From contig OX439036.1 of assembly GCA_949317995.1 (NCBI GenBank), positions 22,914,854-22,978,853 of the forward strand: a stretch of 64,000 bases of DNA. Reading direction: 5' to 3'. The stretch's first letter is position 1. Every line of letters starts with the position of its first letter. The position numbers and the translations under genes are program-made. The stretch comes from Acholoe squamosa (lineage: Eukaryota > Annelida > Polychaeta > Phyllodocida > Polynoidae). Below are positions 1 to 64,000 of the stretch, piece after piece. The notes beneath the pieces were generated by a model. That model was not told the DNA's origin. It saw only the letters and a list, made by a program, of their open reading frames with translations, and did not search any database.

Positions 1-640
1 TTATTAGATATATAATAGGGAAATTGTTACTCTTTTTGAATAATATGAAGTCGGAGGGGTGGGGCGTATACTGGCGTATACGGGGGAAGGTGTGTAGGTT
101 AATGTAATTCAGTGTCTTATATATAGTAAGGAGGACTTTTTGGAGAAATAGAAGGCTTTCATACCAAGTAAATGTATGGCTTCTTGATTTTTGCCGATGC
201 CTGACTTACATCCTTGTTATACTAATGTGTACGAGAACAGAGATACCATTCTTGTTGTTCCATATGTTTTCAGAATACCCTCGATACAAAATGCATACAC
301 TTTTAGGCCCCTTCAGATCATTCTAATGAATTCTATCCTACGTTATGATATCCTCCTCAGACCTCATACTACATAGTCCTACATGTACCTCATGATTTCT
401 GTATGATTTAATACAAGAATGTGTCTACACATGAAATTTGTGTTTCTTTCCTTTGTCAACTACATATCAAAAACAATGCATGTACCAAATCAATCCATAC
501 TTATTCACTAAGGCTGGACCTGTGGCTGGCAAGGACTAGAAGTAAAGGAATGTTAGCTTTGGGTTGAATGTAGGCCTATTTTGGGCAATGCTAAACCAAC
601 GACAGAGCCTAGATGCGTATGTATGGGCAAGAGTGCGGCA
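1..640. other. No recognised feature
   Basis: AT-rich sequence upstream of ICAP-1. No exon, RNA gene or clear repeat could be supported on either strand. Confidence 0.4.
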
Positions 641-861
641 AAACCAGATGTGAAACTAGAATAAAATTATACCGATACCAACCTGGGTAGCCGGGAGCGC
701 GGGAAAAGGAAGACAGCGCCCCCGTGAGAGCTAGAGAAGAACTAGGCCATCGCTGGTATCCGCCGATCCCGTAACTGCAATCAGGTACCAGCATAGCAAA
801 CAATATGGTCGAATGAGGCAGGTCTAAGCAGACAAAACGGGAAAGAATCATCAAAATCACC
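641..861 (+). promoter_or_regulatory. Probable 5' UTR/promoter side of ICAP-1
   Basis: This stretch upstream of the ATG is locally richer in CpG (around 690-725) than its surroundings, as expected near a transcription start. No TATA box or initiator is convincing, and the true start site is not visible. Confidence 0.3.
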
Positions 862-942
862 ATGTTTAAAAAGTCGAAATCCAAGTCAAACATTTTCATT
901 GGAAGCAAGGAGTCTCTGTCCGGCTCAGGGACATTCGCAAGT
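862..942 (+). CDS. ITGB1BP1: ICAP-1 coding exon 1
   Basis: Encodes residues 1-27, from MFKKSKSKSN to GSGTFAS. The donor GTTAGT follows AGT at 943; it is not perfect but is the only choice that keeps phase 0 with exon 2. A reverse-strand ORF over 609-998 is a shadow of this exon. Confidence 0.8.
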
Positions 943-3900
943 GTTAGTTTTGCCTTGAATAACTTTAGCAATAGGTATTTAATGTTTGATGGTGGCAAGT
1001 GAATACATGCAGTCTGAGTCAGACACTCAGAGACAGAGTGGGTGTGGTCAGTTTGCTAGCCTATTGTCAATATTGACTTTAATGGGTTGACTTATAGCTA
1101 GTTGTATGTCTTTCTGGAAGCTGGTAAGGGCTTGCCACTTTTTCCAGCTCTTGAAATAAGGGAGTGGTCATTATTTATCAACGGGGGGGGGGGGTGGTGG
1201 GTTTGAGGGGGGGCGTAAAATTTTCAGACCCCTCCCGAGGGGGGGGGCTAAAAAAATTTTGACCCCTCTTGAGGGGGGGGGGGTTAAAAAAATTCACCCT
1301 CTTTTTAGCAAAAAAGCCTGCGCGCTACTATAGATCAAAGAGGGGCGCGAAAACTCTCTGCGCCTCCGGCGCGGGGGGGGGGGGCGCAAAAAATTTTGAC
1401 TGCCGTCGAGGGGGGGGCGTAAAAAATTTTCACGCGTCCGCGCGAAAACCCACCACCCCCCCTGTTGATAAATAATGACCACTCCCTAAGAGATTAAATA
1501 GCAAGATTCAAGAAGGCTTTATTGACTATTGTGAGTAATGTAAGGTCCTAAGGATATATTCATGTCAGCACCAGATCAACATTGATTGAGTTATACAGTG
1601 TTTCTATATATGGCAAAATACAATTTATTGCAGAAGGCTTGCTTGATGATTTGCAGTAGGAGTTTACTGAGTGATAAGATGATTTGGAAGGTTTTCTGTT
1701 ATCGTTATGGTTTTTGTAGTCGTCCACAAACTTAAGATACTTCAAAACTTTCCCTGACATTTTGTATTGATTGTATAGAACAAAATAATACAACTTGTTT
1801 CACATCTTGTGTCACATTACAGTGGGAGCAGATCGATTCCACTGGTTTCTTGCCTCTATAGCTTCTTGACAAGCTATCAAGGGTACAGTTGGTATCAATG
1901 CGTAGTTTAGTGACATAGCTTCTAATCGTGGGTGAGTGTATGTGACTCAGGTATTCACATTCACCATATGGCTCATTTAGATAATCTTGACATGTTTTGA
2001 GAACACTGCACCTCGGAGTGGTGCCCACTCGATCCCAATACCCAAACTAAAGTCTGTCTAGTTTGTTTTTGAAAGTGCTTAAATTTTCTGACAGCACCAT
2101 GATGTCAGTAGGCTTGAAGTTGAACCACACGCCGGGAGAAGCTATTCTTTTTTTACTTTGTCCAGATGACCTCCTGTGAATAGTTTTTGCTGATTACCCG
2201 TTGTATTTGTTGAATAATTTATAGACCTCGATCATGTCACCCCTCAGGCGGCAAAAGGCCAGTGTAGGCAGCTCTAGCTCCTGTAGCCGTTGCTGGTATT
2301 TTATATCTCATGGGTGTGAAATCTCCGCCTAAAGGCGGAATTCAGCCTTTTTTGTGTTCACCAGGACCATTCCTGAGATCAGTGTAAATCCACTGAGAAA
2401 ATGAAATACCATTTATTTGGGGGGGGGGGGGTGACTGAAACTATATGGTCTCACATTGTTTTTTGATACCTTCCAAACTGGTTTCTGCTGTTATCTAAAT
2501 CATACTTAAGCCCCTAAAAGGTGGTATAATACATTTAATTAGCTGTTTGAACAACTTTATCTAATGTGAAATTGACTATAATTCATCACAATATATACTT
2601 CAGCCTAAACCACTTTTAGCGTTTCACACCCCTGATATCTTTTAAACCTGGCAACTGCTTTAATACTAGCTTAGTTGCTCTTGGTTGCAACTTTTCCAGG
2701 ATTTCCTTATCCCCTTTCCTGTAGGGCTGCCAGTTTATCCCCATCCCTACCGCTGAGTCCAATACCGTAGCTACTCACCAAACCTCTATGACAAAACCTT
2801 TACCTTTAGGCATACTCAGCCTTCTCAGGAGTCAGGTTGGGATTCAGTCTCCTGGTATTCAATCTTTAGGTAGTGGTCATTATCTATCAACGGGGGGGGG
2901 GGGGGGCATTGCACCCCTCGACGGCAGTCAACAAATTTTGTGCCCCTCCCCTAGGGAATACCTCTCTCGCTTTTAGACATTATGGGTCCCAATTTAGTGG
3001 GGAAGACATTGTACCTACCTAGAGTTACTTCTACAGCAACCAGAACTATTACTTTTTACCAAAATCCCTGTAAGCCAGTGACCACTCATGGTAGTGGTCG
3101 AGGATGGGCCAGCTTGTATGCCCTATAATCATGAAATGAATTCGTTAGCTCATCTCTATCAGGAATAACATCACATATCACGAGCCGAGGACTCAAAACC
3201 ATTTTACACCTTTGCAGAAATCCAGCAATGAGAGCGTTTCAGGATCCGGGTCGCGAGACCTTCTAATGCTAGAGCCGACCAACCTGTTATACCGCGTCAC
3301 TCAGTTTGAGCTACACTTCCTTGGTATGGTGCAAGATGTGAACATGAGCACGGTCCATCAGAGAAACCCAAATGTTCACTTCATAGACAAAGTTGAGGAG
3401 GCACAGGTAATTAAATTCTTCTTATTAGAAATCAGAAAAAGTGATTCAGGTAATCTGACCCTATGTAGCTGATTTGATTTAGTCCTCCAAGTCCCGACTC
3501 ATTGTTTATAAAAATGTATTCAAATATTGTGTCATTATGTCAAAATATCTTTTACATTTATTTCATGGGTTTATGATATTAAAACAAGGAAATCCTACTG
3601 AATTGTGGGCTTCCCTAGCCCACTTAAAAGGGTCTATTTCTCCTCTTTCCTATCCCCTTGGATGTGTGTAGTGCACATATGCACAGGCATTAACATATTC
3701 CTCTGTGAAATTGTGTAATGTAGTTCTTGTCATGAATATGACCTTAGCTGTCGAAATGACGTTAAACATCTATTACTAACTCACTTACTCCTAGGCCACC
3801 CTTAAAAATATTTTCGTTTCCTGTCCAGAGGCCTGGTGGATATTTTTGTGAGAATGGGAAAAATTTTTCCTGAGTTCTGAAAAACAATTCATTTTTTTGT

Positions 3901-6181
3901 CCATCAGCACAAGAATCTAGCTTTCCAATCACTAAATCTTAGAATGTGATGGCAAATTCATGCCGTCCCTGCTGTCAATGCTCATCACAAATAAAAATAT
4001 TTTCCTTAAAAAAATGTTCCCTCCCTCCCTCATAGGTCTGAAAAATCCAACCCTCTGGACAGGAAACGGACATATTTTTAAGGGTGGCCCTACTGAATTG
4101 CTTCTGTTTATTTCACCATTTTTAATATATGACATCATCAGCAGATCATGTGACTCGGATATGTGATAAGGCTACATCATATTCCATCGTCTTCCCTATA
4201 CGAATCTAAATGAAATATAACGTTCGTTTTCACCATGTAAAAAGCTATTATCCTTCCCCACTGTGTGAAGTTGCAGATATCAAAGTTACATTGTTTTTTT
4301 CTCTATCATAGATCGAGGGAAAGATCAGGCTAATAGCCAAAGAAGAAGACCTTGTCACACTAACTATATCGAAACACGGATTGACCGTTCTGGATAAAGA
4401 TAAAAAGGTATGTTGCAAATGAAGGATAAAAAGTTAAAATATATCCCAATTGTCTCAATTAATCAACTCCTAAAGTGATTGCGTAAAATGGAACTACCCA
4501 ACACACATTGAAATCTCTCACGATTATTAACCTAGCCTCAATGTGTGCAGATATGAATTGTCCAGGGGGGGGGGGCAGCCTCGGTCCACGTCTACCCTAC
4601 CCACGGTTGATAGCCTGGGACCAGATCTACACCTGACTCACAACCGCTGTAGAGTGGCTTCCTTGACAGCTGTTGAAACATGAATGTTATTTATTTATAT
4701 GGGGAAAGTACTATTCTTTGATATTTTACAATACCTCCCCTCCATTACTTCAGTTTACAGAGCCTCAGAGGTGAGACTTAGATGTAAACTTCAAAGAAGA
4801 GGATTAGTGTTGTGCATCACTCATCACACCTCAAGGTGTGGAGTGTTCACACCTAGGCCTATAGGTGTGAAGACCTACAACTACAGGCAGGACATATTAA
4901 TTCCATTGATAAGTGTGGGATAGAGGGTGAAGCTCATGAATATGCCACAGACCACATACAAGAGAATGTCACAAAGGTGTAGGTCAAATATGAATTTGAA
5001 AATCTTATAAGAATTAATGCTAGCTCAAATAAGATTCATAATGGAGATTACAGTTTATAATCATATCATCCCAACCGTATAATCAAAAAGTTTTTATGAT
5101 ATTTTCTTGTTTTTCTGTGTTTTCCCTCAATCTGTTGCACATTCATGAGCTTGACCCTAGAGTGGATTCATTCCCACCACAGTTTGCGCCAGGCTGGTGG
5201 CGCAAAAGTCGCAGTAAGCTCTGGTCCCAGCCCGAAGAGCGGAGAGGTGTCGGGTGGGGGGTCAGAGCCTGGGGGGGGGTCAGCCTCTTGTGCTGCCTTC
5301 TCACCGTTTCTGCACAAATACATTTAATTTGATAGATTTGATTTTGGTCCATACCCTCAATGAGGAGCTATAAAGTACATGTATATCCATATCTTAGTTG
5401 AATACTCTAAGTACACTGTATATATAAGAAGTGTTTTACCTACTATAGTACCTCGCGTATAAGGCGCTGTTCAATACAAGGCATCATCCCTAACTCAGAC
5501 CGATGCTATAAGGCGCACCAGGGCCAGAATTCATATGAAAACCCCTGTGTGTAAGGCGCAAACCAAAAACTTGAGCTAAATACCCACTGCTCCTCCCCAG
5601 TTCCAGGCTTATGCGCTGAGTGCCATGGTATATGCTTTCTAAATATACCAACTTTTAGTGATATATAATCTTTTTGTACAGGAAGTACAGCAGCGGCATC
5701 CATTGCACAATGTGGCGCAGGCCGTGTACTATATTGACAGTTTCATGAAGAGTAATGTGGCGCTCAAAGTCGGCCAGGTCGGCAGGAGTGTGTACGACTG
5801 TTACGTCTTCCAGTGCCATACAGAAGTAAGTGACTATAGTTAGTAGTTGAAAATAAAAACTTGAAAGTATATATATAGAAAGCGAGTTGTATGTAGCTGT
5901 TTTATAAGCTATTTTGTTTTGCACCTTGAATAAATTACTGTGAATGCTTTTCATGCACTTTTAAAAAATCCAACATGGAAAATCGAGATGGAATTTGTAC
6001 TATAAATTGGCATTCAAGACATACTGTACATAGAAATCTGAAATGCGTTGCTTTGTTTAAACAATGGATCTAAAAAATAGAAATAAATAACTAAGCGCAT
6101 TATTTTCTTCTTCAGGAACAAGCGCAAAGTATCTGTCAGAGTTTGAAAGGTGTGTTCGATATAGTAACAACGAGAGGATGA
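862..6181 (+). CDS. ITGB1BP1: ICAP-1 orthologue (integrin beta-1-binding protein 1), five coding exons
   Basis: Joined exons 862-942, 3218-3406, 4312-4407, 5682-5825 and 6116-6181 give a 191-residue protein; human ICAP-1 has 200. The N-terminus is basic and Ser-rich (MFKKSKSKSN), like the KK/Ser-rich start of human ICAP-1. Residues about 52-190 form one PTB domain: the first strand ends HFLGMV, the central strand reads TISKHGLTV, the middle has HPLHNVAQAVYYID, and the C-terminal helix EQAQSICQSLKGVFDIV closely matches human EQAQAICKVLSTAFDSV. All four introns are phase 0 with GT-AG ends. The ATG has a good Kozak context (ATCACCATG). In vertebrates the protein binds the integrin beta-1 tail NPxY and the KRIT1 NPxY motif, limiting integrin activation and carrying KRIT1 to the nucleus; this role is inferred here. 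CCM2 lies tail-to-tail downstream. The identification rests on alignment to the human protein from memory. Confidence 0.9.
1160..1486. mobile_element. G-run MITE, PIF/Harbinger-like, complete
   Basis: Near-perfect terminal inverted repeats GGGAGTGGTCATTATTTATC and its complement are flanked by TAA at 1157-1159 and 1487-1489, the 3-base target duplication typical of PIF/Harbinger elements. The interior is made of G runs of 8-12 and short AAAATTTT blocks. It lies in ICAP-1 intron 1 and is non-coding. Confidence 0.75.
2045..2770 (-). pseudogene. Non-LTR retrotransposon reverse transcriptase C-terminal remnant, interrupted
   Basis: On the reverse strand 2770-2640 reads like LEKLQPRATKLV and LPGLKDI. 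After an inserted element, 2310-2205 continues YQQRLQELELPTLAFCRLRG, then DMIEVYKLFNKYNG and a stop; a later FNFKP...STFKNKLD block follows. These are the hallmark C-terminal RT motifs (RLRGDMIEVYK, TFKNRLD) of CR1/jockey-like LINEs. Only the 3' part of the RT survives and it carries stops and frameshifts. It lies antisense in ICAP-1 intron 1. Confidence 0.75.
2318..2634. mobile_element. MITE inserted within the LINE remnant
   Basis: The ends are inverted (GGGTGTGAAA at the left, TTTCACACCC at the right), and GATAT-like flanks are present on both sides. Removing it restores the continuous LINE order from LPGLKDI to YQQRLQ. It carries a CCGCCTAAAGGCGG palindrome and a 13-base G run. Confidence 0.6.
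2868..2975 (+). mobile_element. Fragment of the G-run MITE
   Basis: Starts TAGGTAGTGGTCATTATC, then a G run and a CCCCTCGACGGCAGTC block shared with 1390-1410 (reverse). The right end is missing. Confidence 0.5.
3218..3406 (+). CDS. ITGB1BP1: ICAP-1 coding exon 2
   Basis: Acceptor ACACCTTTGCAG, donor CAG|GTAATT, phase 0 at both ends. Encodes residues 28-90: the rest of the Ser-rich leader (SSNESVSGSGSRD) and the first part of the PTB domain, ending NVHFIDKVEEAQ. Confidence 0.9.
3794..4089. mobile_element. MITE with GGCCACCC ends in ICAP-1 intron 2
   Basis: The left end GGCCACCCTTAAAAATAT is mirrored at the right end, and the match continues through CGTTTCCTGTCCAGAGG for about 38 bases. CTA flanks both ends (3791-3793, 4090-4092), consistent with a 3-base target duplication. 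Confidence 0.7.
4312..4407 (+). CDS. ITGB1BP1: ICAP-1 coding exon 3
   Basis: The acceptor follows a T-rich tract and the donor is AAG|GTATGT, phase 0 at both ends. It encodes 32 residues (IEGKIRLIAKEEDLV, TISKHGLTVLDKDKK), the central PTB strands. The equivalent CCM2 exon (23903-24001) has 33 residues and the same phases. Confidence 0.9.
4765..4876 (+). repeat. Dispersed repeat with an AGGTGTG palindromic core
   Basis: CATCACACCTCAAGGTGTGG, then GTTCACACCTAGGCCTATAG. A second copy lies reverse-complemented at 43078-43185 and extends to the flanking ACTTAGATGTA... segment. No coding content. Confidence 0.55.
5448..5575. mobile_element. Degraded TACCGTA-family MITE fragment
   Basis: Contains CCTCGCGTATAAGGCGC, CTATAAGGCGCACC and GTGTAAGGCGCA, the subterminal motif of the family described at 36914-37140. 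No clean ends. It lies in ICAP-1 intron 3. Confidence 0.5.
5682..5825 (+). CDS. ITGB1BP1: ICAP-1 coding exon 4
   Basis: Acceptor TTTTTGTACAG, donor GAA|GTAAGT, phase 0 at both ends. Encodes 48 residues containing RHPLHNVAQAVYYID and SVYDCYVFQCHTE, matching the human strands ending YSLWVYQCNS. Confidence 0.92.
6116..6181 (+). CDS. ITGB1BP1: ICAP-1 last coding exon with stop
   Basis: Acceptor TTCTTCTTCAG. Encodes EQAQSICQSLKGVFDIV, then TTRG and TGA at 6179-6181. This is the C-terminal amphipathic helix that closes the PTB fold. Confidence 0.92.
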   Translation, partial: EQAQSICQSLKGVFDIVTTRG

Positions 6182-6746
6182 AGCAGCAGAATATCTGACA
6201 TTGTACAGTGCGTGTCTCTTCTGATACTTGGTCAAAACTATAGCAAATATAGACACGATCATTTCATATATATTATCAAGTTATTGAGGAAAAGGCTGCT
6301 GGCGGTCTTCCTGTGCACTGTTATGTAGAGCAAACATCATAGGCTTAGGCTGGTTATTTCTGTAACCCAATACTTGGGATTTACCAGAGTGCAGGTTATG
6401 CCTATGTACCAAAGGAACCTCTTTCTGATTTGGGTTTTTAGATAGCTATCACAATTTCCTTTTCGCTTTGTTTACCAAATAACCTTGGTACTGTAACGTT
6501 CTAAAAGTTTTACAATGAAGAAAATAATGTATACATAAATCTTAAAGCGCTTTCACATATGGATTACATACACATTTACTGTATACCTTGTTATATGAAT
6601 CCATTCTATATTTTGTTATACCAATTGTCTGCCCAGACTCATTTGAAATGTGGCATTTTCATATACTTGTACATTAGTGTTTTATCGCATATATGTTCAA
6701 TGAAATATTTCTCTGTAGAATAGACGTTAAGTATTGATGTGAAGAA

Positions 6747-6752
6747 AATAAA
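6747..6752 (+). terminator. Candidate polyadenylation signal of ICAP-1
   Basis: First AATAAA downstream of the stop codon, giving a 3' UTR of about 0.57 kb. No transcript evidence is available, so this is only the best-placed hexamer. Confidence 0.4.
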
Positions 6753-7768
6753 GTAAAATGGTAAGCAGAGTATAGTGTTATGAATTCGGCTAGAACAAAA
6801 CAGTAAAAAAAGAAGAAGAAAAGAAAACTAGACGGAAATCACTGTGAATTGAAATGGGGATAATTTATTGCATAACCCTTTAACATTTGCATCACTCTTT
6901 TATTTTGACCAAATTACAAAGAACTGAAGAGTTGGGAACTTTGCATATGATAACACTTCCATGGTGGAAAAATCTTATATGGATCCAAAAGATGCCCTGT
7001 AAATCCTGTGTTCCTGAAAACTTTACATACATGGTGTTTCTAATAGCTACAAGGACACTTGACTAGGCATTCATTTTCTCCCCACAAATCACACTCAATC
7101 TTTGTTATGATAGTATCCACAGCATAATCAAGCATTTACCATGATGCCGTATAACAATAATTGTATTCGTCCTAAGCAACGTGTTGCAGATATTTATTCT
7201 CATTTGCACCGCAAAAAAAAAAAAAATTCTAGATAAAATAAAAGATTTCTTCAAATGACAAATTTTATTTTTGCAGTTACCCAGACATTTCCAATAGTCT
7301 CTGGCTCTCATTGACATTGATATATTTTTTTTTCTGAGCCACAGTCCTGTGAATGCCAAAGACCTTATTCCGCAGAATTTACCGTAAAACCCAGCGTATA
7401 AGCGGTATGTTATAGAGTAACCAAGAGTCCAGCTACGACCTATAGGTTCTTGCTGAACTAAGGATGTAGCTTATAGGCAGGGTTTGAAACTACGCAACAG
7501 TACAAAACCAATTCTTAAGCCACATGTGTGACCATACATGTATTCGACATAAAGAGCACACATACATGTACCGGTACTTTATTAAGTGTACACCCTTTTT
7601 TCCGTTTTCGAAACCCAATCAAACTACTGGGGTATTCGACATATATATTTAGGATGTTCCTTAAGTACACTGAGCGCTTATTACGGTATGTCGAATACAG
7701 TAAAGCTTAAACCCAATTTCAGAGTATGGTTTATATATGTGAACACAGCCTATATGCAGGCTTTTACA

Positions 7769-7983
7769 CAGGCATGGGATTCTTCAGGATATATCCAAAA
7801 TCTCGGATATTTGAAGGCTAAATTGGTCATCCTTGTGGTTTGTACAGATCCAATGAGAAAAGGATTTAACATTAATAAAGTGGGTGGGCCTTTTTATCCT
7901 TTAAGATCCATCTCAAATACTACCCCAGAGAAGGGACAGGGGAACCATCTCGGATATTTCTTCAAAATCCAATCCCATGCCTG
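7769..7983. mobile_element. Small foldback (MITE-like) element
   Basis: CAGGCATGGGATT at the left is mirrored by AATCCCATGCCTG at the right, with further imperfect pairing of the GGATATTT segments. About 215 bp; it explains a 135-codon ORF across it. Confidence 0.45.
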
Positions 7984-9638
7984 TTTACAGTAGGTGTAGA
8001 TATCACACATCGCACTATGTGGCTGAGGTGGTGTGTACGGCAGGACTAAGTTTTACATTATAAAACCCAAGACTATTATAAATCTCTTATAAGCTGGTGT
8101 ATACTTCCAGATCTAGACAGAATTTTATCTGCGAAATATGGAAGCCAACAAAATCTACAATCTAATGCTCATATCCCATGTTATATTTTCACCTATTAAA
8201 CTAACATCGGCTTTGGAACTGAACGATATGTTTGCATATTGAGTTACCCACATTTATGATCACTATTCAAGTTACATGTTGCATCGCTAAAAAAGATCTT
8301 TGAGCTAGGATGATATAATCAAGATATATTATTTATCTGTTGCTAGAACTGAAATCCCTAACAACACATGCCCTAGCAAGAGTACATTGTGGAGGGCAAT
8401 TCCTACACCGCTGTAGTACACTTGTATTTTCTTTTAGGATTTTGCACAAAAGCCAAAAAAAAAAAAATTACATTACCCCCTACACTGTTATGTACACTAT
8501 TTACATTAGATATAAAGTCATGTTACACGTGATGTGTAACTGTGTCCAGTATAATATATTCCACACATGCCTTTGATACACTAGTATATCCTGGCCTGAA
8601 ATAAAACAAATATGTATTTTTTTTATTAGGGATAGAAACCTTAGTTCATGTTGTCGTTTTTACAAAAGAATTATAGTTCACAAGGGAAACACACTCAACT
8701 ATAGCTTTAAAAGATACAATATCGTGAATTACCGGTACATTGCAAACATAATATGAATTTTCTATGAAACATATTTGCTAAGATGAGCCATGCGTCCAGA
8801 AACAAACTGCCCTTATAATGTTTAAGTGGATTTTTTTTTTTAATGCCACTGAACAACACAGTATTTCATCAAAATAGATATAATGAACCTGAATGTGAAT
8901 TGAGAACTCAGGTTCAATCATAATTTATCAGTTGTCTGCGTCTATACATCTTGTAGTTTCCCATCCTATCCTGACTTTAAATATAACGTACCAATGGACA
9001 TGAGGTATTTACGTCGCAGCTTGTTCCACAATTAAAAAAAATGGGTACAATTCTTCTGCAAAGCATTCTGCTATATAATGTGTGTACAATAGTGTCACAT
9101 AGCATTTTGCAGAATTATCGTTACCGAATGTGTCATTTAAATAGTGCAACCCTTGCAATTTTCTTTTCCGGCAAGAGTTGATAGATACTGAAGCTAACAT
9201 CACATTAAGCTTTTACCATTGATTAGCGAATACTTCTCTGTACACATTTTTCCAATCAAATAATCTCATTGCGTTGCTAGGTGATTCAAACTCCTAACGA
9301 ATTTCAAGATGATTCATAGACGGTCTTTGAGCTTTGGGAAATAATCTTGGCATCCGATATGTGGAAAAACAGGCATCAGAAATTTCACTAAAGTATTTTT
9401 TTTTTTTTTTTTTTTTTTTTTTATTCCAAAACGTCCCTGATGTCCGAGACATCCAACTCATTGTTCTATCGAACTGAAATTATCACATACATGGAGTACT
9501 TCTATAGCCCCATACATTAAACATGTTATTTTCCACACACAAAAGAAAATCAATCCACCGTCTTTTTTTTTTTTGAAGACTGTTATTCAAAGATATAGGC
9601 CTACATTAGAGGTCTGTAGAAGATCGCAGCACCATAAT

Positions 9639-9853
9639 ACCCCACGTATAAAGTGCGAGTTATGCGTGAGGATAGACCCCTACTGCACCTTAGCCCCCTG
9701 TAGAATCTGAAGTCAGGGTGCGCCTTACACGCGAGAATTTTATACTAAAGAACAGGACTCAATACCCAAAATGTGACTCCCAAAGCGCCTCATGAACTTG
9801 GGGGGGGGGGGGCGCATATAAGCGAGATGTGCCTTATATACAGGGTATTACAG
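9639..9853. mobile_element. Degraded TACCGTA-family MITE
   Basis: Begins ATACCCCACGTATAAAGTGC and ends with GTGCCTTATATACAGGGTAT, near-inverted ends of the family; a 12-base G run lies inside. Confidence 0.45.
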
Positions 9854-11939
9854 CAACAATGTGATCATAGGTCCCTCTATAAGGTGTTTGCACTCTACCC
9901 AGTGCCTTCCGCCATTTTGAGTTCTCCCCGTCTATATATAGAAGGCACGTCGTAGTGATGTGGTCCACACGGCTGAAGCAGAAATAAGCACCATAGCACA
10001 AAGATACTCTATCAGCATGGAAAGTCTCCTATATAACCGTGCACACTTTAGGTATTGTAACATCCACTGTGCGAGAAGGATATACAGTAGTATAATATTC
10101 ACAAACTATACATTTATGAATACACCGAAAGCATGTCTGGCGGTAGAACTATAACAGCGATTAAGATTCATGGAGTCCGGACGCGAGTGACTAGCAGTTC
10201 AAAAATGCAGGACCAAATATAACTTGCATTGCAAAACTGATCTAATTTGCTGTATTGGCATTTAGGTGCATAACGGATAACTGGAAGAGATTTATCTGTT
10301 TCAATACCAGCAATCTAAGTTACAGTCAAACTTGGAATCAGCGATATCAAATAACAATGGATGCACATAAACTGCAAAAATATAATACTCCAAACAGAAA
10401 CGCACTAGAACATTTTGAGTGCTATACATGCCATGTCTCTTTGTCATCGTAATACATGCTGGCCTGGCCAGTAACTCGCCAGTGATGCATTGCTGCATCA
10501 TGCTTGCCCTGTTGGGTTGATACACTCCTGAAAGTAGGTATAACTCGCCAGTGCTGTATCAGTGAGCGTGGACAGTGCATTGGTTCAGTATAACGATAAT
10601 GAACATGACGTATCATGCCGCACTTAAAGGGTTTAAGATCTGGGACTTATTTCAATACATGCTGTGATCGTAAATTTTTCAACGATTTAAAAAGTACCCT
10701 TTTTAGCCATGCGGTCATAGAGCCTCACTCCCTACAACAGGCCCTTGTGTTTTCATATCATCGCCTTAGTTCAATATATAATGGTTGTAACTGCAGTACT
10801 TTACCGTGTCATTTACAACATTATTGCGCTAGGGTGATGATATACGGTTTAGTTTGTAGCTATGCTCTCACTTCGATGCCTCATTTTTGTGGTGTCATAA
10901 GAGGTCTCACTACGTTTTGAGCTAGATCGATCGTAAGATGTATTGAAACAAGTCTCAGGTTAGAACTGATACATGCTTATCTCCAGCAGAGAAATGCCAA
11001 AGTGCCAAATTAAGGAGGCCCCAAATAAGAACTATGCACCAAACTCTTTCTATTTTTTGTCAGTATCGAAAGTCCCATTTTGCTAGTACACTTTCTCTAT
11101 AATCTATCCCTAATTTAAACCATTTTTAATCACTACGCTCTACGAAGGCATCTGGTGCTCTTAGGTCATCAGCCATAGCAAGCTCCATGGACGTACCGGT
11201 AATTACTTTTAGTACATTGCAAAGTCATTATCCAGTGGACAATTCACTTGAGATTATACTTTGACGGAGTCAATCATAGTAGGTCCTATGGATGCACCCA
11301 GTACTGTTGAAGCCTCCAGGGAGTGCTTTGATGAGTTCAGAAGAATGAATGGCTAGGCCACATAGAATATTGCACTGAGAAGCCGCATGGATACTAGTAT
11401 ACTGCATGGTGGACTAAGAAGACTGCGGGCACGCTGTATCAACAGGACAGTGGAAGACCTGTGTGGAAGCTTAGACTGCACTGCTGCAAAGAAAAATTAC
11501 TAACAGAGTCAAATAGAATGGTACAATGTATCACGACTAGGTATCCCAGGACTGGACAGTAGTGGTGTGGTCGTTCATCACCAGAGGGACCTCCAGCATG
11601 TGTTCAGTGTCCCTCCTGTGTGTATGTTCCACCCTCCTATCCAGCCTTGATTCATTAAGTAGCACACAGCCCCATAAGGACCAGCCACATCTTGGGGCTA
11701 CTAGCCCAACCTGACCCGACTCAGTAATTAGTTGTATATCTATCCGTCCAGTCTCATTTATAGACTTTGGCAAGGCCAACTCCAGCTGATGTCCAAAGCT
11801 GACAGTCGGTCCACTGTCAGGTTGGGTCAGGTTGGGACCGCGGCGCAACTCATATATGTGTGGCTTCGGCTTTCAGGCTATGGGCGAATATATATTAAAC
11901 CGACCCATACACGTGACCAACCTAGCCCTGCGCCCTGGA

Positions 11940-12096
11940 TCACGTGTTGGGTAGGAAGGACTCAGGGTTAGTATTCATGTCCACGCTAGTCTCCATATTC
12001 TCAATGTCTGTGGAGATATCGTTAAGTATCCGGTCGAACTCGTCGACCATGTAGGGGCTGTGGTTGCTGAAGGTAGAGGCCCCGCTCAGCGTGCGC
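11940..12096 (-). CDS. CCM2: CCM2 last coding exon (C-terminal helix and stop)
   Basis: Acceptor CTGTTGCAG, entering in phase 2. Begins RRTLSGAST (human RRALSTTSS) and carries DEFDRILNDISTDIENMETS (human [20 protein letters not shown]), then ends NPESFLPNT with TGA at 11942-11940. The acidic helix is the part of mammalian CCM2 that binds the MEKK3 N-terminus. Confidence 0.95.
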
Positions 12097-15000
12097 CTGC
12101 AACAGACAGAACGGACGCAAACTCAGGGATAAGACTACAGAAGGTACTACACAGGAGGGAATGGTTGTTAATTATTCAGTTTTTATGTAAGGTAAAGAAT
12201 GTGTTTATTTTGGAAACTGAAATTGGTTAGCATCAAGATATGTTAGATTCGTATAATGATTACCATAATCTCCCGTGTATAAGGCGCACCTCGCGTATAA
12301 GGCACACCCTGAGTTGAGGAGAATGCTATAAGGCCCGCCTAGGTCTTGATTTTTGAGGGTTTAGTACTTTTCTTTAGTTAAATTACCCCGCCTATAAGAC
12401 GCACCCCCTCCTCTGGGAGCTTCTATAAGGTGCAGTAGGGCTTTGATTCACGTATAAGACGCGCCTTATACATGGGAGATTACGGTATATGTTTGGAAAA
12501 TGAAAAATCTGGACATGAGATACTGGGTTTAACTTAACATTTATTTACACTCTACTAACAAAGTAGTGTTAAGTATTTAAGAAGAAGTAAAATTGTCAGT
12601 GATAAAGGCATGGGTCTGTTTGATAAGTTTCAGAGCCCAGGACCATACTGTTAATGGATCTATTTGGGTAGACTTCAACAAACACTTCTCTTTTCAGGGA
12701 AGTGGGTTAATGGATGTGGTAGTGCGTTCCTTAAGTAACTAGGTATTATACACCTTGCTATTACTTAACAAACCAACACCTTACAACAAAAGCTTTGACG
12801 CGATATAGAAGACAAATCCTTACTGGGCAAAAAAGGATTGGTCATTTCTATCAATCCATTTTTACTGCGAGCTCCTAAGAATCTCACACCCTTGCCACTC
12901 CTATGGAAGTTTTCTCTGTATAATCAATGAATTCAATATCATCGAATATTCTAAAGTAGTTATTCTATCTTATCTAACACGGCATCCGAAGCTGATAGGG
13001 GATTTGCTGGGGAAATGTCCACTGATGCGCTTAAGATATGAAAAAGCAGTTTTTCTGCTATATCTGATTTTCAGATATATTTAGGGCCTGAATTATTTGA
13101 ACTACCATACACAGCTTCCTCAGTGAAATTGCATACCAATACTTTTTTTAGAACAGACTTTAAACTTTATTTGGTCTAGATTTTTCATCATGTATACATA
13201 GGCACACTTGTAAGTCATACATATATTCATACAATACGAAGCCTATCATACACTTGTTTTATATCTAGAGGTTCCTGATATCTCCTGTTACATGTATCAA
13301 GATCTGGTCTAAACTTGGACTTCATTTTGAGCTTCTTCGAACTTTTTCATGAAAGTTAGTCTATGTAGGGTCCTAGAGCTCACTTCAATCAAGCTTTATA
13401 TACGTATCTCCATGGCAAGCTTTCATGAAAAATCTCCGAATTGACATTCAACTGGACGCATCAGTGGAGCAGGGATTTTAACTTATTTGAATTTAGTACT
13501 AACCGTGTTATACGAAAATATTTTAAAATATAGTTGGATGTTCCAAAGCTATATCAACATCGTTTTTTTCAGTCATACCTTTTAAAATTTCTGAGAGTTA
13601 GACCATGTATGTCTATGTGCCAAACTAGGCGAGTACCTATCGGCAAAATGACAATGTTAGTATCTTTTAAGCTAGGGAAGATACATAATCTACATAGTAA
13701 GGCCAAACCAAAGTAAAACATTGGTCTATGGATTTCCCGCTCCTAATTTTCCTATATGGAAATTTTATTTTTAATTGAAAAAAACTTTGTCTATGGATTC
13801 CGCCCGCATCTTTTTCTGGAAAATTGATTTTTTTTTTGTTTTTTTTTTTGCAAAGTCCTTACAGTGTCAACCAATAAAGATACAGCAACAGCAGACCACT
13901 CATTGGATAGGTAGAGGTCTCTAGATTTGAACATTTCAGTGTCTATTCTGCATTTAGCAACTAAAATACTAAATTTGAGAAAAGGAGCAAAAAAAAAAAA
14001 AAAAAAAATCGCCCTCTTCACATCTTTGATATTGAAAATCCATAGACAAATAAATTTTTTTAGAAAAATAAAATAAAAATTTCGCCCTCCCGCTCCAGTT
14101 TTCAAAATGAAAATCCATAGACCAATTATTTTATTTGGTGTGGCCTAAGTAGTAAAGGTACAGAATAGATCTTTTTAGAGTTGAAATAGACAGATTCTAC
14201 GTTTCTGGTAATAATGCCAGAAAGCCACTTTAATAGATATGTAATATAGGGACTGAGTTGGTCCATTTTGGCTGTTGTTCATGTCGGCAAATCATTAAAA
14301 TCATCTTTAGAATTTATATTTATAAGTGTTTGACATTTCTTTTTCTTTTAATCGTTCTTCTATAATCGAGAAGATATTTTTTTCCATATCTTATTGAACA
14401 AAAACAGCATTATATTCACACGTTTTTTTAAGATAGTTAATAGCTAGATGAAGCATTTGTGATCGTAATAATGCATGATTTAATACTTGATATTCAACAT
14501 ACTTACATTTTGCTGAGTTTACTATCGGTATAACTGATACTTTGTGGTTGATATGATGTTCAGTCAGTGAAGTGCTAATGAACCATTTTATCTTGTAAAA
14601 TTATGATAAACAAATAAAACATTCAAATAGTAATGGTCATTAATCTCCTTGTGCGAGTTCACTTACCTAAATCTCGAACTGTGGGAGTGATTTTCACTCC
14701 AGTTACTACTTTGACCGAGTCCCACATTTTCTAGGAATGTTTCAAAGGCACCAAAGTCTTCGTCTGGTATAAACGGCCGCATACCTGGTGTGATAAAACA
14801 TAGTGTTATTTCTTAATTAATTTGTATGTTACCAGTAAAGAAAAACAGTATGGTTTAAATTAAAAACAAGACTGAAAATAATTGATGAGTTGTCTTGATG
14901 TTAGACACGTATATTTCTATTAAGAAAAGGAACTAGAAAGGGATCGTCTTCTAATGTCTACCTGACATAGATTCATTCTAGATCTCGTTCTTGACGCTTT

Positions 15001-18000
15001 ACAGTCGCCAAATACATTTATCTTTTTAATAGATTACAAGTGATAACTTATCCCTACCAGCCAGTAGGTACTTCCGAGACGGCCCATACAGTTCAAGCAC
15101 CTTCTCACAGAACTCTGCACATGGCATGCGGTTTGTACGCCAGTCCTTCAGTAGAACTGCAAACCTACGTAGCTCTCCAGGGTCCAACTTAGTGTGCAAC
15201 TGAAATGGAAGGGAAAATTTGAACAATAAATTAGATTTTGTTATTTACAATCTACAGGAAGACAAACGGTGAAATAAAAAAATCAACTGCCAAAATATAT
15301 ATATAAAAAAAAGTAACGAAAGTTGTTTTTTTTTAGTTCAAAGCTGATGTTTTAAAAGGTGGAGAATCACCAAAAAAGACACCAATGACCCAAGGGCCAA
15401 TTAGTATGAAAACTTTTCTCCCTGTATTATAAAGAGTTTTGACATTTTCAGTCATAGTCAACCACTGTGAATACATCCTAGCCCCTCAACCCTGGCGAAG
15501 CTGACACACCTGATGACCAACTGGTGACTGTGGCGAAGTGTGCTTTGACCATACACACAGTCAGATAGCATGGGATGGCTGCTTTCACAACCTTTTCTCA
15601 GAGTCTCCAGTGATCCATCTAAGCCTTTTCCCCTTCCGGCTAGGATCACCTTCATCAACATCTGATATCTCTTTACCAGTCGCAAGTGCACAACATCTAC
15701 GGGCAGAAGCGGATCAGTGCAAGTCTCCTAGAAGACCAGAACACTGAAGATTCACTGCAGTCTGTCTACTGACACTTACAGACGTGATCAATGTCATGAA
15801 ATTCCTTTGGGAAGTGGTGGCTCTAGAGAGATTTGAACCCTGGACCTCTCACACACTTTCCAGCCCACTAACCCACTGAGCTAATGAGGCAAGCTTAAAC
15901 TGGATGGTGGTTTCCAACTCTATATAGGATATGAGCCAATTAACTTGTGTGTGACATGAGTGTTAAGAGATGGGAAGAATACCCTTGTGACCCATCCATC
16001 ATGGTGACCCACTGTGACTCATCATGGAAACCATGATGATGACCATGACCCCATGTTCCATCCATCCATCTTGATTTGATATCAGTGGACAAGTTCCCTA
16101 GTGACTCAATCCTGCTGTTCTAATCTACAGGTTAAGGTAAAGTGAAGCGCAGACATAGGTGTAGTACAGAAACTTTATCCTTAGAATGCTTACTTTATCG
16201 CTCATAGTCCCCAATGTGTTATGTGTTTAGCTTGGATGCTGTACACATTGCCTGCTGAAAAAAGTGTCTTAATAGGTGATTACCCAAAGGACTCCATGTG
16301 CTAATTTCATCGTCAAAATCTATCTGACCCATAGACCCAATGGTTAAAGGACTTGTAGTCAGTATAGCTCCCAAAAACATGATGTAAGTACAACAGAGAA
16401 AGACATCACTCACCATAAAGGACAAAATGTAGTTTTTTTATTTGGGGGTGGGGAGTGAAAAGGGATAGTGAAGAACAGGGGTTGAATAGGAACGGACCCC
16501 TGATAATCCTGGGACCTTGAGAAGCATTACATTAGTGTGGTGTAAAGACCTTTCAATCTCTTTAAAACAGCACAATACATACTCTTTTAATATTACAAAT
16601 ACTAGGGTGGCTGGAGGGTCAGGCTGATTCTCCCTCTCCTATCTGACACTATAGCAAACAACACTTTTCTAGAAGGCTCCCATTCTGAATAGGGGCAATG
16701 TGGAGATGTCTAATAACTTGATAAAAGATGATCTTGGATGGGGGCATCCCCTATATCAAGGATTAGGCTAAATTCATACACTTTCTTGGGGAAATCTATT
16801 GAAAAACTTCAAGGTACATGCCTGTTTCACCTTTGCGTCAGTTCTATTCATGCCTTCTTGTTTAACCTGACCCTTGGGAGATCGACCACCATTTGACGGC
16901 AAATCAACATTTTTTTTTTTCTTTTTAAATATATCTACTCTCTTCAGGCTATCCTCCCAATATTTTTATTTCCACCTATACAAATTATTTCTGTTGAAAA
17001 TAAGCACTTCAAAAAAGCCCTTTTTAGGTCAAGGGTCATTAACAAAAAAAAATGAAGTGGGAAAAAACAAAACTGCTACAAATAGCTCTAAACTAGAAGA
17101 ACATGATGGTTTTGGAGTCATTATGATATAGGCAGGAGTCAGAGGTCGTCAGGGCATCTTCTAGAGGTCATTTACCAGGTCCCAGGCCCTTATTATTGGC
17201 TTTAGGTCCAGAGAATGGTCACTAGAGAACACTTCCTGCATTGACCTATAGAGAGTATTGTGCATGATATGTAGTTCATACAATAGGCACTAGGGACAGT
17301 TAAGTGCCATTGATGAGAATATCACAGTATAGCTCCAGGAGAGGGGTGTTCAGAATCTGTCAGAAAGAATACAATGGTGGGATATGCCCTATCTGCCATA
17401 ATCAATTACCTATAAAGTGTAGGTACACACCAATGTGATTTTGTTGAATGCGTGTTTCAAGGCTTTCAATGCATATATGATACACATGTGTACGATATGT
17501 ATATAAAAAAATCCTCCGGCCACCCTACAAATACTGTGTGCGGTGCACTCTTATAATAACATGGAGCATAATTACATATAACACCAGAAAAAAAGTATAA
17601 TGTGGTGTCAGCCTGCACCATGGTGCCGTGTCTTTATGAATGCTAATTAAACACCATGACCCATCTGCCTACCTCAGGTTCCTACATCACCAGAACGTCC
17701 ATGACCTAGTTGGAACTGTTTGCTTTAGTAGACAAACATTGACTTCTTATACACTTTATGTAGTCTACAATTACTTTTTGGTTGACATCATATTTACACC
17801 CAAACAGTGTGACAGAAGGATAGACTTGACCTAGTAGAGAACCAAGATCATGGTTATCTGCAGGCTTAATCTAAGAGGGAAGTCGTTATGGCCCATTTGG
17901 TGGCACCACTGACAAAAATTCTTATCTTATCTTAAATCAATATTGACAGAGGTGACATTTTCTCTGTAAACTTTATAAAACAATCACTTAGGCTAATCTT

Positions 18001-21000
18001 AAGTACTCAAAAGGCACCATAAACCATATAGCCATTGATTTCATATAGATTGAACATGATGAGTATGTGTTAGAGATATTAGTTAGTCCCTTTTTCAATT
18101 TTCTTTGATAAGGATAAGATATATCTTGTCTACACAAAAAAAAAATATAGGACAGCATTTTGCAATGCAAGTAACTCGAAAGGGCACCTAATCTCTTCTT
18201 TTAGGCCCCTTCTGATACTAACCTCATGTTTTCTTTGAGCATTATCACTGTCAATGGTCTAAGCCTATGGAGAATGCATCCATTATCGCTTGTATGTTTC
18301 ATTGGCAAATAACTCCTCTCCTGGCCAGTTAAGCATTGCACAATACCAGCAGGTCTTGAATAATGATCCATATTAACCATAAAAACGCATGAGACAGTGT
18401 AATTCTCCTCCATTTTGTTATAATCCATCAGTTTGCATGGCACTGTGAGTCGATCGTCTCGCTGTCCGCCATTTTGGATTTTGATGTTCTGTGTGCATAC
18501 GTGACCCCTCCTTGCCGGAAGTAGCATTTTCGACGGAGAAATGGTATATTCTATCGATTTAACTTGAAATCAATGGCTTTTTGAACATAATCCATGTATC
18601 TTTGGCAATATCAATCGAATTGAATCGAATATACCCTATCTTTTTACTGTTATAGCCCCACAAGTTTATCGTCTCGCTGTCTGCCATGTTGGATTTTGGT
18701 TCTATCTGCGCATGCCCAACCCAATTTCCATGGGTATTTGGGTCAATTTGCACGATCACGGCTTTGTGATGTGAATTAACGACAGGGCGAACACGTAATT
18801 ATTTTATCTTTTTAATAATACATATCAATTCAAATCATATCCTTTGTCAATTCTTTATCATATTACTATATAATAACACTGAATAATTGAAAAAAAATAG
18901 TAACGACGACTATTACGACAATAGAGACGCGCAGACGGATCAAATTACGGCAAATTCATCAACATTCATCAATTATTTGCACCACTCCGGACCAAAAACG
19001 CGGGAACGTTGAATCTATCTGCACCTCTTATGGGATTTAACATAGACCGGAAAAGCGTCGTAGTTTTTCTCTGTTAAGGGGCACTGAATGGATCAATTTT
19101 TTACCCGACGCTTATAACTCTTTCGAGTTAAAAAAGAGATCAACTTAAAGTGAAAATCTAGGAGAAGTCTTATTACCTTTTTGACATAGTCATTGCGCTG
19201 CTCCTCTGCAGCGGCGCTTTGGTCGCTCTCACTTGGAGTGGCACTGCTCGGCCGGCGAGAGGGCGGATGGGAACGTGACTCATTGGACGTCGATATCGTG
19301 CCCGCCTGCTGGTCCAGATCTAGCCGCGACTGTGTAAATCTGCATTATAAAAATTTAGCTACTTAGTAACATAATCCAGATGAGAAAGATTAAAGCAACT
19401 AAAAGATTTGACGTGTGCTATAGAACACTTATGGCCCAGGTTACCTACCATATGAGACTTGTCACTATAGTGACAGTGTCCGAGTCGTCAATGCTTAAGG
19501 CTATGGAGAATGCACCCATTATTGCTCACATTTTTTATTGGCGAATAACTCCTCTCCTGGCGAGTTAAGCATTACACAATATCAGCAGGTGTTGAATAAG
19601 GATCCATATTAACCATAAAAAGGCATGAGACACTGTAATTCTCCTCCATTTTGTTATAATCAAGCAGTTTCGATGACACCGTTAGTCGATCGTCTAGCTG
19701 TCCACCATTTTAGATTTTGATGTTCTGTGCACATGCGCGACCCGTTCCTTGCCGGAAGTCGCATTTTCGACGGAGAAATGATAGATTCTATCGATTTAAC
19801 TTGAAATTAATGGCTTTTTGAATATAATCTATGCATCTTTGGCAATATCAATCGAATTGAATCAAATACATCCCCTCAATTTACTGTTAAACGAAAAATA
19901 AAAAAGCTTACGATGGACCACTCTGTGAGCATGTCTGAACTCGCCTTGCCGGAAATGCGATAGCTATAACATGGAGGTCGTATTAACACATTTGCTACAT
20001 GAATGGTCTTAACCGGTCCTACACGAAAATTAAATCATCTTTTTTGGAAACCATCGCATGGTCTTCAACTTACCTGCTGAAAAAAAGCTTCTTAATTGTA
20101 CAATTCCCATAGGAGCCCATGTGCTATGTCTATCGCGAAAATCTATCGCACAATGCTATCCTATGGAGCCTCGTTTTCATGAGAAAGTAAGTCAAACATG
20201 TCAGGTTTTTTCTGCAGCCTTTTTCAAAGAAAAAAAAATTCTTTTTTGGGAATTGTGCATGTACAATGAAAGACTAGATCCTAAAGAACATGTTTCCATG
20301 ATTTTATGTTTAATTAACCCCCAATTTTGATGAACAATTCCCATCTAAAGTTCCAATTCATGATTGTCAGTTTTTGACTGAAAAAGCACCGCCAATGAAA
20401 CTGCCTTTGGGACCAGACAAGGAAAAGAACCGTTGCTATTCTTTAAGAAAAGTAGGTTAAAGGCTATTTCTGGTGAGACTAAGGGGACCTAGGGTAACTT
20501 GGTTGACACAATAATAATGAAAAATCAATTGAAAAAACTTTTAAGATGTTACTTACATTGTCATGTCATGAACTTGCCTTGGCGCCGTTGGCGTGGACAT
20601 ATTGGAGTGATCTGAAAAGCAAAAATACACTTAATGAATAAACTATGTCTCAGAAATTGCTTGCTGCCTCAAGATACCATTGAACCTTTGTTGAAACAAA
20701 CAGCATTTGTACAATTTTTAGTCTGTAATTGAACAGCCATATGTTAGTTAATTAAGCACATGTGGACCGTTGGTTAACTAACCCTGAGTAAGATCTATGA
20801 AAAGAGACTATATGCTAGATAGAACCAAGGAGGATACCTAAATCTCTATGGATTAAAATACCTATCCCCAAAAACATGGTGCTCTAGTTAAACTCCGACT
20901 TATACCTCTAATACGAAGTGTGCTCGTTTTACACACATATAGGGAGCCCAAGTCTCGCGATAAACTATTTTAGATTTGGAACTAAAATGACCAATATTTG

Positions 21001-24000
21001 AATTGACCTGAAGGCCCACCATATATGAAATTTTAAGGCTCAACTCTCATTCTTAAAAAAATTATGCTAGGCCTAAAATATTCCCCTATCCTTCAAGCCT
21101 GTGGGTGATAATATGCTGAGCTCAGAATCCGCCCGCACGTGACGTGACTTCGCCTCCCTATAGCATTCCAGTTACAGACAATTAATGTTGAACACACAGA
21201 TAGTACATAGTTAGTAAATGGGTTATATGAGTGTCATACTTAGATATTTTAGTATCTGTAGTAGTAACCAACTAATGACGTCATGCTGGAGGAGGGCGAG
21301 TTCAGACCTGGCATGACGGGATTGAATTCTCCATACACCTTCAGCATTGTAAAATTGGCAACAAAAAAAAATGATGAGGGGGGAGGGGTCAAAATAGTCA
21401 AATTTGGCATGACGTCATTTTCGGATGGTCCCAAGGTTGACCAAGTTGTTTATAGTGTGAATCAGTTATCTAAACCATGCGGTGAATGGGTATGAACAAT
21501 TTTTTTTTTAATTTATCAGAAAACCCTCCACCTCGCCATGCCCACAATACTGTACACGTACCCTGGGTTTAACAAATCTATATTAGCAGTAATGCCTATA
21601 GTTTATAAAATCTTTATTAGTCTTCTGATGGTGTACATTGTGAACTATCATGATGAATCTAGTATTCCTGTATTCATTATCGACGAAAAAGTCACTCATG
21701 CTTGAAGAAAAACTATTGATCTTCGTTAGATAACAGGGCTACAACATGCAGAATATAAACTTTTATGGGACTCCATGGATGTATAATATACTGGATTTAA
21801 AAAGCACACATATTTTGGTATCAGTTACAAGAAATCCTTGAATATTTTGGATGTTAGGAATACCTGAACCCTTGACAATATTCCCCGAATACTAGTACCA
21901 ACCATGTTTAATAGTGTGTGATCAGAGTATTATAGCCTGGTAACACTGAACAAAGACGAATACCTCAAGTTACAAACTACTGGGCTAAACATATCATTGT
22001 ACTTCAAGTCTGTGTCCAGTGTGGTCAGGCTTTAATACTCCCATGAAATGAAAAGGAAATGGTGAACTAAGGGTAAAAAAGAGGCATAGCGCTGTGTTAG
22101 CGGCTTCCCAAGGCACATAAAGATAGTCAAGGCTTACATATAGGGCCATAGGTGGCCTCCTCAACGGCCCGCAACACATCACGATACTGCTGGGGACCCG
22201 GACGCGGAGGGGTAGCCCCCGACGAAGAAGAGGATGTGACTGCATTGAGGTCATTCAATATTACTGAATCAGACTTGACCTAAAGTAGCCCTATCACCAA
22301 TATCCATACGCCAATTTACTGAATTATGGTAATTTCCCAAACAGATAATTTTCTCCCGATCAGATTTAATGTCCAACAACCCCTACCTCGCCCTTTCCGA
22401 GGCATGGGAGAACATGTCTATAGTGGCTACTGGGCTTCCATTTGATAATTATAAGGGATTACTTCTTTAGGGGACAGGAGGTCAGGTAATCACTTGGGCA
22501 ATTCAAATGTCAGAAGGATTGACTTATACACAAACTTTTAAAGGTTCTCACTTTATCTAGCCAGCGTTGGCAGCAACAGAAAAGTTCAGAAGAAGATAGG
22601 AAAAGTAATTTCTAACCGGCACTACATTTTCCAATCGAATTCTACGCAAACATTCATTAATTTCTCTAGAGCGTAAAAAGCCATATGAGCTGCTCACCAC
22701 TCCTTGTTGCACTCGATGAGCTGATAGAAGTCATGTTGTGCGCATGGGTGCCCTCAATGATTTTGGTATCCAGGTACTGCCTCGTGGCCTCTGCGTACAC
22801 TAACTGGAAGCACTGGTCAACGAGGGCACACAACTCCTCAGCTGAAGTCTGACAACATTATACAAGGTATCAGATTAGAGCAAGGGTGAACAATAACATT
22901 ATGATCTGTGGACCACCACAGCCCACTATTAACTCGATGTAGCTAAAACGTATACAGGCCAAGTTAACTTTTCCAGTGTTTCTTTTTTCTTTTAGGAAAA
23001 GATCACTGTCCTGGGCCAATCACATATTACGGGACAGTGATAGGATCGACCTCTTTCAGAGTGATCCATTAAACTCATGAAATCGACATCTTTTTTAATA
23101 GCCATTATGCCAAAGTCCAAGCATCATAATTTATCCACTTACCTGTTTATCACAATATAGGACTGCTAATTGGCATACACTTTCCGCAACCCTGTCAGGG
23201 TCACCTGTACAAAGAGAAAATGTAACACTCAGTTAATCAGTGCATAGCGCCAAATGTGATTGGAATAGCACTAAACACACATAGTACAACGATATATTAA
23301 GGCCATGCCAACCAACACTAATCCGATGAGTTTTCCAATAGTAAAACATGTCGGATTAGAAATCAGACCAATAGAATACCCCATCTAGGCAAGAAATCTG
23401 CAACGAAGGAGAAGTACTGAACATTTACTGTTATGTTTATTCGAAGCAAATACAAATGGATGATGCATATGTGAATAGAAATATTGGCCCAGATAAGAAT
23501 ACAGAAACTGTCTTCACCATATTTGAGCGCTAGAATATGTTGGTTGTCGTCCCGGATGTAGCACAAGGCAGCAATCTCGTGGATCGGGACGCGCAGGAGC
23601 AGCTCCTATAAAAGTAATATAATATAATAATATTAAATAGTATGTATTACATGTAAAATGTACAAAAATGGTCAACTGGAAACTTGTAGAATGTTCAGTT
23701 CATTTGAAAGGAGAATCTTGCTTAAGCGGGTATTTCAATATAGCTGATTCGGGCCGATGCAGAAATCGGCCCGAAATTGTGCACGAATCAGGTATAGTGG
23801 GCATTAGGGCATTAATGTGCCACCAATAAGGGATAGGGCACCTGTCCCAAGATATCTAAGAGGACAAAGACTATGTCCTGTATACATTAGTAGATATCTC
23901 ACCTCATTGCCGCCCCAGTGGGAAATCTTTACATTGTGTATCGTCACACAGAATATGGCATCGTGCTCGTGCGTCACCCGCCATGGTATCTTCTCCTCCC

Positions 24001-27000
24001 GCTGAAAGCAAGACAGTCATTTACATATAAAAGTTTAACTCTTGGATTTACTAGGGAAGAAAAAATAATGTGGTGTTCTTCCAACCATCTTCTTCTAAGT
24101 CTTTGATCCCTAAATTTGAACTATTTCCTTTGATTGTATACTGTGATAATTCTATTGGCAATGTCTCGGAGAAAACACAAGAATTCATTTGCTCACCATT
24201 TGTCTTTCCTTGCTTGTGATTATGAACCATTTTCATGCACTAAATACCAGATGGACATGTCATTGGACAATAAACCGACATTGGCCTATGACCAACTTTC
24301 GGTACACTTAAAGTTACATCTTTCTGGTAATGAAATGACATTAACTGTTCCATATAATAGATAGACCTTTTAGTCCTTTCTCTGTAGGGAGAGGAAGATA
24401 AAAGGCGTTGTTGGAGAATTTGGTCCAGTGTAGGAAAGGTTGTGATAGGTCAATGCTTTTATTTCAACTAGTGTATTGGTGAAATCCTTCCACTGCACAT
24501 ACCTGACAGCAAATGTGAGGTTTAATATTTGAGAAGGAGGAGAGGGCAGACAAGAGCAATGTTACCCAAAGCCTTTTAGGTCACTGACAAACAACTGGTT
24601 GCTTTCCCCTTTACAAAGTGTTTTGCCACCATGTAAGATTTCTAAAATTATTTTTGTCTGTGTAGAAACTCTCTAGTAAAATTCTAACTTCCTCATAAGC
24701 GGCGTGACATTTTCGTTCTTTTGTTATTACGCTCACGTATATCTGACAACTGTTTCCCTGGTGTAGCCACAAAAGGAACTCCACAAGGCTACACTTTTAG
24801 TAAGAAGTCATGCTGTGCCAAAAAACAAAAGAAAATAGAAAAATGGCCATTTGTCATAACTAACGCACCATAACCACTCTTCCCCTTAACCGTCTTGATA
24901 TGGCATGATGCATCATAGGATCATTCATGCATCATGCTGACCCCGCTGATACATCCCTGGAAGATCGTCATGATGCACTGATGAAGCAAGTTAATCACAA
25001 TCCAATCACTGATGTATCATAATTGCCAATAACCATTTATAAACTGCCTCAATCCTTGAGTTATGTGCCCTTTATTGGTAAAGCACTGAGTTATACTAGC
25101 CTTAATATAAAGAAACGAAAGTGATAGCTCGCTGCAGAAATTATGTCTCTATCGGTAACTTTCACCAGAGTTTCCCACAGTATGTCATGGTTTGATTTTT
25201 ATGTCTAACACTTTCTTGTCGTTCCGCCTTACTCCTTTTATATTCAACATATTCATTCATTTTCTATACCTATATGATTAACTACCTTAAAGGCCCATAA
25301 TTCACAAGGGGACAATAGGAAAAGATTCAAAGATTCAAAGAGTAAGATCTCTAAGAATGCATAGCCTACCTGTAATGCCAGTCATATTTTAAGATTTACA
25401 ATGAATATATTAAGTTAAAAGTTGTAAAGTATTCAAATATTATGATCCCTAAGAAAGCACAGCATAGCTGTGATGCCAGTTGGCAATTAAAGATTAAGAT
25501 TAGTATTTAATGTAAGCATACATTAAAAAAAATACATGTTGATTTATAAAACTTTTTTTGAACAAATTGTTCATTATTACAAGAATGCACCTTTCGTGGG
25601 TGACTTGGATGACACTCTGTATTCCTAATGCATTCATGATGTATTCACAATGTATTCATGATGTGTTCGCAATCTATTCATATATTGCCAATATTTTCAT
25701 TATGTATTTGTAATTTGTTCATAATATATTCGCAATGTATTCATGATGTATTCTGAATGTATTCCTAAAGTATTTATAATGTATTCCTAATGTGTTCCTA
25801 ATGTATTCCTGCTGTATTCCTAATGTATTCATGATAAGTTCACAATCTATTCATGTGTTCGCAATCTATTCATGTATTGCATGTATTTGTAATGCATTGC
25901 TAAGGTATTGGTGATGGGTTTCTAAAGTCATCGTGATTTATTTCTAAGGTGTGCATGATACGTTGTTAACGTATTCGTGATGCATTGCTAAGGTGTTCGT
26001 GATGCGTTGCTAAGGTATTCCTGGTGCGTTGCTAAGGTAATCATGATGTGTTAAGATATTTATTATGTGTTGTTAAGGTATTCTTGATGTGTTGCTAAAG
26101 TGTTCGTGATACAGTGCTAAGCTGTGCGTGATGCATTGCTAAGGTATTCTTGATGCATTGCTAAGGTATTCATGGTGCATTGCTAAGGTATTCATGATGC
26201 GTTGCTAAGGTAATCATGATCTGTTGCTAAGGTATTCATTATGTGTTGCTAAGGTATTCCTGATGTCTTGCTCAGGTGTTCGTGATGTCTTGCTAAGGTG
26301 TTCGTGATGTCTTGCTAAGCTGTTCATGATGTGTTGCTAAGGTATTTGTGGTGAATTGCTAAGGTATTCATGGTGCGTTGCTAAGGTAATCATGATGTGA
26401 TGCTAAGGTATTCATTATGTGTTGCTAAGGTATTCCTGATGTGTTGCTAAGGTGTTCGTGATGCGTTGCTAAGGTAATCCTGGTGCGTTGCTAAGGCAAT
26501 CCTAATGCATTGCTAAGGTATTTGTGATTGGTTGCTAAGCTATTCATGGTGCATTGCTAAGATATTCATGATGCATTGCTAAGGTATTCATGATGTGTTG
26601 CTAAGGTAATCATGATGTGTTGTTGCTAAGGTATATGTGATGTGTTGCTAAGGTATTCATGATGTGTTGCGAAGGTATTCATGATATATTGCTAAGGTCT
26701 TAATGCTGCGATGCTTAGGTATTCATGATGTGTTGCTAAGGTATTCATGATTGGTTGCTAACATTTTCATGATGCGCTGCTAAGTTTTTCATAATGTGTT
26801 GCTAAGGTATTTGTGACATGTTGCTAAGGTATTCATGATGTGCTGCTAGGGCATTCATGATTGGTTGCTTAGGTATTCATAATGCATTGCTAAGGTATTC
26901 ATGATGCATTGCTAAGGTATTCATGATGCATTGCTAAGGTATTCATAATGCATTCCTAATGTATTCATGATGCATTTCTAATGTATTCATGATGTCCCTA

Positions 27001-30000
27001 TCCCTAATACTAAAATGATAATAGAATGGAGGGCAATGGAGCCTAGCTCCTACCTTGACGGTGGTTGCTGTAAGAATGATAATATGCAAGCAATGTCCTA
27101 ATATTGCATACCGTAATCTCCCGCGTATAAGGCGCGTCTTATATGAGGGGTTTTAGTTATCCCCAAATCCACAAGGGGGATACCAAGACCTTTCTTTTGA
27201 TATGTTACACTTCCCCTAAGTCCTAATAGAACATAATGTGGGCCAGAGGGTTCTGGGGGACCCTAGGTACACATAGCTTTTTGAATTTTTAAAATCCATT
27301 CAGTAGAACAAAAGATATGAATTTTTGATTTTTTTGGTAATATTTACAAACTCTGGGTGCGCCTTATACGCGGGCTGCGCCTTATACACAGGAGATTACG
27401 GTACTATAGCTACCCTTATACCACGATTTCTTGGTTACTCAGTGCTTTTTGGTGGATATTCCCAACCACATATCTGTCGATATTGCACAGCATTAATGCT
27501 GTAGCATGACTCTTGGAAGGCGTGCGGTTATCCATGGATAACCCGCACCCCGTGCGGTTATCCATGGATAACCGCACGGATATTTCATTGCCATGGTAGG
27601 GGTCGAACCTGCAATCTCAGGTCCTTAGTCCAACTCCCTATGCAGTGCGCCACAGGGACTGACGAGAAATACTTGGTTCGAACCACGTCTGGATATGATA
27701 CAAAGCCGTGTGCGCTGTCACTGCCGGGCGACGAGGTGCAGGGCTCGACAAATCCCTGTGCCCAATGCCCGTGATTCAAAAATAATTCTCTGGGCACAAA
27801 ATAAATTTCAAGTTGTGCCCAATGGGCACACATGTCAAAAGACTACAACACTTTGTTTATTGACTTGGGGACATATGCTTATTCCACTATTCTTCTGCAC
27901 TGCAGAAGTTATCTGTTTGTACTTTTATTGTCTTGATACTACTGTCCCATTTATTGAAATATGTAATTTTGAGTAGAGAAAGCAAAGGTGTCGGGCAGAG
28001 AGCTTGCCTGCTGGGCACAACTTCTCCAAACTGATTTGTCGAGCCCTGGAGGTGTATTCTACACAAACATAACCGCGAGACGCATTGAAAGGCGGAGAAG
28101 CGGTGGTCTAGCGGTAAGTGCCTTTAGCTCAGCCGCGTGAGGTACGCGGTTCGATCCTGGTCCAGGCGCATCTTTTTTTCGCCGTGTGTGCTGTCGCTGT
28201 CCGCTGCCGGGCGACGAGATGTATTCTACACAAACATAACAGCGAGACGCATCTTTTTTCGCCGTGTGCGCTGTCACTGTCCGCTGCCGGGCGATGAGGT
28301 GTATTCTACACAAACATAACAGCGAGACGCATTGAAATATTTAGCCGTGTGCCGCTGCCTGTCTGAGCCGCGACGGGCGCTGTCCCTGTCCGCTGCCAGG
28401 CACCGAGGTGTATGTACCTGTGTACACACACAATGGCTGGCATCGAGTCCCGGGGAGGGGGAATAATTTTTGTTTTCGAATTGAATTTACCGTAATCTCC
28501 CGCGTATAAGACGCAGTGCGCGTATAAGACGCACCTAGAGTTTTGGATTATGCCCAAAAGAATGAAATATTCATAACTTTGCTTCTACTGAATGGATTTT
28601 CAAAATTTAAAAAGCTATATGTAGCTCTGGCCTCCCAGACACCACTGGAGCCATCTATGTCATAATATGACTTAGGGGGAGTGTAATATATCAAAATAAG
28701 GCTCTTGGTGTCCCCCTTGCGGATCCAGGGAGAACTAAAACCTCGCGTATAAGACGCGTCTTATACGCGGGAGATTACGGTATTGGTATTCTATTGATTA
28801 TTTATTGGTTTCGTGTGTAAATAAAGTGGACAATGGATAAGTCATGACTCGTGTGTGTTAGCGAAGGCCTCGTGTCATTATCCTTCACACACACTCGTCA
28901 TGACTTATCCATTGATTACTTGTTCACTATGGCTAAATGTCATACCTCATAGGAATGATTCATATTAACAAGCTAGGTTAAATATTTAGACTTGTTGACT
29001 ACCTATTAAAAGGATTAGTGGTCTACCAATTGTCAAGGGCTATTGATTTTCCAAGTGTTTTGATGTTTAAGAATGAATGGCTATGATGACCTATGCAAGT
29101 CTAAATGTCTCAGAAAGTAAAGAGTTCTGTGTTGGCTAGAAATGGCCAGTTGGCTATGGCCAACTGGCAATAAATGTATCATGGCCCATTGGTCGCTATG
29201 TTTCATAAATGCAGCCTTGGCGAGTAACTCGTCCAAGCTTCATTAATTTTGCCGACACTTTGCACTCCTACATTAGCGGCCCTCATAGGGTTAATAATAA
29301 TTATATTTTTTTCATTATATCACTGACCTTGCCCCTGTCGATGACCCTGAGGACGTCGGTGCGGTTTGTCGTGTCGAGTTCCAGGGGTATGTTGTAAATG
29401 ATGCCCGCAAACTGAAACATGAAAATGACAATTATACTCTAAATCTGATACATTTTATTTAAGAAAAAAAGGGTTTTTTCCCCCCAGCAATCTGACGCTG
29501 CCTGAAACAAACCTACTTTGTAAATTCAAGAAATTTTCAAGCTTCTAGCTGTTACAGTCACGACTTGTTTGACATTTTCGGTTGAAGGGGAAATGAGGTT
29601 AAATGTGGGCGGTCAAATGTATCATTTACTGATTCATAGATTGTCCTGGTATTCACTGAAAATAGATATGATTTGTGATATGGTGGCACGACCAAGGTGC
29701 AAATGGTTATTAATGTACCAGTTCTGATCTGTTTTATACTTTTTGGTGATGCTAAATGCTGACTATACACTGAATAATCTTACATATAATGATACTAACT
29801 ATCCCAGAAACACCAGAGTAATGAAATATTAAAATTTGTACTAGTATTGCATGAAATTATCTACCCACTATGGACCCCAATCCCCACCCCCTACAAGTTG
29901 TACAACTCAGAATTCTATCTAGAAATGTAGTTAAAAAAAGTGTCACGATATCAGAGTCAATACAATCATAAACTATTATAGCTGTGTGTGTAAAAATAGT

Positions 30001-33000
30001 CATAAAGTGTCTTTGGCGTTATACCCAATACTGGAGTCAATTGAATATCCTAACTACACACCCTAAACTTAGGTTGCAGCAGTGTCAATGATATCCCCCT
30101 ATACCGAGGTAGCATGTTGTCCTATGGGCGCGGCCATTGCTGGAGCTTGTTACAAGCGAGTTCTACTAATGAGAGCTATCAGGTGGGTACCAGTTGGCCC
30201 CCGAGAGGACCACAGTGAATAGTTGGGATCACCTGATTGGCTGATAATCAAACCAGCTAAGTCCGTATAGCCCACACTCAGACAGAAGACCCAGCGTGGT
30301 AGTTAATTATTTACTCAGCATTACGCTTGTCTAGAGGTACAGCCGCTATTAGTCTTGGCTAGAGGGGTGTGGTTGCCAGGTGTGGTGGCAGTCTGTACAT
30401 ACCCCTTCTGCCGTGTACCTGGCCCACTCCTGAGCCACACCCCACCCATACATGCAGGGGGACCAGCCATTTGGTGCTATAGATCATGGGGGTGGGTGGT
30501 AATTTTGTTCCATTCCCTCTGAAGAGTATTGAATGAGGCCCCATCCCATCACCTGCACAGAATGATAGGCATCTTAACTTGGCCAGAAAGGCCCTGCAGG
30601 AGCAACTATAGTCTCAACTGATGGCTGCACCTTAGCAATATGTAGTCATTGCGACTCTGGAACACTAATCCAGCTAATGCACCGAGAAAAGACAGTGAAT
30701 ACTTATGTGCACATTTAAGATATTTTCTTGGTTAGAATGCAACTTCTTTTTCTCCTTGGCGGTAGAGTAAATATAACTATATCACCTACATTCTCAATGT
30801 TTCTGAAGTCATGAAGGATATTGACTCTATTTGATAAAATTATTACACTGGAGGCTAAATACAGCATCAATCTTATTTGACTGCCCTTTGTTATGAACGG
30901 GGTTAGTATGAGTTGAATTGTACATACTACCGAAGGAGCAGGTTCTGGTTCGATCCCTGTGGTATTTTCTTCTTGAGTTCTTCATATATTCAACACTGTA
31001 AATGCATCATATGTCAAAATGGTAAAATATTACATGTTCATTTATTTACTTCACTATTAAGCTTTCACATGATGCACCGAGAAAAGACAGTGAATAGGTC
31101 TGTTAAAATTTGAGATATTTTCTTGGCTAGAACTTGTTTTAATCTACCCCATATGGTTGAACATGTATACAATTTTGTAATTATGTATGCTGAGTAATTT
31201 AACATCAAGGGGGGCATTTCTAAGGCAGACCAGACTGCCACAAGGTTTAAGCAATGCATGGATGCATTTCTAGAACGTTGCTTGCCCCTCACAGCAGTAA
31301 TGGCATCTATGAGGTTAGGAAGAAAACTTGCCATCCTAAAAATGAGGAGGGCATTTGTATGCTCTGTAAGCGGTTTTCTTTTATTTGTATGCTCTGTAAG
31401 CGGTTTTCTTTTATTTGTATGCTCTGTAAGCGGTTTTCTTTTATTTGCATGGTTCCAGCAGCATAGACAGTGCTAGGCAAACCACAGCTTTTGATAACTC
31501 AAGAAATGGTTCATTGAGGAGAAATTGCATAGACCACAATAAGAGGCTCAGGTCTACACATGTGGATATTGGCAGAGCCCACATCCCCTGCATGCCACGT
31601 TTCGTCAAAGTTTTCATTGACATTGAAAATTCTCCTATGCCCATTGCCATTACAGTAGTAGGCACCTTATAAAGTTAGGGAGTGGTCATTTTTCATCAAC
31701 AGTGCGGGGGGGGGAGGGGTGTTGATCTGAAGTAACCTGCGGCCTTTTTTTTTTGTGCCAAAAAAGGGTAAATTGTGTGCACCTTCCAAAGTTTAAGCGC
31801 CCCGTAATATTTTCAGATGTAATCAATCAGTAAGGGACACAAGAACCTTACATGCTCCTAGCTTTCTAATGATGAAAGAATTTTTCGAATCGACAGGGCA
31901 AAGATAGGGTAAAATTTAGTGAATTTTTATTATATTCCAACATTACCTGATTTCTCAAAATCAACTACCTTATTCTCCCACGTATAAGGCGCGTCTTATA
32001 CATTTTTTTTAAGTTCTCCCTGGATCCACAAGGGGGACACCAAGACCTTTCTTTTAATATGTGACACTCCCATGTAACCCAATCAGCAGCATATGGGGTC
32101 CAGAGGGTCCAAGAAACACACAGCTTTTAAATTTTGAAAATTTATTCAGTAGAAAAGAAGTTATGAATTTTTCATTTTTCTGGCCAAATCCTAAAACTCT
32201 AGGTGCGCCTTATACGCGGGGTGCGCCTTATACGCGGGAGATTACAGTACAGTTTTGTATGGGTACGTTAAAACATCAATGTTCATATGGCCTGCGTGAA
32301 ACGGAGATGGCCTGCGTAAGATACCATGAAGCAGGCCACCTTGGCCTCTGTCGAGAAAAGGTTTTCGGAAACACTGTTGATCTCACTCCCTTCTTCTGTG
32401 TGCCAACCCATAAGGTCTCATTTTGGGGAACTGGCATATGTAAATAACTATACAACAGGGTACATACAAAATACCAGTCTATTGAAGTTGGCAGGCATTC
32501 TAGACAGCGGTCGTTGGCATGATAGCAGGGGGCTACTGACACACTGGTGATTAAATCATTTAAAATTAAACCAGGGAATTAAATACATGCTTATCAGGGC
32601 AAAGCTACATGAGTAGCAATTTACAACCACTGGACTCCTTTACCTATTTTACCTATTTCAGTGTAGAGTCAGGTGAAAAAAAATGTGACATGTCGACCCC
32701 CACAGGATGTGTGTGGAATGGTGGATGTGGGGAGGGAGTGGCTGCTTGGTGAGTGTGTATATATGTATGAGCAGCTCAATGGGTGTGGTCAGGTACTAAT
32801 GATAGTGTACACCTGTTGGTAAGCAGCTCACACCTTCTACCCCCATGTGGTCCCCAGGTACTACAAAGACCCACTATCAAGCCAGGACCAACTACGTCTA
32901 TGATGTATGTATAACATGCATCAGGTCCCAAAAGTATAGGGCCTTTAAAATAAGGGCATTTCGGCCAGGAGGGAAGGGCAATAGGGCATTTGGATCAGTG

Positions 33001-36000
33001 TCTAAGGCCCGGGACTGAGGCATTGGTGAAAAAGACATTGTAACCCTTGTACACAATTCAGCTATCGCGTGCAGGGCCACACACTGACACAACCATGATT
33101 AGGCCAATAGGGCAGGGAATTTCAGGTTCCTTTCAAATAGAACTTCCATGAAAAGGGAAACCGTTCTTACAATACTGAAAGGCCTGTTGTCCTCAGAAGT
33201 AATAATGTCCATCGATTCGCACTGGAGAGTGTAAGGCCCTTAAAACAAAAGCATAGGAGACAATGGATGCAACGCTTTTCAACATGGGATATGTACTCTC
33301 AGTTGCAAATAGGTCCCTGATAGGCCTCAGGGTCCTTAAAATATAATGCCCTTGATAAGTGATCCAAATCCCTTAATGGCAACTGCCGTGGAACCCTTAC
33401 AAATGTGCTTACAAATAAATGCCACATCGGATCTGATGTGATGATCGGGAATTACTGGGTGTCATTAGATCAGTCCAATCCGATGAAAATAAGAAAAAAG
33501 ATTGATTTCACTGAAAATAATCAGGTGGCATCAGGCTCAAGTGGAACACCAGCTTTAGACACTTGGGGAAGGCTTAGATATATTGGCTGGAAGCGGGTCT
33601 GGAGCTGGTTTCTGGTGACATGCACTGATAAGGACTGATAACATGGGACCAGCATGTCCCTGGAATTAGGTGTTACCCAGGGACAAGGTTCCCATCATAG
33701 TATGTCTTATCAGTGGGTTTTACCTCAACCAGCAATATTCAAAATGGTGGACCCACAGGACGCCAATACTAAGCCCTATACGGTAGCCTTCTAGTTAACG
33801 ATTTATTTAAATACATGTACCACTAATCGCTATAACGGCTGTGGCAGAATTTGTCCATATACAGTTCCACTAAGTGTGATAGTCCATGACGGGTTCCGCC
33901 CTGAATACCCTCATCATAAACGGCATGGGTTTATGTATGGTGCCTGTATTGTGACATCAACTCGCTAAAACAGTGTAAAGACATTACTGTACATGTACTC
34001 TTCTCCTCCAGATTCTAGCCATTGTAAACCCTCGCCTATATGTGTAAGCTAAAGCTTAGGACTGGGGCACACTCTAGCATAATAATGATAATATAACGGG
34101 CTCAATATAACATATCGTTGTCCTGTACTCAGTGTGAGATCTCTTTAATCACTTTTCAGACCCCAGGTGCGGCTTATAGCCTATCCATACAGGGTTGCGG
34201 CTGTACCTAGAGTAGGCCCTTAGAACAGAAGCATAGGAGACAGGGTGCGGCTTATAGAGTGCAGGAACAGTGCACTCGATATGTTTGGATGCATCGGCAA
34301 TTCGAAATCCACATTCAGAGATCCATGTATATGATGCATGATACAACTAAGATTATTTCATACGATACCATGGAATATAAACGTTGATAGGCTTTTAAAT
34401 TATATAATATGTATACACCCCCCCTTCCCTTACTGATTTTATCAGTGGCCTACGTGTACACGTAAATAAAGATTTCACCTATGGCTTGGTAGAAATGATC
34501 AGCACCCCACATTTCTTTTTAGGTAACTTAAAGTTTAGGCTGTAAGTCTCCTGATATTTAGCAACAATACACATTAAAAAGCAACAAAACCCTTATCATA
34601 ATAGCCACATATGATGGACATGAGGCAGGATGTCCTACACAACGTGCTGTGGTGGTGCCAATGGTAGCTAGTCTCCAGCAGCAGTCGCTGTGAGGTGTAG
34701 TGTGTCAGGTGGCCGGGGCCGGGTCACAGTGACCACACCCACTCCGCACACATCAACACACAGGGGAGCACTATGGGGCGCTGTGTGTTTAGTCAATACA
34801 CACATACACAATAACAGCCACCATGGACTCCTCCCTAATGTGTCCACTGTACATATATCTTGTTATATGATATATGCTGGGGGTTGGAGGCAAAGTGGTA
34901 ACTTTTTAACATTGCATGGGTGATATGGGTGGGGAGGGGAGATTCAGCAAATAACGCAATACTTCCCCCTCTCGCTGGAGAAAGTGTAGGTATGTAAAAA
35001 CCAAATAAATGGGATGCCTGAGTTTAAAATAAAACAGCAACTGCCGTTCACCCTACTCTGAAAAGAGCTGTAATTCAGGGATGAAAGTCACGAAGGCGAA
35101 AAATCCCTGAAATGTACATAAGAACCCACATGTCTATTGATTTTGTATATGAAGTTTTAGGGATTTAGGGACTTGAAGACATCAGGGAAATCCCTGAAGA
35201 CTTCCATCCTGTATATAAGCCACATGCTAATGTGCCGCTTGTACAGCCAGGTCCTCCCACTCATGAGCATGCCACATGCCCCTGTATGCCCAACTCGTTG
35301 TGAAGTACTACAGTGGTGACCAAAAGACTTTGAAAAGTTCAAATTTACAGCACAGTTAGTAACCCATAGCCTGTATATCCCGTATCCAGTGTAACAGACA
35401 CACTATGACTAGTGTGGTGGCACGGGTGTGGTGGTGAAAGTGGTGATGGATGAGAGTCCCCCTCTCTCCTCCTGCCTTGAATTTGGCCTAGGCCCCACCT
35501 ACAGACAGTAGAACAACACAATACCTGGTGAAGGGTCTTAGAACTCCATCTTTATACTGGCAATTCGGGGGGGGGGGCACTGAGCCTCGGTTTGGGTACC
35601 AACTGTGGTATCGACCACGCGGAGCGGTGGCTGTCAACTCATCAAGGAGGGGAAAAAAGGGAGGCTGATAACTGTGTTACTTTAAGGTTAGGGGGCTGTT
35701 ACTACTTAGCAGAACTTGCATGGAAAGGAAGTAACTTGAATATTCCATGTAACTACCTCAGGGCTGGGAAATTCCTGAAAATTATTGTCAAAGAACCTTA
35801 ATTTACATGGAAGAGGACCCTGAAATGGGGGCTATTATCTGACTGCTTCAAAAAATAAAAGGGGGGGGGGGTGTAAAAATTGACCTATATTTTAAGGGGC
35901 TGTAGAATGGCAAAATATGGGGGCTGTAGTTTCGCAGTTGGTACCACCAATCAAACATTCAGTGCCTCCCTTGGGTGGCAATACTACCGTGAAACCTTGC

Positions 36001-39000
36001 GTATAGTCTGCGCCTCAAGTTTTAGACCATTTCAGGCCCCTGGTGTGGCTTCTAGGTTTATCCTGAACTCAGGGTGTGGCTTATACAAAGGGTTTTACTT
36101 AGCGGTATATAGACTTTACGAAGGAATGGGGATCCCTGGTGAGGCTTATACGAAAGCCATGAACTCAGGGTGCAGCTTATATGTGGGTGTGGCTTATACA
36201 CTGAGTATTACGGTAAATGGTGATAACCTGTTTTACTGGTGTGCAAGGGCCCTCATATTTTTCTTCCTTATCTCAGTTAAGGATGAAACCCTCCCCTGCT
36301 TTCTTTTCTCCGAATCACCTAACAATTTTTTCAGTAGTACATGTATATGGGTCAAATTACTCAATAGAGTAGAATGTACTTGGCAGCGTTGTGCTGCTTG
36401 GCACAAAACTCTTAACATTTTCTCTTTTTTTAATGGCTCAGGATGTGTTATTCTTCAAGGAAATGGCTGATCAGTCCAAAAATGTTGAGCCCTAATTTTG
36501 ATAAACGTTGTGTGATCACACGGATGCGTGGTTGTAATACAAGTTAAAACGTCTTAATTTCATATGCTTGAGGTGGCAATTTGGGTGTATTTATGAGTAG
36601 GAATTTAGAAGGAATTTTCAATAAGACCTTTATCTCTTATGTATAATGTATAAGGTAAGTTTAAGTAAAGGTGGTTCAGTACCGAGACAGGTGGGAGCAG
36701 GTTGGGTATCTATTCCAAAAACATAGGTGAAGCGATTGGAACAGCTAATAACTCTGAAAGAGTATGCCTTATTCCTACATTTTTTGCAGAAATATATGGG
36801 GAAACTTACAATGTAGTAGCAATGTACCCCAGACACTGTACATAAAAGTAGGCTGTTCTTCTATGTGGAGCCACTCCCCTCTACACATTTACAACTTATG
36901 AATGGGAAGTGAATACCGTAATCTCCCGCGTATAAGGCGCACCTCGCGTATAAGGCGCACCCTTAGTTGAGGAGAAAGCTTTAAGGCGCACATGGGGCTC
37001 GTTTTTTGAGGGTTTAGTACTTTTCTATAGTAAAATTACCCTGCCAATAAGACGCACCCCCTTCTTTGGGAGCTTCTATAAGGTGCAGTAGGGCTTTGAT
37101 TCATGTATAAGACGCGCCTTATATGCAGGAGATTACGGTAGGTGAAGCTGTTCTCGCAGGGAGTATCAGCAATACACGGAAGAGCCTGGTACAGTATAAT
37201 GACACCATGGCGGGAAATTATGACACCCTGATCTGACACCCCCATAGGAATAGCATTGGGCCGCAAAAAGCATCTACTTGAAATGTAAATAACTTATAAT
37301 AACTGCCATCTCTCAATGGTAAGACAAAATCTGGTGAATGTGTACGGGTATATTCCGATTTCCTCCAGAATCTTGACACTCCACTCTAAAATATACAATA
37401 TCAAGTTAGACTAACTTTATATTCCAGAAGGAATAATTTGACTATAAACTCAAAGTTTTGGCTACTTTTCAGCCATTATCACCCGTCTTAAACTGCCATA
37501 CTCTACCCCGAATCCCTAAACTCTTTCAGAGTTGATTATTGCATTTGTGAAACGGACATAAGCCACTGAACTGACCACAGTCCTATCTATCTTTAAGGAT
37601 TTCATCTGCTCGTGTCATCATCTGATGATAGTATACTTCTTGGAGGGGAGTTAAATTGGCATACCTCTCATTTTTGGGGCATTTCCAGGCGTCAACCATT
37701 CATCCCCCAGGCGTTGCCTATAACTCTTTTGGAGTTAATCAGAATGACATCCCTTTGACTCTGTCTGTCATGCCCCTGGGAATTGTGATATCATACCACC
37801 ACTTTAGTTCAAGTGGCTGTCAATAAATAACATCTCCAGAGAGTGCGTATTGGACACTGTGTCGTCTTAATGTTTTGGTACTGTCACCAGGTCCCATGAT
37901 CCACCATCTATGCCTACTTTGGCAACTTCCTCCCTGGGAGTGTCAGTACAGTGATCTCTGGTATTGGGGTAAGGGCATGGACTCATAACCAGTGTCAAGC
38001 ATGACGCCTCTCAAAACTAGTACATGTAAAAGTGCATCAGAAAAGTATGCCATGTTAGCCAATTAAAACACAGGGTGGGGACGAGCCATGTGGGGAAAAA
38101 CACACAAGAAACTCCCATTAAAATCTAACTATTTCCCTTTCTTTCCATCCCCATTTTGAAAATACTTGTACTCTGAATTGTACTCCTTTACTGGGTTAGC
38201 GCTAGGAAATCTTTCTTATTAGCCAATTTGGCGAATTGGTATCGAATTTGATTAGCCAAAATCACCCTCAATTAGCCAAATACATTGATTTATTTGGAGC
38301 ATATATAATACTTCCAACAAATATAGACACCTGCCGAGTGATGGATCCAGGAATTTTGAAAAAGAGAGGCACACCTGCTGTGAGAACTCCCTCTACAAAG
38401 CGTTTTTTTTTTTCAGGCTGCAAATTGAATTATTTGATATAAATGAAAAGGACCCCCCCCTATCTAAACCCGCCACTGTTGGATGGAATGCAGTTAATCC
38501 AAGTGTGTGTCTGTTTCCCATGGAGAGTGAAGGGACACCATAGCTATCAGTATGGCATTATTTCATGTTTGCTTCTGACATACCATGGCCATGTTGATTA
38601 AGAGGTATCATTATGCCAATTAAACCAGACAGTAGCCTAGATCACTATATGCGGTGATACCAATTTCAACTTTCTAAAGCTCAAGTGAAGTATACACCAT
38701 ACACTGTATGATACAAAACACTGGAAATTCGATGTTTTCTAATATGATATTCAGGTTTGATTATTTAGACCAATGAATGGGAAACATAGGACATGATGAC
38801 ATGCCCTTTGGAATTCCCTTTCCAATGAGATATAACATATCTATACTGAAGTAGAGTCACCAGTGTCTAACATAGTAAAATCCCCTTCACTGTGAGGCTT
38901 CAGAATTCGCCAATTTGGCGAATTTCCATGAAGAACAATTAGCCAAAATGCACTTTAATTCGCCATTGGCGATTTGGCGAATGGCTAGCACGAACCCTGC

Positions 39001-40026
39001 TTTATTTCTATTTTTCTTCCTTCTTTCCTTTTGAATTGAACATCCGTTGATCAGAAAAGTGATATCATTTTGAAACTTTATGTGACTCTTACAGCATATG
39101 TCCAAAGTTATATAGGTGGGTGGGGCTTATAAGCAGGGTCCTATCTCACTTTACTGTCCCTTCCCTTCTCATCCCTCAAGTCCCTCTTTTCAACTTATCC
39201 TGACGTACCTTCGGACTCCTCCCCTTTTCTTACCTCTAGTCATACTTTTTGTGTCTCACAGTACATGTAATATGATTTCAAAGCTGGCAACCCCCTGGGC
39301 AACCCCCAAAGGTTGAGCCTTAGACACGACCACAGACAGATTATCTTTGGGTTAGTTTCCTGCTTCCCCGTCCCCACCAACGACTCTCAATCTCAGAGAG
39401 GAAGTGTATGACATGAAAGGGATGTGGCCCATAACAGCGATAATAGTGAATAATACAGCATATCCATGTCGATGACTTCCTACAATGGATTTTTCAGTCA
39501 TCCCAATTTCTCAAAGAACCTGAATTACGGTTGTTACTTCCTGTACCTATCATTCAATTTTTCATGCATTATCCCTGCTGTGCTTTGATAGTATTTTCTA
39601 ATAACAATACTGTATGTGCGGTGTCAACTACAGAATTTATCTCTGATATCCAAGTAAAAAGGTAGGTACTTCTTATCAAAAGGGAGGCAATATGTCATCT
39701 CTAAATTGTAGTTATTCCCATGACACTCAGGACAATTTACTATGATTCAGAAAAAAAGGAAAAGAAAAGCTGGCTATAGTGTGAAAGTTCTAAGGTAAAC
39801 ACCCTCCAAATTGACGAGGTAATCTTTGGATAGCATGTGGTATACCATAGTTATTCCTCACCTTGCATTCTTTTTCAATAAAGCTGTCGAAGAGTGTAGC
39901 AGGGGTGATGCGGTAGTCAGGCGGTGTAAGGACCACCGATTTGAGGGGGCGGCGTTCGTACATCTCTTGTCCCCGCTGCTTCTCATTCTTGCCGGACGAC
40001 GGTCTCTTCGGGCCCTTTAAAATCAT
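11940..40026 (-). CDS. CCM2: CCM2 (malcavernin) orthologue, twelve well-supported coding exons
   Basis: Exons read from 40014 down to 11940 join in consistent phases to about 462 residues, or 471 with a tentative first exon at 46389-46415; human CCM2 has 444. Order: basic N-terminus with YERRPLKSVV (human TERRPLHTVV); PTB domain, residues about 50-205, with FIEKECK, RVTHEHDAIF, LRVPIHEIAALCYIRDD and AEELCALVDQCFQLVYAEAT; Ser/Thr/Pro-rich linker 206-320; harmonin-homology domain about 320-405, with LELYGPSRKYLLAG and MRPFIPDEDFGAFETFLENVG; C-terminal helix DEFDRILNDISTDIENME. In vertebrates CCM2 is a cytosolic scaffold whose PTB binds KRIT1 and whose C-terminus binds MEKK3, restraining the MEKK3-MEK5-ERK5 pathway. 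The human acidic loop between strands after LVVLK is shorter here. Vertebrate CCM2L is an alternative name only if duplicates exist in this species. Confidence 0.92.
12261..12487. mobile_element. TACCGTA-family MITE, complete, in CCM2 intron 12
   Basis: Starts TACCATAATCTCCCGTGTAT and ends GGGAGATTACGGTA, TA at both ends. The motif CGTATAAGGCGCACC is doubled at the left end. The interior (TTTTTGAGGGTTTAGTACTT) is shared with 36914-37140. Confidence 0.75.
13701..14145. mobile_element. MITE with GGCCAxACC ends in CCM2 intron 12
   Basis: Imperfect terminal inverted repeats of about 35 bases share TTGGTCTATGGATTT; TAA flanks both ends (13698-13700 and 14146-14148). The interior has T and A runs and a second TCTATGGATT pair. 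Not coding, although a reverse ORF crosses it. Confidence 0.65.
14667..14784 (-). CDS. CCM2: CCM2 exon 12 (harmonin-homology domain, second half)
   Basis: Acceptor CACACCAG, donor AG|GTAAGT, phases 1 to 2. Encodes GMRPFIPDEDFGAFETFLEN (human [20 protein letters not shown]), then VGLGQSSNWSE and HSHSSRF. Confidence 0.94.
15058..15199 (-). CDS. CCM2: CCM2 exon 11 (harmonin-homology domain, first half)
   Basis: Acceptor CAG before TTGCAC, donor GTAGGG, phases 0 to 1. Encodes LHTKLDPGELRRFAVLLKDW, then AEFCEKVLELYGPSRKYLLA, against human [20 protein letters not shown] and [20 protein letters not shown]. Confidence 0.95.
15820..15890 (-). repeat. tRNA-like SINE head
   Basis: Reverse strand begins GCCTCATTAGCTCAGTGGGT (A-box-like TAGCTCAGTGGG) and later has CAGGGTTCAAATCTC (B-box GGTTCAAATC). 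No intact cloverleaf or 3' acceptor pairing, so a SINE or tRNA relic rather than a gene. It lies in CCM2 intron 10. Confidence 0.55.
18250..18655. repeat. Direct repeat, copy 1 (about 405 bp)
   Basis: Runs from GGTCTAAGCCTATGGAGAAT to CAATCGAATTGAATCGAATA. Copy 2 at 19484-19889 is collinear with only scattered substitutions. A partial third piece (ATCGTCTCGCTGTCTGCCAT) follows at about 18669. CCM2 exon 10 lies between the two copies. Confidence 0.8.
19177..19339 (-). CDS. CCM2: CCM2 exon 10 (linker)
   Basis: Acceptor TAATGCAG, donor AAG|GTAATA, phases 2 to 0. Encodes a Ser/Arg/Pro-rich linker (SRSHPPSRRPSSATPSESDQ) ending AAAEEQRNDYVKK, which leads into the harmonin-homology domain (human ATELLQDYMLT). 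Direct repeats bracket this exon. Confidence 0.88.
19484..19889. repeat. Direct repeat, copy 2 (about 405 bp)
   Basis: Collinear with 18250-18655, including the CCTTGCCGGAAGT and TTCGACGGAGAAATG blocks. In direct orientation, 1.23 kb apart start to start. Confidence 0.8.
20557..20611 (-). CDS. CCM2: CCM2 exon 9, 55-base small exon
   Basis: Acceptor CTTTTCAG, donor AT|GTAAGT, phases 1 to 2. Encodes HSNMSTPTAPRQVHDMT. No human match is obvious, but its splice sites and phases are exactly what exons 8 and 10 require. Confidence 0.78.
22138..22239 (-). CDS. CCM2: CCM2 exon 8 (linker)
   Basis: Acceptor AATGCAG, donor GTAAGC. It enters and leaves in phase 1 with length 102, so skipping would keep frame. 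Encodes a low-complexity Ser/Pro linker (TSSSSSGATPPRPGPQQYRD) followed by VLRAVEEATYGPI. Confidence 0.82.
22698..22848 (-). CDS. CCM2: CCM2 exon 7
   Basis: Acceptor TGTTGTCAG, donor GTGAGC, phases 0 to 1. Encodes the C-terminal PTB helix TSAEELCALVDQCFQLVYAE (human [20 protein letters not shown]), then IIEGTHAHN and a Ser-rich stretch. Confidence 0.93.
23143..23204 (-). CDS. CCM2: CCM2 exon 6
   Basis: Acceptor TTTGTACAG, donor CAG|GTAAGT; enters in phase 1 and leaves in phase 0. Encodes DPDRVAESVCQLAVLYCDKQ, the last PTB strand, equivalent to human VEACCLVILAAESK. Confidence 0.9.
23503..23605 (-). CDS. CCM2: CCM2 exon 5
   Basis: Acceptor CTTTTATAG. Encodes ELLLRVPIHEIAALCYIRDD and then HILALKYGED. 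Two phase-1 donors are possible: GTATTC (exon end 23503, giving SFC at the junction) or GTTTCT (end 23509, giving S). The former fits the donor consensus slightly better. Confidence 0.88.
23748..23775. repeat. Perfect 11-bp hairpin
   Basis: TTCGGGCCGAT, a six-base loop, then ATCGGCCCGAA. It lies in CCM2 intron 4 between exons 4 and 5. Function unknown. Confidence 0.6.
23903..24001 (-). CDS. CCM2: CCM2 exon 4
   Basis: Acceptor GCTTTCAG, donor GAG|GTGAGA, phase 0 at both ends. Encodes 33 residues with RVTHEHDAIFCVTIHNVKIS, matching human LTQEHDAVLSLSAYNVKLA. In human, from memory, this and the next segment are one exon. Confidence 0.93.
25617..26995. repeat. 11-bp minisatellite expanded into 22-bp dimers
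   Basis: The array edges consist of 11-base units such as TATTCATGATG and TATTCACAATG. The main body is a 22-base dimer made of TTGCTAAGGTA plus TTCATGATGTG, about 45 copies with many substitutions. It lies in CCM2 intron 3 and has no long ORF. Confidence 0.85.
27109..27403. mobile_element. TACCGTA-family MITE, long subtype
   Basis: TACCGTAATCTCCCGCGTAT at the left and GGAGATTACGGTA at the right. The interior (AAGGGGGATACCAAGACC, GGTTCTGGGGGACC) is shared with 31966-32249 and, inverted, with 28488-28782. Doubled GCGCCTTATACGCGGG-type motif at the right end. Confidence 0.8.
27522..27578. repeat. Tandem pair of 26-28-bp palindromes
   Basis: Bases 27551-27578 form a perfect 28-base palindrome centred on TTATCCATGGATAA with CGTGCGG arms. 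Bases 27522-27548 are a second copy with one extra C. It abuts a tRNA-Arg-like segment. Confidence 0.85.
27590..27666 (-). repeat. tRNA-Arg-like sequence (SINE head or pseudo-tRNA)
   Basis: Reverse strand: GTCCCTGTGGCGCACTGCAT, GTTGGACTAAGGACC, GATTGCAGGTTCGACCCC. It resembles tRNA-Arg order (GTGGCGCAATGGAT ... TTGGACT ... GGTTCGA) with A and B boxes, but the acceptor and T stems do not pair fully and the loop would carry AAG instead of an Arg anticodon. Not a functional tRNA by eye. Confidence 0.6.
27705..28420. repeat. SINE-like repeat cluster
   Basis: A unit of about 70 bases (GTGTGCGCTGTCACTG ... CTGCCGGGCGACGAGGTGTA ... ACAAACATAACAGCGAGACG) occurs complete at about 28180-28255 and 28258-28332, and partially at 27705-27742, 28048-28090 and 28340-28412. 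A different repeat (GGGCTCGACAAATCCCTGTG, 27745-28045) interrupts it. Confidence 0.65.
28091..28170 (+). repeat. tRNA-like SINE head
   Basis: GCGGTGGTCTAGCGGTAAGT (A-box-like, similar to tRNA-Glu/Asp TGGTCTAGTGGT) and GCGGTTCGATCCTGG (B-box). It is followed by a T run and the 70-base unit described for 27705-28420, i.e. a pol III head fused to a tail. Confidence 0.6.
28488..28782. mobile_element. TACCGTA-family MITE, long subtype, inverted relative to 27109-27403
   Basis: TACCGTAATCTCCCGCGTAT at the left; CGCGGGAGATTACGGTA at the right. The interior is the reverse complement of the 27.1-kb copy (CCCCTTGCGGATCCAGGG). Confidence 0.8.
28831..28914. repeat. Long hairpin
   Basis: CAATGGATAAGTCATGAC at the left is perfectly mirrored by GTCATGACTTATCCATTG at the right; GTGTGTG/CACACAC pairing extends it. 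The loop is about 35 bases. Adjacent to a MITE in CCM2 intron 3. Confidence 0.7.
29328..29411 (-). CDS. CCM2: CCM2 exon 3
   Basis: Acceptor TGTTTCAG, donor AAG|GTCAGT, phase 0 at both ends. Encodes 28 residues (FAGIIYNIPLELDT, NRTDVLRVIDRGK), the same length as human residues 69-96 and with the same flanking intron positions. Confidence 0.93.
30100..30265. repeat. Dispersed repeat, related to 50630-50930
   Basis: Shares GAGGACCACAGTGAATAGTT and GCTATCAGGTGGGTA-type sequence with 50630-50710, and GAGGTAGC with 50900-50925 inverted. Confidence 0.55.
31250..31670. repeat. Dispersed repeat shared with 62275-62560
   Basis: GGCATCTATGAGG, TTTATTTGCATGGTTCCAGC, GTGCTAGGCAAACCACAGCT and GGTTCATTGAGGAGAAAT have diverged counterparts in the same order at 62.3-62.5 kb. 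ORFs on both strands here follow from the repeat. Confidence 0.5.
31362..31451 (+). repeat. 30-bp tandem repeat, three copies
   Basis: Unit GTATGCTCTGTAAGCGGTTT plus TCTTTTATTT, three essentially identical copies. A multiple of three, so it keeps frames open. Confidence 0.85.
31675..31720 (+). mobile_element. Left end of the G-run MITE
   Basis: TTAGGGAGTGGTCATTTTTC, then ATCAAC and G runs. No matching right end was found within 500 bases. Confidence 0.5.
31966..32249. mobile_element. TACCGTA-family MITE, long subtype
   Basis: TACCTTATTCTCCCACGTAT at the left, GCGGGAGATTACAGTA at the right, interior as at 27109-27403. Part of a 128-codon ORF runs through it and is not a gene. Confidence 0.75.
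33600..33725. repeat. Dispersed repeat, inverted copy at 50449-50580
   Basis: GGGACCAGCATGTCCCTGGA, CAGGGACAAGGT and GTCTTATCAGTGGGTTTTA are found reverse-complemented and collinear at 50.45-50.58 kb. Confidence 0.6.
35985..36215. mobile_element. Diverged TACCGTA-family MITE
   Basis: TACCGTGAAACCTTGCGTAT at the left, GGCTTATACACTGAGTATTA then CGGTA at the right, with several GTGTGGCTTATAC motifs inside. It accounts for most of a 196-codon ORF. Confidence 0.65.
36914..37140. mobile_element. TACCGTA-family MITE, short subtype, best copy
   Basis: TACCGTAATCTCCCGCGTAT, then a tandem pair of CGCGTATAAGGCGCACC at the left; GCAGGAGATTACGGTA at the right. TA at both ends is compatible with Tc1/mariner-type insertion. 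The interior matches 12261-12487. Confidence 0.82.
38195..38290. repeat. TTGGCGAAT-type dispersed repeat
   Basis: TTAGCGCTAGGAAATC, TTAGCCAATTTGGCGAATTG, ATTAGCCAAATACATT. Related copies at 38900-39000, 42060-42160 and 44010-44120 carry GCTAGCCATTCGCCA and AATTCGCCAGACTGGCTAA. Confidence 0.55.
38900..39000. repeat. TTGGCGAAT-type dispersed repeat
   Basis: AATTCGCCAATTTGGCGAAT, ATTAGCCAAAATGCAC, GGCGATTTGGCGAATGGCTA. Same family and opposite orientation to 38195-38290. Confidence 0.55.
39862..40014 (-). CDS. CCM2: CCM2 exon 2
   Basis: Donor AAG|GTGAGG; encodes GPKRPSSGKNEKQRG to FIEKECK (51 residues), aligned with human residues 24-68. The acceptor TTTTAAAG is weak. If it is not used, the exon extends to an ATG at 40026 (MILK...), which would be the start codon. 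The 3' intron position equals that of human K68. Confidence 0.9.
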
Positions 40027-41044
40027 GGAAAATTGATTTAACATTGAACATATGGAAATATGCTTCACTGCTTTAGGTACCCTATTCGTGCAGTGCTAGT
40101 AGGAACTCAGCAAAATCTGTCAGAAGGACTTGGTGATAACACGACTTTCCTCTGGTGATTAATGCCTTTTATGCACAATAATCAACTCTTTATTCATTTG
40201 AATCATTCTCTACTCTCCCACGCAAGGCAGTATGTAGGTGGATTGTGTATGCGTGTTGGAGATACAGGATGACACGAGGGCACTCTTGTTCATCTCTCCT
40301 GATTGCTGTATAAATGCGCTTTTTGGATACGTTTGTAGATTATTTCTACTACCGAGACATGGTATTATCATTTATATTATCTTTTGATATGACACGCATA
40401 GAATCGTGTGCATGACGTAGATTGATATGCCGTACACGCACATGATAAGGGGGACCAACACAATTAATTTGCACTCTGTTGCTTCTACCATTAATCACAT
40501 ATTCCCATTTTATGCTGTAAACATCCATTTTGTGTCAACTGTCCTATTTGTCATGGGTTTAGCAAACTATGGACTCAAGAAAAAGAATGAAACAGACGTC
40601 ACCTAGCTAAAGTTGGCCCAGGTTCCCTCCTTTGTGTCTGTACTTAACGAGGTTATTTGGAGACTTTGGACCCTAAAATTTGCCCCTAGGAGCCCCTGAT
40701 CAAGGGCGTGGTGGATTTAGACAGTATTACATATAATTTATCACAGCAGTCCCTTTGAAAAGAGGGACATCATTTGTACAATACACTGACAGCATTGCCA
40801 AAATAGTGATCATCGCTGAGGCTATACATACCAAATTGACCGGGAGCTCATTTCACGAGATGTTACGACAGATCCTTTTTGAACTGTGATGAAAGCCTGA
40901 GTGAAAGCTAACTGGATTTTTGAGTGGTAAATAGAATAGCTCCACCCAACTTTGTAAAGTTACCCACATTTATACTCCGCCTGGCCCTCTGTCCTATTGT
41001 TTTCACTGTAGGGTTCTTTTCATATTCTACTACATGTATGTGGC

Positions 41045-41105
41045 ATATGGGCGGAGGTATAGGTCATCTGGGCGGAGGTTGTGGGGCATCTGGGCGGAGG
41101 GTATG
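41045..41105 (+). repeat. Short GGGCGGAGG tandem repeat
   Basis: Three near-copies of a 22-25-base unit built on CATCTGGGCGGAGG. Confidence 0.6.
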
Positions 41106-41152
41106 CCCATAATCTCCCGAAGGTTATGGAAACTTCCTTGTTAAAACCCTAT

Positions 41153-41220
41153 TTTATATGGGATTCGAACCCATGCAGCCATACCACATATACAGTGCTG
41201 ATCAGAGCAGCTGTTTTGTG
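41153..41220 (-). repeat. tRNA-like fragment
   Basis: Reverse strand has GCATGGGTTCGAATCCCATA, a good T-arm/B-box, but upstream sequence lacks a clear D-arm A box. Likely a SINE or tRNA relic. Confidence 0.4.
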
Positions 41221-42420
41221 AGCTGTCGTAGCAATTATGAAACAATCTCTAGGTAGGCAGATTCCCTTCTCTGTATTGAAGTCTGTTTTTATTATGCGAC
41301 AATAACTACCGTAGTGGGTGGTAACGGCCCCCGGTAACGGCCCCTATCAGCAGGCCAGCCGCCAGTCAGGGAGGAGCCTGAAGAGGAAGGCAGCGTCCAA
41401 GATCGATGCTCATCTCAATCATGGTAAGCTGCCAACACGTGCAGGTAGCCAGGTCTACACAGGTATCGGCTTATAGGCTGCTACAGAAGGGCGTGGGCGG
41501 TAAGGAACAACCATATAGGGGCCTACCACCAATACAGGTTTCCCACTATCTTTCAGAAATTTAACTGACTTTTACTTGATTTTTAAAATAACTGACCTGA
41601 TCAGATGAACAATAACTTTTAAAAGTAAATCATGTAAAGATGAAAAAAGGGGAGGGGGAGTTCTAGGGCTAAAACAAGGCAAACAGACACAATGACACAG
41701 GAGAAAGTGAATAAGACAGATATGGATAGTGGGACAGATAGGCAGTGAGACATACGAGGACTTAAACAGACAGAAAGATAGAGTCCGTGATGGAATGAGA
41801 CAAGGACAGAGAAGAGAAGTACGGATACAATTAGCTCATAAGAAATTACGGTAGTTTTAAGGGGAACTCGAGGACAGTGGGGTGGGGTGGGGGGTCATCT
41901 GCTACCCCCCCCCCTCCTCACCTACCCCTATCCCTTATACGATCATTTCCATCACCCTCAATGCTATTGAGTACAGACTCACCACAAAAAACTTTGTCCA
42001 TGTAACTTTGTACCTTTTCACCTGGTCAGTTCATATCCATGTCCCAGGTACCGGACTCTAGGCTCGCGCTAGCCATTCGCCAGATCGCCAGTGGCGAATC
42101 AGATGACAATCTGGGTAACCCTTTTCCTATTTAATTCGCCAGACTGGCTAATCTTCTTCCAGAACTCACTACTGGGAAAATGATATATGGAGTGTAGCTT
42201 ACCGTTAGAAAGCTTATAACATGACAGAAACAGGGGTACACATCCATCTCCGTGTACAATGAATTGGACATTTCACAATTTTTTTCCTACAAAATCTGTG
42301 CATTTTCTTTCATATTATTGCTAATATAAGGGCCATAATGTATCTCAAACCATAGAATATAGAGAGAGACTGGAAGTGTAGCTCTGAGGCCTGTGCACTA
42401 CGGGCCTGACTTATCTTCAT

Positions 42421-43505
42421 TATCTAGGTCAACCTCACCCCAAACTGCTACCTGACTTCCGGTTTTGAGATAACTGGTAGAATCCCCATAGGGCACATTG
42501 TGGGGATATGTAATATAGCATCTTTCTGTGCAAATTCTTTAACAAACAAATGCAAAATTTCAGCAAGGGTTCTACAGGTATGTAGGCACACTGTGTGTGA
42601 ATATGGAATTATTTGGCTCAGTAGATTAGGAGGATTTTTTTGTTCTAGGGATGTCATCTAGGTGGCCATGCATGGATATGCAGTATCTATACCTGATCAC
42701 ATTCCTGATGTGACTTACCTTACTGACTTTTTCAAGAAATCCATGTGAAACTTTGCATTGATGTATACAAATATGTTTCTGTAAATATAGTATGCTATTC
42801 CTTGATGAAGTGAATAACATTCCCATGGCATTGGCACTGGTAAATAGTCTCTCCTACTCCATATGCATAGTATCAGTATTGGCGAAATCCTCCTTTATTC
42901 TGATAGTCCATGTAAGTAGATGTATTATTATGTATATAGAGTATATCTTCTCTGATATTACTTATTGGACTGGACTCTGTACCCTCTCCCTAGTTTACTA
43001 CATGTCCAAAAACTGACTGAGGCCCAATGGGTACCAGTACATGGATACATGTAGTTGTAGCTCAGACTTCAGGCATCAGCCTCCACACCTGTAGGTGTGA
43101 ACACTCCACACCTTGAGGTGTGATGAGTGATGCCCCATGATAATTGTCACCTTTGATGTAGACATCTAAGCCACACCTCTAAATTACCTAGTGTTTGTTT
43201 GAGGGGAGTGGGGGTATTTAACTTTTAATCACCTCCTTATAACCTCCATGATATTTCCATTATTTACAATTAATTCTTCTTGGCCTGAGAGACATCAAGT
43301 CACATGACTCCATGATCCGCCAATGTGTTCCTTGGTGCCATTGCATGACTTGCTACAAATTTCAAGCCCATTTGTTCAATATTTCCTTAGAAAACTGATG
43401 TTTTCATTACCATCAATATCAGCCTTATGGGGATTGCACTGGTAATCCCAAAACCGGAAGTGGGGTAGCAGTTTGGAGCTGGGTTGACCTAGATAACGAA
43501 CATAT
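42421..43505. repeat. Large imperfect foldback
   Basis: The left arm from 42421 (CTAGGTCAACCTCACCCCAA ... ACTTCCGGTTTTGAGAT) is mirrored near 43430-43500 (CCCAAAACCGGAAGTGGGGT ... GGGTTGACCTAG). Weaker pairing continues inward for about 100 more bases. No transposase ORF inside. Confidence 0.6.
43078..43185 (-). repeat. Second copy of the AGGTGTG palindromic repeat
   Basis: Reverse complement of 4765-4876: CACACCTGTAGGTGTGAACA, then CTCCACACCTTGAGGTGTGA. Confidence 0.55.
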
Positions 43506-44232
43506 TGACCTAGAAACGGGAGCACGCACTCCAGATTATATAGTCTCTCTGCTCAAACCAAGCCTATTAAAATTCCTCTGTGAGAGTTGAGCACCTCTTC
43601 AATACGTCACTATGAGTAGCTGGCCATGTCAGTGGAGTATACATTAACCTTATAGACAATGGTTTCAATGGAAATGTTCAGTTTTTCCTCAGATTTCTCA
43701 GGAGGGAATAGGAGATGAGATGGCAATGTCATGTCACTCAACATTGTATTGATCAGAATGTACCATTTGTATTCTAGAACCTTTTCTTTATTTTTTTCTT
43801 TGGGAGGGGGGTGGGGTGGATTTGGTCACTATCTCCAACGAAATTAAAGATCTATGCAAAAAAGTTGCAATCTGTCCATTAGGACCATGATGGAGCAAAC
43901 CAGGATTTATAACTTAATGCTCATCTCGACAATCTCGTACCTACTGTACAATTTAGAAAGCCATAATTTCGGCCAACTTCCTGTTACCAAACTAATGTAT
44001 ATACCACCTTTAGAATTCGAAAAAATGAATGCCTGGCTAATTGAATTTATATCTGGCTAATCAAAAATGATACAAATTCGCCAGACTGGCTAACAAAAAA
44101 CAAGTACTAGCGCTAGCCTAGGGACTCCCACTCCTCTACCCTGTGCCGTCACTGTGAGGGAGCTGACAACAACATGAGAAGTTTCCCCTAGTGAGGCCTC
44201 TACCCGCACGCTTAACTATTGTTAGTTCTTAA

Positions 44233-44565
44233 ACGACACGACTTCATCGCTACTTCAATTCTGTTTCATTCTGTGTTTCCAATACATACTTGAAAACACC
44301 AAGTCCCAGTAGAATTGGAAAGTGGAAGCTTTTTATTGCCAGCCTACCCTCATCACCCGTCCAATGCCTTAATGATAAAGTAAAAAAATTCTTTAATACC
44401 CTGTTCCAAAACGCTAATAAAGATGAGCGAAAAGCAGTTGCAAGAAACAGAGAGAAAATAAATAGGATAAAAAGCAAGTCAAATAAAACGGTGCCCACAA
44501 CAGTGCTAGTGTGGCTATACGGCACATTGCCAGGAGCAGTGATGTGTGTCGGACTAAGCTTTTAG
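44233..44565 (+). other. Unassigned open frame in CCM2 intron 1, antisense to CCM2
   Basis: An open frame of about 110 codons runs from after a TAA at 44230 to TAG at 44563-44565. It has no early ATG; the first is late (GAVMCVG). The translation is lysine- and asparagine-rich in the middle (DKVKKFFNTLFQNANKDERK) and ends in a hydrophobic stretch (VLVWLYGTLPGAVMCVGLSF). I do not recognise it. It could be an exon-like relic, a retroelement fragment or chance. Confidence 0.2.
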
Positions 44566-44824
44566 CGACCACGCCCAACAGCCCTAACTATAGAGTTGCT
44601 GAAGTCCATAGATTTTGATATGAGAGAAATGAAATAAGGTGGGAAAATGGAAATGAAAAACATTTCAAGTGAATCAATTTCTAGTGAACCCAGCAGCCAG
44701 AGGAGGAGAGGCATGGGGGGAATAGTGGTGTTGGGAGGAGAGCTCAGGGACTTAAGCCAGTCTACCCTACCTACACAGCCCTGGGGGAGTGAGAGGTGGT
44801 GCTGTGCTAATATATAATAGGTAC

Positions 44825-44956
44825 TACCGTAGTTCTTCTCACATAAGGCGCACCCCACATATAAGGCGTACCCTGAGTTGGAAGGAGACCTATAAGCCCA
44901 TCTGATGCTTATCCTCGCATATATGATGCATACGTTATACACGAGGTGCTACGGTA
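44825..44956. mobile_element. Short TACCGTA-family MITE
   Basis: TACCGTAGTTCTTCTCACAT at the left, GAGGTGCTACGGTA at the right. CATAAGGCGCACC is doubled at the left end. A reverse ORF of 126 codons overlaps it and is rejected. Confidence 0.7.
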
Positions 44957-46329
44957 GCGCCCGTGGGAAAACTCCCTGAACAAAATGTATACACGTAGCT
45001 TAGAGTATCTACAAAACACCTTTGTTTGTTGATGTCCTATCAATAGTTGTACAAGTGGGCTACTATTTTCTTGTTCTTGTCTTTGTTTTCATTCTCTTTC
45101 TATTGTGTCCCTTTCTCTTTTCTTTTTTTGCAGTTACAGCTGATTTATAAATCTTGTAACGCCTTCTTAGGCCTTTCTGGACACCTCCACCACTTTGTCA
45201 AACTTTTACTATAGAAAATGTATAGGACCCATCCCCCCCCCCCTCCCGACGCAGTCTTTGCGAAAAGTTTTTCACCATGCAGGATATTCGCAGGCCCGAT
45301 TCAACTCTCTCAGGACCAAAACATAATGAGTATCTAAAGGCATTTTCTGGAAATAAAGAAATATCATAAAGCAAGGATGTATATTCTATTTTCACCATGA
45401 AATCCATTAGGATTCATGACGTTCTGAGAAAAAAATCATAATAAGATAATGTTTTTTGTTTTATGCTGTAAAAACCTTAATAATGGTTCGATTTGAATGT
45501 CGTAAAAAATGGCATGTAGCCTAAGGACTGGGGAGGACAGCCAGACATTTGGTCTGACAGTCTGACAATTTCTGATGGCCCGGGAACCATTCAGACGGCT
45601 ATAGCCGGTGTCCGACGGAATTTGGCAAAGACTGCCGACGTGTGACATACTTTATGAATCGCTCTTTGAGGGGTGATATTAATCACAGAATAGAGAATTG
45701 TAGTCCTTAATGTACCAGTGTTTATACGAATCCAAGTCTTGACTAAGTGTTACTTACTATTCATTAAGCACACATTGATCATAACAAATCCCAGCACACC
45801 AACTTTCTTCTTATCCCTCATCTACAATTATATGTACCCTCATATACCTCACGTACAGGGTGAGGCATGAACCCCTTTTTGCACCTCAGGCTCATAGGAT
45901 CAGCCATATGTGTTGGTGTGTGTCTTTTGTGCCAGGAATCCGAACTATAAAACTGCATTAGAATGATCAAAATCTGGTCTCAGATATATTCACCTAGAAT
46001 CATCAGCCTGAGTTCGGGGTGCGGCTTACAAGAGAGCTATCATCGCAGTATCGTCGTAACTGTAGTTCTTCTTAATTATCAGAATCCATTTGAAAATACA
46101 TGCAATCTCGGAGGACGAACATTAAAAACATCCACACCTCTACACTACCTTGCTTGTATACACGCAATTGTGAATTTTAATTCGCCTCCATAGATTGATT
46201 CTTTCCTAAGATGTCAGATGTCACCCTGGGTTGATTTACATTTAATACCACTTTTTGCGTAGGCTAAGCTAGTTCCCTCAGGCTCTATACACAATTTATA
46301 ATGTGAATACGAATACCATATAAAATAAA

Positions 46330-46338
<9 letters not shown>

Positions 46339-46383
<45 letters not shown>
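46339..46383. repeat. (TA)n microsatellite
   Basis: About 22 TA units following an A run. It lies at the start of the putative CCM2 intron 1, within 8 bases of the tentative donor. Confidence 0.95.
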
Positions 46384-46388
46384 CCCAC

Positions 46389-46415
46389 CTTGTTCATCAC
46401 ATCTTCCACTGTCAT
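46389..46415 (-). CDS. CCM2: Tentative CCM2 first coding exon
   Basis: ATG followed by nine codons (MTVEDVMNK), ending exactly in phase 0 at a donor AAG|GTGGGT, which fits exon 2 starting GGC at 40014. An in-frame stop lies upstream. Human CCM2 also has a short phase-0 first coding exon, but these residues do not align with it. A (TA)n tract starts within 8 bases of the donor. The alternative is that translation starts at the ATG at 40026 (MILKGPKR). Confidence 0.38.
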
Positions 46416-46970
46416 CGTCCCGTCACAAGTCCTAAGTAGACATTAGCGCGGCGGTACGCTGTGGTTGGCTCACACCTAAAGACAGCAGTCAGTACTGTAA
46501 ACAGAAACACATCACAGTGGGTATGTTGCCATAACATTACAACAAGCATAACCACTGAACAGTTACTTACAAATATACCCATACATCACCAATTCCTCAA
46601 CACCACCCCCATCCCAAGTCTCACCGAATATATTCAAGAATTATTTCCAACAAGGGCATTTTTTTTGTAAGTTAATACGTTTTGATTTACAATCAAGAAC
46701 TTACAGTGGCTTTTCTAATAAAGACCTTTCGTATAGACCTCCATGTATACATGTGCTAGGAAATCACACTCCAAAGAGTACGCACTTAAAGTGAGTTTAT
46801 GTGACGAGACTGACTTGTGAATACTCGAGCAAGTGGGAATTCCTAAGTCACAGTACCACGATAATGATAGGCGTTACATAACCACTCACATAAACTCTTA
46901 TGTCCAATATCCCACTTTTCTTGTCTTCTCACCTTGTCTCTCACATACAAATCATTCACGTCTAATGCGG

Positions 46971-47019
46971 CCTGTCCCAAATTCACAGTGGCCTGTCCCA
47001 AATTCACAGTGGCCTGATT
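46971..47019 (+). repeat. 21-bp direct duplication
   Basis: GGCCTGTCCCAAATTCACAG occurs twice in tandem, and a third GGCCTG begins the next unit. Confidence 0.85.
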
Positions 47020-48109
47020 CGGAAAACTTAGAAGGCTCTATACCTGACTTACCTAGACCAATAAGGGCGGATACCTGAGAGAGGAATCTATCCAGTATAG
47101 TCTCATCTACCCCCTTCCTCTCCCTGCTAGCCGCTACCGACCCTTCAGCACTGACTGGTGCCCAAATGCCCCGAGCGGCCACTCCCTACTTTTTCTGTAG
47201 TTTCACAAGATCTTATCGGGGGGGGGGGGGGGGGCTTGAAATGTTGGCAACGTTTTCGAGGGGAAATTCCCCGAGAATTCCAAAAAATATACCCTATTCA
47301 AAGGTAACTTCCCCAAAACACCTCTCTAACCCATGAAGTGATCGATAGAAATATCAACTCAGGGAAGCTGAGGGAATATTACACTCTAATGTCACTGAAA
47401 GGAACCTATTGTAATCAAGGGCGGGGCCTCGCGGGTACGTGCCTGAAAAGCGCTTCTTTCGTATATGGTATCCATATCTGAGGAGGTGCCCCCGGGTATA
47501 ATGCTTCATTGTCATTCGTTATCATGATGTACGATATAAATGAAGTATTGATGAGTAACTCACGTGCCCTGCATCGGGATGTACCAAAGATGCATCATGC
47601 ATGCAGCATGACGACAGAAAGGCACCCAGTACACTATGTCTTACAGAAAGGGTAAAGTTGGTTTCTTTGTACAAAGATCTAGTAGAAGGATGGCCGACAG
47701 CTTCTATAGATCTGCTCCCATGGTACTAGTCTCTGCTAGTCCCCCATGTATTTATATAATCCCAGGCTACTGGGCCACCACCACTGGGGCCACCAGGGGT
47801 CCCAATACTAAATTGTCAAACCCTCCAACACAGTAAAACACATCCCCCCGACCTTCAGCCATGCTTGTCATACCAAGACCATCGGAATCATGTGTAGACA
47901 GGTCTACTTTAGTTTTCTACCCTCTACCAATATCCCCTAAATCGTTTAGAGAAGGAGTCATCTCCACCATCATATATTTTACAAATCGGCTATTAAAGTA
48001 TACGCCATTTGTCAAATCACTTTTACCTGTAATTGTTATATATGGGATACCACAGTACCTCAAATATACGGCGAACCTGTGTACGAGACAGACCGCGACT
48101 CCAATGGCT

Positions 48110-48515
48110 ACTGCATTCATACATGTACTACAAATTCAGTTGAGAGTCAGTAGACTACTGACTCTGTACTAAAACAAGAAAAATGTGGCAAGGGCCACGG
48201 TTAGGAGTTGCCACTCTGCGGCCGACGTGTGACATCACAACCGACCTATGACGTCACAAATTGCGTCACAAGGTGACCGTGATGTCACTGACAAACCGAA
48301 AACATAATGAAATTGCTACGGTTGCTGCGCTCCCGGCCGCTACGCGGCAAGCAACTCCAAAAAATGCAGAGTAAAGTCAGTAGATCTACTGGTAGTTTTG
48401 GGTGTATCCTATCAGTGGCTACTTAAGTAATCTAGTAGTGGTTGATCAGTATATTCGCAGTATCCACTGAATTTGGAAGTAGATACTGCTTTCTGGTCCG
48501 GGTTTAGTCAACTTC
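48110..48515 (+). repeat. CAGTA-rich dispersed repeat, copy 1
   Basis: Contains CAAATTCAGTTGAGAGTCAG, CTACTGACTCTGTACT, CCTATCAGTGGCTACT and ATCCACTGAATTTGGAAGTA, ending in a CTTCTGGTCC-like block. Collinear with 52740-52945. Confidence 0.65.
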
Positions 48516-49847
48516 TGTATACATAGGCAAAGTCTGCATTGGTCTTGGGCTCTGTAAGACGTCATAGGCATAAGCATCACCCAGCCGCTCTCTGACTTAA
48601 GAAAATGTTCATTGGAAGTCCCAAAGGGGGTTCTGAAAATTGATGATTAATAACTGAAGTATACTCACTGGGACACCACTGGTAGGAAAAAAAACATCTA
48701 TAATTTAGGCCCTTGGGTCAGGACAATCCTAGAAGACCCGAGAAATGTCTATTAGCCGCGACCTTTGAACAGGCTTTCGCATCAATATACCCTTAGAGGT
48801 GCACATTCCTATGCTGATTTTCCTAAAATGCTCAATTAGAACGCTTTGACTTGAGAATTAGTTTTAAAGATGGAGGCAGATGAAATTTCATGGAGTCTCC
48901 TGTAACGCTGATCAACCAATGTGGTTGGCGCTTGTACGTGTCTGGCAGCACGAGTGCACTAAACAGACAGAACAGAACGACGTTGAGTTGGCAATTTTCA
49001 CTTCTCCCTAGCATAAATCCTCCCACTTAGCATAAAAAAAACCGGGTTTTTAACATTAAAAAACGTTTTTATTGGTTTCCGTATTGAGTTATTTGGTTGA
49101 AAATTGGTTGAAAAAACATTTATAAACGTTTTTTTGCCAAGTGGGCTGCATATAAAGAAAAGAATAATATTCACACCATGGATATTATTCTCGTTGCAAT
49201 ATGGCATACAGGGGAAAATTGGACTTTCTGAACACAACTTCATGACTACCGGGTAATGACACTGGCGTAAGAAAATGGTGGGGTGAGGTGGGGAGGGGGA
49301 TGAGCTTCCCGCCCAGGCATCTCCTCATATTGAATAACGGGAAAGTTCCCTATATGAACGTATATCGATGTTTTGTTGGCCTTCGTTTTCCTTCTCAAAA
49401 AATCTAGAATAAAGTTAAATCAAGTAATAATGAAAATTTTCCTCAATCAACCACATGGTTAGTGAAAATATCTGCAGTAGGTCCGTATTAAAAGAGCACA
49501 TGAAAATGGAACATACTGGTACTATGGTACAGGGAACAGAGCCATTCCTGTATGGAGGTGGCCATCTTGAAATCAGTTATGTAACTGACCCCTGACGGCC
49601 ATCTTGGTTCTGGCAGAGGATTGTGGGTAATCTCTCATCTTCTCCTCCACCCACAGAAAACAATGAGAATTGAGAAGACTGATAAGCTGCCCCTGCCTCT
49701 ATCACCTTAAGTACCTGTCCATTGTTTTAGGTGTGAATGGAGGGGATTAGCCTGATGGGGAGACAATGGTTTGGTTTTACTCAGCCAGGATTATATGTGC
49801 CCCCTTAGAAAACTTTTAAAGTTTAATTTCTCCTGTTTTTAAAGTAC

Positions 49848-50078
49848 TACCGTAAATCCCCGGTCATAAGCCGGATTTTTTTTTTCTATTTTGGGCCCAA
49901 ACCGGCTTCTAAATATTTCCCAAAGTCCCCCCCCCCCGGCTTATGACCAGGTTTTTTTTTACTATAGAATAAAGAGAAAATGGTAAAAATTTGACCAAAA
50001 AAACGGCTTTTATTTTTTTCCTGAACTCACCCCCCCGGCTTATGACCGGGGCCGGCTTATGACCGGGGATTTACGGTA
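49848..50078. mobile_element. Second TACCGTA-ended MITE family
   Basis: TACCGTAAATCCCCGGTCAT, then AAGCCGG at the left; a mirror image at the right with CCGGCTTATGACC doubled (50037-50063). It shares only the TACCGTAA tip and the doubled subterminal layout with the other family. The interior has T and C runs. Confidence 0.82.
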
Positions 50079-50448
50079 AGTCTAAATAAAGCTTATATTG
50101 TTTAAGTCAAAAGTATTTGCTATCCAAAGGTATAGATTTTTAGAATATAGCTTTATATAGACTATTAGGAAGGGCAAACCAAAGTAAACTGTATAAAGAG
50201 GCCAACTGCTGATCTAGCCCCCGACTACATGAGCCACCTAGCTAATTTGTTTGGTACTAGCAATGGCTCTGCTCCCTATACTGAGGAGACATTTTTCTTT
50301 CAACCCCCCCCCCCCGCTCCTCCTTACCTTTTCCCTATCTTTCTATTGAGTTACTATCTGGTAAATAGCCAAAGATGATATCAATTAACATATTGGAGGA
50401 CTCCTATACTACTACCGTAGATCCTCATGTACCATCTTGAATTTCGCT

Positions 50449-50930
50449 GGTTGAGCTAAAACCCACTGATAAGACATACCATGAGGGGTACCTTGTCCCT
50501 GGTTAACACCCACTTCCAGGGACATGCTGGTCCCACCTTATCAGTGTGGGTCGCAGGAACCAGCTCCAGACCAGCTAGCGGCCAATACCGAGGAAGCAGA
50601 TTGAAGCTGATTCCCAGTGGTTATCACTGATAACTGCTATCAGATGGGTAACAACTATCCCCCAAGAGGACCACAGTGAATAGTTGGGGTTATTTCATTG
50701 GTTGACAATTAAACCTTACCGAACATTTCAAAATCAGGATGCACCTTATACGGACTTAGCAGGATTAATTATTAGCCATTGAAATAATCACAATGATTCC
50801 CTGCGGCCCTCTCGGGGGCTAACTGGTACCCATCTGATAGGTGTTATCAGTAGAACTCGCTGGTAACAAGCTTCAGCAATGGCGGCGCCCATGGGATAAC
50901 CTGCTACCTCGGAATACAGGCAGGATGTAT
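50449..50930. repeat. Composite foldback repeat
   Basis: The first part matches 33600-33725 inverted and the second matches 30100-30265. Internally, CTATCAGATGGGTAACAACT (about 50638) is mirrored by TGGTACCCATCTGATAGG (about 50824). No ORF of interest. Confidence 0.55.
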
Positions 50931-51207
50931 TAGTTAATCAGCATAAAGCTCCTCATATCCAAGCCCCAAGTGCGCCTTAATACAGCATTCCCCTTAACTC
51001 AGGGTGTGCCTTATAGGTGGGTATAACAGAGCAGTAGGTACTAGAAAATTTGAGAAATACCAAAAAGTGCATCTTAAAGAATGTAAAGATATGGCAATGT
51101 TTCTAAGTCAGGGTGTGCCCTATACGTGAAGTGCGGCTTATATACTGGTATGTGAGGTATCGCTGTGGGTACTTTTAGTTTGGGTAGCCTACCTTTACAA
51201 CACTTTT

Positions 51208-51290
51208 TACCGTAATCTCTCGCGTAGAAGGCGCAGCCCGCGTAGAAGGCGCACCCCCAACTCAGAGAAGGCAGATCTGCATAGAAGGCC
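51208..51290. mobile_element. Truncated TACCGTA-family MITE end
   Basis: TACCGTAATCTCTCGCGTAG with GCGTAGAAGGCGCA doubled. It is cut off where the long foldback begins. Confidence 0.6.
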
Positions 51291-51867
51291 ATAAAAGTGT
51301 TTGGAAATGTGTGTACACCCCACTCACTGAGAGCTTTGTTAATTACACTATCAACTGACCTTTTAATCAAGAGAATTCATGCAGCATTATAATCAATAAT
51401 CCTGTCATAGTGTGTGCTGACACCTGGTGTTATTCTATGGATCATTTAAGTCATTAACTACTATTGATGTTATTTGGCATCATTTTGAAAGGTACAATAC
51501 TGTTCATTTTTTGAAAGAAATAATCCTCTGATTTGCATTATTTGTTAACAAGTTATAGATAAGACAGGTTCAAACCAAATTTGTTATTTGTTCATATCAT
51601 ACCCTCCCATTGATTATCTAGGCCCACACTGTTATAACAGGGAAATAGGCCTGTCTTCTAGAGACATGGCATGCTGGGATACCAGTAGTTTGTAATGTAG
51701 AGAATAGAGAATGATATACAGCTCATACAACACCAGGTGGCAGCACACACTATGGCAGGATTATTGATTATAATGCTGCATGGATTCTCTTGATTTAAAG
51801 GTCAATAGTGTAATTAATAAAGCTCTCAGTGAGTGGGGTGTACACATATTTCCAAACACTTTTATGG
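51289..51867. mobile_element. Foldback element with about 140-bp inverted arms
   Basis: The left arm 51289-51431 (CCATAAAAGTGTTTGGAAAT ... CACACTATGACAGGATTATT in mirror sense ... ACACCTGGTGTT) is repeated inverted at 51728-51867. The arms are highly similar; the unpaired centre is about 300 bases with no ORF. Confidence 0.8.
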
Positions 51868-51993
51868 TGAGCAGAATGGCATGTTTTATTCAGCAGTTTA
51901 AGGGTATTTAGAGCACCATGGTATAGACTACACCTTTTCTTTGGTTAAAGAAAATACATGACCCTGTGTACATGTTTCTGGTTTGGAAAGTGG

Positions 51994-52110
51994 AGGTACC
52001 CCGCGTATAAGGCGCACCCCCAACTCAAGGCAATTACCCTCCCGCGTAAAAGACCCAGTCACGATCTGATTCGCGTTTAAGACGCGCCTTATACGCGGGA
52101 GATTACGGTA
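51994..52110. mobile_element. Internally deleted TACCGTA-family MITE (117 bp)
   Basis: Starts TACCCCGCGTATAAGGCGCA, a left end lacking the GTAATCTC block, and ends TTATACGCGGGAGATTACGG then TA. Confidence 0.65.
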
Positions 52111-52739
52111 GCTGATACTGTGTGCAGCCAGGAGCGCCAGTAAGTGGAGCGCACCCAGGAGTGGTCCTCCGGTCATGCATGACCAGCTATTAGGTGTGGA
52201 GAGGGGATTCATACTACCAGGTAGTTCATCACCTTGAATGGATGAAAGTGTAATGGCCAGTGTTTCCCCACATGATAATGGCACTGGCAGGCCACCGGCG
52301 TTATTTTCATTGTTGCCGGTGTCAAATAAAATGACAGTATGAGGAACAGTGGTGTTTCAACATCCACTGCTATTCATTCCTCTGCCAGACACCACAGATT
52401 AAAGCAGTAGTGGAGCAGTTTGGTATCAGTATACAAGCAGTGGCAGATCAGTATGTCTGAAATATGTAAATAAGGTGCAGTAGTTGATCAGTAATCTACT
52501 GTAACAGCTTTGGTGTTGAAGTGGGAAAATAGTGAATCTGCGATTATAAATGAGATGTGAAAAATTCACAATGGTGACAAAGAAAAAATAGCTAGACAGC
52601 TCATAAAACATTAGGCCCTACTTAATGGCACTGAGAAAAACTCACTTTCATACATGCTTACCTTTAATCACTACCATAATATATCAAAGATATAAGTGTA
52701 GCTGGCCAGCACTAATCCATGAATGGACAGAGTGATACC

Positions 52740-52945
52740 AGTAGGGGATCAGTAGGCTACTGTATTCATACAGCGAAACTGCAAATTCAGTTGCGATTCA
52801 TTAGACTACTTAATCTGTGCTGAAAGGGCAGTGTTAATTCAGTTGTTTTGGGAGTATTCTATCAGTAGCTACTGAAATATGCATTGGTATATTCTCAGTA
52901 TCCACTGAATTTGGAAGTATATACTGCCTTCTGGTCTGGCTTATC
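52740..52945 (+). repeat. CAGTA-rich dispersed repeat, copy 2
   Basis: GCAAATTCAGTTGCGATTCA, TATCAGTAGCTACTGAAATA, CTCAGTATCCACTGAATTTG and GCCTTCTGGTCTGG, in the same order as at 48.1-48.5 kb. Confidence 0.65.
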
Positions 52946-54662
52946 CAAGGAATCTGAGAATGGTAAACTCCAGATTTTAGAGGGTGGTAGTTTGGTAGTC
53001 ATTAGGTACATACATGTAATATGTATGTAATATATGCCTGATGCTTCGCACCAGGTATATATTCACGTAACCTGGTTAACCCATAGTTTATCTACTACGT
53101 AATGCATCTATTCACATATCTACCTCTCCCTCTGACCCCCACTCTTTGGTTATAATAAATGACTGGTCCCTTACCAGACCCTACATCCACCCACAAACAC
53201 AACAACTAGAGACCCTCGCCCCTCCTCCTTCACATCCTCTCTCTTATAGTGCTACCGTAGTTATAAAGTGGCAAACCATTCTGTTGAAGTTGTCAACTAC
53301 AGAAGGAGTGCACAGTTTATTTTCAGAGGTGTCAGTTGGTTGTTGGTCCAACCTCTGAAGATTTTAGGGCCCTTGAACACTTTCCACATTTCTCAGCTTA
53401 TGAAACTGCACTTAAGTCTCAATGTGATCATGGGCCTCTGAACCTCTGAAAATAGATGACCCTCTGAGGGTCTGACATCTCTGTATTTTGGATCCCTGGG
53501 TCACCTCTAAGGGCTATTTCACCATTGTGGACTTCATTCATGCCCACCCCTTGAGTGGCAAGGCCTCCTACCTGAGAAACCTTATTGAATTCAATTGGAT
53601 ACAAAGGCTTCATACAAATGCACCACAAGGGTTAAACATCGCTCATGCCCCCTTTGGAGCAGGATGAAAAGTGGTCATTCGTTCAATGCGGATATGGGTC
53701 TTTCCTAAAATCCACCTTGGAGAATACACTCTCTAGCACAAACATGCCATACAACCTAGCCACGTGACATGTATTAGAGAGAATTACTCCTCAATATTCT
53801 ATGTACTCTACATATTATATTTCGGAGCACTGATTTAGAACTAACGTTTTATTTTGCCACCTCGGTATAACTTTTTCCTCAGATAAAATCACCTGAGTGA
53901 CTTATCTAAGGTGTACACTATCCTTGTATGGTGTAGTAGGGCCTAATATACAACCTTGTTGTCACCCAGCCCCAAAAAAACTCCAGGCCTTCAGTAGATC
54001 TGGGACCACTTGGCTTTACAGCCACTTAGTTTTCACAAACAGATGCCTGATGAGCCCCTACAGGACGAAACTGCTCAGATTAGATCAACAAATCGATTTT
54101 GTTGATTGTTACCATGGTATCATAGAAACCTTGGTACACATGACAACCCTCCTTGGAGATCTGTCAACAGTGGCTGTTGCCTGGCAACAGTGTTCCGAAT
54201 GACGTCATAGCCTTTGAGCTAAACTGTCATTCAGAGTGGTTGCATCGTAAAATTTTTATATTTTTGCATGTATGAATTCATTTGCATTCCAAAATCCAAG
54301 ATGGCAGCTCTCATAATACCCATTTCCATTATTCCAAAACACATATCTATTTTTAGCACTGTCTACTGTTTATGCATATGTTGTAAACCTAACCATACCT
54401 TTTCTCTAGGGGCATCATTGGAATGTGCTTAATCGAATATGAGTACTAAACATATAAATGGAATAATACAGTGTCAGAACAAGGTCGAAAATGAGATCAA
54501 AGGTTAAGGTCAGCCCCAAAGAGGGGTCAAGAAGAAAGTGTACATAATATCATGAGGGCACAGATAAGGGAATATAGATAGTATGAGGCTGGAACTTTGC
54601 CAAGGTCAAGGTTATATTTATCAAGGTCAAACATGGAAAAAATGGCATAAAAGTCATACATG

Positions 54663-54708
54663 TATATACTATCTTCCAATAGTCTGTTATACTATCTTCC
54701 AATAGTCT
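54663..54708 (+). repeat. 23-bp tandem duplication
   Basis: ATACTATCTTCCAATAGTCT occurs twice, separated by three bases. Confidence 0.85.
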
Positions 54709-56327
54709 ATCCTAGTAGATATATTATCTACCATACATATGTTCATGCCTATATCATGCTAACATGTATTTGAAGTAATATTGACTAGGAATTCATAAGT
54801 GACATGGGGTGTTTCCATGGCAACAGCCTTATGTTTACATTTGATTTTTCAGTCTTACTGAGGAAGTACTCATCTACGCTGGTGCCCACGGGTATTGAGG
54901 ACATAGTACCCGCTGGCCATGCCTGATGGCATTCTCCCCATGATGTGGAGATAAGTACATCTGAAATCCACTAGATGGCATTATATAAAATCCATGCACA
55001 GTGTCTGTACCAAACATCTGTATACGAGGGGCCAGTGCAGTGATATTGACCCCATTACATATGTTACAGCTACCTTGGTGCCCTCTTCTGGATAAGGGTG
55101 ACAACAAGGCATGATTGACAGGGGATTTCGTAAGCATGGCCTGCCTGCTATAATGTCCCAATATAGAGGCAGGTTGCCAGCCAAGTACTCATCTTGACCT
55201 ACAGGGCACAATATAAATCATACACCCTAAATATCAGGTACATGCATAGTCCATGGGACCTGATTCATATCATGCAGGTATTTCATAGGGCCTCTACCAA
55301 GGTCAAGGTCATCATTCCAAGGTCAAATATAGAAATTTCCACTATATTTGGCAGATTTCCCTACTTTTGTGCATGAATTTACCAGAAAACAAAGCAGTTT
55401 AGAGTAGAAGACATGCACTCAGTGTTGTACAATCAACCCTACAAGATGGTGATGGTGCATACAGGACAAACATTCAAGAAATCTGCTCCAAAATCAATGT
55501 TCCTTCACTAGCCTTGAAACAGTATTCCATGATGCAGTGTTCTCTATAGTAACCTGTCGGTACCTAAAACATAAAATAACATAGCTGGGCCCTTGGACTA
55601 ATATCATCGGTATTGGCGGTCGCCAACATTTCACTCCTGTCACTGCCACGTCCATTAGCTACATGCTGCAGTTACTACTCTGTGACTGTCATTGTGCAGA
55701 CCATAACCCTTTAGGGGCTACATGTACATATTAAAGTGCATCAATGCATTCCAACAATTTGTCGCCATGTTTAATAATACATGATTGCAGTACTGGTGTC
55801 TATACACAGCAGCATCATGCCAATCCTTCAAGAGTGCATACAACTCATCCAAATGACATCTTTTGAATGTAAATCTGATGAGTTTTCATTTTAAAATGAC
55901 GCAGATGGATAAGTTGAGCCCACTGGCTTTATTTGGTGCGTTCATAAATGAAAAGTGTGGTCTTTAGATGTTTAGGATCCCTAGGGAGGCTAAGTTGACC
56001 TCCGCCAAAAGCAGCCTCATGGGGAGATGGCCTATTTGTCTGGAGACTTAGAATGAATGTACAGCCCTCAGGGGGTCTTCAGAAAACAAAGGCCCTTCTT
56101 CTCTTCGCAGCATGGCCATTTCTTCACTGCATACAAAAATAGATCCCATTGTCCCTTTTCATTACACCATGTTACATAGTGCTGGAATGCAGGAGGTGCT
56201 ATTGTCCTTTTTTGTGCTATACATTTTTCCTGCATTCTCCAGATATATATGTTCAACATAAGTGGAGGTATACAAAATAGCCATTGTGTAATATCCTGTA
56301 TATCAACCCTTTAATGTTAGTATAGCG

Positions 56328-56985
56328 GTGTACACATGATACATGAAAGCAGAGCTGCTCAAACCATGCTCCATCATGCTGGTATACACATGATACATGG
56401 AAGCAGAGCTGCTCAAACCATGCTCCATCATGCTGGTATACACATGATACATGGAAGCAGAGCTGCACAAACCATGCTCCATCATGCTGGTGTACACATG
56501 ATACATGAAAGCAGAGCTGCACAAACCATGCTCCATCATGCTGGTATACACATGATACATGAAAGCAGAGCTGCTCAAACCATGCTCCATCATGCTGGTA
56601 TACACATGATACATGGAAGCAGAGCTACACAATCCATGCTCCATCATGCTGGTGTACACATGATACATGAAAGCAGAGCTGCACAAACCATGCTCCATCA
56701 TGCTGGTGTACACATGATACATGGAAGCAGAGCTGCACAAACCATGCTCCATCATGCTGGTGTACACATGATACATGAAAGCAGAGCTGCACAAACCATG
56801 CTCCATCATGCTGGTGTACACATGATACATGGAAGCAGAGCTGCACAAACCATGCTCCATCATGCTGGTGTACACATGATACATGAAAGCAGAGCTGCTC
56901 AAACCATGCTCCATCATGCTGGTGTACACATGATACATGAAAGCAGAGCTGCTCAAACCATGCTCCATCATCCTGACACCCTTTT
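56328..56985. repeat. 54-bp minisatellite, twelve copies
   Basis: The unit contains GTACACATGATACATGAAAG, CAGAGCTGC and AACCATGCTCCATCATGCTG. Three variable sites (GTG/GTATAC, GAAAGC/GGAAGC, GCTC/GCAC) define subtypes; copies 7-10 alternate strictly, indicating a 108-bp higher-order unit. Because 54 is divisible by 3, long frames stay open on both strands (235 codons +, 267 codons -), but these are repeat artefacts with no codon or domain support. Confidence 0.93.
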
Positions 56986-57000
56986 TAAGGTTTGTCCAAT

Positions 57001-57203
57001 GGGGGGGGGGGAGGGGCACTTTACAAACTGGTGGACTACTTGATGTTTGCTTCGATGAGCTATATACAAAAACCAAAGTACCAAGGATACAGGGAATCCT
57101 CCACATACACAGAAGTTTTTCGCTCAGAGGGTCAAAAACATTTTTTGTCTGTCAAGGGATCTACCCCTCTCCACCCCGTTGTGAGAAAATGACCACTCCC
57201 TTA
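57001..57203. mobile_element. G-run MITE, partial
   Basis: A 12-base G run at the left, and GAGAAAATGACCACTCCCTT at the right followed by AGG. The right terminus of the family is intact; the left terminus is replaced by the minisatellite flank. Confidence 0.5.
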
Positions 57204-57999
57204 GGCTTATACGTGCGCTGGTACGGTACACAAATTTCTATCATTCTCTACCTGTATCCCGGCCTGTATCTGCCAACACCAGAACCTTCTTTCAATACAA
57301 ACTGACTACAGCCTTTTTTTACGAGAAACCATGGATTACTACAAGTGAATGAACTACAGTGAGCTATCTAGCTGACGGGGGGTGAAAGTAAATCATCGTT
57401 TACAGCAGAAAGTGCCATACTGACCTATTCCCAACGTGTCACTTAGTACAACCCGCAATGTGATAAAACAAGGCGGGCATAAAAGAAGCCAGAGTTGGGC
57501 AACGTAAATAAACAGGAGGGACCACTCAAATACAGCCACCACGACACCCATTATGGACACTTTTTGTGGTTCTCTCACTAAAAATCATCACGATCTCTGC
57601 CAATTTCTCTGGACAGAAAAAAAGATATATGAGGTATGTTTGGCCCCCTAGAGGTAAATGCGTGGAAAATGGTTTGTCTGGATGACAGAATGTTAGGATG
57701 ACAGAATTGTTAGTTCTATCATCCAGACTACTGACATAAGCCTGATTGAAATGAGATTAGACACTGATACATGTTGTACATATCACAGGCAGTTATCAGG
57801 CTTTTATCTGTCGTCTATCTGTAGAGATCAACCAATGGTAACGTGAGGGTGACAGGTGAACAGAACCTTGTGCCTTCTATCCTGTCGATACAACCTTTCC
57901 GAAATAAAAAATATCTCATGAACAAGCTGCATGTGGCATAGCCTATCATTTGAATGATCCTATAAGCCGTACTAAAAATTTATGTCTTAGTACTGTAGA

Positions 58000-58120
58000 C
58001 TGTGTCAGGGCTAGACAAATCCATGTGTCCAGTGCCTGGGATGCAAGATAATTACTGAACACACTTTTCCTTATATTTTGTGTCCGGTGGACACAACTGC
58101 ATGGCTAGTTAAGGGGCTTG
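58000..58120 (+). repeat. GGGCTAGACAAATCC-type dispersed repeat
   Basis: AGGGCTAGACAAATCCATGT, then GTGCCTGGGATGCAA and GTGTCCGGTGGACACAA. The same order (GGGCTCGACAAATCCCTGTG ... GTGCCCAATGGGCACA) occurs at 27745-27840. Confidence 0.5.
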
Positions 58121-58269
58121 GCACAAACAAATAATTACTAGTGTACTGGAAAAATATTAGTTTTATCTTTGTGTCCGGAGAGCACACTCATTGACATCTG
58201 ATATGTCGATCCTTGAGTATACAGCATGGAAAATGGAAATATAGAAGTATGGAACCTATTAGCTGTAAA

Positions 58270-58620
58270 GGAGAAATTCAAAGACCTACTGCCCCGGACC
58301 AGAAGGCAGTATCTACTTCTCCTATCAGTAGCTACTGAGAATATGCTGATCAACAACTGCATTTTGCAGTAGGTACTGCTGAAATACTTCCAAAACAGCT
58401 GACTCTACACTGCATTTTCAGTATAGACTCAGTAGTGTACTGACTATCAACTGAGTATGCACTGCATTTTCAGGCTAGAATCATTAGTCTACTGACTCTC
58501 AACTGAATCTTAATAGATACCAAAAATGTCACACTCTGTGCAGCAGCATAGATGCAGTAGTCTACTGACTATCTACTGGTATCACTCTGTCCATTCATCG
58601 ATTATTTATTGGGCTACTGA
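58270..58620 (-). repeat. CAGTA-rich dispersed repeat, copy 3 (inverted)
   Basis: CCGGACCAGAAGGCAGTATC, TATCAGTAGCTACTGAGAAT and CAACTGAATCTTAAT are the reverse-complement layout of copies 1 and 2. Confidence 0.6.
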
Positions 58621-59112
58621 CCTGATGCTTTTGAGACAGTCCATAGTGTAAATGTCAGTATGGTTGTGAACAGTAATCAAAAGATTCAGTTATGAAATTC
58701 TGAAACTATCCAGTGTTTTTAAGAAAAGCATAATTATACCTTTGCATATGATTGTTATTGAGTGCCAGTAATGGATACACATGGATGTTGGGGTGTGTGA
58801 AAGCGAGGAATTAGTCACTGACTTTATGTAGGGCATAAATGTACTGAATCATCAAGTATTATTTTGGTAACCATCATGCCACTTTTTTTTTTTACATAGT
58901 ATACATGTAATATTGATAATTACAAAGCTGCTGTCTTATGACCTTAACATCAATAAAATGCAAGGCATTCTACTATAGCAGTACTTTATCAGACATGCCT
59001 ACTCTTACCTTCTTGCTATGATAGAAGTTACCCTGTACTACTGAATCAGTACTGCCCCCCTCCTATATGAGTTGCATGCACTACTAGGGAGTAATGACAG
59101 CTCCACATATCT

Positions 59113-59190
59113 GATGGGGTGGTGGCTCAGGGGGCTAATGCGTTGGTTCAGTAATCAGAAGATCCCAAGTTCAAATCTAGCAGGGATCAC
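59113..59190 (+). repeat. tRNA-like SINE head
   Basis: GATGGGGTGGTGGCTCAGGG, GGCTAATGCGTTGG, then CCCAAGTTCAAATCTAGC (B-box). A CAGTA-rich tail follows to about 59630. No intact tRNA fold. Confidence 0.5.
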
Positions 59191-60394
59191 CTAGAAAGGC
59201 ATTGGTAGTGCCAGTACTAAAGCAGTGGCTGCTCCTTTTATGCTTCTACCTGCCCCCAGCAGTAGTTTTCAGTATGATCTACTGCTCACCTACTGCTATA
59301 GCAGCAGTCATGCAGTAGTGCTGATTGAAGACTGCCCCAACCCCATATATGGTCATGCAGCATTAAATAAGTAGATACTGTTTAAATGCTGCCATCTCAT
59401 TTACATAATTAGGACAACTGATTCAATACTGCTTGCATGCTGCTAAAACTACTGTTCTGCTACTGAACACTGCTGCCATGTTCTGTGTGCTGAGCAGTAG
59501 AATGCCAGTAGATGCTGATATGGTACTGTTTCTGATGCTGCTTTCACACTGAATGACTACTGTCACACCACACTGTTTTTCTACTGTTTAAATACTGATT
59601 TTCTACTGTATTTTGTTCCGGGTGCTCATCTGCTTTACTGAGGTGCGCATGCGCACATGTACATTTTCCCATGCTCATAGTATTCATAGCTAGAGTGCCC
59701 TCATCCAACACCCCCTCTCACTTGCAGCAGAGCATACCATGCATATGTTTAGCTCACACAATATAATGCACTTCTTAAAGTCTCAAAGTCTCCTTCTCAA
59801 AATTCAAAATAGTCACATACTGTCTGAGTATCATAACTCACAAGTACTTGCATCTTGAGGGTCTCTTGACCACTAGCAGTCCTTTGTATATACACAACAG
59901 ATCCATAATATATGTAGTATGTAACTGAACACTCTTAGTATGGATAAGCACAAACTCTCAAAGAACCTAAACACACAGTTGTTATAGAGAGTTTCTCTGC
60001 TACTCAGTTCCACTCAGTTGAACAATTCAAATGTAGTCATGACTGTATTTCAACACTTTAAAGAAACTATATCCTGACTAATTGACAGGCAGGTTTACCA
60101 GTTCTTACCTCAAGTCACCCTGGGAGTGACACTGTGCAGGGGCGTAGGAAAAGGGGGGCCAGGGGGGCCCGGGCCCCCCCAATCATGAAGGAGGTGGGGC
60201 CTGAGTATGTCTGGACCCCCCCCAATATTTTCCAAGAACTCATAAACACAATGGAAAAGAAGCTAAAACTTTACATCTCAAATTAGATTATTATGGTGAT
60301 GTCATAGGGAAAATGGGGGTCTGAGCCTAAAGTCAGATCCAAAATTTACCAAAAATTATCATGATATCTGTCACTATGTTGTCGGTGTGACAAG

Positions 60395-61531
60395 ACTTAC
60401 CCCTTACAGTCCTTTTGCACTTTTCCTTCTTAAGTTACTTTTGGTTTGAACATCGATGTCCAATGTGATAGGTCTGTCGACCATTTTCACCAAAGCGATC
60501 ATGTCGTCCATAGTGACCATACCGATGCACACGGTACTGATCATTTGGATCCTCTTCCAGAGCATTATGCACCAGCTCAGGCACTCTAGTTCACTGATGA
60601 CCTTCCTCGTTGAACCTCTGCCAATGACTCTTGATGTCACCAAAGTCAACACATAATGATGCATTGTAGTTGAGTCTGTCCATTAAGTCCTCTCTTAGCT
60701 TCTTCAATGTGGTCTCACTGAGATGTCTATCTCGTCGGTGCCACAGGTCCTCCTTGGGCTCCTTCTCGCTAGCTGTCACAAGTGCCTTTGGGGTTGACAA
60801 AAAGTCTAGACAGTATAGCAACCCATCATGACTTCCGGTTGCTACCACTCTTCCTTCTTTGTTCACCTTGCACTTGTGCCCTTTGAAGATAACTGTGCAT
60901 CCTCTTTCACTTTGCTTCTAGACACTGAATAAGTTAAAGGTCAGGTCAGGCACATACGGCACATCCCTCACTGTAGTCAGCTGCTTCTTTCCACCAGGGA
61001 CCTTTAACCGCAACACTTCCTCACCAAGTCCAGCACATCCGAGACTGGTTCCATCTCCCACAGTCACACTTGACTTCTTTGTGCTGTCAATCTTGTTCCT
61101 GAGTCTATGATCCACCCGCAACCCTCTACCGCCGACAAAACATGTTGTGCAAGGAGGCTGATATTTACTCCATCGTCTGATTTGTCTGACTCTGACTCAC
61201 TCTCCTTCTGTTTTCTGTACCTTTTAGTGTCTTTGCCAGATTTACCTCTGGACTTCCTGCCAGTCTGCTCATTGGACTTCTTCAGCATAGGACAGTCTCG
61301 CCTAACGTGCCCTTGCTTATTACACCCATAGCAGCGCCATTTTGTACAATCCTGCCTGATATGTCCTGGCTTGTTGCCCTCAAAGCATCCCCACTTTGAC
61401 TTGCTTAAATATGAGTGCTGTCTCATCCTCCTTAAATTGACTTTTCTTGTCATGAGCATACACCTTCTCAACCACTGTCCTCCATGACGAAACCACATCC
61501 ATGGTGTCAAACGCTGTAACAAGAACATCAT
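60395..61531 (-). pseudogene. Broken Ty1/copia zinc knuckle, protease and pre-integrase segment
   Basis: Reading downward: a zinc knuckle whose second Cys is Gly (CFEGNKPGHIRQDC), an intact knuckle CYGCNKQGHVRRDC, a Lys/Ser-rich stretch, and the protease start GWIIDSG. A frame change and a deletion follow within the protease, then TVGDGTSLGCAG, PYVPDLTFNLFSV and a stop, GRVVATGSHDGLLYCLDF, and the pre-integrase motif WHRRDRHLSETTLKKL. It then degenerates and ends near 60395. No integrase core, RT or RNase H follows. Confidence 0.85.
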
Positions 61532-62003
61532 AGGATTCCGGTAGACTAGATAGAAGATAAGTCACCTTATCCTCTTCTTCCACTGGTGCTTCGATGACTG
61601 CCAGCTCATCAAATAGTTGAGAAAGGTACTTGATATGGTCATTCGCTGACCCTCCCTCTGCAAACTTTGCAGTACAGAGCTTTTTCTGGAGCTCTCGCTT
61701 ATTGGCAAAAGTGTCTTTCTGGAACATATCCTTCAGCTTCTTCCAGATGACCACCTGATCCTCCTCATGTGGAGGGACCATCCACAGCAAGCTTTGATGT
61801 ACAGTCATTACTATAGTATAGTATGCCTTGCTCTTCCTTGTTTCAAAGGCCATGCGCTGTTCTGCATTGGCACCCACTCCGAGTGTCTCCTCTGAAACAA
61901 TTCTCCAGACATTCTTATACTTTATGGTGCACTTTACCTGAAGCTTCCAAGCTGAGTAGTTACTACTTCCTACCAGACAATCAATCTTCCATGCCTCCGA
62001 CAT
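61380..62003 (-). pseudogene. Ty1/copia gag remnant (UBN2/DUF4219-type)
   Basis: A 207-codon frame starting ATG at 62003: MSEAWKIDCLVGSSNYSAWK at the N-terminus, then IWKKLKDMF, KRELQKKLCTAKF, LPESYDVLVTAFD. These are the gag features of Ty1/copia elements. The frame is open through most of gag but shifts before the zinc knuckle near 61390, so the element cannot make full Gag-Pol. No LTR boundary could be defined in 62010-62300. Confidence 0.88.
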
Positions 62004-62274
62004 GTTGTTGATAATAATACCAGATTTGCTAAAAATGTTACTACACAGGTCTCCTGTAATTCACAGTGCACTGGGTTAGGGTACCCTAGACTTTGGTTTG
62101 GTTTGGATTAGTTGATTTTATGTCCACTAATAGTACTTAACAGTTAGCAGACATTTCTGTGGTTCGCGGACATCAAGTCCTTTCTTTTCTTTTTGGACAG
62201 ATTTTTAGAAGCTGCTTGTCCAAACAGCTAGACAGGTATTTATATGCTGCTTGCCTGACACAGCAGTGACCGAA

Positions 62275-62560
62275 TCTATGAGATGAATGACAGCATCTAT
62301 GAGGAGGGTTGAGGGGGAAAACCGCTACCGGGGCTTCATTCCCCTACTCTTTTCGAAGGATAGCAAGTGTTTTTTTATTTGCCTGGTCCCATAGACAGGG
62401 CTAGACAAACCACGGCCTTTGATCACTCAGACATGGTTTACTGAGGGGGAATCCCATGGCAAAAGGAAGGCATGTAGGCCCGGGCCCGCGCATATGGACA
62501 CCAGCTGCCCACATGCTCACCCTAAGCCACAAGAAACCCCCAAGTTTGTCGCCTTTTACG
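62275..62560. repeat. Dispersed repeat, second copy of 31250-31670
   Basis: GACAGCATCTATGAGGAGGG, TTTATTTGCCTGGTCC, CAGGGCTAGACAAACCACGG and ATGGTTTACTGAGGG, in the same order as at 31.3-31.5 kb. Confidence 0.5.
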
Positions 62561-62689
62561 AATCTGGTATGCCCACTGGTAGAATGGAAGGAGAATTCCT
62601 CCTTCGTGGACTCCTCTAAATCTTACTAGAGGCATTTCTGGGTACAAGTCAGCAACAGCTCTATTCTGGGTAATTTGGGTATGCTGAAC

Positions 62690-63495
62690 GAGAAAATCCC
62701 TGGAGCCATGCCCAAAAATCGCTGCTTCTGGGTCAAAATGTCTAAAAAAAAGATGGCTGCCATTTGGCTTGAGAAATATCAGAAAACACACAATATTTTT
62801 CATTCCTGGTCCTGTTATGCCTCAAAATAAAGGGAATGAACAGACCGGTCCACTTCAAGGACTTTCTAGGCTGTTGATTCAATTCCCATCATCAAAAATC
62901 ATGAAAACAAGATGGCCGCCTGGATTTTTTTTGCAAAAAATCCAAAAACCACACAATGCTCAGTACAATCCATCATGTGACACCTCAAAATAAAGGGATT
63001 TAAGAGCCTGGACCTATTATGGTCATTATCATGGTGCCAAGCCATTTGGTGATGTCAGGGGAGCCAAAAATCTAAATGCTAAAAGTAAAATGGCTGCCGG
63101 GCAGTTTTGAGATATATCAGAAAATACAACAGCTATTATTCAGAAACTACACAAAAATGAATGAAAATGCATTTAGCCTCATGTGATACCTCAAAACGAA
63201 GGGATTTAAGAGTCATTATCAAGGTGCCAAGCCATTTGTTTATGTCATCAAAATCAAAATTCAAAATGTCAAAAACAAGTTGTCAGTTGGTTTTGAGACA
63301 GACCATATGCATCATTCCTCACATTGTTATACCTCAAAATGAATGAGACACAGAAATCTCAGACATCTAAAGATCTGGGCTTTCTTTTGAAGTGTCTAAA
63401 GCCCCTGCCCCCCTCCAACTTTTAGTTTGTGAAAATCAGGAAATTCTGGTGTGCGCAGCATAACTATCATGTTATCCCTCAAAATGAATGGATTT
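62690..63495 (+). repeat. Diverged tandem repeat, about five units of 145-205 bp
   Basis: Each unit has a block like AAGATGGCTGCCATTTGG (62750, 62910, 63088; weaker at 63270) and a block CCTCAAAATAAAGGGATT (62820, 62983, 63190, 63332, 63477). ORFs across it are short and frame-shifting. Confidence 0.7.
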
Positions 63496-64000
63496 TGGTC
63501 ACAATAAATAAGGCGAGTAAAGCTCCTTGTGATATCAATGATGAAGGAAAAGAATGTACTGGCCTTTATTGATTTATTCTGGAAACATGGAGGTTAAATG
63601 CGTATTCATTCATTTTCAAATCATAGCTGTAAATAAGGGAATTTTGAACTGTTTTACTGCAGACTTTCATTGAGATTGCTGATTTAATTACATTCCTGTG
63701 CAAGCCAAAGGGCAGGATTGTTTTCTGGTTCTATGGAACATCATCACTTGTTTACTATATGTTTCCATAATATTCCTTACAATATATTATATCTTATTCA
63801 TAGAAGGTGGGGTCTTGCTTAGGTGAAGGTAGTTGATTTCTTTAGAAGATGGTTAGTATGGTTTTGGCAGAGAAGGGGTAAGTCATGGCATATGACCCCT
63901 GGGAAAGGATCAGTTTGGTTTGGTTTGGTTTGCCTGACATACAGGTGCCACTTCACCTTTCAGAAGGTGACTGTGTGTCAGTTTGGTGTGACCAGTTCTA
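63496..64000. other. No recognised feature
   Basis: AT-rich sequence to the window edge; only a short GGTTT simple repeat (about 63914-63930) is visible. Confidence 0.4.

Follow-up and report, generated by a model that had tools for sequence, protein, structure and literature searches.

ICAP-1 and CCM2 are both PTB adaptors that dock on KRIT1. According to PMC6778778, the PTB domain of NUMB is coded by five or six exons in the animals compared other than C. elegans, Drosophila, Ciona, Oikopleura and possibly sea lamprey; exons 2 and 4 meet at a splice position, exons 5 and 6 code for β4 to α3, and chordates carry an extra exon 3, typically of 33 nt (36 in Ciona and 39 in Branchiostoma). In human CCM2, exon 3 has 84 bp, exon 4 is a single exon of 184 bp, and an intron follows coding base 472 (PMC6825194).

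The window, a 64,000-nucleotide stretch of the genome of the annelid Acholoe squamosa, carries ICAP-1 and CCM2 on opposite strands, tail to tail, with 5.8 kb between their stop codons (Table 1); the inverted adjacency described in the initial annotation is thus seen. The PTB domain of ICAP-1 matches the Pfam family model PF10480 (ICAP-1_inte_bdg; E = 4.7e-18, 66 bits, cut-off 25), which also describes human ICAP-1/ITGB1BP1 (PTB identity 31%), and passes PF00640 (PID; 42 bits against a cut-off of 20.9); its best PDB match is 4dx8 (E = 1.6e-16). The donor of the probable first exon is in phase 2 but the acceptor before 3218 is in phase 0, and this exon join is provisional. When the genome was searched with the ICAP-1 protein, four of five matches were the window gene and the fifth, elsewhere, had an E value of 7.9, so that a second ICAP-1 copy is not seen in this genome. 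The PTB domain of CCM2 is closest to malcavernin (4wj7, E = 1.8e-27), and the harmonin-homology C-terminal domain is present; the PTB piece from FAGII on gave no PID match in Pfam at E ≤ 1.

Table 1 Features of ICAP-1 and CCM2 in the window
Feature	Positions	Strand	Basis or remark
ICAP-1 gene	862-6181	+	exon reading of window
ICAP-1 probable first coding exon (MFKKSKSKSN...)	862..974	+	phase 2 donor at 974
ICAP-1 exon: linker, β1, α (..FIDKVEEAQ|)	3218..3406	+	exon reading
ICAP-1 intron S1, α to β2 loop, phase 0	3407..4311	+	junction reading
ICAP-1 exon β2/β3, 32 codons (96 bp)	4312..4407	+	exon reading
ICAP-1 intron S2, β3/β4 hairpin, phase 0	4408..5681	+	junction reading
ICAP-1 exon β4 to β7, 48 codons	5682..5825	+	exon reading
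ICAP-1 intron S3, before C-terminal helix, phase 0	5826..6115	+	junction reading
ICAP-1 last coding exon including stop	6116..6181	+	exon reading
CCM2 gene	about 40095-11940	-	exon reading of window
CCM2 N-terminal exon (..YERRPLKSVV..SFIEKECK|)	39862..40095, 5' limit approximate	-	exon reading
CCM2 intron S0 in β1 (K|FAG), phase 0	29412..39861	-	place also used in GULP, NUMB
CCM2 exon, 84 bp	29328..29411	-	exon reading
CCM2 intron S1, phase 0	24002..29327	-	junction reading
CCM2 exon β2/β3, 33 codons (99 bp)	23903..24001	-	exon reading
CCM2 intron S2, phase 0	23606..23902	-	junction reading
CCM2 exon, 88 bp	23518..23605	-	exon reading
CCM2 intron KY-G, phase 1	23205..23517	-	junction reading
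CCM2 exon ..CDKQ|	23143..23204	-	exon reading
CCM2 intron S3, phase 0	22849..23142	-	junction reading
CCM2 exon carrying C-terminal PTB helix	22698..22848	-	exon reading
Remaining CCM2 exons, harmonin-homology domain and stop	11940..20611	-	PF16545 CCM2_C, E 5.6e-23
Remaining CCM2 exons singly	20611-20557, 19339-19177, 15199-15058, 14784-14667, 12096-11940	-	

The three PTB introns of ICAP-1 had been placed at aligned positions of phase-0 introns in CCM2, and all six junctions bear this out: S1, S2 and S3 read VEEAQ|IEGK, DKDKK|EVQQ and CHTE|EQAQ in ICAP-1, and DRGK|REEK, GGNE|ELLL and CDKQ|TSAE in CCM2, all GT-AG and in phase 0. The middle exon, between S1 and S2, codes for 32 residues in one gene and 33 in the other, as first proposed, and CCM2 does have two further PTB introns, K|FAG (S0) and the phase-1 KY-G intron, the latter seen in no other PTB family aligned. 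The offset between ICAP-1 and CCM2 is zero at all three junctions in every one of six MAFFT settings, all of them sequence-based and one of them ('auto') giving offsets identical to those of L-INS-i. A phmmer comparison of window ICAP-1 with human CCM2 aligned the FID motif and left the first junctions three residues apart, so the match at S1 is good only to about three residues; those at S2 and S3 are firm. Under random intron placement, with the intron number per family set by hand, three of three same-phase matches within three codons have a probability of about 4e-4 for this pair (1e-3 with phase bias), and the match is therefore real. Human CCM2 resembles window CCM2 in its 84-bp exon 3 but is without S2, having 184 bp in one piece against 99 + 88 bp. 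By residue numbering, the human CCM2 introns appear to fit S0, S1, S3 and the phase-1 site, the intron after codon 68 lying at S0 and that after coding base 472 at the phase-1 site; the ICAP-1β isoform of human ICAP-1 probably lacks the S2–S3 exon.

These introns are not confined to the two neighbours. The PF10480 profile gave no matches in a search of the genome, an outcome probably due to the short length of single exons, and the PF00640 profile was taken instead; its 21 exon matches were assigned to 14 genes, whose names are our readings of their sequences. Four of the 14 (NUMB, GULP, APBA/Mint and ANKS1) have S1, S2 and S3 together, S1 of ANKS1 being read from the acceptor side and its S3 from the donor side only. 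Six more carry one or two of them: S2 is found in DAB, SHC and FE65 PTB2, S3 in DAB, RABGAP1, NOS1AP and (from the donor side) gene L014, and S1 in FE65 PTB1 and, as read from the acceptor side, SHC, with the junctions of FE65 PTB2, NOS1AP and L014 positioned by counting from conserved residues, outside the alignment. The junctions read in these other families are in phase 0, with GT and AG. S0 of CCM2 is present in GULP as well and, from the acceptor side, in NUMB; we read the published junction of NUMB exons 2 and 4 (PMC6778778) as S1. S1 is missing from DAB and RABGAP1, S3 from SHC, JIP, gene L006 and both FE65 domains, and S2 and S3 from LDLRAP1 and the PID_2 gene L013. JIP has an acceptor about four residues ahead of S2, and a putative FERM F3 lobe exon (gene L044, of KRIT1 or FRMD8 type, its match lying below the family cut-off) reads through the β3/β4 hairpin (HRGQTVYSTYAYRDI). 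LDLRAP1 and NOS1AP both have a phase-2 intron in a YR|I codon, about ten columns past S2.

The likeness extends to whole layouts. NUMB of this genome is like ICAP-1 in having the three introns, all in phase 0, and unlike it in a middle exon of 26 codons and an S3 offset by two residues. The PTB of GULP1 is like that of CCM2, with S0 to S3 all present in phase 0 and a middle exon of 33 codons, and differs in that the phase-1 intron is absent in the exon read; GULP1 is not known to have a harmonin-homology domain. With 33 codons in GULP, 29 in both ANKS1 and APBA and 26 in NUMB, the 32 and 33 codons of ICAP-1 and CCM2 are not special. Three of three matches within three codons have, under random placement, probabilities of 3.5e-5 to 1.1e-4 for NUMB, GULP, APBA and ANKS1 each (9.5e-5 to 4.2e-4 with phase bias), at least as improbable as the match to CCM2.

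As a private mark of a duplication that gave rise to ICAP-1 and CCM2, with the adjacency as its relic, the three introns are already refuted: the phase-0 trio is common to many PTB families of this genome, all of it being carried by NUMB, GULP, APBA and ANKS1, S0 links CCM2 to GULP and NUMB rather than to ICAP-1, and no intron common to ICAP-1 and CCM2 alone was found among the families aligned. Even with the exact coincidence of the junctions, the proximity of the genes and their grouping in trees (below) on its side, we give this explanation very little credence. Because several families have the same layout, a match in intron positions between two PTB genes is a poor guide to sisterhood; spread as they are, S1 to S3 look ancestral and do not tell which genes are sisters.

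Shared positions could also have arisen by parallel insertion at favoured spots such as loops or proto-splice sites. S1 and S3 do lie in loops, and offsets differ among families and settings: relative to ICAP-1 and CCM2, S1 of NUMB and GULP is offset by 2–3 residues in five of six settings and S3 in all six, and the E-INS-i setting shifts S1 of NUMB, APBA and SHC by 8–9 residues. Against this, S2 occupies the same alignment column (109|110) to the residue and in phase 0 in seven families (ICAP-1, CCM2, NUMB, GULP, APBA, DAB and ANKS1), with zero offset across the six settings, S0 is exact within strand β1 of CCM2, GULP and NUMB, also in phase 0, and the random-placement probabilities given above are low for each of the four families with the full trio. 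Parallel insertion is, in our judgement, highly improbable. On a strict reading of the offsets, exact sharing by several families holds for S2 alone.

All six PTB trees, with 9 to 14 PTB domains each and one or two rows per domain, place the ICAP-1 and CCM2 rows together, as the initial annotation had expected; the group is starred in five (support 98/96, 98/99, 100/99, 98/99 and 97/99) and unstarred in the 25-row tree (94/92), and it keeps its star after removal of either FE65/RABGAP1 or GULP/APBA. Such a grouping might instead reflect the attraction of fast-evolving families that are not sisters, the adjacency then coming from random rearrangement or from functional clustering of two KRIT1 partners. 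Both families have long branches, the ICAP-1 rows are joined weakly or not at all among themselves, and in four of six trees human ICAP-1 sits weakly with CCM2, apart from window ICAP-1 (73/58, 92/71, 66/43 and 69/43). Taken alone, window ICAP-1 also ranks GULP over CCM2 in hhalign (38 against 32) and in blastp (6e-7 against 0.005, with DAB, LDLRAP1 and SHC likewise ahead of CCM2). From the side of CCM2, by contrast, ICAP-1 is the top partner outside CCM2 in all four single-sequence tests (two hhalign, two blastp), a pair-profile test scores ICAP-1 at 62 against 30 for GULP, and among the Pfam models that of ICAP-1 alone reached the PTB piece of CCM2 (below its own cut-off, at E = 4.4e-4). Attraction of fast-evolving families that are not sisters seems to us rather unlikely, and ICAP-1 and CCM2 look like mutual closest relatives by protein sequence. 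The duplication origin first proposed accordingly draws on profile comparison and trees; the shared introns no longer speak for it, and the preference of window ICAP-1 alone for GULP goes against it.

Relatives lying this close in a 1.48-Gb genome are improbable by chance, so that an old tandem duplication stays plausible. With high confidence we take S1 to S3 to be ancestral introns of PID-type PTB genes that the families inherited and partly lost; ICAP-1 and CCM2 look closest to each other by protein, and their adjacency is, we infer, that of an old inverted tandem pair. An early PTB gene would have had phase-0 introns at S0 (β1), S1 (helix/β2), S2 (β3/β4 hairpin) and S3 (before the C-terminal helix); the families descending from it would have inherited this four-intron layout and later lost parts of it, CCM2 here retaining S0 to S3 and ICAP-1 S1 to S3. 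An old inverted tandem duplication would be the simplest reading of the tail-to-tail arrangement. For the fuller proposal, in which the two genes are such a pair, the CCM complex has partly grown by local duplication and CCM2 retains the complete four-intron layout of an ancestral PTB gene of animals, we see the balance as even.

Judged by title or abstract opening, the records listed, for example the best 12 of 200 and the best 12 of 1,480, included no report of a shared PTB intron layout and none of ICAP-1/CCM2 adjacency. Should ICAP-1 and CCM2 also prove to be neighbours in further phyla, this would suggest that two KRIT1 partners arose by duplication. The phase-0 sites S0 to S3 offer a yardstick of intron loss that is applicable to any PTB gene. 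The S1–S2 exon is symmetric (phase 0-0) wherever both of its ends were read, so that in-frame insertion, duplication or skipping is possible; exon 3 of NUMB (PMC6778778) and the APBA exon that is doubled in this genome are cases in point.

The identities of the two genes, read from sequence, are firm because ICAP-1 matches PF10480 (E 4.7e-18, profile search) and ICAP-1 structures (E 1.6e-16), and CCM2 matches malcavernin 4wj7 (E 1.8e-27) and contains a CCM2_C domain (E 5.6e-23). They lie tail to tail, with 5.8 kb between the facing stop codons. The probable first exon of ICAP-1 (862-974) ends in phase 2 and the next clear acceptor (3218) is phase 0; either a small exon is missing or other splice sites must be used.

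Features discussed in the text (positions in the window, C2:22914854-22978853, except those of L030, an APBA locus elsewhere in the same genome)
Feature	Position	Strand	Contig	Remark
ICAP-1	862 (probable first exon) to stop at 6181	+	C2	junction reading
CCM2	N-terminal exon ending at 39862, to stop at 11940	-	C2	junction reading
CCM2 S2 intron	23606-23902	-	C2	
APBA tandem exons	L030:6891-6977 and L030:7090-7176		C5	112 bp apart
Short-repeat run	25640-26960	-	C2	gaataccttagcaa-like
54-bp tandem repeat	56321-57000		C2	
Copia-type pieces	60594-62060	-	C2	

The three PTB introns paired between ICAP-1 and CCM2, at S1 (helix/beta-2), S2 (beta-3/beta-4 hairpin) and S3 (before the C-terminal helix), are as initially annotated: all six junctions are GT-AG and phase 0, and in a 22-row PTB alignment built without intron information they share the column boundaries 51/52, 109/110 and 199/200. 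The offset was zero in six MAFFT settings ('auto' giving the same offsets as L-INS-i); the soft spot is S1, where a phmmer alignment with human CCM2, anchored on FID, leaves the junctions 3 residues apart.

These introns are not private to the pair. Searching this genome with the PF00640 profile yielded 21 matching exons, neither ICAP-1 nor CCM2 among them, assigned to at least 14 genes (only the best candidates were scored): SHC, FE65, LDLRAP1, NUMB, APBA, GULP, NOS1AP, RABGAP1, ANKS1, JIP, DAB, L014 and the PID_2 genes L006 and L013, named from their translations and from tblastn with human sequences. All three sites occur in four of the 14 listed genes (NUMB, GULP, APBA and ANKS1); S1 is also found in SHC and FE65 PTB1 (6/14), S2 in DAB, SHC and FE65 PTB2 (7/14), and S3 in DAB, RABGAP1, NOS1AP and, by its donor, L014 (8/14), with S0, in beta-1, in NUMB and GULP (2/14). 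A single junction side was read for NUMB S0, ANKS1 S1 and S3, SHC S1 and L014 S3, and the tallies leave out JIP S2, L006 S2 and NOS1AP S1. Exons read through S1 in DAB, RABGAP1, FE65 PTB2 and L014, through S2 in RABGAP1, FE65 PTB1, LDLRAP1, L013 and L014, and through S3 in both FE65 domains, SHC, JIP, LDLRAP1, L006 and L013. About ten columns past S2, the Arg codon of a YR/I motif is interrupted by a phase-2 intron in LDLRAP1 (L003) and NOS1AP (L009; acceptor side only), a candidate for a further shared PTB intron.

At S2 the column is identical in ICAP-1, CCM2, NUMB, GULP, APBA, DAB and ANKS1 in all six settings and one off in SHC; at S0 the CCM2, GULP and NUMB junctions coincide exactly. S3 of NUMB, GULP and DAB lies 2 residues from that of ICAP-1 in every setting, and that of RABGAP1 2 or 6; S1 sits in a variable-length loop, with offsets of -3 to +9 for NUMB, GULP, APBA and SHC and +2 or +11 for FE65, depending on setting. 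Junctions of FE65 PTB2, NOS1AP and L014 were located by counting from conserved residues. Under random intron placement, three of three same-phase matches to within 3 codons have P values of 3.5e-5 to 3.6e-4 for CCM2, NUMB, GULP, APBA and ANKS1 (9.5e-5 to 1.1e-3 with phase bias). The shared layout is very probably inherited; the intron finding is thus ordinary in kind and wider than first seen. In one KRIT1/FRMD8-type FERM F3 exon (L044; match below family cut-off) the S2 position is uninterrupted, which hints that the S0-S3 set belongs to PID-type PTBs.

We take the human CCM2 introns, after codons 68, 96, 157+1 and 203, to be S0, S1, the phase-1 intron of CCM2 and S3, going by residue numbering. 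These positions were computed from the exon lengths (30, 174, 84, 184 and 137) in PMC6825194, where exon 4 is a single 184-bp piece with no break at S2, whereas the window CCM2 has an intron there.

Having the same phase at both ends, the S1-S2 exon can be lost, gained or skipped without breaking the frame, and two cases fit such a change. PMC6778778 gives chordate NUMB an exon 3, which on our reading sits in S1; with named exceptions, the paper places a splice site between exons 2 and 4 and assigns beta-4 to alpha-3 to exons 5 and 6. In APBA/Mint, two tandem beta-2/beta-3 exons of 29 codons, phase 0 at both ends, lie between S1 and S2 and are probably mutually exclusive alternative PTB exons.

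ICAP-1 and CCM2 are nevertheless probably sisters, judging from sequence comparison. Among Pfam families, only the ICAP-1 model picked up the PTB piece of CCM2, at E 4.4e-4 and short of the model's own cut-off, and among pair profiles of 11 families the two are mutually best (score 62; runner-up GULP, 51 for ICAP-1 and 30 for CCM2). As anticipated, PTB trees join them: their four rows fall on one side of a branch in six of six trees (support 98/96, 98/99, 100/99, 98/99, 97/99 and 94/92, the last not flagged as supported), with few rows per tree. By contrast, both hhalign and blastp bring the window ICAP-1, taken alone, closer to GULP, and CCM2 ranks far lower in the blastp output; human ICAP-1 joins CCM2 ahead of window ICAP-1 in four of six trees, weakly each time; the ICAP-1 pair is weak in the other two (56/12 and 82/54).

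If the tree is accepted as it stands, our arithmetic gives a particular sister gene a chance of roughly 5e-5 of falling within 40 kb on either side (~80 kb of a 1.48-Gb genome), and adjacency of any pair among 16 PTB genes has a chance under 1%; none of the 14 other listed PF00640 genes lies near another. Because chance adjacency is rare and other PTB genes are not near one another, an old tandem duplication whose products stayed together is favoured. Both proteins are partners of KRIT1, which makes a functional cluster a possible alternative. Of the proposal that one intron-bearing PTB gene was duplicated, perhaps leaving the inverted adjacency as a relic, sisterhood draws support from trees and pair profiles; the intron argument falls, since its sites occur in several other PTB families.

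The CCM2 S1 intron also holds a long run of diverged short repeats. Elsewhere in the window are a tandem repeat (93% self-match at the 54-bp shift), which stays open in several frames of either strand and is left without a gene assignment, and pieces of a Copia-type LTR retrotransposon (Retrotran_gag_2, E 1.3e-30; Pol_BBD, E 4.3e-8; gag_pre-integrs, E 2.8e-6, narrowly missing its cut-off).
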